A DNA stretch of 64,000 nucleotides from Siphonodentalium dalli (Eukaryota; Mollusca; Scaphopoda; Gadilida; Siphonodentaliidae), in contig CP136066.1 of the NCBI GenBank assembly GCA_032622095.1, forward strand, positions 41,429,835-41,493,834, given 5' to 3'. The number at the start of each line of letters is the position of its first letter. Within the stretch, counting starts at the first letter, position 1. Shown here one piece after another: positions 1 to 64,000 of this stretch. Under the pieces are notes generated by a model. That model was not told where the DNA came from, did not search any database, and saw only the letters and a program-made list of their open reading frames with translations. A program made the position numbers and the translations under genes.

Positions 1-275
1 GTGTTGTTGATGTATATATTGATTGACTATTTGACCATGCGTTTGGAGGATAGGTATACAGGGGATGACCTTGTGGCCATTGGTGAGATGAATGGGTATA
101 CAATGAGTGACTATATGGTTATGGGTCATGTTTTGGAGTATACCCGGTGTGCCTGCACTGTGACGCGTGGCTGTATGGTCATCCGTGGTCATGGGTCAGG
201 TGTACATGTATTCAGTGGGTCACTATATTGTAATGGCTGTGGTGTTTATGTATATATGTAATGACTGTGTGATAA
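1..275. repeat. Degenerate minisatellite, left arm
   Basis: Irregular units of about 40-50 bp built on GGTCATGGGT, GTATAC and GTGACTATATGG. ORFs here are by-products of the repeat. Sequence of the opposite orientation continues at 363-960, with a perfect inverted repeat between the two. Confidence 0.7.
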
Positions 276-362
276 TGGGTGGCTATCGCTTTCCACGATA
301 TGACATGACCTCTCTGTTGATTAACATATCATTGAGTTATTGTGGAAAGCGATAGCCACCCA
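276..362. repeat. Inverted repeat, 21-bp perfect arms
   Basis: TGGGTGGCTATCGCTTTCCAC at 276-296, split as TGGGTGGCTATCG and CTTTCCAC, is inverted at 341-362 with a 44-bp AT-rich spacer. It is the centre of the larger inverted minisatellite. Confidence 0.85.
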
Positions 363-960
363 ATGTACACATGTACAACCCACCCATTACTCCAGTCACT
401 CCATATGAACATAAACACCACCACACAAATGACAACATAGTCACCCACTTTATACACGTACATGTACTAGTACACCTGATCATACAGCCATACTTGGTTA
501 TACCCGTACATACCACAAATGACGATACAGCCACGAGTCACCATGCTTGAACACCAGGTATACACCTACACCGACACATATAGTCACTGTATGTATACAT
601 ATTCACTACATTCACGATCATACAGTCACTCATTGTATACATATTCACCTCACCATGGACCATACAGCCACTACGTGTATACCTATTCGCCATACCCATG
701 ACCATAGAGTCAATCCAGGTATACATATACACACCACCAATGGCGTGCCCTTCCAGATATACCAATATCCGCACATACGACCACTCATAAGTTCCATACT
801 TGCCATACTCATACACGCCATCCATGATAATAAATCTACTCCCCATACACCACCAATGATAACACATCCACAACATATATAAATATACGTCCCACCGTTA
901 CCAACAGGGCACTCCATATATACCCACACATCATTCATGACCATACAATAACTCCCTGTA
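363..960. repeat. Degenerate minisatellite, right arm (inverted)
   Basis: Units built on CATACAGTCACTCATTGTAT, ATACATATTCAC and ACCATACAGCCAC. These are reverse complements of the motifs at 1-275. No coding sense. Confidence 0.7.
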
Positions 961-1911
961 TTATCTACTACCTATTATCCTCATCTATTATCATAGAGTA
1001 ACTCCCTTGCTGCCATCTTGGCTTCCACCCTGCATCCAGTTGATAAATTTTTATTATAATGGGTCAGAATACCCACATATCATGGTTCATCTCAGTTCCG
1101 TCTCAAAGTTCTGCCCATTTCCTTTCAATAATATGGCCAGAATCACAAAAGAGGTTCTCCGCAAAATTCCATACTGCAACTTTAAAATGAATTTGTCATG
1201 CCCATACGGAACTGGGACAAACATAATAGAACGTAGTTGTCAGTTAATTACATTGTAACTAACACATACAATAACCAAGTGAGTCACAATTTGCCACCTT
1301 TTTCGGATAACGCAGAGAATAATGTTCGGGATACGTTAACTTTTAACTTTTAACAAATTTGGTTGCCATTTTGGAAGCCATCTTGAGCAATTTAGTATAT
1401 AAAAAACTGTAGTGTGACACATTTAAGATAGACCAAAACAATAAACACCTTTCAATCCAAAGATAGTTACATGTTACTTGAACAAATGGTCCAACCCTGA
1501 AAAGTTAATTTTTGCCGATATTTATGTCAAGTTTGTGAGAGAAAAATCCAATATTTCTGGTGATGTCAGTGGTGACAATAGTAACAAGAAATTCAATTAA
1601 TTGAGGAAAAACACCCACTGTCCCGAGTGGTATTGATAAGCTATTGGAGGGTCTTCCACTTCGCATGCAAAATAGCAAAATATTATTAATTGATGACTGA
1701 TGTACATGTACAGTACACACATAGTAATAACAATTAACGTTATGATTTGAAACTAACCATGATAGGATATTGACAGTAAGGTGGTATTAACTACTACGAG
1801 TGGTATTAGTAATAATAGTACCATTCTAGCATAATATATGTGTACATGATGTATGGGAAATATTAAAGGACAAAACAATAGTTACAATACAATTATAATT
1901 TTTTTTTTAAT
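961..1911. other. Gene-free stretch
   Basis: No convincing exon. It contains a GCCATTTTGGAAGCCATCTTG-type motif, split here as GCCATTTTGGAAGCC and ATCTTG, near 1369. This recurs around 6880 and 7250, so at least part is a dispersed repeat. Short ORFs at 1007-1258 and 1505-1720 show no family features. Confidence 0.4.
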
Positions 1912-2420
1912 TAATCGCAAGAAGAGCTAATTGTGCTTAAGCACAATAAGGGAATCTCTATTGTGCTTAAGCGCAATAAGGATATATTTAACTGTGCTTA
2001 AGCGCAATAATGGAATTTACAAATTGCGCTTATATAATAAAACCCAATAAGGAATCTCTTAATAAGGAATATATTATATATAGTACATAAACTCCCTATA
2101 ATTCAGGTGGTGTAGTCCATCTCCATGGTACAATGGGTGGAACAAATATAGGATTATTCTACTATTTGCACAAGGGTGATCTAATGAGAGATATTAATTG
2201 CGCTTAAGTGCAATATTGATGTAATTTCGCTTACGTGTAATAAGGAATGTCTTATTACAAGTAAGCGCAATAAGAATATTCCTTATTGCACAGGAATATC
2301 ACATTGTGCTTAAGCGCAATAAGGTATCTCTAACTGCGCTTAAGCACAATAACTGAAGGAATATTCTTATTGGGCTTGAGCTCAATTAGAGATTCCTTAA
2401 GTTATTGCAGTTAATCGAAA
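1912..2420. repeat. Short-motif repeat field, TTAAGCGCAATAAGG
   Basis: At least twelve variants of (C/T)TTAAGCGCAATAAGGAAT in both orientations, irregularly spaced every 25-60 bp. Because TTAAGCGCAATAAG and its complement alternate, the region can form many small hairpins. Confidence 0.75.
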
Positions 2421-2844
2421 TTGTCTATTAAATGTCAAGTTGGTTTCCCATAGAGATCATCAACGATGTCTATACGCAAGGGACCTACGCCAGTCTTCTC
2501 TGTTGGGATTCCAATTGTTGGCTTATTAAATATGCACATATGCTTAAGATACAGTCGTGCGCGAAGCGTGCTCCCGTAGGTCGGGTTTTGTATCCCAGTG
2601 AATTAAAATATCATTGAAATAATCGGTCCCCCCCCCATCCAATAAACATCCATATATTGAATATACATGTTTTTGGAGCAGAATTAGATAGTCCATATTG
2701 GACGCCATCATGGAATTTAATTTTTTTATTTAATTTTCACACATAGTTATTAGTTATGTGGATGGCGTTCTCATTAAACATCACACCCGTATATTGATTA
2801 TGTGAATAGAGTTATCATTAAACCTCACATCCTTATATTGGTTA

Positions 2845-2973
2845 CAGTAATGCCCAAAGTAATTGACCACTTAACCAGAGCAGAATTATTGGTAATTTTT
2901 CAGGATTTAAAATCCTGAAAAATTACCCAAAATTCTGCTGTGGTTAAGTGGTCAATTACTTTGGACATTACTG
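2845..2973. mobile_element. Palindromic Tc1/mariner-like MITE, 129 bp
   Basis: Arms CAGTAATGCCCAAAGTAATT and AATTACTTTGGACATTACTG, almost fully palindromic through the centre, flanked by TA on both sides. The TA target site and CAGT ends are typical of Tc1/mariner-derived foldback elements. A half copy lies at 4196-4257 and a related element at 13679-13886. Confidence 0.75.
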
Positions 2974-2975
2974 TA

Positions 2976-5300
2976 TGTGGATGGAGTTATCATTACACCT
3001 CACATCCTTATATTGGTTAGGTTATGTAGATGTGAGTTATCATTAAACCATACATCAGTGTGTTGGGGATTTTGGACCTTGACTTGGGACCTTAACGCAA
3101 CAAATGCGAGTACACCTTATACACAAGTTTCTTGGATAAGATGAGTTTGAAGCCTGCTTACATTTCGAAATGTTGTCAGTTTTGTATCGTCTGCAGCAGA
3201 ACTCGGCATGTTGAAGCAAAAGTTACAAGAGATAAAATATGTACGTAACGAGACTATAATACAAATGAAAAAATAAATTGAGGGAGGAGTGGGCGATACA
3301 GGGAACTAAGGGTTGAACCGATATAAATTTGTAGAGCGATAACGACCAATGTTGACATATCATGCATCTCAACTCTACTGTTGCAACAAGGCTACAAAAT
3401 GGGGGGGGGGGGTGGTTGTAATAATCTTCGTTATCTCTATATAGTGCCAGAATAGTCATTTATTGACTTCTATAGTGGTACAATGCAAATTGAAATCAAA
3501 TGATAAAAATATGTATGTAACACAACTACGGTATACCGATGAAAATAATTTAGGCCGGGTTTAGAAGTTGGGTTGGTTAAATAGACTCGGAGAAAAAGGG
3601 GAACGATGAACTGACATAAATTAGTAGATATTATAATATGAAACTGTTTATGGCGGTGTTATCCAAACGTGTGCTTTGATAATGGTTATAATTTTATTTT
3701 GCGATCAAACGTCAGTGCAGCTCAGCAGAAACGCATAGGCACTATTTCAATTCAGCAGAAACGCATGAGTCCTACGATAATAGTACACCCACTGAACGCG
3801 CTTCGCGCGTTGGTCAGTGGGTGAAAAAATTGTAAGACTCTTAAAGAAGGGTGTTAACGCAATTGAAGAATACCACATTAATGATTTAACTTGGAAACTA
3901 TTTTTTTTTAAGATTATGATTGGCTAAACAAATTTAGTCAATGCAAGATAAGAAGACAGAAGGGTCACATTCATTTAACATGGACTAGCCTACAGTATAG
4001 CATTTCACACATAAACCCAGTTACTCTGTAGGGGTCCAGGCCATCACAGAACTAACTATTAGTTCCCAGAAGGGTACATGTATTTATGATTAAATGACAT
4101 GTAAGAACCATTAGACAAGTACATGTAAAGTGAGCAAAACAAGATATATTGTTTAAACCAATAAATAAAACTCATACTAGTACACATGCAAGGGTATCCT
4201 GAAAAATTACCCATAATTCTGCTGTGGTTAAGTGGTCAATTACTTTGGACATTACTGTATGTGGACGGAGTTATCATTACACCTCAACAAATGCGAGTAC
4301 ACCTTATACACAAGTTTCTTGGATAAGATGAGTTTGAAGCCTGCTTACATTTCGAAATGTTGTCAGTTTTGTATCGTCTGCAGCAGAACTCGGCATGTTG
4401 AAGCAAAAGTTACAAGAGATAAAATATGTACGTAACGAGACTATAATACAAATGAAAAAATAAATTGAGGGAGGAGTGGGCGATACAGGGAACTAAGGGT
4501 TGAACCGATATAAATTTGTAGAGCGATAACGACCAATGTTGACATATCATGCATCTCAACTCTACTGTTGCAACAAGGCTATAAAATGGGGGGGGGTGGT
4601 TGTAATAATCTTCGTTATCTCTATATAGTGCCAGAATAGTCATTTATGGACTTCTATAGTGGTACAATGCAAATTGGAATCAAATGATAAAAATATGTAT
4701 GTAACACAACTACGGTATACCGATGAAAATAATTTAGGCCGGGTTTAGATGTTGGGTTGGTTAAATAGACTCGGAGAAAAAGGGGAACGATGAACTGACA
4801 TAAATTAGTAGAGCGATAGCGATCAATGTTGCCATGTGATGCATCGCGACTGTACTGTAGCGGCAATGATATAAAATTGTGGGGGGGGGGTCTGAAATTA
4901 TCTCTTACTCTATAGATGGCACCAGGATTAAATAGAAAGGAATAGCAATTGATATACGTATACCGTATACTATAGTATTAGTAATACCATAGACATATAA
5001 GTAAAATTATCACGTGATAAAATATTACGTAACTTGACTATAGCGATGAAAAAAAAAAAAAATTGGATCGGGATTAGAGGTTCGGTTGGTTATATGTGGA
5101 TAATTGGATATGGAATTCATACCGATGAGACGATAAAAATTAGTGGAGCGATAAAGACCAATGTTGACACTTAGTCAGGCTACATGGGGGTTGATACGAT
5201 AGACCGAAATAAATTTGTCGGGTGATAATGACCAATGTTGACGTATAAAGTAACGCGACTACTGTCGCACAATTATCAGGTAAAACCTGTCAAATATGGA
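2976..5300. repeat. Duplicated and internally tandem repeat block
   Basis: The segment 2915-3002 plus 3097-3625 recurs at 4196-4810 with the intervening ~95 bp missing, so the two encode the same 77/78-residue spurious ORF on the minus strand. Within each copy, degenerate units of about 300 bp share GTAGAGCGATAACGACCAAT and poly-G tracts near 3400, 4590 and 4880. No coding potential recognised. Confidence 0.75.
3633..3828. repeat. 195-bp dispersed repeat, copy 1
   Basis: Begins ATAATATGAAACTGTTTATG and ends with the palindrome CACCCACTGAACGCG, loop, CGCGTTGGTCAGTGGGTG. Nearly identical to 6560-6757, so this is a recent duplication or a mobile unit. Confidence 0.8.
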
Positions 5301-5344
5301 CTCTGTTGGCCAATATGGAACAGCTCAGAAAACATTCGCAGGGC

Positions 5345-5885
5345 CCTAGAATTTATTATTTAACATGGGATCTGCCATTAAAATTGATTTATGTCGATAA
5401 AATTCTTATTTTTCAAAATTTTAAGCTGAGACTTGGTGTGTCTGTGTGGAATACTTATATATTCCTAAAATAACAGGGTACAGCACGTAATTATTTTTTA
5501 GATGGAAGAAATTAATTTTTTTCCATGATAAATTTTAACATGGGATTTGCTATTCAAATCGATTTATGTCGATAAAACTCTTATTTTTCAAAATTTTAAG
5601 CTGAGACTTGGTGTGTCAGCGTGGAATACCTATATATTCCTAAAATGACAGGGTACAGCACGTAATTATTTTTTAGAGGTAAGAAATTATTTTTTTTCAA
5701 TGATAAATTTTAACACGGGATTTTCCCATTCAAATCGATTTATGTCGATAAAACTGTTATTTTTCAAAATTTTAAGCTGAGACTGAGGTATGTCTGCGTG
5801 GAATACTTATATATTCCTAAAATGACAGGGTCCAGCACGTAATTATCTTTTAGATGGAAGAAATTGATTTGTTTCCATGATAAAA
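5345..5885. repeat. Three tandem copies of a ~180-bp unit
   Basis: Each unit contains ATCGATTTATGTCGATAAAA, TTTTAAGCTGAGACTTGGTG and CAGGGTACAGCACGTAATTA. Copies begin near 5360, 5540 and 5715 and differ by scattered substitutions. Confidence 0.85.
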
Positions 5886-7560
5886 ATCGAGCGTGTACTG
5901 TGCCGCAGGCAGTGTGCGCTCAAAATGTAAACAACTTTCTCAAGTGTCGTTTTGGTCAACATATCGCTTTCTTGACGGGGAGATCTGATCCGAATAATAG
6001 CTAAGATGTATTTAGATAGAATTGTTGAAAGAATTTGACCGATTATTGTGCATTTTGACTCGAGAATCGAGTGGAGAAAACGTTTAGTCAAACACGCGAA
6101 TTCTGCCAATTGCAGTTGCAGACGAGCGCTGTCAGAATCAGATAATACAGATTGACAACAAATGCAGGCCTGAAACTCACCTTTTTGGGAGGTAATCCCA
6201 CTTATTAGATATCAAAACAATCCTTCCTAAGCACATTCCACAAATTGCTAATATCTTAGGACACAGTAACAGTCAAAATGAATGAATTTAAATCACGATT
6301 CCGAGACGAAGCGAGACATGTACTGTGTACGATTTTTGACTCATTTTGAGTCGCCTTGTTTTCGATGACGTCATTTGCGTTGTTCCACAACCTTAACCCT
6401 TTCCAATTCCAGCGGCATTTCTATTGGTTGAAATTAACAATTTCTCAAGTTCTAGCTCAACCTGAATCTAGTTACCCAATTGGTAGAATTACTTTAGCAG
6501 TACAATTTAGTTTTATCAATTATAACTATAATTTTATTGACGATATGAGCTCAACATCATAATATGAAACTGTTTATGGCGGTGTTATCCAAACGTGTGC
6601 TTTGATAATGGTTATAATTTTATTTTGCGATCAAACGTCAGTGCAGCTCAGCAGAAACGCATAGGCACTATTTCAATTCAGCAGAAACGCATGAGTCCTA
6701 CGATAATAGTACACCCACTGAACGCGCTTCGCGCGTTGGTCAGTGGGTGAAAAAATTATCCATGGTGCATCAGACATGTTAGTATGCGATGTACAGAAAA
6801 CAGATTAGCCAATTGTGTACATCAACCACAACTTTTAAGCGATTGCAGGACACCCTGGGGCAATATTTACCATTTTCCATATTTTGGCGGCCATTTTCGC
6901 AGCCATTTTGAGCCAAGGTAAGATTTATGGTTCCAGAGATTTGGAATATTCATAGGTAATGATATGCCTCACTTACATTACAATGTTCCTTTTCATTTGT
7001 TGTTGAAATATGACTAGAATCCCAATTGTGATTTTTTGTAAAATTTTGTACTGCGTTCTGTAAAATCGAATTTTTGAGGGATCGGAAGGGGTTCGGACCC
7101 CGATAATTGCATATTTAATTGCTCAAATGATCATTTAATATACAAAACACAAAATAAAGTTGCATTACTCAACCAGTTCCAAACAGCATGAATTGATCTA
7201 GAAGATATTTGTGAAAAAATGTCATATTTTCAACTTCCGGTGGCCATTTGGCGGCCATCTTGGATGGTGATTTTCAATTTTGGCCCAAAAAAGTGTCATG
7301 TCTTAGCTTCACGAAAATATATACATTTATATACATTTTACAAGATTTTCCCGCTATAATTTTCATAAAACTTGCTCACTTATAGTTCTAGAAAATGGAT
7401 CGGGTTGTGGGGGGGGGGGTACAAGTCTCGTTATTATCAGAAAACGACATGAATATATATTTCGTAAGTTGATCGTATCGATTTAGGGATGTATTGGTTG
7501 TAATAGTGCAACGTTCCAGGGGTTTGCGCACATACACACACGTTGGACGAATGCAATCAT
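5886..7560. other. Gene-free stretch with scattered repeats
   Basis: The minus ORF 5843-6109 and plus ORF 6356-6562 show no domain features and no splice context. I checked this stretch for the missing cyclase catalytic exons (D-x-x-x-F-T-x-L and similar patterns on the minus strand) and saw none. A TTAACCCTTTCC at 6390 resembles one end of a piggyBac-like element. Confidence 0.4.
6560..6757. repeat. 195-bp dispersed repeat, copy 2
   Basis: Second copy of 3633-3828, same orientation, with the same terminal CACCCACTG/CAGTGGGTG palindrome. Confidence 0.8.
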
Positions 7561-7564
7561 GTAA

Positions 7565-8025
7565 ATAAAAGTGATCTTTTACGTTTTGAGGTGTGACCCG
7601 ATGACACCCTTCTTGACTTAAAACCCCAGGAAAAGTTGCTTCTTAAGTTGTGTTTTTATAATTAGTATATATCAAAGTACTTTGAGACCAAAAATTATGG
7701 ATGTACGCGAAAGTGTAAACAAAAGTGAAAAATCACGTTTTGGGGTTCAGCATGGGACCCCCTTTCTTATCTGAAAACCCCAGGAAAAACCCTTTCTTAA
7801 GTTGTGTTTTCTTAATCAGTACAGTTAGGAGTATCGTCAAACCAAAATTCATCGATGTACGCAGAAGTGTAAATAGAAGTGATTTTTGGCACTTTTTGGG
7901 GTTCAGCGGCCCCTAAACCCCAGGAATGCGCCACTTAAGAAATCGGTTTTTCAGAATGTTCCATTATTGGTACCAACTTTAGGGGGTCAAACCTTTTGTA
8001 CGCAAAAGTGTAAATAGAACATATG
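7565..8025. repeat. Three to four tandem units of ~150 bp
   Basis: Units share CGCAAAAGTGTAAATAGAAG-like, TTTTGGGGTTCAGC and AACCCCAGGAAAAAC blocks, starting near 7565, 7700, 7850 and 7985. Directly left of the exon-12 donor array. Confidence 0.75.
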
Positions 8026-8039
8026 CGGGCTCCCTAACT

Positions 8040-8830
8040 ATTATACTTATGGCACTAGCATTGGGATGTTGGATTCATTACTGTATATTATAGTTACAGC
8101 GATAGCATTGGGATGTCACTGCATTATTAAATATTATGCTTACAGTGGTTGAATAGTATACTTACAGTGGTAGCATTGGGATGTCGGATTCATTGTTGAA
8201 TATTATACTTATCGTGCTATCATTGGAATGTCGGCTGCATTATTGAATATTATACTTAAAGTGCTAGCACTCGAATGTCGGCTTCATTACTGGATATTAT
8301 ACTTACGGTGCTAGCCCTATGATGTCGGGTCATTTTTGAATATTATATTTACGGTGCTAGCATTGGGATGTTAGCTGCATTATTGAGTATTATACTTACG
8401 GTGCTAGTGTTGGGATGTCGGCTGCATTATTGAGTATTATACTTACGACGCTAGCATTGGGATTTCAGCTGCATTATTGAGTATTATACTTACGGTGCTA
8501 GCATTGGGATGTCAGCTGCATTATTGAGTATTATACTTACGGTGCTAGTGTTGGGATGTCGTCTGCATTATTGAGTTTTATACTTACGGTGCTAGCATTG
8601 GGTTGTCGGCTGCATTATTGAATATTATACTTACGGTGCTAGTGTTGGGATGTCGGTGCATTATTGAATATTATACTTACGTGCTAGTGTTGGGACGTCG
8701 GCTTCATTATTGAATATTATACTTAGGGTGCTAGTGTTGGGATGTCGGTGCATTATTGAATATTATACTTACGGTGCTAGTATTGGGATATCGGCTGCAT
8801 TATTGAATATTATACTATGTTATACTAGCC
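8040..8830 (-). repeat. Minisatellite of about 17 units copying the exon-12 5' splice junction
   Basis: The unit is about 46 bp. On the minus strand each copy carries AATGCTAGCACC|GTAAGTATA followed by ATATTCAATAATGCAGCCGA. The functional junction at 9020 reads AATGCTACCACC|GTAAGTATA followed by CTATTCAATAATGAAGCCGA. So every unit contains the last exon bases, the donor and the first intron bases. Some units keep a perfect GTAAGT; others are damaged (near 8717 and 8812). The array sits 190 bp inside the intron downstream of the exon. Confidence 0.9.
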
Positions 8831-9019
8831 GCACTTTGTACTCAGTATATGATACTCAAACGTACAATTGAACAGTACTCACACACGACGAACGGTGTTT
8901 AAGTTACCTTGTATTGTCACTTATGTATACGTTAATATAGTATACACTAGGAATCTTATAGCCAGATTCTCTCTCTCAAGCACTGGGATATCGGCTTCAT
9001 TATTGAATAGTATACTTAC

Positions 9020-9160
9020 GGTGGTAGCATTCGATTGAGCAGATTATCAGTCTTTCTCTTCTCATCTGTAAGTTCCATTGTCCTCTGTGCCACGATATCT
9101 TCAAGGTTACAGGCGTACTTCTCTAACTTCTGCACCATTATATCCATTATACCTCCCTTT
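9020..9160 (-). CDS. Receptor GC exon 12: dimerisation coiled coil
   Basis: This 141-nt exon starts after CTTCTGTCAG and ends at ATGCTACCACC|GTAAGT. It encodes [38 protein letters not shown] and NLLNRMLPP. This is the signalling-helix dimerisation segment that directly precedes the cyclase catalytic domain in every membrane guanylate cyclase. It ends in phase 2 within the second Pro codon. The next exon, expected to begin the S-V-A stretch and the catalytic core, was not found between 1 and 9000. The exon is flanked on both sides by minisatellites built from its own splice junctions (8.04-8.83 and 9.2-9.42 kb). Confidence 0.95.
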
Positions 9161-12100
9161 CTGACAGAAGGAGCGTAAAGATAATATGGAATTAGTTCAT
9201 TATATCCATTATAACTCTCCGCCTGACAGAAGCAGAGTACATATAACACCCAATAAGTTCATTATATCATGATTCCCCCCTGTCTGACAGAAGCAGATTA
9301 AAGATATCAACGACTAAGGTAGTTATATCCATGATTCCTCCTTGTATGACAATCAGATTAAAGATAAGATCGAATAAGTTCATTGTATCCCTGATACCTC
9401 CCTGTCTGACAGAAGTTGAATGCAGATAACAACAAATAAGTTAGTTTTCGCCTTACTATACTATCAGCGAAACCTGGCACCCCTTCAAAATCTCATCTAC
9501 ATAATTTATAAGGCGTCATATAAAATGTAATGGCGGTTTCGCTGTGGTCATGGGATCTTGACCACGAGAACAAATAAGCAAAACTCCACCGTGCATTGCT
9601 TCTATTTACATACTTCGTGAGAATGACGGATAAAAGTGGCAGGCAATGTTGTATGGTTGTAACAGTGTTTGCGTTTTGACGGGGCCTACAGACCCATGCA
9701 CCGTACGTGGAAAATGCGGGGCCTTTTTTATCAGCCCATAAATCCCATGGCCCCAGTATGGAGGCAAGCCGACTAACGATATATTAAAGTTGAATCAGCA
9801 ACATTTAAACAAAAATAAGTTCCACTCAACAAACTTCTTTGTATTCTTTAATAATTTTATAATTTCACCTATAGAGAGCCCCAGACAAACATGAGCAGAC
9901 GACACTCTTCAATATGCGTCTATATATGTGTGGGGCTCCATGCAGGGTAATGGATGTTTTTTATTTTATGTCCTAAAAATTGTCAGAAACATTTATTTAA
10001 AAAAAAATGATAAACAATTGTTAGGCCAATGCATTCTCTTATATATGCGAGGCGACCTATGGTCGACTGGCATATATAAGAGAATGCATTGGCACGGGGT
10101 AAACAAAATCCCGACCAACGACTGGATTTGATGCGGCGGGTCATGTCATTATTGAATCATTCATGCATATGTTAAGTTGTTCAATGTTCAACAAGTTGTT
10201 GAAATGGGTTTCAGTTAAATTTTAATATCAGTTTAAACTTTATGAGATTGTGTTTATTATTTTTTAATATTCTATGAAAAAAGTTATTGTTAATGCATAA
10301 TACAAAAACACAATACAGAGACATTACAAAAAAGATCCCATTGGTTACTGACTACTTTCAGAGTAACAGTAAGTTTGCTTTCAGTTTTTATTACATATCT
10401 ACAACATTTATATAGCTTTTCAGGTCCCATGCTATTTACAATCCGCGAATACGGGGGCCTGTTTCATGAAGCAAGGTCATAAGATTATCTTAAGATGGAC
10501 TTAATCTAAGATCTAAGGTGGATCTTATGGTGTAACTTTTCCGTTTCAAGAACGCGTTTCACAAACAAGATTAAGACCTACTTAAGTAGTAAGTTAAGTT
10601 CCCGCTCATTTAGACTGGTTATCGACAATATTCTACAGTCCGGAACGAAAAAATGTGGGCTTGTGCAATCTTTATGTACGACATTGCGAGGTTATCGAGA
10701 AAGAGCCGAGTTGACATTATTGTGTGACAGGGATGCTGGATAGCGGCTGGGGTGGGGTGGGCGAATCAGCGCATGTATCTTAGTGTCTATAGTCAATGCA
10801 TGGCCTTATATTCGCATATGGATCTTAGACTTGTATGAGTTCCACGATGTGAATTCGAACATGAGTACATCGCAGGCTCTTAAAATGACGAACTTTGCGT
10901 TTACTGACGAGTGGCGGTGCCAGAAATAAGACAATATAATTATATGGATCGATGCATGACTGCGACCATGCATTCACGCCGAGTTAATCAACTGAGAGCA
11001 ATGATCAGGCGGCGATTTTTTTTGCGAGCCGACATAACTCGTATAGTATCGACCACCGCTCTCTACGTGTAGCAATAATCAAAATAAATCGGCGATGTCA
11101 TCAGGACACACATAGGTCATTTTTCGATTCAAAGGGAAATGAAAAATATTTGTTAGAGTAACTTTTTTTTATTATTTTTATGCAAATGTTTTATGCGGTT
11201 GTCATACCATGGATATATATATATATATATATAAATCTACGTTTTCGTTAGCACACTCGTATTAAGGGGTGTCATCGTTACGGGTGTGTATATTATATAT
11301 ACAGTATGCTGTACAACGGTCATCCCACCCCTGCAAAAATTTGGACAGCCTTGAAAATCACGACATATGGGCGTGGGCATAAACTCAATAAAAATAATAT
11401 TCTCTATAGAAAATTGTCACTATTTCTAAAACATATTTTGATAAAGAGCGTTTGTGTTACCTTTCCTATATGACATAACTGCTTTGTAAACAGCCGAGGA
11501 AATTTGGAAAGAGGAAAGAATCAATACATTAATTGATCTCAGTTTACCCCATCTCCCACACACACATGGAATAACATAGAGTAGATTGTGAGCTTTGAGC
11601 TAGGCCATAATTCTTATCAAAAGTTTAATTCGCGGGTAATACAATTTTATAATATATATTATCTATAGGTCACATACACAGCTGATAATTGACTATATCC
11701 TACATTCGACGAGGCTCGGGGTGGCTAGTTGGTCTCCGTGTGGGGGGGGGGGTACATCGTGCAATTTCCAACTGCACCCGCCCCTTAATTGAACCGGGCC
11801 AAACTTCCATGTTCGCGAAATGCCATGTCCACCCCACCCATTGGACTTAAACTTTCCAATTGGTGTCTCAAATATCCCAACAGTTCGAAATTTCTAACCT
11901 GACGCCCCTAAAATTGGTGATTTTCCAACTGGTTGCCATTTCGGTTGCTGCTGTTTGTCTAAAACAACACATTCCTTTACTAGTTAGAAATTCAAACAAT
12001 TGAAACCTATATATAGTGTACGATTAATGTTCTTGTCAGGCATGAAATTTCCAATTGCTAAACATTTTGACCAAAGTGTGTGTGTGTGGTTTGGGGGGGG

Positions 12101-15100
12101 GGGGGGGGTAGACAACACACAAACCCCATTTGCCACGTCCCTGATGATAAGTATGTACTCTGAATTGTTTTTACCAAATTAACCCTATGGTTATACGGTG
12201 GGGGGTTGCCCTCGCCAAACTCTGGTTTTGGAATGTTTGAGGTACCAGTTGGAATGTTTAAACCCAAAGAGAATTTGGTGTTGTTTAAGGGGGTGTAGTT
12301 GGACATTTCGAGACGAACACCCCCTCTCACTCTGTAGCCACGACCCTGTATACCAGACGACGAATTGCCCACCCAGACAATGTACAGATATCTCCGTAAT
12401 TGCAAAATAACATAGGCCGCCATACTTGTGATCGATATGCCACTTATCACGTGGGTCTTAACTTTTAAGATTATCTTATGACACCTCACAGCAGTCTTAA
12501 AGTTAAGACCAAAGTTAAGACCATCTTAAGTTAAGACCTTGTTCGTGAAACGCACTTATGACTGAAGTTTGAACTTATGAACATCTTAAGTCCCAACTAT
12601 GTCATAAGTTGCTTTCATGAAACAGGGCCCTGGATTATAGCCATGTTGACCATATGGTGGCTATCGTAGTGCATGGGAAATGTGGAAGCAATATGTGCAT
12701 ATAAATACACTTCTCTATACTTGGAATATCCAAAACCCCGGCGGCTCTTTTGTGAAAAATTGATGAGCTAATGACAACCAATAACAATCTAAAATTTGGA
12801 ATATTTAACTTAAACATTTTCAATTTCTCAGAAATGAAAACATGTCAACGTCTTGATGTGTTATAGTTGCTGAAACAATTCAAAAGCATTCAAGCTAAAT
12901 CGATACCTGTAATTTGCTCAAACGTAAAACGTCACAGATTCAAATTAGCCTACATGCCTTCATGGTGGGTTCATGCAAAATAACAAACAAGTACATGAAA
13001 AAATATATTATTTTTGTTAGTAGTTTCTTTATTAATGATTGCTGCAATAGTTAGATTTCGTATGTCAATTAGAATGGTGTGTAAACCTTACTGTTACAGT
13101 AGAATTATCGATACCAGTCCAATTAGTCCAGTAAGATACCAGAATTTATAAAAATTAATGGTAGACATTGTCAAATGTCAGAGAATTGAAAAATATTCTG
13201 AAAATCATTACTTATTACACATCTAGTGATGTTTGTTGACAAATAACTGCAATAGTTTTGTTTACATAATAATGGTTTCAACATGCAAAATTTTGCTATT
13301 GGATAACTATCAGTAATGAATATGTATTTCTCCAGGTTAGTTTTGGTGGTGAATGTTTTTACAGACTTGTATATTTTTTGCACATTAACCAACTTCTAAT
13401 GCATTGGGTGCCTTTGATATTCCATCTATTGATAAACTGAAATCATTAATTCAAAATTCTAAGATGTTCTGACTGTGCCCATTAATACTAGCTATCGGAC
13501 GACTCTTATACATACTGTGATTATACTCAACCACTTATATATTTTACTTACGGAATAACTTTGGTTTCCTAAATGAATTACAATGAAAGCATCATATTGA
13601 ATCGCAAACTTATAAATAGTGAAGCGATTTATGAACAATTTGTTATTTTGTATGATGCTTTTGAATTGTGTAAATAGAGTAATGCCTAAATAATCGACTG
13701 CTTACCCACAACAGAATTATGGGTAACTTTTCAGGATTTAGTTGGAAATATGGCTTGTTGCCATTCATCGGAAAGCTCTCAATGAGAGCTTTCCGATGAA
13801 TGCCAACAATCCATATTTCCAACTAAATCCTGAAAAGTTACCCATAATTCTGCTGTGGGTAAGGAGTCGATTATTTAGGCATTACACTAATTATATTAGA
13901 AAACCGTGTTTATTGCTTAGTATTATATATCAGTGAAAATGATCAACCTGAAAATGAATTTTTAGTCAGCAATCTGGTTAAATTTATGGAGCTTTTTAGT
14001 GACGTTGCCATGACGAGATTCCTATATTCAACGCTCCCTCCGCCCTATAATATAATTATTCTATTTATATACATTATCATTGTTGAAAGCAATGGCAAAG
14101 AACTACAGAGAAGGAGATATATGCAATTATCGTTATTGTCAAACAGATATTCACTTACTGATCTGTGTTATGTTTCTTGATGTACTTTCTGATATCTTCG
14201 AATGCTGGTCGTTCACTTGGATTTTCAGCCCAACAATCATAAAGTAAGCTCAACATACGTGGAGGTACATCATGGACGGTGGCTACAGTTGGGCGGAAAG
14301 GTGGGTCGATTTTTTCAGATCGCACTTTGTTGATTATTTCTACAATTGATAGAAAGTTTCCAATCTCAGCCCTAGTGGTCATAATTTTCAACAATGACGG
14401 TGTGTCCTGCTGAATTGCTATGCTCCTGGTAGTTCGAAATGATGCTGTTATAGTAAAATACCGATATGTTATCTAAAATTGTCATTTGCGTGGGGTTTGA
14501 CTGCTTGAGCGAATCAAGCAAAAGACACGAACTGTATACAAAATTCAAACAGATTCAAGTTACAAAATAATGAGACAATGGCTGTATTGGTTATTGAAAG
14601 CCGACCATACTCAAGATGAATATTCCTGTCGATTTGCAAGCACCAAATCACCAGGGCTGCTATTCTTGAATTTTTTTTCAAATATATCAGTTCTTAAATG
14701 TTTCATAGACAATGACTTTTCCTTGATGCTTTAAGATAAGCTAAACACTGAAAATTAAAAATTTAGAACAATGACAGTGATAAGATATTTCTTAACAGCA
14801 TGACCAACTAGCACGTAACCAGACAGTAGTGTTTAATTGAATATGTGTATGCCAGACCTACTTCATTTGTGGTGGATATCATGTCATATTAGAGTGTGAT
14901 AGCTTTCTCCAAATGTGGACCATATCGATAGCCAAGTATTACGGGAACCTGACACGGAGACAACCGATGGGCCCGAGTTGGTCTGACTGGGACTGCCCGA
15001 CCCAGGGACAACCCAGTCTGCAAACCCAAATATGTTCCTCTCCAAATGTTTTCTCTAAATGCAAGCTCAAATGCTCTCTTCTAGAAATGTGCTACTCCAA

Positions 15101-18100
15101 ATGAACTCCCTAAAAATATCCTCCCTAGGTGAACTTCTAAGGGTATGTACTAAACAAGCAAACACGCTAAAAAAAGCCGCTGTATTGAGAAAATCAAATA
15201 TTGTGATGTTTCCTCATTATATTCATCCATAAACAGAACTGGGAAAACTGCCAGAGAAGTGCAATTGAGGGAATATCTAGGAAAGGCATTTTATGAGCAG
15301 AGCATAAGGGAGGGCATTTTGTAAGCGCATTTTTGATGGAGCACATTTTGATGAATGACATTTGGGAGGGAGGCAATTTGGGGAGGAGTGCATTTTTGTG
15401 AGGGGTTAGTTGTGGGCTCTAAGTATCGCGGCTGTTGACTCCTTATTTTGGGAATAGGGAAAAAAGTTATACAAGAAAAGACTGGACTGCCTTTGGACAG
15501 GTCCATAACTACAGATCCGCACCATATCCCACATATATGATGTAATGAGTATCTAACAATATAATTATGAGGAAGTGGTCATTGGTGGGGAAGTTCTTTG
15601 TTAGCAGTGGTATTTTAAGGATGTCACATGTAATAATAGTATCAACATTCAATTGTGGTCTCTTATTTTCAACTAAATTGTGATCCATAACCTTGATTCA
15701 ATTGATGATGATTCTCATTTATCACATGTTTCCATGAAAAAGAGAACTTAGCAATATCCAGTTATATAAATACCAAAGACTTTAAAATTGTCTAGCCAAA
15801 TCTGCTCATATGTAAATATATACATGTTTCAATGATTCATTTGGGCCGAATATTATTAACACAAATTACGATTCCATGAACACCTCATAGCGAGCCAGTG
15901 TCATACACTTTCTTGTTGTGTTCAAATAACCGTATTATGCATTGTAGAATGAAATTGATATTAGCATATTGTGGAAACTCCCAGTGAGTAAAAAGGGAAT
16001 TAAGCTATCCAATCACCTAAATTACATTTACACAACTGCGATGATGATGAAGCTGATAGCGTTGATGACGATGATTATATGAATATAACCATTTCTTTAC
16101 TAAATACTTAAATTAGTTCGTTTAGAAAATGTACAAACAAGTTCAACAAAAAAACAACCATTTTGAATTTATTATCACAACATTTCTAACCAATGAATAT
16201 GATTATTTCTGCGCATGTATTATCGTTTAGTCTGTTTGTCCTCTACTATCGTTTTCTAAACATCCCTACAGATGGCTAATAGACCATCCCAGTGTATATT
16301 ATTATACCTAGGTGGGAGACTCATTTTAGTAAATAAAGTGTTAAGCTCTCGTTGCTGCTGTTGAGATATTGCTGATGATGATAATGAGGGGCATCTTTAT
16401 GGAGGTGCTAACTGTTCTAAAACCTAATAAAGCACCACTAGTATAATTTTTATGTAACAATGAAAATATTGTTTGCCAAATGTGAATTAATTTTGCCATT
16501 GACAAGTGGCAGCACTGGGGGTAATTATGATATATGCGATGAGGACTATGATAAGGTGATGATAGTCACGATGATCATTCTCATTCTCCTGAGAAATAAC
16601 TATTTAATTACATTACTTACTTAGTTATTATTAGTCACCGCTGATACTACATTACAATCATATACAAGTTTATACAAATTATCTTATATATGCGAGTCTC
16701 CCATATGGAGCGTTGCATGGCCAAGAGAATGCACTGGCTTACAAGATCAAGGTAAATATTGTCAAGGGCAATGTTTTCTCTTATATATGTGAGGCCCCCT
16801 ATGAGAAAATCATATGTATAAGAGAATACATTGTCACAGGGTTTTCGCAATATCTCAGGAAGCCCCGGTCATGGGTTGACAATGTCAATATATATTCACC
16901 ACTGGACGTGAGTCCGTCGTCTGTAGTAAACGCCCCATCTCGGAAGTATATTTCATGTGCTATAATTGCAAAGCTGTACACATCGCCCTTCTGTGTCCCT
17001 CTGCAACTGGTATCACCAAATCTCAACAACTCAGGGCAAGTCCATATAAGATCTGCAAAAGTATCATACAAGTTGATACAACATGACAACAGCAAAACCG
17101 TTAGTGGTACATTCACACGTCAGGCAATTCATTGTAATACTGTGCTCGGGTATATAACCTATATAATTCACTCAGAATAATATACTGTGCTCGGAAAGTA
17201 ACCTATAATTCACATAACCTACAGTTTATAACATAAAATGTCCATAAAAGTTAACTACAAAAGTCTATATAATTTCCAACGGGGGTTGTTCCATAGTCGT
17301 TTGTCATGAATTCCATCATCGCAATTAGAGCTAGACTAAGTGGGCATATGTTCGATTCCCGGTACTGGTCAGCCCGACAATTTGTTTCTACAATAACTAT
17401 TCGGGAGTGAGTTTTAAGGCTGATTCCAGTATGTATACCATCTCCTTGATAATTCCTTAAGTTGTTGTAGAACTAACATCCTCCGAAATTAGCCTACAAA
17501 TATATGGCGGAATCGACAGTCATGCGCTAACTTATGGCATATCCTTAGTTTAAAAAGCAATACAAGAAATTAAGAAACATTCATGAACATTTTCCAGGCA
17601 CTTATTTCCAGTTGAATGAATGTAGCGTAATGAGCATTCTTTTGTTTTATGCATTATGGCCAAAGCGTGTCGGACTTAAGCCAGGGTACATGAATGCCAC
17701 ACCAGCTCCCTGAGCTGATAAAATAAGACAGGGTGCACGAATGCTTCCTGAACTGACACCAACATAAACCAGATCCATGTACTGACTCGAACAACAAACT
17801 GGCTCCCTGGACTGACACGAACACCACACAGGCTGCATGGAGTGACATTAACACCATGCTAGCTCTCTTGACAAACACGAGCACCACACTGGACTCACAC
17901 GAACACCACACTGGCTCCCTGGACTGACACAGACACCACAACTAATCTGTATTTCGTATATTGTGATCACGGGTGTCCTCATTCACACAGTAATGTGTTA
18001 TCGTAACATCCATAATCGATATAACTTGCTCACCAGTTGGTCACGTGGATATCAAAATTGAGAACTATAATATATTTTGAGTATATGGCATCTAACTGGG

Positions 18101-21100
18101 TAATTCCCTAAAACAATACCTCAATAATCTCAGTTGTATACACTTTGCAGAAATATTAAAAAACGGGAGCTAAATACAGGGATTATTGCCTTTAATAACA
18201 CAATTTCTGGATCATTTTCAAATCAAACTATGTTGATTACTATGTCATGACTCCGGAACATAATACAAAGTGTAATACATAATAATCTAATTCCCTGACA
18301 AAATTGTCTGTATTCACAATGTAAACAAACAAAGCAACTCCAGACCTTTGACATTTGTGTGCATAATTTATGGAATGTCTGGCGATATACTCCACCGTGA
18401 TCGTGAGCCAGTCATTACCCCTATTCGTGTAAAAATGTCGCACTTCACATTCATGTCAACTGTTGATGATGACTAGGTCTGAGTAAAAATGTGACAAAAC
18501 ACGTATTGTGATCTGTTATTATTTTGTTAAAAATTGGACTCAAAGTCAATAGTAGTGACAATTATCATGATCCAAAATATGATCATTCAAGTTAGAATTT
18601 GTGACCCGCCATCAAATCCAGTCTCACAGCTGGTTAATCACCATACCTTTATCCATGTTGCCGATGTCCGATGCAGTCCCATGTGACTTAAAATTTGCCA
18701 AACCGTAATCAGTAAGTTTAAGAACCCAGCGACCGTCAATCACACAATTATTACTCGCCAGTCGACCGTGCATCTTCAGACGACTGTTATGTAAATAAAC
18801 CATTCCCTGTAATTAAAGGTACACAATCAGGTTCGATGGTCCCGCATCATCAGATTCTAACAATACTTCTTCACAATACTCTTCAGTTATCAGAATAGAT
18901 TAATTACCAAAAAATAATTCTAACCACTGTCAACTCTAGTGTAACATTTTCCAAACGTGTAATATATCAACATTTTGTTCAACGCAATGTGTTATCGAAA
19001 GTATGTCGTTCGGCTCACTGGATATTTGCTAGGCCGCCAAAAATTCCAGGTGGTGAAAAATAATAGATTTTAAAACTTTATATCTGATGACTCTGAGCTT
19101 TGATGGGAGGGTTCCTCGACTCGAATCAAATATTGTTTACCTCCCGAAGCCAATGAAATATTAATTGAGGAGCGTTAATTCGGATTATGTATGGTTAAAA
19201 GCTGAAACTTGAGACTGTATTCAGAACTACAGCGTGAAATGTTCAGATATAAATAAGTTTTAAAAAACGACAACTCGTCGTTTGTTGAACTTATTATCTG
19301 AATATTTCCATCTGATAAATTAGCCTCCTTCAGCAATTTTGTTATCTATCATCTGCTTATTGTTCCCTTGGATGACTAATATCCCATTCGAATGTATACC
19401 GTTATAGCAACCACCAAGAGTACTTATACATAAGGCAGGTGAATGACGTCATAAAATATTTACTATATCCATCAGTGATTTTTAAAGATCGCAGGTATAG
19501 ATTCTGGAAAAATTGTCACGTGACTTCCGGTTAGCAACCGTGTTGAGATTCCAAAAACAGCGGAATTGGAAATGAAGCATCGCAATAGAAATGAAAGTAA
19601 CTACTTCACAATTTACGAAGAATTAACCTGTGATTTAAATCTAATAATTTCATTTAGACCAATTTCTAAGGGATTCATTTTACATCAAAAGACGTACCGA
19701 CCTCGAAATCCCTGACATAGAGAGCGTGTGGCTAGAGGTATCGACCTCCACAAAGAGTTTTTTACTTGGCACGTTTTATAGACCACCCAATACACCAATA
19801 AGTTCATGGGAAAAAATATACACAAATATTGACATGACATTGGGCGATCGTTCTAATATCCCACATATAATAATTACTGGGGATTTTAACTCAAACCAAA
19901 TACCATGAGAAACTAAACCAATTAAATATATTAAACAAGCTACATACTTTACAGAAAGTTCTTCTTCTCTTATAGACTTATGTTTCACAAACAACCCTGA
20001 CATTGTCGAATCGAATGAAGTCTTAGATCCATTCTTTTCAGATTTAGCTCGGTTTCATTGTCCAATATTACTACGTATGAATTTGAAAGTTAAGAAGCCG
20101 AGTGGTATCATAAACAGAAGGATACGGGATTATAATCGAGCCGATTACTCCGCAATGAATAATGCCTTTAATGCGTGGGACTTTAAGAGTGATCTCTCAG
20201 CAATTAGATCTGAAGAAATAGCAGAAGCTCTAACGAAAAAAATAACAGACATCGCGAACCTATATATACCAAACAAACAGGTACCAATTCGACAAAATGA
20301 GCCTGACTGGTTAACATGTGAACTACGTAAAACGTTTGTACAATTTGGCTAAAAAAAAGGTACCGTCGAAGCGTGGAATAATTATAAAAAGAAAAGAAAT
20401 GAAATGATAACAAAAATTAGACGTTCCAAGCAAAAGTCTCTGGAGAAAAATCAGTCAATACTGGTTAGTTGTTTCACTGATTCCTCACTCTGGTGGAAAA
20501 CATTAAACCACCTCATGAAACCGGAATCTAAACCAATACCAGCCCTGAAAACAGACCAGATTGTAATAACCGGACAAGATGAAAAGGCAGATTTATTAAA
20601 TAATTACTTTTGTAAAATCTCCTCCATACCCGGTGAAGATAAATTAGAGTTACCCCTCTTCGATTGGTTGACGAATGAACGCCTAGACGAAATTGAAATA
20701 ACTTATGAACGTGTACTAGAAAAGTTTAAACTCAATCGGTTACGACGGTATTAGTCCCAAAGTTTTTTTAAATTGTTCTATATCGCTAGCCAAACCACTA
20801 GCATTTGCTTTCAAGATTTTCATTGAAAAATCGTACTTTCCATCAGAATGGAAAAAAGCAAACGTATGCCCAATTTTCAAAAAGGAGATCCCAGCAATCC
20901 ATCCAATTATCGACCAGTATCTTTGCTTAATTGTCTTTCTAATGTTTTTTGAAAAATGCCTGTTTTATCATATATCGAAATACCTTCGAACGAATAAGCT
21001 TTTAAGCGACCCACAGTCAGGATTTACACCGAATGATAGCACCGTATTCCAATTAATTCATATTTATCGTTATATTATCTCAGCCTTTGATGACGGGAAG

Positions 21101-24100
21101 GAAATAAGGGGTGTATTCGGCGATATAAGCAAGGCGTTTGACAAAGTTTGGCACCGGGGTATCATTTTCAAGCTTACAATAATGGGTATAACAGGGAAGA
21201 TTTTAAAACTCTTGGAACATTATCTCGAAAATAGACACCAAAGAGTAACAATTTCTAATTTTAATTCTCCATGGAAAGAAGTTAAAACAGGAGTGCCTCA
21301 AGGATCCATACTCGGCCATCTTCTCTTTCTCGTGTATATAAACGACATAGTCGAATGATTTACATGTAACATACGTTTATTTGCGGATGATACATCACTT
21401 TATATTGCTATAGAAAATACCATAATTGCTGCAGTGTTGATAAATTCAGACCTACATAAAATATTCAACTGGTCGAAGACCTGGGCAGTTAAATTTAACC
21501 CATTGAAAACAGAATCCTTGCTTGTATCATGGAAACAAATACCCATACACAAACCAGTGTTAAACATGGTTAACGAGAGCATAGATGAGGTGGAAACACA
21601 TAAACATTTGGGTCTGACATTCAACCGGCAGGGAAAATGGAAAGACCATATAGAAGATATTGAAAATCGAGCGACCAAAAGAATGTACATACTGAGGAAA
21701 TATAAATTTATCCTTGACAGAAGAACTTTAGAAAGAATCTATTTGTCCTATATTCCGCCTGTCTTGGAATATGCTTCCTCAGTATGGGACAATTGTACAG
21801 GCGAAGAAGCCGATTCTTTAGAAGATATTCAATATGAAGCAGCTAGACTAGTAACCGCTGGGACTAGAAGTTGTAATAAAGACATAGTTCTCCAAGAAGT
21901 TGGTTGGGACACATTATCAAAACGGAGAGAACATTCTAAACTAGTACTATATTTTAAAATGACGAAAAAACTCACTCCCCCTTACTTATACAATGCTGTT
22001 CCGAATAAAGTATCACATACAAGTGGATATGACACGAGATCAGATGACGTTAGTTTACCCTTCTGCAACTCAGTTACTTATCAGAAATCCTTCCTTCCAC
22101 GATCAATCAATCTTTGGAACAAGTTAAAACCAGAAGCGAGGAACTGTGAAAAACTCTCATACATTAAAGTTTTTCTGAATAGCGGTATCAAAGAACGTCC
22201 TCGATATCTGGAATTCGCATATACGAGAGCAAGCCATATATACCGTTGTCGACTAAGACTGGAATGCAGTTATTTAAATCATGATCTTCACAGTAATCAT
22301 TTGAGAGATAGCCCTTTATGCATATGTGGTGCCGAAGAAACGGCAGAACATTTTCTTTTTTATTGTCGCAGATTCTCTGTTGAAAGAAATAGGTGATTCG
22401 CAGGATTAATAACCCGACCAGGTAATTCATGCCTATAAATGAAACAAGACGAGTGTACAAAAGCACATTGTCACATCGAGGTGACTAGATGTACAGTACA
22501 ATTCAGAAAATTAGAAAATATCTCATATCTCCTATTCGGTTTTCGGGCATGATCATCTGGAATTGCTCGTAATACGTATATACATACGATACATCACTCT
22601 TGTCGTATCGATCTTGAAACGTTAATTATGCTATGATTATTGGAAACAGATGGAGTGGGGTCAATGGTCAGGTCACAAACAAATGGTATTAACAATTCAG
22701 TTCATCTGATTCGTGGACTGCCCAACAGTGACCCATTATTATAGGTTACTGTTGGACAGTCTATGCCCCAGACGACTGACAATTATAATAAGATAGACAA
22801 ATATAAATAAAAACAAAATCTAACTGGGAAAAGAACATGAAAAAGCAACAAAGACACCACCACATGGTGTATGAGAAAGATGGGGAAATGGCTAATATAA
22901 GCATCACACTTTCTGCCAAATCCCATTCTCTAAAATAATTGTCTTTATATATATTATACAACTCTGTTAATTAATGTGCATGATTTAGAGAAATAAATAT
23001 GTTTACACCAAAGAAATCAGAATAACCAGATATTCCCTAATTGCAAATATGTTTGCATTCACTTGTAATTATTGAACTATTATTTGCTGTCATTTACCTT
23101 GAACCACTTTATCACGTACACATGTATGTTTGAATGGTAAGGCAAAGAATAGCCCTGTGTGTGTTTAATTCATGGATTCTGCTGTGTGAACAAATAAAAA
23201 CTTTGTATCACAATGGCCAAGAAGGATAACTTTTGTTTGGACTAAATGTACACCTGGTAACCCGTTCTACCCACATGTACGATATCTGCCAAGAATAATA
23301 ACTCTATGCTGGACTACAATTGTATGTGTTTACGTGTTCTATTCGTCTGCAGGTACGAGATCTTCCACGAATTATGCCTCTAGTCTGGACTACAAATACA
23401 AGTGGGAACCGGCTCTACTCACCTGTACGACATCGGACAAGAAGGAGAACTTGAACATCCAGTCAAGCTGAATATTGTCGTTTTCAAGAACATCCTGCAA
23501 TAGTGAATGTCATGTAATTGTTTGTACACACATATTTAGCTGGTCCAGTGGTTAGCATGCTCGACTCGTAATGTCATGTTGTGCACGAGATGACATGCGT
23601 TCAAATATTGCTTGTTGCCATGTGGACGTCACACTGTGTATAGCACTCCTATATTACTTTTCACTAAGTAAGAACTCTTAAGACAACATGATATTTATTT
23701 CTTTCAAAACTAAAATGTATTCAAGCACGGAGATCAATGCATTACAAATTCTCTGAAAGTGTGGTTGAGAGAGAATGTCTATCTTTTGGGAATGTGAAAT
23801 CTCATCCAATCTAATATTCTTTGTTTCAACGTAATACATTCAGTCATCCGGATTGGTCAAGTCAGTAGACAATTATGGACCTGTGTCAATATGTGTTGAT
23901 GATTTAGTGTGACTCACACTTGAGACAAATGCGCTTAAAAAGCTAATGATTCCACATTTCCCATATAGAACGAATGTTATATGCACATGCTTTAGAAGCA
24001 AAGTATAAAGGAGAATCAAACAATTTCGAACTGTAGTACAATCTCCTTTTGGACACTTTAATGAGGAGAGATGAAGTTTCCTGAAATTACAAGATTAATG

Positions 24101-27100
24101 AAGGATGTTATATTCACGGTGGACAATGTTGAAGTGTTACATAACTCTATCACTTTTTTCAAGATTTGTGTCATACGACACACAACGATGATTTCGCGAA
24201 AGAGATAAAAACGTGACCTTTATTTCGGCGATTTTTTGGCTATTACCATCCAAGGAAGGATTGTCCACAGCAATAACAAACAGCTTGGCTGTCCGAGCAG
24301 AAAGATAGGTGGACATAACCAGGTTTGAATTACAGTTGTAGACTCCAGAGTCTGACTTTATATAACAACTTCACGTTACGACATTCTGGTGAATATCTAT
24401 GACAGCAACTTGTGAATTCATTAAGTTGTCCATGTGACATCATATATCCATTGCCTTGGACTGCAGTCATTTCACCAATACTATTACGACTTCACATGGT
24501 TTAATTTATAGGCCAATGCATTCTCTTATATATGCGAGGCGACCTATGGTCGGATCGGATATATAAGAGAATGCATTGGCACAGGGTTTTCTCAAACGTT
24601 CAGGAAGCTCCAGTCATGGACGGGTTGAAAATTTGGAAAGCTTGAGCTACTATTGGAACATTCTAAACCAAAGGGGGTACAAATGAAATTTCCCAGACTT
24701 GGAATATCGTTCTGTTTTAAAATAGGTGTGGTTCAGTTGTAAATTCCCAAGTTAGACATCCCCAAACTGAGAACCCCTAGCCACGTTCATGGACGTAATT
24801 ATAACAAACCTGAAGACCTCCTTTCTTGCAATATTTGAATAGAGTGTGGATTTCATGAACGTCAACGGAAGCCCCAATAAACGCATTCAGATTTTCATGT
24901 GCCATTTCCTTCATCTGAAATCATACAACAGTCATGTGTGGGAAACCGATATTAACACATTGCGGAACCTATCAATGTTCATTAATAAGGGCCTTAAGTT
25001 AACAGAGCACAGCAAGTAGTATTATACAGCTTCGACGAAGACGATGATACCGATGGTGATGATGATGATGATGGTGATGATGACGGTGATGATGACGGTG
25101 ATACTGATGATAGTGATGTTGATGTTGATTATGATAACGATAATGATGATGATCGTAATGACGTAGACGATGACGACACTGAGGTCGATGATACTATAAT
25201 AAGGACGACGACGACGATGGAGATGATGATGATGATTGTGATGAAGGGTGATGCTTATAGTTGTGTTGTTTTCTGTATAGTGAGTTAATTTAGCCATGTT
25301 AATTATCTCATTGTTTTCTCATGTTGCACATATTGTGTCTGAGTAAAATTTCAGTAAATGAACTATATACAAGGAACCTACGTCATAATGTCTTGAAAAT
25401 GGCGGCAATATGTCTCATTTCGAAGTGTTTATTCATTGTATGCTTCACCTGTATAAATAAATCAACCATAAACAAAAGATAACGAAGGAGCTTTGTATAT
25501 GTATCATTGTTTGATAGCTGACTATCAAATTCGTCCGCAAATAAATGCTTAAAGGTACTCAATCCGAATGAACGGTCGCCAATTACTATTTCCTTGGCTT
25601 CGGGAGTAAAAATATTGTATTCGAGTCGAGGAACCCACCCATCAAAGCTAGGAGTGATCAGATATCAATGTTTGAAATATATTAGTTTAATTTGATGTGG
25701 CCCAGTATACTCTCGACGAAAAGAACTTATCTGACCAGATAACGGATGAAGATCGATAACTCTAAAATCAAGTAGCTTTTTTGTGTCAGATATTTGACAA
25801 CCGATTCTGATAACTGAAGAGGCATTTAAAAAAAAAATATTGTTGTTGGAATCTGACGACATGGGGACCCTCGAATCGGATTGAGTACCTTTAAACTATA
25901 TACATGATTATTTAGAAGATATACATGTAAGGGTTCAAGTGACAGTGGTCACCATTTTTCAAGGTTGTGAAATCTAAATGCCAAATTCCCATTAACCCTT
26001 TCAAAACCGGAGCTGCGTTGGCGCAATATTAAACCTTAGGTCGCCTCGCATATATAAGAAAATGCATTGGCCTAAAAAAAATTAATAAGTTTTTATAAAT
26101 TTGTCTTACATTATATAACAATTTAAAAAAAAATTATTATATTCTTTGACAATTTTTATCATTTTTTACTATTAATTATATACTTTAACGATGTTTTACC
26201 ATTTTTTTTAATTTTTCTTAGATTTTTAAACAATTATACAAAATAATTTGTCAGGCCAATGCATTCTCATATGTATGCGAGCCGATCTATAATATGCCTA
26301 TTGAGAAGATAAAAGTGAAATGTGGATTGGGTCACCATTTTTCGAGGTTGAGAAATATGAACTGGAAACATTTCCTTTTAAAAAGCAGATATGTTCGATA
26401 TCATCCGGTTTTTGATGTGTACGAGATGAGTTGTTGTGATAGCTCAATAGTTCGATGTCTTGGGAAAATATAGCCAGACTTGATATGGTCGTAAAATGTT
26501 CTAGAGCGGCTAACTCTAATGTACAATTCACCAGCATCGCCCGATGAAATGTGAACCTATTTGAGTGAAGCACGTTGCCATTGACGACGCGCGCCAAATT
26601 CACCGCCACACAGACAGGTGTTGCACAATCGAGCGCCACCGGAATATTGTTTATTATATACAATATGGTAAGATTAACAGGAAATAGTTCAGGCATTGTT
26701 CCTAGTAACACTATGGCAGTAATGGCACGTACACACAAAATGATAAAGGATATTTCACTGCATGGCATGTAATTCAAACTATAAGTGCCTTTGTGGGTTT
26801 TATTTAGCTTTTTGTTTTGCCTGGGGATTCGAGAACGAAAACAGTTTTTGAACTCATGCTCGAATCCCCGAATACCCAATGAACCAGTGAACGTTTATCC
26901 CAGAATTATTGGCGATGAAGTATATTGGCCTTTAATCCCAAAAAAATATTAATTACCTTAAAAAAAGGACTACAATTTGAAGCATGTGATGAAGAAAATA
27001 GTTTTGACTTTTCTCTCCCTTTCTTATCCTTTATTTAGTCTTTTTTGTCGAACCATTCCGAAGTATCAAACGTGTACCATTACGGTACAAGAAAACCAAT

Positions 27101-30100
27101 GTCAGAAATGGTAACGCGCTCAAGATCATATATTATATACCCATGATTGTAAATATGGAATCTTTTTCATCATTTTTGTTATTTGTAATTGGCATAGCTT
27201 ATATCACAAACCAAACATCAACATTATTGACACAATGTAAACGCCAATAAACGACATTGAAATTCTCAACTACACCTTTTACCGGGCTCGGCCTCGGTGT
27301 CGCACAACAACTTTTAATGTGTCCCAATAATTAACATTCTATAACTTGAACCCCCAGCGCTATGGCAGCGCCCAGGCGAAACGAGAATTTGTACATTAGT
27401 GAACACGCATAATGATTAATGAATAATTCAATCTTATAATTGTGGAATGAGCAATCAGCGGTTTAAAGGCCATGTATATGTGACCCGCCATATCAAATCC
27501 AGTCGTAAGTCGGGATTTTTTTACCCTGTGCCAATGCATTCTCTTATATATGCGAGTCGACCATAGGTCGCCTCGCATATATAAGAGAATGCATTGGCCT
27601 AACAATTTGTTATCATGTTTTTAAAATAAATGTTTCTTACAATTTTTAGGACATAAAATAAAAAAACATCCATTACCCTGCAGGGAGCCCCACACATATA
27701 TAGAAGCATATAGAAGAGTGTCGTCTGCTCATGTTTGTTTGGGGCTCTGTATGGGTGAAATTATAAAATTGTTAAAGAATACAAGAAAAAATTATTAAAA
27801 TTGTAAAACATTGTTAGGCCAATGGATTCTCTTATATATGCGAGGCGATATATAAGAGAATGCATTGGCACAGGGTAAAAAAAATCCCGACTTACGACTG
27901 GATTTGATATGGCGGGTCACATATACATGTGCGGAAAGATACTGTTGTCATTGAAGCCAATTGAGCATGTTGGAGGCTGTGACACTGTAGCCAGATTGTC
28001 TCTATCGCCAGATTATTGTTTACGCGGTCTTGTACAAGCCGGGCCGATATCTCAATGTGTAGCGTTCGCGTTGTAAAATCACATGACATGAAGTGTATAT
28101 ACACAATAAAACCATAGTAACACACGTTACATGTTTCAAGTAAGTGTGTCTGAACCTGGCTAATAAAATAAGTTTTCCCTCTTGCATCTAAATTGTTCAC
28201 AGATAATTCATAAAGCAGACTATAATATTGGAGTGACGTTACCGCCTTGAGGTCCATCAATACGTCACGGCCCAGTGTGAAGTCAGTGACGCTGGTCTTT
28301 TTGACGAAGACTTGGATTCCTTTGTATAGCCCTATGCTCTCCGAAGCGTGATCAAGTGATTGCTCGGAAGTGAACATCCGTGAGGAACGTAAACTTTTAT
28401 AGCTTAGCTGGAACGAAAAGACAACTGGACGTTTGATCCAGATACAAATGCACTAGTATTTAGAGTTGATTATCGCTTTGTAAACATGTATTATATAGTT
28501 GCCGGGGTATAAAATATTAGATCTGAATCGAAGACTCCTGTTCGGAAATCCTTCTATCGATTAATATTCATTTTATTTCGAATATTTTGTGGTCTAAAAA
28601 TGTGTAGTTGTTTAGCTAACGAACAATAGTGGTTACTGTTAACATAGCCCAGAAAATATAGTGTAATTTTGTCACAAATAAACGTTAATTATAGTCATAA
28701 TCGCTTATAACTATGGAATAAAACAATACAACCAATCAATCTGGGACATTTTACATGAGGGTGCGTTGCCATATGTAGTCTATTGCTCTATCGTTATATG
28801 GCATCATCCGAATGGTCTGTTTTAAAATAGAAAAATAAAGTGTCCCAATGAAATATTGGAAATAAAATAAATATTGATTGACAGAAGCCTTTCCGGACAG
28901 GGGTCATCAGTTCATATTTATTATTTTCCACCCACGCAACTATTTCAAATTTGTTATTTAAAGAGATAATCCATCTTTAAAGGGGTACTGTACGCCAAAT
29001 GTTGTTGTTGGTTTCTATAGTCTCCGAGTCGGAGAATAAGGTAACAAATTTTCCATTATTTGAAAGTCTGTTGAGTACGAAGTCATGTTACGGATGACAA
29101 ATTTACCGGAATGCAAAAATACAAATTGTCGTTGTCGAGTAATTTTTGTAAAGTTTTCAACCAAATGAATCAAATAAAAGTTATATTATATGCATACTAG
29201 TCCCATATAATCATTTAAGATATTGTATCGTCGCTAGTCAGTGAGTGGCTTGAGTGTTCTCCCCGTATCATCATAATATTTTAAGCAATCGTGTGTGCGA
29301 TCGGTTTAAAAATCCAGTATCCCTCAATTACTATTTTTGATTACGGTAATTCGTAATTTAATTGACGCCATTTTATGGCTCCAGTCATAAATTCAATTTA
29401 TATCAAATTATTAACTTTTAAATTATTAAATTTTAAGATAGCCTATTAACCTGAGCGTTTACAGAATACATCTTCGACTCAAATTACATATATTATCGAT
29501 ATTAGATCGTTGTTATCACCGGAAATTTAATGAAAATGGCGTACAGTACCCCTTTAAACATTAACCTATTATATACTAAAGAACCATAAATGACTAGTTA
29601 TCACAGGAAATGTTCAGATAATAAATTCAACAAAACCATTCTGCAATTGTATGTATATGTGACCCGCCATATCAAATCCAGTAGTAAGTCGGGATTTTTT
29701 TACCCTGTGCCAATGCATTCTCTTATATATGCGAGTCGACCATAGGTCGCCTCGCATATATAAGAGAATGCATTGGCCTAACAATTTTTTGCAATTTTAA
29801 TACTTTTTTCTTTAACAATTTAATAATTTCACCCATACAGAGCCCCAGACAAACATGAGCAGACGACACTCTTCTATATGCTTCTATGTATGTGTGGGGC
29901 TCCATGCAGGGTAATGGATGTTTTTTATTTTATGTCCTAAAAATTGTAAGAAGCATTTATTTAAAAAACATGATAAAAAATTGTTAGGCCAATGCATTCT
30001 CTTATATATGCGAGGCGACCTATGGTCGACTCGCATATATAAGAGAATGCATTTGGCACAGGGTAAAACAATCCCAACTTACGACTGGATTTGATATGGC

Positions 30101-33100
30101 GGGTCACATATGTCGTCTCTTTTATCACCTTAACAATCCTCCAAATGTATAATAGATAATTCCTAGGTACACTGTTTAACTGAATGCGAGATTCCATCTA
30201 TAGTATAGAAATGATTAATTCAGGGATAAGTCATCCAGTTAGAACAATACAATTTAACGTTGTTTTTTTATTTGTAAAACAAATGTTGAAAACTTAATGA
30301 TGTATAAACTAGGGCACTAGGCATATAGATACCAAATATTATAATCACACTATTATTCAAACATTGTAGGTAAGTGGGTTTCTGACCTTGTATTTCATAA
30401 GTTAACCATTATAGGTAAGTGGGTGTCTGACCAGGTGTGTTACTTTTCTGATCATTACCTTTGGTATAGCTTGTGGAATGAGCTTCTTCATTGTGTTTTG
30501 TTTTATAGGTTAACCATTATAGGTAAGTGTGTTTCTGATCAGGTATTTTATAGGTTAACCATTGCAGGTAAGTGGGTTTCTGACCAGGTGTTTTATAGAT
30601 AACCATTATAGGTAATTGGGTTTCTGACCAGGTGTTTTATAGGTTAACCATATAGGTAAGTGGGTTTCTGAGCAGGTGTTTTATAGGTTAACCATTATAG
30701 ATAAGTGGGTGTCCGAACAGCTGACAAATCTGAGAGAGTTAGTGTTTTATTAGTTAACCATTATAGGTAAGTAGGTATCTGACCAGGTGTTTTATAAGTT
30801 AACCATTATAGATAAGTGGGTGTCTGAACAGCTGACAAATCTGACAGAGTTAGTGTTTTATTAGTTAACCATTATATGTAAGTAGGTGTCTGACCAGGTG
30901 TTTTATAAGTTAACCATTATAGATAAGTGGGAGTCTGACCAGGTGTTTTATAAGTTAACCATTATAGGTAAGTAGGTTTCTGACCAGGTGTTTTATAAGT
31001 TAACCATTATAGATAAGTGGGTGTCTGAACAGCTGACAAATCTGACAGAGTTAGTGTTTTATTAGTTAACCATTATATGTAAGTAGGTGTCTGACCAGGT
31101 GTTTTATAAGTTAACCATTATAGATAAGTGGGAGTCTCAACAGGTGTTTTATAAGTTAACCATTATATGTAAGTGGGTGTCTGACCATATGTTTTATAAG
31201 TTAACCATTATAGGTAAGTGGGAGTCTCACCAGGTGTTTTATAAGTTAACCATTATAGGTAAGTGGGTGTCTGACCATGTGACTAATCTGGCGGTGTCAG
31301 CAAAAATCACACACGAATGAATGAGTTTAATGCGAAAAGTAACAAATTAATGTGGAACATGCATGGAAACATATACACTATTTACATTGGCAGGAATACA
31401 TATAGTACTTTCATCTCAATGTCATGTTCACAATAACATTTATATAATACTTATATGCCATATAACTTTTCTAGTGAAGGTTTCCAACAGTAACAGTCAG
31501 GAATAGGAGGGTATCACCCCTCCCCCTGAATCATGAATCCTGAATACCAGTTAATTTTGGGGGGGGTGAATCCTGAATACATGTTAAGAAATAATATGCG
31601 ATAGATGACATACAAATTGACTGTTTTAATATCAGACAGATGCAGGAAGAAGTTACATAGACACATTATGATCCATTATACCTGACATGATATTGGAGTA
31701 GAGTATTATGGGCGTTATGAGGCCGTTGTGATACGATTAATGATACTTTATGATGGCATGGTGGTCGAATATGCCCAAGAAGCTATTCTACCCACTCATT
31801 CATACAGATAACTAGCACAAAATATTATTTTGCGCTATCAAAACCTGCGTACAAATTTTTTTGCGTGAACCCGAATACCAGTTAATTCCGGGGTATGAAT
31901 CCCGCGTACGGCTTAAAAACACCCTGAATCCCGCGTACCGAAAAGTGGGGTGATACTCTCGAATAGCCCACACCTGGAATGACAGTAACAAGTCAGAGTG
32001 GAGGACTATCAGACGGACTATAGAGCCTTTCCGTTTGTCAACTTGATGACAACATGCTGAGTGTTATGATGATGATGATGATGATGATGATGATTATGAC
32101 AGTTACGAGAAGAGGACGAAGACGAAGATTGCGATGATGATATGGTCAGGCGACGACGACGATGGCGATGACGATGATGGCGATGACGACGGTGATGAAA
32201 ATGACGTAATGGGTTGAGAAGGATGCATGATGAATATGGTGATGAAAATCGCGATGATGAAGTTACCGGGCTGTATGCGAAGAAACATAACCAAGTTTCT
32301 CGTGTTTCACGACGACAAACAATTAAGGCCACAATCATGGCGATCACATTGAGGAGCTGGGAAACGATCGAGAGTTTATAACTCAAATATTCATACAAAA
32401 CACACATGCCTTAATGTTTGTCAAAACTATTCCTACGAAAACACCCAAGTTTTACTCTTTGTCAAAAAATATTCACACGAAAACACCATGTTTTGATAAA
32501 AAATATTCAATTGATGTTGGTCAAACATATTCATTCCAATAATCCGATGTCTTACTGTTTGTCGAAAATATTCATAAGATAACAGCCATGTTTTACTGTT
32601 TGTTTGAGTATGTTCTGGGCTTGTTTAGAGCATTGATATATTCTTGGACTCAAATATCAGATAAGAGGGTATAAAGCAAAATGAATTCACCCCTGGTCAA
32701 ATGGTCCTGCTAATGTGATATGGTGATGGTGGGGCAAACTGGTGCCGCTACGACGAAGTAACGTTATTGTTTCTGAAATTGTCATTTTTTCGCGGTGTTT
32801 TGTCAAACCGAGTAATTTGAAAAAAAAGCTATTGTCTGTTTTAATAATTCAAGAACATATATTTACATACTAAGTGTGATTATCACTAAATCCAGCATTC
32901 TGATTGGTCGGCACCCCCGTGGCTAGTTGCAATTATTTCTCGGTGAACGCGCAACAGCGCATATCTGCAGCCTCATAATTACATCGACGTGTCATAGGTT
33001 TTGGAAAGGCGAACGCGTAATGTTTTGGGCGCATTTGGACTCGCGCAGGATTGACTTAATAAATCATCGGGTTTCAATATGAAGAGAGATTGTTCCTATT

Positions 33101-36100
33101 AACTTTTGCCAAGGGTGTTATGGGATATTTTGGGCTGGTTTGGTCACGATATACACTTTTCGATTTAAATACATTTACAAAAGTGGCTTTTTCGCTAAAT
33201 GTTTATAAATATAAGAATTAACTGTCATGTGGACTGTTTTTATGGAGATGTAACCGTGAGGTAAGTGGTAATAACTTGTATGTAAAACGGGGTTTACACA
33301 AGTTATGACCACTTACCTCACGGTTACATCTCCATAAAAACAGTCCACATGACAGTTAATCCTTATTTATATTTGGAAAAATATAATTATGGCTGCACTG
33401 GAGTTTGTAAAACTACGGGAATAGCCATCTTGATTATAATCGATTTGCAACAACTGATACAACCAGTATTAACCATTTCAGTGCCAGTGGCCGATCTCAT
33501 CGGCCCTAATTTACGGTCTGTAAAATCGGCCCTAAACAAATTTAAAATAAAAAACAATTAAAAAAAATTAAAGATTTGTTTGGGTTGAATTTTTGTGGGT
33601 ATGCTTAAGCATTTAAAAACAAACTGGATAAAACCTTAGGGGCATGTTATAACTCAAAACTATCACCAAATATTCATAGTAATAATTTTGATGCTCATGA
33701 AAAACGTAAGATTCCCTGGCACTAAACCTACAAAATAAGTCTGTTAAAGAATATAAGAAAAAAATATTAAAATTGTAAAAAATAATAACAAATGATGAAA
33801 AATTGTTAGGCCAATGCATTCTCTTATATATGCGAGGCGACCTATGGTATATGAGTTGATACAAAAATCGGACCTGGCACTGAAAGGGTTAATAAGCTCG
33901 CAATAAATATTGTTGTAAAAGTTTGATACACATTATAGGTTGTATATCTGTGGGAGTTACCTGGTGTTTAGACATTATAAGTTGTATGTCTGCAGATGTT
34001 ACCTGGTTTTTAGATATTATAGGTTGTATATCTACAGGTGTTATCTGGTTTGTAGACATTATAAGTTGTATGTCTGCAGGTTTTACCGGGTTTTTAAACA
34101 TTATAGGTTGTATATCTGTAAGTATTATCATGTACCTGTTTTTAGACATTATAGGTTGCATGTCTGTAGCTGTTACCTGGCGTTTAGACATTATAGGTGT
34201 ACAGATGTAGGTGTTACCTGATTTTTAGACAGTATTGGTTGTATGTCTGCAGGTGTTTCCTGGCTTTTAGATATATGTTGTATGTATGTAGGGGTTACCT
34301 GGTGTTTAGACATAGGTTGTATGTCTGTAGGTGTTACCTTATTTTTAGATATATGTTGTATGTATGTAGGGGTTACCTGGTGTTTAGACATATGTTGTAT
34401 GTCTGTAGGTGTTACCTGGTTTTTAGATATATATTGTATGTATGTAGGGGTTACCTGGTGTTTAGACATATTTTGTATGTCTGTAGGTGTTACCTGGCTT
34501 TTAGATATATGTTGTATGTATGTAGGGGTTACCTGGTGTTTAGACATATGTTGTATGTCTGTAGGTGTTACCTGGTTTTTAGATATATGTTGTATGTCTG
34601 TAGGGGTTACCTGGTGTTTAGACATAGGTTGTATGTCTGTAGGTGTTACCCGATTTTTAGACAGTATTGGTTGTATGTATGTAGGTGTTACCTGGTTTTT
34701 AGATATATGTTGTATGTATGTAGGGGTTACCTGGTGTTTAGACATAGGTTGTATGTCTGTAGGTGTTACCTGGTTTTTAGATATATGTTGTATGTCTTAC
34801 CTGGTTTTTAGATATATGTTGTATGTCTGTATGTCTTACCTGGTTTTTACACATAGGTTGTATGTCTGTAGGTCTTACCTGGGTTTTACACATAGGTTGT
34901 ATGTCTGTAGGTCTTACCTGGGTTTTACACATAGGTTGTATGTCTGTAGGTGTTATCTTCCAGATCATTCCTTCGTGGAGTTCTCTCTCCATGCGCTTCT
35001 TCCTTCGGAATAGAATATTCAATTAATAGGTGTAGTGTATAAGACCACAAGGACATCACGCCAATAGCTGGTATATGGTAGACTGCTTGGCACAGCTGGA
35101 CAAATTGACTGGCATATTACTGTAATCATACACCCTCTAAATTCACACAATTAACGCCTGTAATAATCAGTAAAAGTCGCCATACGGTGTATACGAATTT
35201 ATTAATTAGCTATAGGTTATCGGCCGCAATAAGTAGAACGCTGCACGCGTCATAAGTAACAACATTTCGACCAATAAGTAGAAAACCCGGCCAATAAGTA
35301 ACAAAAAGTCGGCCAATAAGTAGAAAACGCGGCAATAACAATTGCAATAAACGCGGTCAATGTGACGTAAATGACGTCATACGTAATAAGGTCGATCGGT
35401 AAATAATATTGGGTCGACGGAAGATAGATTCTAGTTGATTTCGGATGAATTACGGAGAGTCACTGTTTTTGGGAGTAAATATGCATATACGTGGATGAAC
35501 TACATGTATCCGTATCAATATCATTCCCAGTGGAAACTGACAGTACTGTGAAATCGCTGCAAGTTCTTCACAATGTTCACAAGAATAAAAATTGCTGGAA
35601 TAATTGTTAATTTAATAAAACACACAATGGTATATCTATGTTAATATATTCATCCTGTGAAACAATTATTACATTGTTGCCAATTAATAAAATACTTATT
35701 AATTGGTTGTTTCCACATTGACCGAGTTATGAGGCCTCGGTCTGTGGCCTCAGGCGAATACAACAGACCTTGGCCTCATAACTCGGCCAATATGGAAACA
35801 ACCAATTAATAACATATAGTATACATCCACGGTTTATCAAGCAATAACTGCAGCCTTCGCTGCATAAACGCGATGAACCACCTACGTATCTTAACCCTTT
35901 ATCCAACAAAACGGCCAAAAACGCCCAAATAAAGCTTCAATACCCTCAAATATCTTCGGTCTGTCTCAATAACACCATACAAATATGGATATCATTGGAA
36001 CCGGTTCATTGACCACATTGTGGTGATTACAGTTATGCCCTGTGCCAATGCATTCTCTTATATATGCGAGTCGACCATAGGTCGCCTCGCATATATAAGA

Positions 36101-39100
36101 ATATGCATTGGCCTAACAATTTATTTTAACAATTTTTATAATAATTTTCTACATTCTTTGACAATTTGATCATTTTTAATATGTGTTAAGCCAATGCATT
36201 CTCTTATATATGCGAGGCGACCTATGGTCGACTCGCATATATAAGAGAATGCATTGGCACAGGGCCGTTCTGTTGGGTAAAGGGTTAAAGGTACGGGAGG
36301 TCTTGGCGGTGGGTATGCTGTGAAAATATTTTCACCCGTCAAAAACCGCCACAAACAGAAAGAATATTAAAATGTAGATAGACTTTGTCCGTATACAAAT
36401 AAGAAATATCGCATAAACAGTATGTTATTGTCATATGTTTGACCATTGTTATGTAAACAAAAGCATAACAAGTTACTTTCCTGGTGTTTGTTTATATTAT
36501 GATGGTAAACATTAAGAGCGTTCTTTGTTGCTGAATTCCTTATATGGAACTAATAAAGAGCTTTTATATCATTTGTGTGTGATTAGCCAGTAACACTGTA
36601 CTGCCTTCTGTAACACAATCAGACTCTTGCTTAGGTAAAATATAGTAGGTCTTTATGATAGCATGCTGTTTACGTGATGGTCATGGTATATATGAACGAA
36701 ACTGTATTCGTTTTAATATTTTTCTGTTTACGGTGATTGAAACAAATATGAATATTTTCGACAACTAAGGCCTCCGTGCCTTTAAAGTGTCCGTAAGAAT
36801 AGGCACAAATCGCCATACGGTTTATATGAACGTTTCCGATGTTCCTAAAACAATAAGCACACATCTCTACATATATTTGCACAACAAGCCGCCCATAAGA
36901 CTCAGTACTCAGTAGAAATCGTCATACGGTTTACACGAACGTTGCTGGTGTTCATCAACCAATAACTGGAGTCTACACTTCATAAAAAAGCAATAAACCA
37001 CATACGACGCTTCAATCCGACCATGTGCACGCGCTGGCTGTGTATTGTTGTTGGGAGATTGCGTTGGAATTTGAGCAATATGTTACTTACAATTGTTTTT
37101 GGTAATTTTGAAAAAGTTCATGTTGTAATGTACTATTAAAATGAAACTGTATATGAGTATAATGAATGATTGGAAGGTCGATTGGGGGTCACTGGTCTTG
37201 GTCGGTAGAGTAATTAGTCACATTTTGTTTGAATCCCTCCCCTATCGATCTTCCAGTAATTTCTGATATGAAATTCGTCACAAGTTATTACGTATTGTAC
37301 TTTTTGATTGGTAATTTTTGGTGTTACAGCGCGATGAACGGTCAACAGTAATTGCATGACTGATTTTTACAGATATTCGAAGGTTAAATTTCTGGCATGA
37401 AAATTTCAGGAATTAGATATATGCCGTACAGTAGATGAGTCATTTTACTACGATTTCAGATTTTCGAAGTTTTTGAACCAGGAACCAGTCTTTTCAATAA
37501 GACACATTGAATGCGCATCAATAAACATACACGAGTGGCATAAAACAATTAAATGGCAGCTGATAACTTATATAGCAATGTTCATTCAATAAACATTCGT
37601 ATTAACTTTGAGACATAAATCTATTAAACTGTACGTTTATTTCATCGAAGTGAAAACTTAGACTTTTTGCCGAATTTCACACATTGGACTGGTCCTTGTC
37701 ACAATTGAACCAATCGTCCGATTCGTAGTAACCATAATAACATGAGCTTTATGCTGTAGTTACCTGACACCTGATTCGTAGTAACCTGAGTCTTTTTGCT
37801 GTAGTTACCTGACACCTGATTCGTAGTAACCAACCTCATATTTCGTAATCACCTGACTCTTTTTGCCTGACAATGAGTTTAGTAAACTACCAAGTGTGAG
37901 TATTTTATACGTATAATTTATCGTTCACACCCAAGCATCCTATAGTAAAGTGTCTGCATAAATTCCAGCATGTGAAAGTATGTGCCCTTAGATCAATAGA
38001 ATTCGAATATGCCAGTGACTTACGTTAAACAGCGACATGTTCACCGTTGACTTTGACAATATTTGACAATCACCAATGGAGCTAATTGTTCACAACCCTT
38101 GCCATGTAGTGAATTTAAATTAATAAATCCTTCCAATTCAATATTTTTACTCGCATCACATAAACAGTACATAGGTACAGATATGTAATGTATTTACAAA
38201 ATATATATATACACTATTTACAATAGAATGTGCATTTCCCGCTAGCATTCAAACAAAATGTCCATAACACGTCATGATTTTTTAACATTGAGCATGATCG
38301 TCATGGGGGAAGCCAACCGCACCTAGTTGAATCGTTGGCAGACGGAATTAAAGCCGCTTACACATGGAAGCGGCGCGGCCAGCGCGGTTATCTAGCGAAT
38401 AAACTTGTTGTCATCGCCGCGAGAGTGTGTCGCTTTCACGTGGCCGCGGCAGAATAATTATAAACGCCCGAAGTGTTGTGTTCCATAACATTAGTTTCTA
38501 GAATGGAGGCAATGTCTGACGACACACTCGTTATAATAGCACTGGCATATTTGTATCGACAACGAAAAAAGAAGAGAAATAGAAGGTTTTGGGTACACCC
38601 AATTAATAAGAAGAGATATTTACATGGTGTATTTAATCATTTATACCGTGAACTCTATTCAGATGACGACAAATTTATACAATACTTTAGAACGTCAAGG
38701 GAACAGTTCGCGTGGATACTTTTCTTCATCGAAGATGATATAAAGAAAGAATACAGGGTGTGGAAGCCAATTAGTCCACAACAAAGACTTGCGATATGCT
38801 TGAGGTGAGATTAAACTCTGTTTTTATATCCATACTTCCAAAGAAAAACACATATTCACATAATAGGTGCTCCATCGTATGAGAACTGACATGTATGTTT
38901 TAATAACTCAAGTCGAGACCGCCATATTGCTGGTTATAATCAGCTGACTGTATGGGCTGCAAAGTTTGGTACGTTGGTTGCTGTTGTCGTGTATGTTGTA
39001 GTGGTTGTAACATTTATAACACTGGCAATGCATTCCGACTGGTGAACTTTTCAAACACACGTGTTGTGTACATATAAACATTATGTTATCTACTGCTCGA

Positions 39101-42100
39101 CATAAGTTATGATTTAAGATCATGTCTTGAATTTGTCAAACACAGTTTTGATGACTCTGAGAAATGTTTTCATCGTTATTTCTGATATAATTAAGAAAAT
39201 GCGAAAATTTCATGTTGCCATTATTCAAGGATTTTTGTTAAAAAACAGTTACCTCATAAACATGGGATGGGAGTCTAACTTCAATTAAAATCTCAAGTAG
39301 ACAAGCCACCAACCTTTCTCATTGAATATCGAAGTGGCAGATTTGCCAACATGTGAAAGTACATGCAGTCAGATAACTAGAAGTCGAATATACCAGTAAA
39401 TTATATATCCATTTCTGTAATCTGAGTGCATACAGGAAAAGCCATTATATGTATAAACGTTAAAATACAAATATGTTAAAAAAATATATCCATGACATTT
39501 AAACAAATTACGTAAAAACATGGGGTGAGAGTCTACATTATATACTTTATCAATTTTGATCATTTTTTCTTACATTCTTAACAATTTATATATTTTTTCT
39601 CATTATTTCTTACATTCTTTGACAATTTTTTATAATTTTTCTCATTTTTTCTTACATTCTTTAACAATGATAAAAAAAATAATGTAAAATTTGTTAGGCC
39701 AATGCATTATCTTATATATGCAAGGCGACCTTTGGTCGACTCGCATATATAAGAGAATGCATTGGCACAGGGTTGTCGCAAAAATTTAAATCTCAAGTAG
39801 ACAAGCCACCAAAAAACTTTCACATGCTGTCTAACCTGAAGCTGAAGTTGTCGTTTTCGTGGAGTTTAAAATGTCGGTTTCCAACAATCAACACAGCCAT
39901 TATTAAAATATGTTTAAACATATCTTTATTTTAACGCTGATACAACGTAATGGCTTTCCCTTGATGCATTCATATTTCAGGAATGGATATTTATATTATG
40001 GTCCAACAATCAACAGCTATTATTAAAGCCACCAACCTTCGTAATTGGAGAACGATGAATGATGTTGTCAGAGCCAGTGCAAGAACGACGAGAGAGCTTG
40101 CTGTGGTAATATACATATCTGTAAAATAAGTAAGTCATATATCCAGCGTTGGTTATGTGATCTTGCTAATGTGATTTGATGCTAATTGGGGCAAGATGAT
40201 GATGTTAAGAAAAAAGAATAAAAGTGCTGTTATTTTTGTCTAAAGTTGTCATTGTTGTGGTGTTTGGCTAAAAGGATGTCCCGATTGTGCTCAATAAGCA
40301 ACACGGATAATCATAGTCATACTCATTCTAGTTGTATAATCCTAATACTATTCAAATAAGTTTCTTCTTAACTGCATGTGGACACACGTCGCATTCTCGT
40401 TCCTAACATGCCCATATATACTGCCACACATCATAAATGTTACCGTACATTATCATGATTTATCTAACGGGACTATTACCATACACCGCCAGATATACAT
40501 AAACAGATATATATATATGTAATATTGATAATTTGAATTATCCCAAAACCTCACTCAACAAAGAGACTTTCCGACGATCCATATAGATCTCATTCTGTTT
40601 ACCTATATAAAGATGGCGGTATCTCTCGCCTGAAACCGTTGTAGCAACAGAAAACAAAATATTTTGTTCCTAATATATACCCATGGAACTGGAACTGGAA
40701 CTGAAACTGTTAATATGTTTTAGATAATTTGAACAGTTCAAAAAATTCCTATGTAAAGATAGTACATCTTCGATCTGATAAATCGTCTGGATTGGCTCAC
40801 AACCACGACAATACTCATTTGTGATATGCCCTAAGTACTAGATTCTATAAGTTTTATATATGACTATAGTCTGTACAAGTGCGTGGATCTGAAATACAAG
40901 CATCTATGCTATTACGTATAGTTATACTTGTTTTAGTGGGTAGCAGGAAGACAGCCCGATAGGGCTAAGCTACCCCCGACAATACACTGTTATAATTTAT
41001 TATGTATTACTGCCACTGTGTCATTCGTGTGTATTGTAAATAAACTATCCTATCCTATCCTAAAGTCAGGGTCCGCATGTACAAAACCTTCAAGAACATA
41101 TATATTTAAAAGATAGTTTAATAATGGCTGCGCCGGTATTCACACCACGACAGCTATAGACATTTTGATTGTGGTCGGTTTCCAACAACCAGCACACACA
41201 TTATTAAAATATCTTACAATATATATGTTTTAGATAACTTTTTCTTATATTCTTTATGAATTTTTCTAATTTTTTCTTACATTCTTTAACATTTTTTTTC
41301 ATTTTTTTTCATTATTTCTTACATTCTTTGACAATATTTTTTATAATTTTTCTCATTTTTTCTTACATTCTTTAACAATTCTAAAAAAATATATAGGCCA
41401 ATGCATTCTCTTATATATGTGAGGCGACCTTTGGTAAGAGATTGCATTGGCACTCATATAAGAGAATGCATTGGCACTCATATACACTGAACCCGATCGA
41501 CTCTCGCCTGTACGGCCGGGTCAACATAGCTCGTTATAGACGCCACATAGTTATATAGCAAGCAGGATTCTCACCTGTGTGGTCGGGTGGACATAGCTCG
41601 TTATAGAAGCCACATAGCGGTTTATCCAGTGGTGGTTTTCCGTCGGCAGTCAGCCAAATCGGTTTGTGGATGAATTGGAGGTTCTGTGGAAAGAGACATG
41701 GACCATATATTCTCTCATGATTGTGTTATCAGGGTACTCATTGGTCGGTGCTCTCTGTTATTTTTGTATGGAACAGTGTATCCTAGAATTGTGTATTATA
41801 ATTTGATAATATAGCTTTTAATCGATCGATGGTTGCTGAAGTTTTAAGAATCGGTTCAGGCATTTGTGGATTATGGCTATTAGAAATGAGTAGGTATCTG
41901 AAAAAAGAACAATCTTATTAAACATGTGTTGTTTATTGATGCACTTTTTAAAGTGGCGAGCTCGTTTAAAACTAATATTTTTTGTAATTTATATTTTACG
42001 ACCCGCCCCTGTGGTATAACCTGACAATCACTCCCCTGTCGCGTAACTCGGCCCTTATTACTCGGCCCAATCAGTCGGTAACCTTATAGCCAGTTATTTA

Positions 42101-45100
42101 TGTCAAGATGCAACTTCTGTTTTGCGATATTCCTGAATTGGAAAGCGGACATCCTCATTCCAGACTATGTTTTAAATAGGGAAACTGCAACGCAAGCATA
42201 GTTCAGTACTCTCGTTGCGCTGGTCTGACCACTGAAATCATGTAAATATACGTAAGTTAATCAGGCCAGCATACCAGTGGAGTAAACACTGCTATGCAGT
42301 TTGATATTATAGCCACACACCTGTCCTGCATCGGCCGCCGGATCTGCAATAGCGAACTCTGTCCCAATGCCCTCTGGGTTGATAAAATCCTGAATGAGCC
42401 AAGCTGTCTCCCTATCACCCTTCTCATCGAAATTCACCATTCCTGATTTACCTGGAAGAAAGTTCCGGTTGTCAATCAGTCTAATGTCGGCCAATGAGCA
42501 TACGTCACCAAATTAAATGTAATATCTAGGTTACACTGCTGTAAATGTGTTCCATACACCTCAGTGCTAACGTTTTAGCATATACTGTTGGCAATATAAA
42601 TTTTGTGTCCAAACGTTTCATTAAATCTGAAAGATTGACATTAATTTTTGGGGAAACTTTTTACCCCAAAAAATGATATCCGTCTAGCAGCGAATTTGCC
42701 TTTAAATCTTGTGTTTTCGTAACTAGTGTCAGAACTGCATAAAAAATTACTGTCATATGTTACACCACACCAAAAAAATCACTACAACTTCAATACAAAG
42801 GGTTAATTCCTGTTCCAATGGCTATTTTACCTATGCAAGTTTTATCCCGCCAGTTTACGACGGAATGGTTTCCAGACACACTGGGTAGAATATTTGGGTG
42901 CAGTTATTTAATAAATGAATATAATTTGTGTGTATTTCATTGAAGCAGACTCCCTGTCACCTTTTGTGCCAATACAGGACAAAACATTAGCAAATCGATA
43001 AGCACACAAGAGAGGCAGTTAAGACTAGTTTAAATCCATCGCGAATTTCATGGCGATGCACACATTCCGCCTTGGTGCAAAAATAGCCAGTGATCGATAT
43101 CAATACTATACCTACATTACATAAAAGCTGCCCAAACTAGTATATACAACCCTGAAACCTATAACTTATGCTGTGGTAAATTAAGATAGTTAGGAACAGT
43201 TTCAAATTCAATAAATTCTGTATTGGTGGATTATATGTTATTTGGAAAATTGTGGGCCCGGCTTACAAATTTTCAGCCCTATTAACAAGATTGGTAAGAG
43301 GCGATTGGTGGCTCTCTTGCTTATAAATAATACAATCAAGTCATTTTCTTGTATCCAAGCGGCGGATACTGTTGGAAGCTGATATTGTAAAGTCCAGCAC
43401 GTCTCTACTATGGTCCTTTCCCTATGTCATGCTGGACAAGAATGACGTTTCAAAGCGCATTTCTGTGGATTAATGAATGTTTAAATGCTATTACGACACC
43501 AATTTAATATCCTCTACCTGTCATTGATGCTATATTGTCACTTCTTAGAAGAACAAAATTGTTCTCATCTCTCGATTTACAGTCTGACTACTGGCAGTGC
43601 CAAGTGGCGGCAGAAGGCAAATGTAAGACTTATTTCTTGTACCAACACGGTCTTTTCGAATTTAACATTGTCACACCTAGGCTCCTAAACACGATTGGAA
43701 TTTTCCAACAACACACGTCTCAAGTCTCAAATGAAATAGGCAATTAGGCAATAGCTTACTTAGATGACAGTGTAATCTGCAGTAAAACCCTGGTATCTCA
43801 TCTACAACACATTCAGGCAGTATTCAATAGATTTCGGCAGCATACTCTCAAGCTAGCGAAAATATTTCAATTTATGAAGCCAGCCACCCATTATTTAGGT
43901 TTTGTAATCGAAACCACCGGTACTTGTCCTGATCATGACATGGTCACGATAGTATCATTGTCTGCAACCTTACGTCTTATATTTCGACACTTGCTATGTG
44001 AATGACTTGGTATTGTCAGGAAAGCAGTTTATTAGTAAATAGTTAATTATACTCGCATCTCTATTGTGATTTTTCATACACAGATAAACCAATCACCAAA
44101 CAATACAATGGTAGACGGGTTGCTTCATCAGAAGGGCACAAGATTAGCTATGCAAACAGCACCGCCACATTAAATACTAGTAATCACACCAACCATCGGT
44201 ACTAATGCTATGAGACTAACGGCATCTTAATTTGTGTTAACTTAACCTACACCTTATAAAACACCACAAATATAATTATGTTGTAAGAGTTTCCTGAATT
44301 TAATGGTATTTACATCCAATATTGTTCAATTTTCTTGAGAGAATTAAAAAGTTAGTTACCACAACATTTGCCAAATGAAAATATTTTTTGCCAAATGTGA
44401 ATGATTTTTGCCATTGGCAAATTTAGAAAGTGGCAGCGCGAACCCTGGTTGAGGCCATTCGGTCTTCAGTATCTCCAAACTGTGTTAAGGGTGTTCGCTC
44501 TTTCATTGATAATTGCACCTAATATTGTTGTTTCATCCATCCTGGGGAATGCTGAACCCAATTGACATACACCCTATTCTTGAGAAAAGTGGGCTTGATC
44601 TATCAGGCCCCTACCCAATCTCCCGGGTTGTCGTCTCCCCCACCAATACAATCTCCAAACCAAGCCGTACCCATGCAGGTAAAGAATACCACCAAATCGC
44701 ATTGGAACAACATACATGTTGCTCCATAAGCATATGAAAACCGCAAATCGCCAATAAGCAGCTAAATTCGATAAGAAAGCAAAAGGCGTGTATTTTGCCA
44801 TCGGGGATTCCATGTATCTAAAGAACCAAATGACAGTCATGCATACTACAGAATAATTTCCCAATCACACATGAAAAGACATCTGACCGGGACTGTCACC
44901 AAGGCCCATACCACACACCTCCGAATGGGCAATTAGCATACCCTAAGTCGCTAGACATGCCCCAAACTACGTGGTACCTCCCACACTGGAGGATGAGCAC
45001 AAAGGCTCACCCAACGATAATTCCACCGGAGGGTCATTTAGGGATGAAACAGAACCATTGCCAGATAAGACCATCAAACATTTCCACAAAGAAAATCCCT

Positions 45101-48100
45101 CATCAACGACCATTTTGGAACCACCAGGACAGTCATCCAGTGAGGATACTGAACTACTGCCAGCCGGCATTCAAAACAAATTAGTATCGTCCTGTAAGTT
45201 AGACCACTCGCTAGAACTCTCAGACTCATCCGATTCTGAGATAAGCACCATGCATACTGCACTACCAAGACCCTTTAAGTGCGAGGTGACGCGGCTAGAT
45301 TCCATTTGCATGAACCCCTTTTTCACCTCCATTGTCGTGACGCATTCGTGCAAGTGATTTCCCCACTGAACGGATGTTGTTGTCTTGTTTTGTATTGAAT
45401 GTATGTTGTGTTAAACATCTCTCTCTTTCACTCTCTCTCTCTTTCTCTCTCTCAGCCTGACCCTAATTAACTCCCGTATTACAATGTTATACCCATATCT
45501 CAATCCTAAACATGTAAATACATTTCAATCATACAAAACTATATATCCCGTCTGCTTTACCTCAAGTGATATATCTGTCACTTAAGGTAACATTTGTTCC
45601 ACGAGGAGAGGACTTTTGCATTTTGCTTGTTGTCAAATCCTCTTCCTAAATCTATATATCTACATGTGTATTGTGCTTGTGTGATATGTTTCATTTTTTA
45701 ATTAAATATTGTTTACACCAAGTGTCAGGTGAAAACGACACATCACTCACATGCTGGGCAAGTCCATGGACGTGGTCGCCATTAAACTCCACCTCGCATC
45801 TGAAAAGGCTAAAACAGCCCATTGTAAGTGTCTAATGATTGACACACCCAGTGCCGCCCCAATATGTCACAAAGTACAGACCCTTCTCAATGTAAGTGTC
45901 CAATGACAGACCCACCCAGTGCCGCCCCAATATGTCACAAAGTACAGACCCTTCTCAATGTAAGTGTCCAATGACAGACACACCCAGTGCCGCCCCAATA
46001 TGTCACAAAGTACAGACCCTTCTCAATTTAAGTGTCCAATGACAGACCCACCCAGTGCCGCCCCAATATGTCACAAAGTACAGACTCTTCTCAATGCCCT
46101 TGATGCACCTGTGTAACGTAACGCATGTATATACCTGTAAACCATCGTCCATCACTACAGGACATACCCGAACATTTGCCCTATTAAACGACATGGTCGT
46201 TTCAGCATGACAAGAATCCTGTTCCTGGCCGTCTTATTGGAAAGATTCACCCAAGCATTTATCACACACCATAATAATGTGTTCATAAAGATTCAAACCA
46301 TTGCACCAACCAGGTCAAGATGGGGGTGACCTTTGTCATTCCCATATGCACGAAGCCAAGGCCATTCAGACCGATCATTAAAACACCATAGCTATTTTTC
46401 TCGAATACAACCCCTAAACCACACGAATTTCCAAAGACCCAGAAATATAGTCCCCTTTGTCGGATATGCTTTCAGCTTCCTTTTCGGGATCATATCCAAG
46501 TTTGATTTACGCAATATTAGAACCAAAATGCAATCCTTGTCACGCAATCACCACGCAATCGTTCACGCAGTTGAATGAGGGCTTACTATTCTAACATAAC
46601 ATAAAATACATAACTTAAAGTTCTCGGAAGTAAGTCGCAATGACATTTTTCCGAAAATAGCTATATATAAATATTGCTTGTGCTTTGCATGCAGTTTGTG
46701 CCAAATCCAAATTCTAATCACCGCAGTCGTAACGAAAATGCCAACATTGTGTGCAACCAGTCGTTCCTTGACTATTGATAAACCATCAGCGTCGACTACA
46801 AATTGGGAGAGGTTGTTCCACTGCAATAGAACTCACTGTGAGAAGAAATGAAATCGCATGTCCTTGGATCATTTGGAGTTTTAGAGTTTAAAGGAATGAC
46901 CCCTTGTCCTCTTTTCGATTGTTTTTCTCGAAACAATTCCTTAATTTCTACCTTGTATTTTCCAAGTACCAGCTTGTATGACTCTATCAAATCGCATCGG
47001 ATCCTATGATATTTCATGGCCATAAGTTGCAGTATTAGTAACCTACACTGCAAACAAAATCCGTGTCACAACGATCGTAAGTGTCACAGGGCGACCTATT
47101 TGCCACATATTTTACCACAATGTTTGTTAATGTGTCAGATAACACGGCTGTATTTCTCATATTGGCTCAGATGTGTCAACTGTAAAGCTCGCTAGTGTGT
47201 CACATCGCTCGATTCCGTGTCATCTGACCCATTCCAATTATTTCGAAGAACCACATCTTGATTTTGTGATACAGAGAGAACATATATATTTTATTATGGA
47301 AATGCACAACTGTTCCAATTAAATATGTTTTGCAGGTGCGTGAACCAGATAATCCAATGGGAATTTCCCTTGAGTTACAAATAACTTTTTTTTTTCATAG
47401 AATACCAGGACCTATAAATCTTTAAATGGTAAATCCCTATTTTCGGTATTAGCTTTGTCGCACTTCTCTTGATGCTTTCTATTGTCTTTGAGAGTTTAAT
47501 TAAGTTTCCCACTCCATTGCCATACTCGAGAATAGGTTTGATTAGTGCTCTAATCAGTGAAATTTCAACGTCTTTCTCTGTATAATATACAAATGACCTC
47601 TTTATTGTATACTAGCTGATGTGTCCGACTTCATCCGGGCTATTTAGCGAACAACGTTGAAAAGTAATAGGAGAAAGAAAAAAACTATTGTTCGATTGGT
47701 CCAGAAACATGCCTATATAAGTGTATATGAGCGATGTCAAAGTCAAGGACACGGTCGCATGTAAAATTGGACCCGCCCATATTGTTCCCGGGATCAAAAC
47801 AGGCCTACATACCAAATTTGAGTCGGATCGGTCGAGGTCCAGAAACATGCCTATATGAGCGAGGTCAAGATCGATGACACGGCCGTATGTGAATTTGGAC
47901 CTGCCCATATTGTTCTCAGAATCAAAGTAGGCATACATACCAAATTTGAGTCGGATCGGTAAAGTAGATTTCGAGTCTATAACACGCATGCAGACATACA
48001 CACACATACACACAGACAGATGTTCCAAAATATTTGCTTTAGAGACTGCTTCGTCATATATTATGAATGTCCCACGCACCCACATATCGGAAAACTGGCA

Positions 48101-50796
48101 TATTATGAATGAAATGCTACGAATGCTCAATCACTTCAATACCAAATTGCTATTTTTGACCATTGACATTCACAGTCGTATCTTTCATATTGGACAAACT
48201 GGCAACGAAATGTGCCAAATAATCACTCTCGGTGCAGCATCAAGCCTTGAAATAGGGTGTCTGTCATTTGCAGAATGAGGTTCCCAGAGGGTGAATTTAG
48301 TGATGCTACCCAGCATAGCGGGCTAGCATCTCCAAATTCACCCCTGGGAACCTCATTCTGCTGAGGTGTAAGCAGAATGGGGTCCCCAGAGGGTAAATTT
48401 TGTGATGCTAGCCCGCTATGCGGGGTAGCATCACTAAATTCACACTCTGGGGACCTCATTCTGCAAATGACAGACACCATATTTCAAGGCTTGTGCAGCA
48501 TACATTGAGCAGTTGCGACTTCGACGTGATATGATCGCCCTCGGTAAACTCTCCCCAGTTTAATAACTCCCAGGAATTTGCAAACGTTACTCCTCAATAT
48601 TCAAAAGCCATTTTCCGCCTGATGTGCAACTCCCAAAATGACCCCATGTCATAAATGTGGTCAATAATTATCCCGACCACACTCATTCAGTGGTTGAGCA
48701 CAGACTAGGTTTTCATATCCTGATACATAATTATCATTTGAATGGGGGTAACAAAAATTATGCCACTTGATTTTATACCAGCAAAATGCAACTGTGGTGG
48801 AAAAATGATTTTCGGACCCGTGTTTTATAGGTAACCAATAAGTGGTAAGTGGGTGTCTGACCAGCTAACACATCATGTAGGGTTTGCGAAAATCACACCT
48901 AGCATCCCGGGATGACAGTAAAAATTCATACTGAAATTCTGGCTGATGGCTCGAAAGCTTTTTGACATGTCAAATTAGGAAAAGATGAAAGAAAAATGGC
49001 CTGAAATTAATTAGTCATATAACATTTTATCACAAAGTGAAGTTGGTACTATATGTATGGATGACAAGAGAAGGAATAGGGAATGTGCAAAGCATATGCA
49101 AATAGGGGGGAAATAATGTAAAAGTGACATAATGTTGTGCAGATACATGATTCCTCGTTCACTTGTCATAAATTTAAGGTTGAGAGTAGTGACCCGGAGT
49201 GGTTTTACAAAATTTGGAAAACAATTTCGAACGTATATATGCACCAAAATATCTCAATTAATAAAACCCAAAAGTTAAAATTTTAAATTTATAAATAAAA
49301 TCACCAAAGAAGGGAAATAGACAAAGCCAATAAAATCTTCATCAGTTGCCAGTTGCTAACATGTGCCGTACTAAACGTATGAATGCCAACTTTTCGACCT
49401 TTACGTTCACGATTTCGGGCCCGTGATACACAATGTTTTTATTTCTCGAGAATAACTACCTATGCTGTCTGGAAGAATTTCAAAGTATCATCACTGGGAT
49501 ATATACAAAATACCTTTATTCAAGCAAATCGCTACTACTTGATATTGGTGGGGTCAATGTCACTTAAAATGATATTTAGACATGCTCTAAATATGCACAA
49601 GGTCACAACCAACCTTCTCTCGATACACTGGACCGAAATTTACTTTTGCCATATAATTTGCCAAATGAAAATATTTTTGCCAAATTATTTTAGCAATTGC
49701 CAAATGCTATCGCCGAAAGTATAATTTTCTGCATCCTTGAGTATTATGTTTCGAAACTCGCTGTTTGAATAACTTTTGATATCGTTAGAAAAGCAGTTAG
49801 TTAATAATTAATCATACTCGCATCTCCATTGTGAATTATCACACAACAATAAGCCGATCACCGAACAATACATTGGTAGAAGAGTTTCTCCATCAGAAGG
49901 GCACATCACAGGAGGATTAGTAATCCCTCAACCATCAGTACTAATGCTATGAGATTAACTGCATCTTAACCCTTTACCCAACAAACCGGCCAAAACCGAC
50001 CAAATAAAGCTTCAACAGCCTAAAATATCTTCGGTCTGTCTCAATAGAACCATACACATATGGATATCATTGGAACCGGCTCCTTGGCCACATTGTGATA
50101 GTTACAGTTATGCCCTGTGCCAATGCATTCTCTTATATATGCGAGTCGACCATAGGTCGCCTCGCATATATAAGAGAATGCATTGGCCTAAAAAAAATCT
50201 TTTTTTAACACTTTTTACCATTTTTTCTTACATTCTTTAACAATTTTATAATTTTTAATGTGTTAAGCCAATGCATTCTCTTATATATGCGAGGCGACCT
50301 ATGGTCGACTCGCATATATAAGAGAATGCATTGGCACAGGGCCCTTCTGTTGGGTAAAGGGTTAATAGAGAAGTAAACTTTCCCTAAACCTTATAAAACA
50401 CCACTAATATAAATATGTTGTAAGAGTTTCCTAAAAGTAATGGTATTGATTGACCATTTTTTTTCACAAATTGCTTGAGGAATTAAAAAGTGACTTTTGC
50501 CAAATGTGAATTATTTTTGCCATTGGAAAATTTGGAAAGTGGCAGCGCGAACCCTGGATACACATGCCACATGAAACGTGCCACATAGCACTCGTATACT
50601 CTATTCTAAGAATTTACCCCTATACTGAGAATACGTCACCTTGACATGCTATATACTCACCCATATATGAGCAATTACTTGCAAATTTCCGCATCCCCTC
50701 TCCATCCCTGTGATCCAAACCATAGGTAAGAGAGTGATTCAGCCAGTATGCGTACAGAATTATCGCATCGTGCAAATACGGTACGTATTTACCGCC
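9020..50796 (-). CDS. Receptor guanylate cyclase gene, partial, 12 exons assembled
   Basis: Joining twelve minus-strand exons (50796-50661, 42451-42321, 41683-41575, 40118-40037, 35002-34918, 28407-28243, 24914-24810, 23494-23423, 18806-18647, 17052-16900, 14339-14159, 9160-9020) gives about 506 in-frame codons with AG/GT boundaries and matching phases throughout. Domain order is that of membrane guanylate cyclases (GTP to cGMP): C-terminal ANF-receptor ligand-binding lobe, Cys-containing stalk, one transmembrane helix, basic juxtamembrane segment, kinase-homology domain, and dimerisation coiled coil ending in LLNRMLPP. The protein would sit in the plasma membrane with the kinase-homology and cyclase domains cytosolic. 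The signal peptide and N-terminal ligand lobe are not seen (expected at higher coordinates), nor is the cyclase catalytic domain (expected below 9020). Introns range from about 0.6 to over 8 kb and carry most of the mobile elements here. No internal stop occurs in the joined exons, so it looks functional. The identification is firm; the ligand is unknown. Confidence 0.93.
9173..9425 (-). repeat. Four extra copies of the exon-12 3' splice junction
   Basis: Upstream of exon 12 (higher coordinates), a unit of about 60 bp repeats the acceptor and the first exon bases. The true site reads CTTCTGTCAG|AAAGGGAGGTATAATGG. Copies near 9222, 9283, 9342 and 9408 keep TGTCAG or TGCCTGACAG-like cores followed by AGGGAGG-like and ATAATG-like bases. 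They also share the ATGAAC tail. The array abuts the functional acceptor. Confidence 0.85.
9525..9600. repeat. Half copy of the 58.1-kb palindromic MITE
   Basis: GGCGGTTTCGCTGTGGTCAT, GGGATCTTGACCACGAG and AGCAAAACTCC match one arm of 58108-58245. Confidence 0.6.
9845..10148. mobile_element. Truncated hairpin MITE (TGTGACCCGCC family)
   Basis: Carries the internal GAGCCCCAGACAAACATGAG to TGTGTGGGGCTCC segment, then the 70-bp palindrome (10022-10096), then the right end ATTTGATGCGGCGGGTCA. The left end is missing compared with the intact copies at 27.48, 29.66 and 56.87 kb. Confidence 0.8.
10455..12630. mobile_element. TIR element of ~2.2 kb with GGGCCTGTTTCATGAA ends
   Basis: Left end GGGCCTGTTTCATGAAGC and right end GCTTTCATGAAACAGGGCCC are inverted. 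Subterminal regions on both sides are rich in CTTAAG and TTAAGACC motifs (10480-10600 and 12460-12600). The interior has no transposase ORF, only AT repeats (11217-11232) and poly-G tracts (11740, 12092). A clear target-site duplication was not seen. It is most likely a non-autonomous DNA transposon. Confidence 0.6.
13679..13886. mobile_element. Palindromic MITE, 208 bp, TA-flanked
   Basis: Arms begin GTAATGCCTAAATAATCGAC and end inverted. The whole element is nearly one palindrome with the centre CTCTCAATGAGAG. The outer arms resemble the 2845-2973 element. It lies in the intron between exons 11 and 12, and its ORF at 13742 is spurious. Confidence 0.75.
14159..14339 (-). CDS. Receptor GC exon 11: end of kinase-homology domain
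   Basis: This 181-nt exon starts after TATCAATTGTAG and ends at ACAGATCA|GTAAGT. It encodes [18 protein letters not shown], then [16 protein letters not shown] and [16 protein letters not shown]. The D-C-W-x-E-x-P-x-x-R-P-x-F pattern is the conserved end of the kinase fold. Phase 1 in and phase 2 out. Confidence 0.95.
14345..16640. other. Intron between exons 10 and 11, mostly unremarkable
   Basis: Contains short degenerate CTCCAAATG repeats (15035-15110) and their inverse (15300-15410), GAT-rich microsatellite patches (16040-16070, 16370-16385), and a fragment of a dispersed repeat at 16420-16520. No exon recognised. Confidence 0.5.
16420..16520. repeat. Fragment of the 44.4/50.5-kb dispersed repeat
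   Basis: AAAGCACCACTAGTATAATT, GCCAAATGTGAATTAATTTT and GACAAGTGGCAGC match 44270-44450 and 50390-50555. Confidence 0.65.
16680..16835. repeat. Degenerate pair of the 70-bp hairpin
   Basis: TTATATATGCGAGTC near 16684, TTCTCTTATATATGTGAGGC near 16774 and TAAGAGAATACATTGTCACA near 16818 are decayed arms. The following ACAGGGTTTTCGCAA to GGTCATGGGTT matches the flank of the solo hairpin at 24.5 kb, so both come from a further element family. Confidence 0.6.
16900..17052 (-). CDS. Receptor GC exon 10: pseudokinase C-lobe
   Basis: This 153-nt exon starts after GATACTTTTGCAG and ends at CGTCCAGTG|GTGAAT. It encodes [13 protein letters not shown], then [22 protein letters not shown]-x-P-E-L-L-R and the K-G-D-V-Y-S-F helix are conserved in the family. 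The usual Ala of the APE-like motif is Cys here. Split codons at both ends (phase 1) agree with exons 9 and 11. A degenerate pair of the 70-bp hairpin lies just downstream (16.68-16.83 kb). Confidence 0.94.
17310..17460 (+). repeat. Possible tRNA-derived SINE fragment
   Basis: ATATGTTCGATTCCCGG near 17347 is a strong RNA polymerase III B-box. The upstream AGAGCTAGACTAAGTGGGC could be part of a decayed tRNA head. No intact cloverleaf. Confidence 0.3.
17640..17945. repeat. 30-bp minisatellite
   Basis: About nine degenerate units of CTGGCTCCCTGGACTGACAC then GAACACCACA. Minus-strand ORFs here are by-products. Located in the intron between exons 9 and 10. Confidence 0.8.
18599..18630. repeat. 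Solo end of the TGTGACCCGCC element
   Basis: TGTGACCCGCCATCAAATCC then AGTC matches the termini of the elements at 27.48, 29.66 and 56.87 kb. It lies only 17 bp from the exon-9 donor. Confidence 0.6.
18647..18806 (-). CDS. Receptor GC exon 9: pseudo-catalytic loop and DYG
   Basis: This 160-nt exon starts after TTTAATTACAG and ends at ATGGATAAAG|GTATGG. It encodes [20 protein letters not shown], then [19 protein letters not shown]. The catalytic HRD of true kinases is absent: the loop reads H-G-R-L-A-S-N-N-C, as in other receptor guanylate cyclases, and DFG is DYG. It is therefore a regulatory pseudokinase segment that binds ATP rather than phosphorylating. Phase 0 in and phase 1 out. Confidence 0.95.
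18807..19676. other. Intron sequence with a partial TIR-element copy
   Basis: Around 19080-19200, ATCTGATGACTCTGAGCTTT and CCTCGACTCGAATCAAATAT are inverted relatives of the element at 25549-25894 and 62869-63215. No exon seen in the rest. Confidence 0.5.
19677..22396 (+). pseudogene. Decayed non-LTR retrotransposon (CR1/jockey-like ORF2)
   Basis: The plus strand encodes, in order, the C-terminal half of an apurinic-type endonuclease ([10 protein letters not shown] near 19773, [10 protein letters not shown] near 19875), a linker, and reverse transcriptase. The RT shows [14 protein letters not shown] near 20890, [11 protein letters not shown] near 21130, [11 protein letters not shown] near 21290 and FADDTSLY at 21377. 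A long C-terminal region ends in [16 protein letters not shown]. It is broken by a TGA at 19906, a stop and frameshift near 20350, frameshifts near 20750 and 20890, and a TGA at 21356 just before the FADD motif. The N-terminal endonuclease is missing, so it is 5'-truncated, as is usual for these elements. It lies antisense in the intron between exons 8 and 9. The exact clade is inference. Confidence 0.9.
22400..23204. other. LINE 3' flank and intron, no gene
   Basis: A short inverted repeat, GGACTGCCCAACAGTGACCC at 22716 against GGTTACTGTTGGACAGTC at 22743, with a target-like TATTATAG centre. No exon was recognised. The LINE 3' end was not delimited. Confidence 0.4.
23205..23415 (-). repeat. 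Three degenerate copies of the exon-8 3' end and donor
   Basis: Units of about 70 bp downstream of exon 8. On the minus strand the exon end reads TTCTTGTCCGATGTCGTACAG|GTGAGTAGA, split here between its two conserved halves. Copies read TTCGTGGAAGATCTCGTACC, then TTCTTGGCAGATATCGTACA, then TTCTTGGCCATTGTGATAC. Each is followed by intron sequence ending in the shared TAGTCCAG or TAGTCCAAAC motif. Divergence increases with distance from the exon. Confidence 0.8.
23423..23494 (-). CDS. Receptor GC exon 8: kinase-homology domain
   Basis: This 72-nt exon starts after CACTATTGCAG and ends at GTCGTACAG|GTGAGT. It encodes [17 protein letters not shown] and LSDVVQ. The family signature D-x-L-E-N-x-x-I-x-L-D-W-x-F-K-x-S is complete. 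Phase 0 on both sides. Its 3' half plus donor is reiterated about three more times at a spacing near 70 bp in the intron immediately downstream (23.21-23.41 kb). Confidence 0.93.
23535..23625 (+). repeat. Possible tRNA-like SINE head
   Basis: TTAGCTGGTCCAGTGGTTAG (A-box-like) and, 55 bp on, ATGCGTTCAAATATTGC (B-box-like). The spacing and motifs resemble a decayed tRNA-derived SINE. It is not a functional tRNA, as the arms do not pair throughout. Confidence 0.35.
24511..24585. repeat. Solo 70-bp palindromic hairpin
   Basis: GGCCAATGCATTCTCTTATA then TATGCGAGGCGACC, the CTATGG centre and the inverted arm ending GCATTGGCACAGGG. The right flank (TTTTCTCAAACGTTCAGGAA) matches that at 16.83 kb. 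Confidence 0.85.
24810..24914 (-). CDS. Receptor GC exon 7: kinase-homology domain, alpha-C to hinge
   Basis: This 105-nt exon starts after GTATGATTTCAG and ends at GGTCTTCAG|GTTTGT, giving 35 codons. It encodes [16 protein letters not shown], then a segment ending [14 protein letters not shown]-x-x-F-I-G-A and the Y-C-x-x-G-x-L-Q hinge are diagnostic of receptor guanylate cyclases. Phase 0 on both sides, reading straight on from exon 6 as LKA-MKEM and into exon 8 as GGLQ-DVLEN. Confidence 0.93.
25025..25250. repeat. GAT-type microsatellite
   Basis: Imperfect (GAT)n/(GACGAT)n tract. The 91-aa minus ORF it contains is low complexity. Confidence 0.9.
25549..25894. mobile_element. TIR element, 346 bp, TTAAAGGTACTCAATCCGA ends
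   Basis: TTAAAGGTACTCAATCCGA at the left is inverted at the right as TCGGATTGAGTACCTTTAA. Inside are CGAGTCGAGGAACCCACCCA and GATCAGATATCAAT. A related copy lies at 62869-63215 and a fragment at 19.1 kb. No ORF, so non-autonomous. Confidence 0.8.
25993..26290. repeat. Fragment of a hairpin-bearing piggyBac-like MITE
   Basis: TTAACCCTTTCAAAACCGG start, then a half hairpin (26036-26072), an AT-rich spacer and another half hairpin (26254-26290). The right TIR is missing. The flanks CACCATTTTTCAAGGTTG (25950) and CACCATTTTTCGAGGTTG (26333) are near-duplicates. Confidence 0.6.
26298..26879 (-). other. Unrecognised 193-codon ORF inside an intron
   Basis: Open for 582 bp on the same strand as the receptor, between exons 6 and 7. 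The predicted product has a hydrophobic stretch ([18 protein letters not shown], then a Pro-containing break and [16 protein letters not shown]), several Cys, and N-x-S/T sites, as in a membrane protein. I do not recognise a family. No promoter, splice or repeat evidence supports expression. It could be a chance ORF, a relic of a multipass receptor or a part of an unknown element. Confidence 0.3.
27479..27921. mobile_element. Hairpin MITE, TGTGACCCGCC family, intact
   Basis: Ends TGTGACCCGCCATATCAAAT and the inverted GATTTGATATGGCGGGTCAC. Each end carries an AAGTCGGGATTTTTTTACCC block and a 70-bp palindromic hairpin (27529-27600 and 27815-27868, the latter partly deleted). The centre holds GAGCCCCACACATATATAGA to TTGTTTGGGGCTC. 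Flanks are GTATA and TATAC. No transposase. Confidence 0.88.
28243..28407 (-). CDS. Receptor GC exon 6: start of kinase-homology domain
   Basis: This 165-nt exon starts after TTTCGTTCCAG and ends at CTCAAGGCG|GTAACG. It encodes a Ser-rich lead-in ([10 protein letters not shown]), then [12 protein letters not shown], and VLMDLKA at the end. GLYKG-x-x-V-x-V-KK is the beta-2/beta-3 region of the kinase-homology domain, and the Lys pair corresponds to the VAIK lysine. Ser and Thr residues in the lead-in are in the region phosphorylated in vertebrate natriuretic peptide receptors (family knowledge). Phase 0 on both sides. It lies in a stretch bounded by hairpin-bearing MITEs (27.48-27.92 and 29.66-30.11 kb). 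Confidence 0.9.
28978..29557. mobile_element. TIR element, 580 bp, AAAGGGGTACTGTACGCCA ends
   Basis: TTTAAAGGGGTACTGTACGC at the left is inverted at the right as GCGTACAGTACCCCTTTAAA. No coding potential. Its end structure (AAAGG-TACT) resembles the 25549-25894 family. Confidence 0.75.
29659..30108. mobile_element. Hairpin MITE, TGTGACCCGCC family, intact
   Basis: Same structure as 27479-27921 with two hairpins (29708-29778 and 29987-30060) and the internal GAGCCCC segment in the opposite orientation. The ORFs at 29723 and 29961 merely translate the hairpins. Confidence 0.88.
30363..31300 (+). repeat. 45-bp minisatellite containing GTAAGT
   Basis: About 17 units of consensus GTTAACCATTATAGGTAAGT then GGGTGTCTGACCAGGTGTTT and TATAA. 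Some are expanded with CTGACAAATCTGACAGAG. Unit length is a multiple of three, which explains the ORF at 31087-31320. A lone related unit with the same right flank (AAAATCACAC) lies at 48824-48895. The resemblance to the splice-site arrays is clear, but I found no exon of the receptor next to it. Confidence 0.85.
32060..32260. repeat. GAT/GAC microsatellite
   Basis: (GAT)n followed by (GACGAT/GGCGAT)n. It gives His- or Ser-rich spurious ORFs on the minus strand. Confidence 0.9.
33221..33356. mobile_element. Palindromic foldback MITE, 136 bp
   Basis: ACTGTCATGTGGACTGTTTT to its inverted copy AAAACAGTCCACATGACAGT, near-perfect through GAGGTAAGTGGT. Flanked by TTA and TAA. Confidence 0.8.
33473..33888. 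mobile_element. piggyBac-like MITE with one hairpin
   Basis: Flanked by TTAA on both sides (33469-33472 and 33889-33892). Ends CCATTTCAGTGCCAG and inverted CTGGCACTGAAAGGG. Contains a truncated 70-bp hairpin at 33807-33848. TTAA target plus CC(C/A)TTT ends fit piggyBac; no transposase is present. Confidence 0.75.
33925..34917 (-). repeat. 39-42-bp minisatellite copying the exon-5 end and donor
   Basis: About 24 units. On the minus strand each reads roughly ACACCTACAGACATACAACC, then TATATCTAAAAACCAG|GTA. Most are exactly 39 bp (13 codons, reading roughly [13 protein letters not shown]). The four nearest the exon carry CAG|GTAAGA; more distant ones carry CAG|GTAACA. Units at the far end (33.93-34.2 kb) are 42 bp with ATTATA. 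Long ORFs in both directions here are by-products of the 3n unit length. Confidence 0.9.
34918..35002 (-). CDS. Receptor GC exon 5: juxtamembrane linker
   Basis: This 85-nt exon starts after TATTCCGAAG and encodes [16 protein letters not shown], then [12 protein letters not shown], ending at CCCAG|GTAAGA. The basic stretch, the Glu-Arg-Glu-Leu helix and the W-K-I-x-x-x-D-I pattern match the segment between the membrane helix and the kinase-homology domain of receptor guanylate cyclases (W-R-V-x-W-E-D in vertebrate paralogues). It is phase 2 in and phase 0 out. The last 39 nt and the donor are the seed of the minisatellite at 33.93-34.92 kb. Donors with the same CAG|GTAAGA context occur at exon ends 34918, 34879, 34840 and 34801, all in frame, so the true 3' end may be any of these or may vary. 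Confidence 0.88.
35697..35813. mobile_element. Palindromic MITE, 117 bp
   Basis: TTATTAATTGGTTGTTTCCA to its inverted copy. Arms include CCGAGTTATGAGGC. An AACTCGGCC-type motif recurs at 42.04 kb. Confidence 0.75.
35895..36284. mobile_element. piggyBac-like MITE with two hairpins
   Basis: TTAA-flanked (35891-35894 and 36285-36288). Ends CCCTTTATCCAACA and inverted TGTTGGGTAAAGGG. Two 70-bp hairpins at 36040-36114 and 36187-36262. Highly similar to 49970-50361. Confidence 0.88.
36290..38330. other. Gene-free intron stretch
   Basis: Short direct repeats of GATTCGTAGTAACC and TAGTTACCTGACAC (37720-37860). Otherwise no structure I can support and no exon. Confidence 0.4.
38503..38804 (+). pseudogene. 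PIF/Harbinger transposase (HARBI1-like), first exon only
   Basis: An ATG at 38503 opens 100 codons: basic [20 protein letters not shown], then [29 protein letters not shown] and [15 protein letters not shown]. This matches the N-terminal part of Harbinger nucleases, where RRFWVHP and I-S-P-x-x-R-L-A are conserved. The last codons are followed by GAG|GTGAGA, a good donor, as Harbinger genes often have an intron here. The second exon with the DDE catalytic residues is not found downstream before 40 kb, where host exon 4 begins. Upstream GC-rich sequence (38350-38450, starting TTAAAGCCGCTTACACATGG) could be a terminal region. It is a fragment, on the opposite strand to the receptor. Confidence 0.8.
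39697..39775. repeat. Solo 70-bp palindromic hairpin
   Basis: TTAGGCCAATGCATTATCTT to GAGAATGCATTGGCACAGGG, full palindrome, preceded by a TTTTTCTTACATTCTTTGACA-type AT-rich track, split here as TTTTTCTTACATTC and TTTGACA, typical of the paired elements. Confidence 0.85.
40037..40118 (-). CDS. Receptor GC exon 4: transmembrane helix
   Basis: This 82-nt exon was found by phase: exon 3 leaves one nucleotide and exon 5 needs two from upstream. It starts after TTTACAG and ends at TTACGAAG|GTTGGT. It encodes [19 protein letters not shown] followed by FIVLQLR, a single hydrophobic helix of about 20 residues ending in basic residues. Joined to exon 5 it reads [13 protein letters not shown], the expected stop-transfer border. 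The GTTGGT donor is non-consensus, so the exact end is slightly less sure. The position between stalk and juxtamembrane exons and the perfect phase fit make it very likely real. Confidence 0.8.
40925..41061 (+). repeat. Probable LINE 3' end with CTATC tail
   Basis: AGCAGGAAGACAGCCCGATA, then TGTATTGTAAATAAACTATC and a short (CTATC)n repeat. The pentanucleotide tail after AATAAA is typical of CR1-like LINE 3' ends. No coding part is adjacent. Confidence 0.45.
41395..41480. repeat. Damaged 70-bp hairpin
   Basis: GGCCAATGCATTCTCTTATA left arm, then a shortened centre and two partial right arms (GAGATTGCATTGGCACTC and AGAGAATGCATTGGCACTC). Immediately downstream of the exon-3 junction copy. Confidence 0.75.
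41500..41550 (-). repeat. Second copy of the exon-3 3' end and donor
   Basis: The 50 bp match 41568-41620 (CATAGCTCGTTATAGA is identical on the plus strand). The copy has a TGA where the exon codes Pro, and the donor has become GCGAGA. It is a single extra unit, so it may represent the first step of the array growth seen at other exons. Confidence 0.8.
41575..41683 (-). CDS. Receptor GC exon 3: extracellular stalk with CGF...C motif
   Basis: This 109-nt exon starts after CTTTCCACAG and ends at CACACAG|GTGAGA. It encodes [19 protein letters not shown], then [10 protein letters not shown]. The pattern I-W-x-x-x-G-x-P-P-x-D-x-P-x-C-G-F is the conserved pre-transmembrane stalk of membrane guanylate cyclases. 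The two cysteines probably form the usual juxtamembrane disulphide. It is phase 0 in and phase 1 out. The 3' end of the exon together with its donor is copied once more just downstream at 41500-41550, with a TGA in place of a coding triplet and a GC-type donor. Confidence 0.92.
42321..42451 (-). CDS. Receptor GC exon 2: membrane-proximal ligand domain
   Basis: This 131-nt exon starts after CTTTCTTCCAG and ends at GGACAG|GTGTGT. It encodes [14 protein letters not shown] followed by TAWLIQDF and a segment ending DPAADAGQ. In natriuretic-peptide receptors the equivalent stretch is G-x-V-x-x-D-x-x-GDR, the last strand pair of the ligand-binding lobe. Phase 1 in and phase 0 out match both neighbours. 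It is separated from exon 1 by an 8.2-kb intron holding Ty3/gypsy and LINE remnants. The weak GTGTGT donor is the only canonical GT in this position that keeps the phase. Confidence 0.9.
43490..43960 (+). pseudogene. Ty3/gypsy reverse transcriptase remnant
   Basis: Shows [17 protein letters not shown] near 43560, [11 protein letters not shown] near 43650, then in a shifted frame [13 protein letters not shown] near 43757 and [11 protein letters not shown] near 43892. These are the F-S-x-L-D-L-x-x-G-Y-W-Q, G-L-x-x-F, Y-x-D-D and Y-L-G-H blocks of Ty3/gypsy RT. Stops and indels separate the blocks. Nearby 44590-44630 ([10 protein letters not shown]) may be an integrase remnant. The element continues on the plus strand in decayed form to about 45.4 kb. 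Confidence 0.8.
43950..44455. repeat. Dispersed repeat, copy 1 (uninterrupted)
   Basis: Parallels 49640-50555: CTCGCATCTCTATTGTGA, CATCAGAAGGGCACA, ACTAATGCTATGAGACTAAC, CTTATAAAACACCAC and AAGTGGCAGCGCGAACCCTG. At the TTAA where copy 2 carries a MITE, this copy reads straight through. Confidence 0.75.
44510..45360 (+). pseudogene. Probable 3' part of a Ty3/gypsy pol, decayed
   Basis: [11 protein letters not shown] near 44592 resembles the start of the integrase core. The 128-codon ORF 44971-45357 is Ser/Pro/Glu-rich ([12 protein letters not shown]) and could be the C-terminal tail beyond integrase, but no chromodomain or other motif confirms it. Assignment rests on proximity to the RT remnant. 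Confidence 0.4.
45827..46098. repeat. Four tandem copies of a 68-bp unit
   Basis: Unit: TAAGTGTCCAATGACAGACC, CACCCAGTGCCGCCCCAATA, TGTCACAAAGTACAGACC, CTTCTCAATG. Copies are over 95% alike by eye, so the expansion is recent. Confidence 0.92.
46780..47610 (-). pseudogene. Second decayed non-LTR retrotransposon, C-terminal part
   Basis: On the minus strand, 47600-47440 encodes [19 protein letters not shown] and [13 protein letters not shown], the R-x-L-V-R-P-x-L-E-Y-x-x-x-V-W and R-R-A-T-K-L-I-P blocks downstream of LINE RT. 47030-46800 encodes [18 protein letters not shown] and ends near SPNLVVDAD. About 340 bp of unrelated, GTGTCAC-rich sequence (47050-47395) separates the two, suggesting an insertion. 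The W of the first block is G here. RT core absent. Confidence 0.8.
47050..47395. repeat. Insertion splitting the minus-strand LINE
   Basis: Sequence rich in GTGTCAC/GTGTCAG motifs lies between the two coding blocks of the LINE. It has no TIR that I can see, so its nature is unresolved. Confidence 0.45.
47615..48020. repeat. Dispersed element beginning TACTAGCTGATGTGTCCGAC
   Basis: Begins TACTAGCTGATGTGTCCGAC, then TTCATCCGGGCTATTTAG, and ends in a CA-rich ACACACACAGACAGATG tract. It contains a ~125-bp tandem duplication (GGTCCAGAAACATGCCTATA to TTTGAGTCGGATCGGT). A relative starts at 58848 (ACTAGAAGGTGACCCGACTT) and ends at 59590. The type resembles LINE-derived (RTE-like) 3' tails, by memory only. 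Confidence 0.6.
48241..48493. mobile_element. Foldback element, 253 bp, with 8-bp target duplication
   Basis: Ends CAAGCCTTGAAATAGGGTGT and its inverted copy. Nearly the whole element is a palindrome made of repeated CAGAATGAGGTTCCCAGAGG and GATGCTA-type blocks. It is flanked by TGCAGCAT at 48233-48240 and 48494-48501. An 8-bp duplication and CA...TG ends suggest mobilisation by a hAT-type transposase. Confidence 0.85.
48824..48895 (+). repeat. Solo unit related to the 30.4-31.3-kb minisatellite
   Basis: GTGTTTTATAGGTAACCAAT, then GGTAAGTGGGTGTCTGACCA, then GCGAAAATCACACC matches the terminal unit of the large array (31255-31310), including the flank beyond the array. It suggests the array grew inside a dispersed repeat rather than in unique sequence. 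Confidence 0.6.
49640..50555. repeat. Dispersed repeat, copy 2, interrupted by a MITE
   Basis: Matches 43950-44455 on both sides of the 49970-50361 element. Ends GGCAGCGCGAACCCTGG just before exon 1. Confidence 0.75.
49970..50361. mobile_element. piggyBac-like MITE with two hairpins, 392 bp
   Basis: TTAA on both sides (49966-49969 and 50362-50365). Ends CCCTTTACCCAACA and inverted TGTTGGGTAAAGGG. Two 70-bp hairpins (50118-50188 and 50271-50338). Compared with the related repeat at 44.2 kb it is inserted exactly at a TTAA, which supports both the boundaries and the superfamily. Confidence 0.9.
50661..50796 (-). CDS. Receptor GC exon 1 of window: ANF-receptor ligand-binding segment
   Basis: This 136-nt exon starts after TATTTCAG and ends at CATATATGG|GTGAGT. 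It encodes [13 protein letters not shown], then [14 protein letters not shown] and NCSYMG. The D-A-x-x-L-Y-A followed by an N-x-S-L and a DxRDG stretch is the conserved helix region of natriuretic-peptide-receptor extracellular domains (family knowledge). It ends in phase 1 (ATG G), and the next exon begins GT AAA, giving Gly at the junction. NHS and NCS are possible N-glycosylation sites. The preceding exon (phase 0) was not found. The acceptor side carries degenerate extra copies at 50.83-50.96 kb. Confidence 0.9.
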
Positions 50797-50825
50797 CTGA
50801 AATAGAACATACACGTGACAGAAGT

Positions 50826-50960
50826 CAGTCAATGGGCGTACAGTACCATCGCACCATGAATTCACGATTCGTATTTCTTTACCCGAAATAGACTGACACG
50901 TCGTGACTGCAGGTAGCCAATATTCGTAGATTATTATGCATCATGCACATACCATGGCCA
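50826..50960 (-). repeat. Two degenerate copies of the exon-1 acceptor region
   Basis: On the plus strand, 50736-50815 (GCGTACAGAATTATCGCATC, then CGTATTTACCGCCCTGAAAT) is echoed at about 50826-50905 (GCGTACAGTACCATCGCACC, then CGTATTTCTTTACCCGAAAT). A weaker copy lies at about 50913-50960 (TTCGTAGATTATTATGCATC). Spacing is about 87 bp. Each unit spans the start of exon 1 and its upstream acceptor. Confidence 0.65.
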
Positions 50961-51420
50961 CCTGGTTCGCATGGTCGCGTTAGATATAAAAATATATATA
51001 TGATCCGGCCCAATTTATATAATAAACGGACATGGCTCATTCGAGCTTCCAAATTTCGTCTACATAATTTGGAAGGATGTATAAGATACAATTAGGTTGA
51101 CAAATACACGATATATTGATATACCGGCTTCATATGCTCTGATAAATACCTGCCATGGTCCCAGCTATTTTCCAGCTGTTTTAAATTTTTAGCTCAGAAG
51201 TGAAACAAATGCTCTTGGTGTCTACCATATCAGAAATAGACCAATACGGAACGCTATTCGATTATCCATGTTGTGAACATGGCTGTTTTTTGTTTGAGAC
51301 CCAAACATCGTGTTCAAAGTTTTGTTTTTATGACTTTAATGCGTCTTTCTTGGAGAGGGCTTGGGGAATTTAGGTTACTAAACTTTAAAAACACTTCTTC
51401 AAATATCACCGTTATTTGGG

Positions 51421-51460
51421 ATCGCTTCTCGGCCTTTTGGCTAAGATCAAAGTGTAGTAT
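51421..51460 (+). pseudogene. Truncated U2 snRNA copy (5' ~40 nt)
   Basis: ATCGCTTCTCGGCCTTTTGG, then CTAAGATCAAAGTGTAGTAT, is the universal 5' end of U2 snRNA, including the branch-point recognition GTAGTA. It has one extra A in the ATCAA run. The identity stops at 51460 and the Sm site and stem-loops III-IV are absent. It cannot be a working U2 gene and is probably a retroposed or otherwise captured fragment. Confidence 0.88.
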
Positions 51461-51917
51461 TCCCAATTCAACGTTGTAATATGCAACTCGAACTACCATT
51501 GCAAATGAGTCGATCCATAGTCGGAGATCACGTTGTTATTCAGACTGGCATGTTTACAGGCAATTATTGTATGGGCACATGTATATGCATACAGGTTATT
51601 GATCATATCGAGACGACTGCGCAGTGCTCAGGAAAACCCGTCTGAGTAAAAACCCCGTTATTTTCTTGGGGAAAACAAGGCGGAAACCTGTTTTCCGAAA
51701 ACCCGTTCTTACGCAGCAACAATGTTCGGAAATTCTCTTCGGGTTGTTTACATTGGTGTAGATCTGTATACAGTTCTACATGCACACAAGTGCAAACTGG
51801 TTGATAGAGAAATGCACTCATAAAGAAAACGGTATTCGTTTGTGTGAGCAAAAATATTGTCCGTTATAAGTCACAGTCAACGCCGAGGCATTGCGACAGG
51901 CAAATCTGATTTGATTA

Positions 51918-53536
51918 GGCCCGTTCCAAACGACGGATTTTTGTCGACTCGAATCTAATACCAGACCCACAATTGTATTTAATGCGTCAAAAATGCGACG
52001 TTTGAAACAATTAGATCCGTGTCAGACGCATCACAGACGAACCACCGTCCAATTCAGACGAATCTTCGTCGGTGATGCGTCTGAAATCCGTCTTGGTTTC
52101 AAACGACGGATTTTTTACGACTCGAATCTAAAACATGTGACGAGAAGAGCCGAAAGTTGCCGAAGAACGAATGCAAATGATATGATAATGATATGATAAT
52201 GATATGATAATGAAATAATAATGAGGTGGCTCCCCTTATCTGAGGAAATACCCACATGACGTCATTTGCCGCGCGCTCTCTTTGTCATAAAGAAAGATAT
52301 ATCTATAAGCATTGCTTAGGTAACATTGTGCAAATTGTAATTATTTTGGTAGTTTGATTCCTCAACGAACATGGCATGTCATGTTACTGACTCACATCTT
52401 ATAATGGATATAGTATCAATGTTTTAGAATAATCCTTATATACCGATATAAGGGGTAGGGGTTGTAGCAACTGATTTATAATAATTCATATAGACCGATA
52501 TTCCTTATTGTAAGAAATAGGGGTGGTAGTCTCTGATGTATAATAATTAATATTTACCGGTATTACTTATTATAAGGGGCAGAGGTGGTACTACTGATTT
52601 ATAATCATTCATATATACCGATATTACTTATTATGGTGGGTAAATGGGTGGTAACCTCTTATTTATAATAATTCATATATTCAGGTATTACTTGTTATAA
52701 GGGGCAGAGTGGTAGCCTATGATTTATAATAATTTATATATACCGGTATTCCTTATTATAAGGGGTAGGGGTGGTAGCCTCAGATTTATAATAATTCATA
52801 TAAACCGGTATTACGTATTATGAGGGGTAGGGATGGTAGCCTATGATTTATAATAATTCATAGATACCGGTATTCCTTATTATAAAGGATATATAGGTGG
52901 TAGCCTATGATTTATAATATATAATTAATATATTCCGGTATTCCTCATTATAAGGGGTAGGGGTGGTACCACTGATCCTATTTATAATAATTCATATATA
53001 CCGGCATTACTTATTATGAGGGGTATAGGGGTGGTAACCACTTATTTAAAATAATTCATATATTTCGGTGTTCCTTATTATAAGGGTAGGGGTGGTAGTT
53101 TCTGATTTATAATAATTCTTGTATACCTGCATTTACATGCATGGTATACACATATATGGCAATTGGTTGCACGATCTAACATTTATTTGTAGCGCCTATT
53201 ATATTATATTATATTATATAACTATATGTACTATATACATCCTCATATACATATGCACATATATTCGCGCTGCAATCGCGCATATATTTATACATAATTT
53301 ATACTGTATTTTAGTATATATATGTATAACATACCGGTATATATAGGCCTCTATATCTATGCGTGACCATTTTGTGAAGGTAACATGGAGTGCACCTTTA
53401 AATAAATCGACCGATGTATTAGATTCGACGCGACAAAGATGCGTCCGTCTGAAACAAAATTGACCGCAGACGCATCACCGACGGATTTAATGCAATTAGA
53501 TTCGAGTCGACAAAAATCCGTCGTTTGGAACGGGCC
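51918..53536. mobile_element. PIF/Harbinger-type non-autonomous element A, 1.62 kb
   Basis: Left end GGCCCGTTCCAAACGACGGA, right end its inverse, flanked by TTA on each side (51915-51917, 53537-53539). The 3-bp TWA target duplication is the hallmark of PIF/Harbinger. Subterminal regions carry repeated GACGCATC/GATGCGTC and TCGTCGG motifs. The centre is a minisatellite of ~62 bp (52440-53120). No transposase. Confidence 0.85.
52440..53120. repeat. ~62-bp minisatellite carried inside element A
   Basis: About eleven units of TTTATAATAATTCATATATA, CCGGTATTACTTATTATAAG, GGGTAGGGGTGGTAGCC. The same repeat is inside element B (54030-54100 and 55535-55980). Confidence 0.88.
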
Positions 53537-53570
53537 TTAGTTGTTACTCAGGCTTGGCGAATGTGCTTAA

Positions 53571-56348
53571 GGCCCGTTCCAAACGACGGATTTTTGTCGA
53601 CTCGAATCTAATACCAGACCCACAATTGTATTAAATGCGTCTAAAATGCGACGTTTGAAACAATTAGATCCGTGTCAGACGCACCACAGACGAATCTCCG
53701 TCCAATTCAGACGAATCTTCGTCGGTGATGCGTCTGAAATCCGTCTTGGTTTCAAACGACGGATTTTTGTCGACTCGAATCTAATACATGTGACGAGAAG
53801 AGCCGAAAGTTTCCGAATAACGAATGCAAATTCTATGATAATGATATGATAATGGTATAATAATGAGGGAGTTCCCCTTATCTGCGGAAATACCCACATG
53901 ACGTCATTTGTCGCACGCTCTCTTTGTTATAAAGAAAGATATATCTATAAGAATTGCTTAGGTAACATTGTGAAAATTTTAATTATTATGGCAGTTTGAT
54001 TTCTCAACGAACATGACATGTCACTGACTCACATATTATAATGGATATATTATCAATGATTTATAATAATTCATATATACCGGTATAAGGGATGTGGGTT
54101 GTAGCGGTTGGGTTCTCTATTCCGAAGGTTCATTATTCCGAAGGTTCGCTATTCCGAAGTTCATTATTCCGAAGGTTCCCCATTCCGAAGGTTCATTATT
54201 CCGAAGGTTCCCCATTCCGAAGGTTTTCTATTCTGGGCGTATTTAACCAGAAATGAATCAAAATGTGCACCCCACCACAAAAACCACACGAGGAATGAAA
54301 AATACGATTACGCTAGTATTCATATAGAGTACATTTATACATCCACTTCTAATTCCCAAATTGTCCTAGATATCGGTTATTAATAGCAAGAAAAGAGTAT
54401 CAGTTTATCGTTCATTATGGAAAGTTAAAAACACGATGACTGAAATAAACTACATGTAAGAGATATAGTTTTTCCGAACTGGCAATCTGTATTTGAAAAA
54501 AAAAACATCAACATTCAAGGCCCACTTAATTAATCATATAAAATATATGCCACTATATATACCATTTGAAATATGAAGCTCTCCAACACTGTATTATCAG
54601 CTTATCCGGTGTAATATAAACTGTGAACATGTTGTTTTTGTCGAGTTAACGCAGGGTTACCGACTTGTTTTTGTGCTTAAGGTTCATCTGGTTTTGTTGC
54701 GCAAAGTAAAGTGTATTATTTTCAATGGAGGGGGGTAACTCTATATTTTAAAGATAATGTTATTCCCCTTCAATTGAAAATACATTAGGTTGAATTCTGT
54801 TGCATTCTGAGAGCCATGACATATAACGGGGGAATCTTTTTATGATTTAAGATGTTTTCTATTTCTCTAAGGGCATCTACTGATACAGACGTTTGGAATG
54901 GTGATGAACTATATATAGTGTTTTAATCATATTTTATGGCACAGATTGTGTTTAAAATCTGACATCAAGGCACTATAAAAAATAGCCGATGACTCGAAAA
55001 TTAAGTGGGCCTTACAATTCAATACAAATTCACAATTGCAGTTAGGTTCAACTAATACCCGTCTATTCAACGACATTCTGCTTCGCAGTATTCATTAAGA
55101 GTTATAGTCCCGCTGTTTTAATCCCGCCTTTAGCTGGCGTATTGTTGCCTGTAAGATTATTGAGATATAACGCCATACGCGATGACATTAAATCGCATGG
55201 AAAGAGCAATTATGTGGGCTGCCTGACGTGAATATGTATTGGAAAATAACGTCATACGTAATGACATTAAATCTCAAGAAAACCCGCGAAAAAATAAAAA
55301 AAATAACATTTATTGTTTCAATGTTTTAAGTTATTTCCTTCATAAAAAAGAGTCTTCGTGATAAAGAACCCTCTCAATACTTGAATATAGAATTAACCTT
55401 TAAAAAAAAAACTCTTCGGAATAGCGAACCTTCGGAATAGAGAACCTTCGGAATAGCGAACCTTCGGAGTAGTGAACCTTCGGAATAGTGAACCTTCGGA
55501 ATAGCGAACCTTCGGAATAGAGACATGTTCCCGTTGTAGCAACTGATTTATAATAATTCATATAGACCGATATTCCTTATTGTAAGGGATAGGGGTGGTA
55601 GTCTCTGATGTATAATAATTAATATATACCGGTATTACTTATTATAAGGGGTATGGGTGGTACCACTGATTCTGAGGGGTATATGGGTGGTAACCTCTTA
55701 TTTATAATAATTCATATATTCCGGTATTACTTATTATAAGGGGCAGAGTGGTAGCCTATGATTTATAATAATTCATATAAACCGGTATTACTTATTATGA
55801 GGGGTATGGATAGTAGCCTATCAATTATAATAATTCATATACACCGGTATTCCTTATTATAAAGGATATAGGGTGGTAGCCTATGATTTATAATAATTAA
55901 TATATTCCGGTAATCCTTATTATAAGTGGTAGGGGTGGTAGTCTCTGATTTATAATAATTCTTGTATACCGGTATTGGTTGAACGATATAACATTTATTT
56001 GTAGCGCCTATTATAGTATATTATATACCTGCATGTACTATAATATACATCCTCATAAACATGAGCACATATATTCGCGCTGCAGTCGCGCATATATATA
56101 TACATAATTTATACTGTATTTTAGTATATATATGTATAACATATACCGGTATATATAGGCCTCTATATCTACGCGTGACCAATTTTTGATGGTAACCGGG
56201 AATCCACCTTTAAATAAATCGACCGATGTATTAGATTCGACGCGACAAAGATGCGTCCGTCTGTAACAAAATCGACCGCAGACGCATCACCGACGGATTT
56301 AATACAGTTAGATTCGAGTCGACAAAAATCCGTCGTTTGGAACGGGCC
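53571..56348. mobile_element. PIF/Harbinger-type element B, 2.78 kb including a nested element
   Basis: Same ends as element A (GGCCCGTTCCAAACGACGGA and inverse), flanked by TAA on each side (53568-53570, 56349-56351). Only 31 bp of host sequence separates A from B. Removing the nested 54106-55532 element leaves about 1.35 kb with fewer minisatellite units than A. Confidence 0.85.
54106..55532. mobile_element. Nested element with inverted terminal arrays, 1.43 kb
   Basis: The left end is an array of about nine ATTCCGAAGGTTC-type units (54117-54235). The right end is the inverted array of about nine CCTTCGGAATAG-type units (55416-55527). Flanking GTTGTAGC is duplicated (54098-54105, 55533-55540) inside what was a single minisatellite unit. 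The interior has no transposase. Short palindromes such as GTAACTCTATATTTTAAAG and CAATTGAAAATACATTAGG near 54.75 kb occur. The ORF at 54108-54383 starts in the array and is not convincing. Confidence 0.8.
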
Positions 56349-56868
56349 TAATCTGTCTTTAATTGTCATTTCAACCAATGTTTTACACAACGTGTACGCG
56401 AGAACATGTGTGCTGTGTGCGGGTGTGGTACGACTTCCAATATTTCGTCCTGGATATCTCATTCAAAATCAGTTACTGAATTGATGGGATTGCCTCCATT
56501 TCATTGGATAGTGGCGAAACGTGATTGCATTGGTGTATGCCTTAACAGATCACTTCACAGATCAGATGTCAATGACGTGTTGACAAGTTTCCCACGCGTT
56601 GTCAAACTCAACTATTGTTGGAAAGCTGAATAAAGGCGATATATTCATAACAGCGCAATATAGGACACATCGTCATCGAATTTTGTATCAGTCCACGATA
56701 TTCGTGACTGACTATTCTGTCACATCTTGTTGTATTTATAACTATATCTAAATACTACGATTCTCACAAACATTTTTTACGCCAGGAATGCTTTCCATAT
56801 ATTTGGAAATGGTTTATAACGTCGTGTTGGGAATGCCGTGTCGTGCTGTGTCGTGTAGAAATGAAATT

Positions 56869-57324
56869 TGTGACCCGCCATATCAAATCCAGTCGTAAGT
56901 CGGGATCTGTTTACCCTGTGCCAATGCATTCTCTTATATATGCGAGTCGACCATAGGTCGCCTCGCATATATAAGAGAATGCATTGGCCTAACAATTTTT
57001 TTTTTTTTTTTTTAAATAAATGTTTCTGACAATTTTTAGGACATAAAATGAAAAACATCCATTACCCTGCAGGGAGCCCCACACATATATAGAAGTATAT
57101 AATAGAGTGTCGTCTGCTCATGTTTGTCTGGGGCTCTGTATGGGTGAAATTATAAAATTGTTAAAGAATACAAGAAACAATTATTAAAATTGTAATAAAT
57201 TGTTAGGCCAATGCATTCTCTTAGATATGCGAGGCGACCTATGGTCGACTCGCATATATAAGAGAATGCATTGGCACACGGTAAAAAAATCCCGTCTTAC
57301 GATTGGATTTGATATGGTGGACAC
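56869..57324. mobile_element. Hairpin MITE, TGTGACCCGCC family
   Basis: Left end TGTGACCCGCCATATCAAAT, two hairpins (56919-56988 and 57203-57276), central GAGCCCCACACATATATAGA to GTCTGGGGCTC. The right end is slightly decayed (GATATGGTGGACACA). Spurious ORFs translate the hairpins. Confidence 0.87.
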
Positions 57325-57505
57325 ATCTAGAGACGTACATCCGTTAGGCTTTTTAAAAAGACTGGGGAAACTGCAGTTTCAACCTAAATTTGTTTGCGAT
57401 GTCCAACTGATGTTTGATCTGTTTATACATGTATATTTACATACACCTAATATCTGTTCCGATTTCCCCATAGCGTTACGATAGACACGCCCCCTTATTC
57501 AATAC

Positions 57506-57572
57506 GTTCATAAACCTATGAACGCAACGTGACGTCACTTCCAATGTCGTTCATAGGTTTATGAACACATTG
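57506..57572. repeat. Inverted repeat, 19-bp arms
   Basis: GTTCATAAACCTATGAACG and its inverse CGTTCATAGGTTTATGAAC with a 28-bp spacer. Confidence 0.75.
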
Positions 57573-58107
57573 GTCCCGGAAATGACCGGAGATTGTCGGA
57601 CATTGCCGACTGATTGAGTATCTATATAGTACGTCCGGATTTGGCAAGAAATTTATTTTGGTCTATAATCAGTGTTGTTGCCCGGTGTTACTGAGCGTTG
57701 ATGTTCAAAAAGCCCGCTACTCAATAGCGTTTTATCATTTTCCTTACCGCTACAAATATCCCCCGAACCTCACAAGTATATCATTATGGTAGAACGGCGT
57801 GTTGTCGATTTCTTATCCACAGCCGAATCTTAATTGTTAGTTTCAGATATCATTCTTGAAATCAACACGTCTACATTAGTTACTAGCTTAACAAGACAGT
57901 TTGTCATATGTGTATACTTAACTGTGAAATTGCGTTTTTTTCCGTTCTCCGTGAACGGATTATCAAAATGTTTGGTTTTCCAAAAATCCAGGATTCAAAC
58001 TTTCTTAACTGAACTCCATGCGTTCATTTAAATAGATGAATAAATAGTGGGAAAGACAGACAATCCTAGTTCATAATGAATTTAAGTATATAAATATAAA
58101 TAATAAA

Positions 58108-58245
58108 CGGCAGATTCAACGTGGTCATGGGTTTTGACCGCGATTAAAAATCAGCAAACTCCGCATGAACCCCTTCGGGGTTCATGTAGTTTGCTGATTT
58201 TTTCTCGCAGTCAAAATCCCATGACCACATTGAAACCGCCGTTCA
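58108..58245. mobile_element. Palindromic MITE, ~138 bp
   Basis: AACGGCAGATTCAACGTGGT and CATGGGTTTTGACCGCG, inverted as AAAATCCCATGACCAC and GAAACCGCCGTT. Perfect central stem AAATCAGCAAACT / AGTTTGCTGATTT with GAACCCCTTCGGGGTTC loop. A half copy lies at 9525-9600. Confidence 0.8.
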
Positions 58246-58259
58246 TTTCTTATGTAAAC

Positions 58260-58846
58260 GAACCGTTAATCCTTTCCTGAGTGCAAAGTCATCATAGAAA
58301 GGCGCCAAGGCCGTCCTGTTAACAACTTCGTCTCTATAGGCTAGGGTATTCTTTTCCATGTACATGGTAACCTATCGGAATAAATTAACCAGAACATTGT
58401 AATAGGTCTGATGGGAACTAGCCGGATAGAGATCAAAATTTACAAGAAATGACTGTAATTTTTTTATTCCAAAAGTGTGAACATGTGCGACTTTGATGTC
58501 CACCACCAACCACCATCAACCTAGTGCATCTGGATATTGCTCAAATGTCATCCCTATGTTATGGAACCTAAAGCTCCTCGCTTTACTTCTGACTACAACG
58601 ACGTTTAAGGGTCAGATGCACGTTTTGCCAAAATTTCCTGATATTTCAAAATGGATTTTCTCAAATTTTGTCAGGAATTTGGTGCAAATGATTATTGAGA
58701 CACAATATTTAAGTTAGATATTATAAATTCATTTCCATAACATTTATGAGATAAAAAATATCCAAATTGTTCACTTTTATCCGATACCTAGAACTTCTGT
58801 AAATTAGATGTGTTTTTTTTAAAGTGCAGTTCATATATATCATACT
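58260..58846. other. Gene-free stretch
   Basis: No exon or repeat that I can support. The ORF 58493-58717 lacks family features. Confidence 0.35.
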
Positions 58847-58847
58847 A

Positions 58848-59590
58848 GAAGGTGACCCGACTTCGTCCGGGCTATTCAAAAACCAAATTTCAAGTCGATT
58901 GCTCCACCCGTTTCCTAGATCTGGTCTGCGCATGCGCGAAGCTGGTGTCGCACGTGCTCGGCGACCCGATAAAATTCGTATCCGGGGCAAGATACATTCA
59001 CATACCAAATATCAAGTCGATAGCTACACCCGTTTGCGAGATATATAGCCCAATGTCATTTGCGGATACCTCGGCCGGTGATGAGTTAACGCGACACAGT
59101 CAAATGCATCGGCAGGGTGAGAGTTAACGTAATCTAACTTTATGACCTCTGACGACGTCATAGAAATTACGCATTGATTTTATCCCGATAAAAGCATCGT
59201 ACCACTTGTACCTAATAATTGAGGCAGATAACTAAAACGGATACATACATATTATATATCGTTGGAAAGATGAAGCCACACAGATTCTAACCGTGCAAAT
59301 TATATGACTGGCAATTTATTATTCGCGCTATATCGAATCGATTTGTGAGCACCGAACTGAAATATATTAGCGCAAAAACGGCGTAAAAATAGATTTGACC
59401 TCCGCACGTGAAAAGTTGACCTCGCAGGGACAAATAAATATGCCTATGTTCGTCTCCGGCCGAAAATACCCTAAAATACCCAATTTCATCGAAATTGGCT
59501 TAGTCGTTTTAGAGTCCATCGATTTCAAACACACACACAAACAAACACATACACACACACACAGATCTTTCAAAATATATAATAGATGAT
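58848..59590. repeat. Dispersed element related to 47.6 kb
   Basis: Begins ACTAGAAGGTGACCCGACTT, then CGTCCGGGCTATTC, contains two CAAGTCGAT(T/A)GCTCCACCCGTTT-type segments, and ends in an (AC)n tract with AGATCTTTCAAAATATATAA. Same architecture as 47615-48020. Confidence 0.6.
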
Positions 59591-59999
59591 ATCATATCTG
59601 AATATCATGAGACGGGACTTAATTTTTCTTCATTCGTGAAATTTAATGATTATTTTCAATTAGAAAGGCACCTATCCATAATTAATGTTATATATTTGAG
59701 TGTGTTCATGTCATGCCTGTTGATAAATGGAACCTTGGACTGAGATGAATTCAGGGTCAAGTGTTCATCACCGGGTTAAAGCTGACAACCATATCCCTTA
59801 ACACTGTTAGAAAAGGCAGCATGTTAACCTGCGTTGTATCTATCACATTCAAACATACCACGTAATCATAATAGAGTTACCATTCTTCTGGGCCTAACGA
59901 TATTACTTTGATAATTCACGAGTCAAAACTATCATATCATTCGTGCCCAAAATACAGATAATTGGGTCGAGAGTATAGATTACGTATATAAACTACGTT

Positions 60000-60480
60000 A
60001 TATGTACTGCGAACACAAATATTTTATTATATGTTTGCGTACTCTCTAAAAAACACTGTGTAGAAACGCTACACACTTTGTACACATATATGTGTAACAT
60101 CTGCTCTCCAACAATTATGTGTAGAAACTGTAGAGCAATTTTGGTACACACAATATGTGGGGCTCTATACACACATGTATGTGTATAGAGAAATTTTTGG
60201 TACACACAATATGTGTAGCTCTATACACACATGTATGTGTAGTCGCTATACACTTGTGTGTAGTAAACAGTTGGTAGACAGTTACTACACAGTTAGTACA
60301 CAGATAATACACAGTTAGTGTGTACTTTATTTATGCACATTTGTGTACATAGTACACAGTAGTGTGTACTTTATTTATACACATCTGTGTAACAACCTAC
60401 ACAATTTTGTAGTATATAGTACCCAGTATTGTGCATATTTGGTACACACACTGTGTACCAACTAATCTATACACTTTATG
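60000..60480. repeat. Degenerate TACACA/TGTGTA repeat field
   Basis: Self-complementary short motifs (GTACACACAATATGTG, CTATACACACATGTATGTGT). It gives Cys/Tyr/Thr-rich spurious ORFs. Confidence 0.75.
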
Positions 60481-60764
60481 TGTAATAAATTTACATGCAT
60501 TCTTTTTGCAAATATTGGACATGTCGAATCAGAATCGCATGGTTGAGGCCACTGAATTTAGGCCATCACAGTAAGAATGTTTGATATTGAAAGCCATAAT
60601 TATTACTTGTTTTTTTTTATTAGCCAAAACAAATCATGAAAAACATGCTATCATATGTTATATATGCTGAATGGACCTCATATTACATTGGCATTTACAT
60701 GTACTGGTATAAGAAATTTGCAATGACAATGAAATGGGCAAGAAAAGTTTAACTCACTATTTAT

Positions 60765-61247
60765 CTAACTTTTCCGGTTCAATATAATTGTTTAATTGCC
60801 AATTTATTTTACAGGCAAATGACAATGCCAACTATGGGTGATGTTCGATCAATTAAGTGTACTGGATGTATATCTAATAGCACATTCCTCGGAATTTTAT
60901 TCTGGGTAAAATTTATCAATATGATACTTTCATTCTCAGTTTTTGAAGCCACTTCTTCAATTGACAGGGCACGAGGATCTTCGGATTGACTCCAAGCCAC
61001 CTCTCCCATGTCAATGACATGAAGATCTTTCAAAAACTGAGAATGAAAGTATCATATTGATAAATTTTGTTGAGAAAACACAGCATTGTCAGAAAACTGT
61101 TACCCAGAATAAAATCCCGAGGAATGTGCTATTATATATACATCCAGTACGCTTAATTGATCGAACATCACCCATAGTTGGCATTGTCATTTGCCTGTAA
61201 AATAAATTGGCAATTAAACAATTATATTGAACCGGAAAAGTTAGATG
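60765..61247. repeat. Large inverted duplication with exon-like centre
   Basis: Arms of about 190 bp (AACTTTTCCGGTTCAATATA at the left, inverted at 61224-61247) contain ATGACAATGCCAACTATGGG and ATCAATATGATACTTTCATT. The unpaired centre (60935-61035) is one copy of the exon-like segment that recurs at 61.3 and 61.65 kb. Confidence 0.85.
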
Positions 61248-61745
61248 CAGTCAAGTTTATATTTTAATTGCTTGCATCCAGGATAAGGCATCGAAGTCAC
61301 CTCTCCAATTGACAGGGTATGAGGATCTTTAGAATGACTCCAAGTCACCTCTCCCTTGTCAATAACAAGAGGATTTTTCAAAAACTGAGTGAGCATTAAA
61401 ATATCATTTTGATAAGTTTTGACAAGAGGACACAACACTCTCCAAAAAGTATCAACCCATTAGTTATCATATACATGTATAACGGATTTGTGGAATGGAA
61501 CTAACTTCAGAGAAAGTTGGCATTGAAATTCATATATACCGGTACAATAAAATGGCAATGACATTACAAACAATGCTATTATGAATAGAGTTACATGCAT
61601 GTTACATGCATTTTAATAATTGCTCTTATTCTGGAGTCAGCATCGAAGTCACCTCTTCAATTGACAGGGCATGAGGATCTTTGGAATGATTCCAAGCCAC
61701 CTCTCCCGCATCAATGACATGAGGATTTTTCGAAAACTGAGCGTA
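60935..61745 (-). repeat. Triplicated exon-like segment
   Basis: Minus-strand copies at about 61035-60945, 61388-61290 and 61743-61640 each follow an acceptor-like (A/C)TCAG and encode a conserved stretch near KNPHVIDMGEVAW, then S-x-D-P-x-A-L-S-I-E-E-V. All three stay open through the segment while differing at several bases. Each ends with GAGGTGACTTCG or GAAGTGGCTTC, where GAG|GTGACT could be a donor. The family is unknown to me. It may be tandemly duplicated exons of an unidentified gene or a repeat that once captured an exon. Confidence 0.5.
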
Positions 61746-61749
61746 TATT

Positions 61750-62280
61750 AAATTTATCGTTTTTATCTGTTTTGAACTTTTGACGAGACAGCACTGTCAG
61801 ATAAGTACTGTTAAAATTTACGAAATAAGTTACAAGTAAAAGTGGGACCAGCAATTTCTGTTGCGTTACATATACTGTAGTTAGGATACCACCAGTCATT
61901 GAACAGGAATCACTTCTCTATTACTTTCATGGTGTATCATGGCAATTAAGATTCAGTATCAATGCTTACATGTACATTACAATTCAGAAGCAGAATACAC
62001 AGAACACTGATAAGGTGTCATCACACCAAACACCAAGATAAAATATGGTCTCTTTGATGTTATTTAATTGTACACCCCACTGACTTATCCTATTTTCAGT
62101 AGATAAATAAACCCATATTATATTAAACTGACATCGTTTTTCAATACAATGTTACCACCATTACTTTGATAGAGGAAAGTTTATTCTCAAAGAGTATAAT
62201 TATTTTACATGAACTTTATTTTAATGGTATATAACTACATATCCAACAAATGAAGCTGAAAATTCATATTTCTTGTGCTG
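61750..62280. other. Gene-free stretch
   Basis: AT-rich with no supported feature. It could be the intron before the candidate terminal exon at 62284. Confidence 0.35.
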
Positions 62281-62283
62281 CAG

Positions 62284-62407
62284 GAGCCTTCAAACTCTGG
62301 TTGACACTCCAGTAACAGTTGAGGCACAAGCAGACATGTTCACTGGAGAAATGTTATTAGATAGTCCACTTCAGCTGTTTCAGTCAGTTAATAAATTAGA
62401 GGAATAA
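62284..62407 (+). CDS. Candidate terminal coding exon, unidentified gene
   Basis: Follows a good acceptor (TTTCTTGTGCTGCAG) and is open in one frame for 40 codons to TAA at 62405: SLQTLVDTPVTVEAQADMFT, then GEMLLDSPLQLFQSVNKLEE. The composition is balanced and protein-like, unlike neighbouring chance ORFs, with phase 1 at its start. I do not recognise the protein. No upstream exon on the plus strand was found within the preceding 2 kb, and no clear polyadenylation signal was fixed. It may be the last exon of a gene whose other exons lie further left or are small. Confidence 0.4.
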
Positions 62408-62868
62408 TAGTATGACCACTGCTCCAATCCTGTAGTTAGCCAAAATCAAGGCTTCTTTTACCATGATTTTAATGAACAGAGAACAGAAAATTCCTTAGTT
62501 GAAGATTGTCAGATCATCAATTACAATAATGTGACTTATCATCCATCCTCCTCCACAATAACATATTACATGGTAATTTACAAAGCATGTGTATGATATT
62601 ACACGGCTGAAGATTGTCACACATTTGAGAACAGGTCCATAAATACTGCTTGTCATCCACCTTGAATGGGAAATTCAACTCATGGCGTTTTGAAGCTAGA
62701 AGTAGTAACATATCATTACTGTATGGTAGACCTCTACTTCCTCATATAGCACATTGTATATCTGATTCTGTAGTCATCCTGAAAAAATAAATATATGAAG
62801 TCAGAATTTTAAATTATTTTTTATGTATGTCATGATTTGAACTGAAAAAAATCTATTATAGCATGGAT

Positions 62869-63215
62869 CTTAAAGGTACTCAATCTGATTAAGCACCCCT
62901 AAATTACTATTTCTTCGGCTTCAGGGGTTAAAAATAATTAATTTGAGTCGAGGAACCCATCCATCAAAGCTCAGAATGATCAGATATTGATTCTTTTTTT
63001 AAATTTGTAATTTTCTCGAGATGTGTACTAATAAATGCAACAGAAACATTTATTCAAACGGACGAAGATGGATAACTCTAAAATGAAGCACTGAGAACTT
63101 CCTTTTGACGGCATGTTCTGGGCCAGAAACAAGAGATAACAAAACTTCAAAAATTTATATCTGATCACTCTGAGGGTTGATGGGTATGTTACTCGACTCG
63201 AATCAATTATTTTTT
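62869..63215. repeat. Decayed copy of the TTAAAGGTACTCAAT element
   Basis: TTAAAGGTACTCAATCTGA at the left and internal GAGTCGAGGAACCCATCCAT, plus the inverted ATCTGATCACTCTGAGG and ACTCGACTCGAATCAAT on the right. The final TIR is missing. Confidence 0.7.
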
Positions 63216-64000
63216 CAGGATTGCACTATCGTGGACAAGCTGAAAAATTATACCAACAATGTAACTGAATTTACGAAATAGACCAAAATATTGCAGCTGT
63301 GTAATTAGAAGTAAAATAAAATAAAGCTTTATTCCACACCTATTGACTATTCAACCAAATCTCACCATTGAATACCTATTATTGTATGCCTCTAGTGGAA
63401 TAGAAGCCGGAACTATTTTTTGTTGATGTTGTCACCAAGAAAGGTGACAAACAGCTATTATAGGTACATTTAGTATGTCAACAATCAGCTTCAGGTGATG
63501 TCCCGATCATAACCGGTTATCCATCAGACTTAAATCACAATAAAGGTAGCTGACTCATGGATTGACACAATGGTGTAGAATAAATACAGAACACAACTTG
63601 TACCATAATCTCAAATATTTTATCAAAATCATGGTGGACAGTGCATAATTACATTCTGCTCGAGTTTTGCTGTCGCAAAATATATCCATGCACCTTCTGC
63701 AACTCATTTGATAAAAGATTCTCGATGACACTAGGGGTAACTTAATTTTAGGATCCTGCAAATATTAAAAAAATCATATTCAATTAAACATGCTGCTGCA
63801 TGAGTATATGATTCATATTTGATTCAACATCAGCGAAGAATATATCTATATAATATCCCTGTTGAGCTTCGCAGTGCTAAAATGAGTGTTCCGTAAGAAG
63901 CACACATCGATGGCATTGCCGTAGAGTCGTAAGCACCCCCTCATTATGAGAGTAGTTCATCTGGACGATTGATTTCAGCATCCTGACCGACTGTACATGT
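63216..64000. other. Right edge, no gene recognised
   Basis: The minus ORF 63555-63761 has several Cys but no family pattern or splice context. Nothing else supported. Confidence 0.35.

Follow-up and report, generated by a model that had tools for sequence, protein, structure and literature searches.

Minisatellites spanning splice junctions of a receptor guanylate cyclase gene and its inverted sister in the scaphopod Siphonodentalium dalli

Gene structure and exon model

The assembled genome of Siphonodentalium dalli comprises 2.23 Gb in 9 contigs. The stretch analyzed here, 64,000 nucleotides in length and referred to as the window, contains the middle part of a natriuretic-peptide-receptor-like guanylate cyclase gene, whose placed exons extend from about window position +110,000 to -27,000, with ~137 kb between the outermost ones. 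Exons were searched for with pieces of human NPR-A (one seed sequence together with solved structures), which located the kinase-homology, linker and cyclase exons. Splice signals, combined with the reading phase, then fixed their borders at single-base precision, from the DNA alone. A total of 33 splice junctions could be placed, 21 within the window and 12 outside it. Exons are numbered as in the first-pass annotation of this DNA; its exon 4 and the acceptor of its exon 5 were not found by NPR-A comparison, splice signals and reading phase. The ligand-domain exons, taken singly, gave no convincing PDB or Pfam match, and exon 12 matched Pfam HNOBA only below the Pfam cut-off. The gene and its exons in the window are as follows, with junction copies as defined in the next section.

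G000:C6:41429835-41493834, minus strand: window, with the middle of the natriuretic-peptide-receptor-like guanylate cyclase gene
50661..50796, minus strand: exon 1, end of the ligand-binding domain; placed by splice signals and phase
42321..42451, minus strand: exon 2; junction copies absent
41575..41683, minus strand: exon 3; placed by NPR-A comparison, splice signals and phase
28243..28407, minus strand: exon 6; junction copies absent
24810..24914, minus strand: exon 7, kinase homology; junction copies absent
23423..23494, minus strand: exon 8, kinase homology; placed by NPR-A comparison, splice signals and phase
18647..18806, minus strand: exon 9; junction copies absent
16900..17052, minus strand: exon 10; junction copies absent
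14159..14339, minus strand: exon 11; junction copies absent
9020..9160, minus strand: exon 12, linker preceding the cyclase domain (..DNLLNRMLP); bordered on either side by unrelated arrays

Tandem arrays across exon-intron borders

Junction-spanning copies, defined by an alignment score of at least 26 at a distance of at most 1.5 kb from the junction, were found at 6 of the 21 in-window junctions, namely the donors of exons 3, 5, 8 and 12 and the acceptors of exons 1 and 12. These are exactly the six junctions that the first-pass annotation had singled out, and its statement that exons 2, 6, 7, 9, 10 and 11 are free of copies was reproduced at the same score and distance, where zero junction copies were detected. 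Over the whole gene, 9 of 33 junctions have such a copy; the three outside the window (among 12) are the donor of the upstream exon eN2, the donor of exon 13 and the acceptor of exon 15.

8034..9031, minus strand: exon 12 donor array; exon copy at 9031-8986 and a further 16 at 8816-8064
9136..9442, minus strand: exon 12 acceptor array; 5 copies (exon copy counted) of a 62-bp unit with ~25 exonic bp each
23217..23452, minus strand: exon 8 donor (last exon base 23423) and one diverged copy 148 bp downstream, 78% identity
33957..34951, minus strand: exon 5 donor array; 39-bp unit ending CAG/GTAAG, 25 copies; last exon base 34918
41499..41617, minus strand: exon 3 donor (exon ends at 41575) with a single tandem copy; unit of 67 bp, 2 copies, 85% identity
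50739..50902, minus strand: exon 1 acceptor (exon starts at 50796), with a single diverged copy of 69% identity lying 85 bp upstream
Window +91763: donor of the upstream exon eN2; 2 extra copies
Outside the window: exon 13 donor; copy 1163 bp away

Four of the six in-window cases are strong (the donors of exons 3, 5 and 12 and the acceptor of exon 12), while those at exons 1 and 8 are weak, the exon 1 acceptor being the weakest of all. The copies at these two exons score above 300 of 300 single-base shuffles. Every main array unit links exon to intron sequence over a conserved splice site. More specifically, the exon 12 donor unit of 47 bp consists of ~13 exonic bp, GTAAGT and 28 intronic bp, and is present in 17 copies when the exon copy is counted. 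About 200 bp separate the exon copy from the first array copy, so that the head-to-tail order is not strict here. Farther along the same intron, at about window -3206 to -3880, the unit recurs in a second cluster of 14 copies. Amplification had initially been suggested to be precise at the junctions; the breakpoints are in fact imprecise, as the copies include anything between ~8 and 58 of the 60 exonic bp inspected.

The donor units of exons 5 and 12 match only two loci in the 2.23-Gb genome, this gene and a sister gene described below, in a search that skips very common words. Their absence elsewhere indicates that they were seeded on the spot. It also bears on a very improbable origin, in which dispersed repeats or transposon parts with splice-like words by chance were inserted beside the exons. 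Dispersed repeats bearing GTAAGT do exist in this genome, and a 45-bp array in the window resembles, by eye, repeats on contig C1. Against such an origin stand the restriction of these two donor units, the ones searched genome-wide, to the sister loci, and the exon-derived half of the units at exons 3 and 12, which encodes residues that align with human NPR-A and are conserved in the sister gene.

An inverted sister gene with the same junction arrays

An inverted sister gene lies tail to tail with the first one at C6:41.24-41.38 Mb, and ~30 kb separates the two 3' ends. GT or AG is retained in the sister at 21 of 21 in-window junctions. The exons of the two genes diverge by 4.2% (71 differences in 1704 nt, from the 12 of 16 exons that were placed at both ends), and the differences are distributed over codon positions 1, 2 and 3 as 16, 8 and 47. 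All 12 compared exons are open in both genes and contain no stops. This comparison covers the sister sequence up to 41,356,000 and leaves out exons 13-16. Given the retained splice signals, the open exons and the codon-position bias, both genes look functional, and by the same signals the exon borders are sound. Exons and splice sites thus look to be under selection in both genes. Across the two loci, 89 aligned blocks cover 33 kb with a mean identity of 83.5%.

All six in-window junction cases occur in both genes, including the weak ones, as copies of the exon 1 acceptor and the exon 8 donor were found in the sister gene too. The sister gene therefore serves as a built-in time control, which shows which arrays predate the duplication and how they changed later. 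It also makes an assembly artefact extremely improbable: long arrays misassemble easily and copy numbers are possibly off, but two separate loci show the same junction arrays with different variants.

Array turnover and concerted evolution

Copy number changes fast, and the two genes differ in the size of several arrays. Copy numbers are given below for the gene in the window and for its sister.

Exon 12 donor: 17 copies (and 14 in the second cluster) in the gene, ~300 in the sister
Exon 5 donor: 25 copies in the gene, 21 in the sister
Exon 3 donor: 2 copies in the gene, 12 in the sister
Exon 12 acceptor: 5 copies in the gene, 5 in the sister
eN2 donor: 2 extra copies in the gene, 0 in the sister
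41352288-41368269: sister exon 12 donor array; matches cover 14,217 of 15,982 bp, ~302 units

The large sister array is interrupted by two gaps of ~0.6 kb and 43 small gaps of 2-58 bp. The sister's exon 12 donor lies at 41352081 and the cyclase match of the next exon begins at 41368558, so that the array occupies most of the 16-kb intron 12. Of the array, 3.7 kb (79 units) were read as letters, and the remainder is known from match positions; GTAAGT occurs 50 times in 3.9 kb of this intron (~79 units).

To follow how the copies are related, nearest relatives were counted with ties scored half. At the exon 12 donor, the nearest relative lies in the same gene for 80.5 of 95 copies, where 500 shuffles of the gene labels gave 66.9 on average and 79 at most. 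The exon 5 donor gave 36 of 44, compared with an average of 21.8 and a maximum of 30 in 500 shuffles. At the exon 12 acceptor such within-gene likeness is absent, with 3.5 of 8 nearest relatives in the same gene. Concerted evolution is hence seen in two of three arrays, the exon 12 and exon 5 donors. Homogenization is partial, since mean identity is nearly equal within genes (0.86-0.89) and between genes (0.86-0.87). The exon copies themselves share 0.98 identity across the genes at exon 12 and only 0.90 at exon 5. This pattern of turnover is consistent with unequal exchange in an array whose border copy is preserved by selection.

Conservation of the repeated donors

Conservation was ranked by alignment column after copies with more than 4 gaps had been dropped, which left 72, 13 and 12 copies for exon 12, 23 and 20 for exon 5 and 7 for exon 3. 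The donor motif of exon 12 ranked 23, 16 and 35 of 47 windows in the three clusters, no better than other columns, and that of exon 3 in the sister ranked 31 of 56. The GTAAG columns of the exon 5 arrays ranked 8 and 4 of 39 and are among the best conserved. The exon 5 unit is in frame, its 39 bp corresponding to 13 residues per step, and a reading continued past the first donor runs through 3 complete units in the gene and 4 in the sister before stops appear.

These features of exon 5 speak for arrays retained for a function, as a ladder of donors that would vary splicing and in which later donors of exon 5 would add 13 membrane-side residues per step. Internal tandem repeats at human exon borders are reported to alter splicing in the account of PMC2812944, which lends this idea a precedent. 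We regard such a function as quite unlikely, as the exon 5 frame is closed by stops after those few units, the donor columns of exon 12 show no special conservation, and the 47-, 62- and 67-bp units are not multiples of three. The unremarkable exon 12 columns would agree with donors that act as neutral decoys.

Controls for a preference for splice junctions

Tandem repeats with a period of at least 10 cover 15.5% of the 153-kb gene region, compared with 2.6% of the flanks of 40 sampled exons. The idea of splice-site-targeted amplification needs testing against this very high background. Such an idea holds that splice junctions are preferred starting points of tandem duplication, owing to a transcription- or splicing-linked process that involves, for instance, R-loops or repair. 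We consider it unlikely, and the controls that bear on it disagree with one another.

In the rotation control, 4 of 33 junctions lie in or at arrays called by Tandem Repeats Finder, while the mean after rotation is 6.0; the program fails to join the donors of exons 3, 8 and 12 to their copies. Random 40-mers from introns had a local copy at 603 of 3000 positions, compared with 6 of 33 junctions, and thus gave no excess either. This second control was judged unfair, because long arrays are counted many times, and was replaced by the single-copy edges of virtual exons. Any virtual exon whose centre was itself repeated had been removed ahead of the count, which kept 500 of 733 in the 1.5-kb test and 600 of 796 and 893 of 1000 in the others. 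Within 500 bp, copies were found at 8 of 33 junctions and at 61 of 1200 edges (5.1%; Fisher 0.0003), and the in-window junctions alone gave 6 of 21 (0.0006). With wider flanks of 1.5 kb, the counts were 9 of 33 junctions and 82 of 1000 edges (0.0014), and with a stricter score 4 of 33 and 48 of 1200 (0.047). Rotation and 40-mers hence reveal no excess, whereas single-copy edges reveal one within the cyclase gene. This excess speaks for targeting, but it is weakened by ascertainment, as the gene was picked for its arrays, and it may arise in part because copies decay more slowly when selection preserves their partner.

Beyond this gene, we turned to 40 other exons obtained from family searches (myosins, ion channels, other cyclases and ligand-binding domains) that ignored repeats. 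Their junctions were set by splice-site score; 10 of the 40 exons fall into four groups of close neighbours, and the sample leaves out loci L001-L008 and includes L057, which has a stop inside the hit. This is the comparison of junctions with random edges that the first-pass annotation had itself proposed. Junction copies occur at 2 of 80 junctions, the donor of L034 and the acceptor of L046, against 85 of 1786 random single-copy edges (4.8%) in the same DNA, which amounts to no excess. The sample is small, and the 95% upper bound on its rate, taken from a coarse grid, is ~8%. The earlier suggestion of a mechanism aimed at splice sites finds no support in these exons, and within the cyclase gene rotated junction positions match arrays equally often. 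The wide spread in the exonic extent of the copies counts against targeting as well. A genome-wide aiming of repeat growth at splice sites is therefore not supported, with the reservation that 80 junctions are a small sample.

A further control used the words themselves. Tandem triples, consisting of three exact words at a spacing of 29-51 bp, were counted genome-wide, the spacing being limited since a 26-bp satellite on contig C1 had swamped the first scan with the donor word. The donor word CAGGTAAGT yielded 1336 matches, compared with 185, 247, 234, 88, 63, 43 and 234 for seven control words of the same composition. These are counts of word matches rather than of arrays, and a few large arrays account for much of the donor matches listed: the first 100 of them fall, by eye, into 8 places in ~525 Mb, and two control words with complete lists fall into 17 and 10 places genome-wide. 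Within the 279 kb examined, the donor word gave 2 and the controls 1-3, too few to weigh. Furthermore, genuine splice sites may raise the frequency of donor words over the genome. The surplus is a hint in favour of targeting, a pointer short of proof.

Comparison with known junction-spanning repeats

Published accounts of amphioxus describe mirages, tandem repeats that lie over the exon-intron boundaries of Adh3, BflGb6, BflGb9, troponin C and PGBD5, with haplotypes that differ in copy number and with apparently normal splicing (PMC3087553, PMC3902484). The first-pass annotation had likened the cyclase arrays to these repeats, and the comparison holds, as they lie across genuine splice junctions, with strong copies at four of these. 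It had also called the involvement of acceptors unusual; the lancelet repeats are described in print at 5' and 3' boundaries alike (PMC3087553, PMC3902484).

As far as these accounts go, the likeness extends to units that span the border and in many cases carry the splice signal, to the presence of arrays at both 5' and 3' borders and to an intact exon. In both systems there is concerted evolution within an array from which the border copy is left out, here at the exon 12 and exon 5 donors. Copy number varies between haplotypes in amphioxus and between the sister genes here (2 versus 12 and 17 versus ~300). The features examined in the DNA thus indicate that the cyclase arrays belong to an already known kind, the mirages. 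They differ from the amphioxus cases so described in affecting several junctions of one gene, in occupying both ends of one exon and in the ~300-copy sister array. The amphioxus examples given in those accounts show neither as many junctions per gene nor an array of 300 copies. Mirages are thereby extended beyond the amphioxus genes of those accounts, to several junctions of one gene. The animal is a different one as well, with a genome of 2.23 Gb. Amphioxus genomes are far smaller than that.

Two further systems are related. Internal tandem repeats in human segmental duplications, as reported in PMC2812944, also lie at exon borders and differ between paralogs; theirs were tied to alternative splicing by transcripts, whereas the cyclase arrays, in this respect and in relation to amphioxus, are known from DNA alone. 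Intron gain by tandem genomic duplication, as outlined in PMC4974935, likewise involves tandem duplication of splice sites. In the cyclase genes, unlike in that process, the copies lie inside an existing intron and no new intron was seen.

Origin of the arrays

The arrays are probably minisatellites of the mirage type, in which short local tandem duplications arose by chance across an exon-intron border and were followed by unequal exchange or slippage. On the best reading, they were born and turned over as ordinary minisatellites do, in a locus rich in repeats, and were tolerated where they grew into the intron. The sites would not have been chosen for being splice sites; the locus would simply be rich in tandem repeats. 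Selection would remove growth toward the exon and tolerate growth toward the intron, so that the real junction would come to lie at the array's edge. The additional splice sites may then be neutral decoys that splicing ignores. The sister intron, with its ~300 similar units, many of them with a donor, offers a natural test of how the spliceosome chooses the true site.

A broader proposition, that introns can grow by amplifying their own splice site, appears doubtful; its example is intron 12 of the sister gene, most of which consists of ~300 copies of a unit that spans the intron's own 5' splice site. If junctions did seed arrays preferentially, a possibility left by the excess in the cyclase gene and by the surplus of the donor word, this would be a distinct route of intron growth, accompanied by in-frame lengthening of the protein at exon 5.

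Other repeats around the locus

Two further arrays in the window were considered as junction arrays and rejected, as neither lies at a placed exon. The first, at 30499-31281, is the 45-bp tandem array mentioned above; it carries GTAAGTGGG on the plus strand, antisense to the gene, and its resemblance to the C1 repeats makes it probably a dispersed repeat rather than a junction array. The second, at 45823-46096, consists of a 68-bp unit in four copies, and similar DNA is present in the sister locus, where the frame contains a stop. Outside the window, a partial, diverged copy of exon 13 (L011) lies at window -7017 to -7136, ~1.2 kb downstream of that exon.

The satellite on contig C1, at G000:C1:231979802-232052835, has a 26-bp unit, extends over at least 70 kb and contains CAGGTAAGT in many of its units. 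Long open frames at 19648-22396, on the plus strand of the intron that separates exon 8 from exon 9, resemble, by eye, a LINE-type reverse transcriptase. A short inverted repeat around GCCAATGCATTCTCTTATATATGCGAG is scattered through the introns, seen by eye at 27520-27880, 26260-26290, 24500-24600 and elsewhere.
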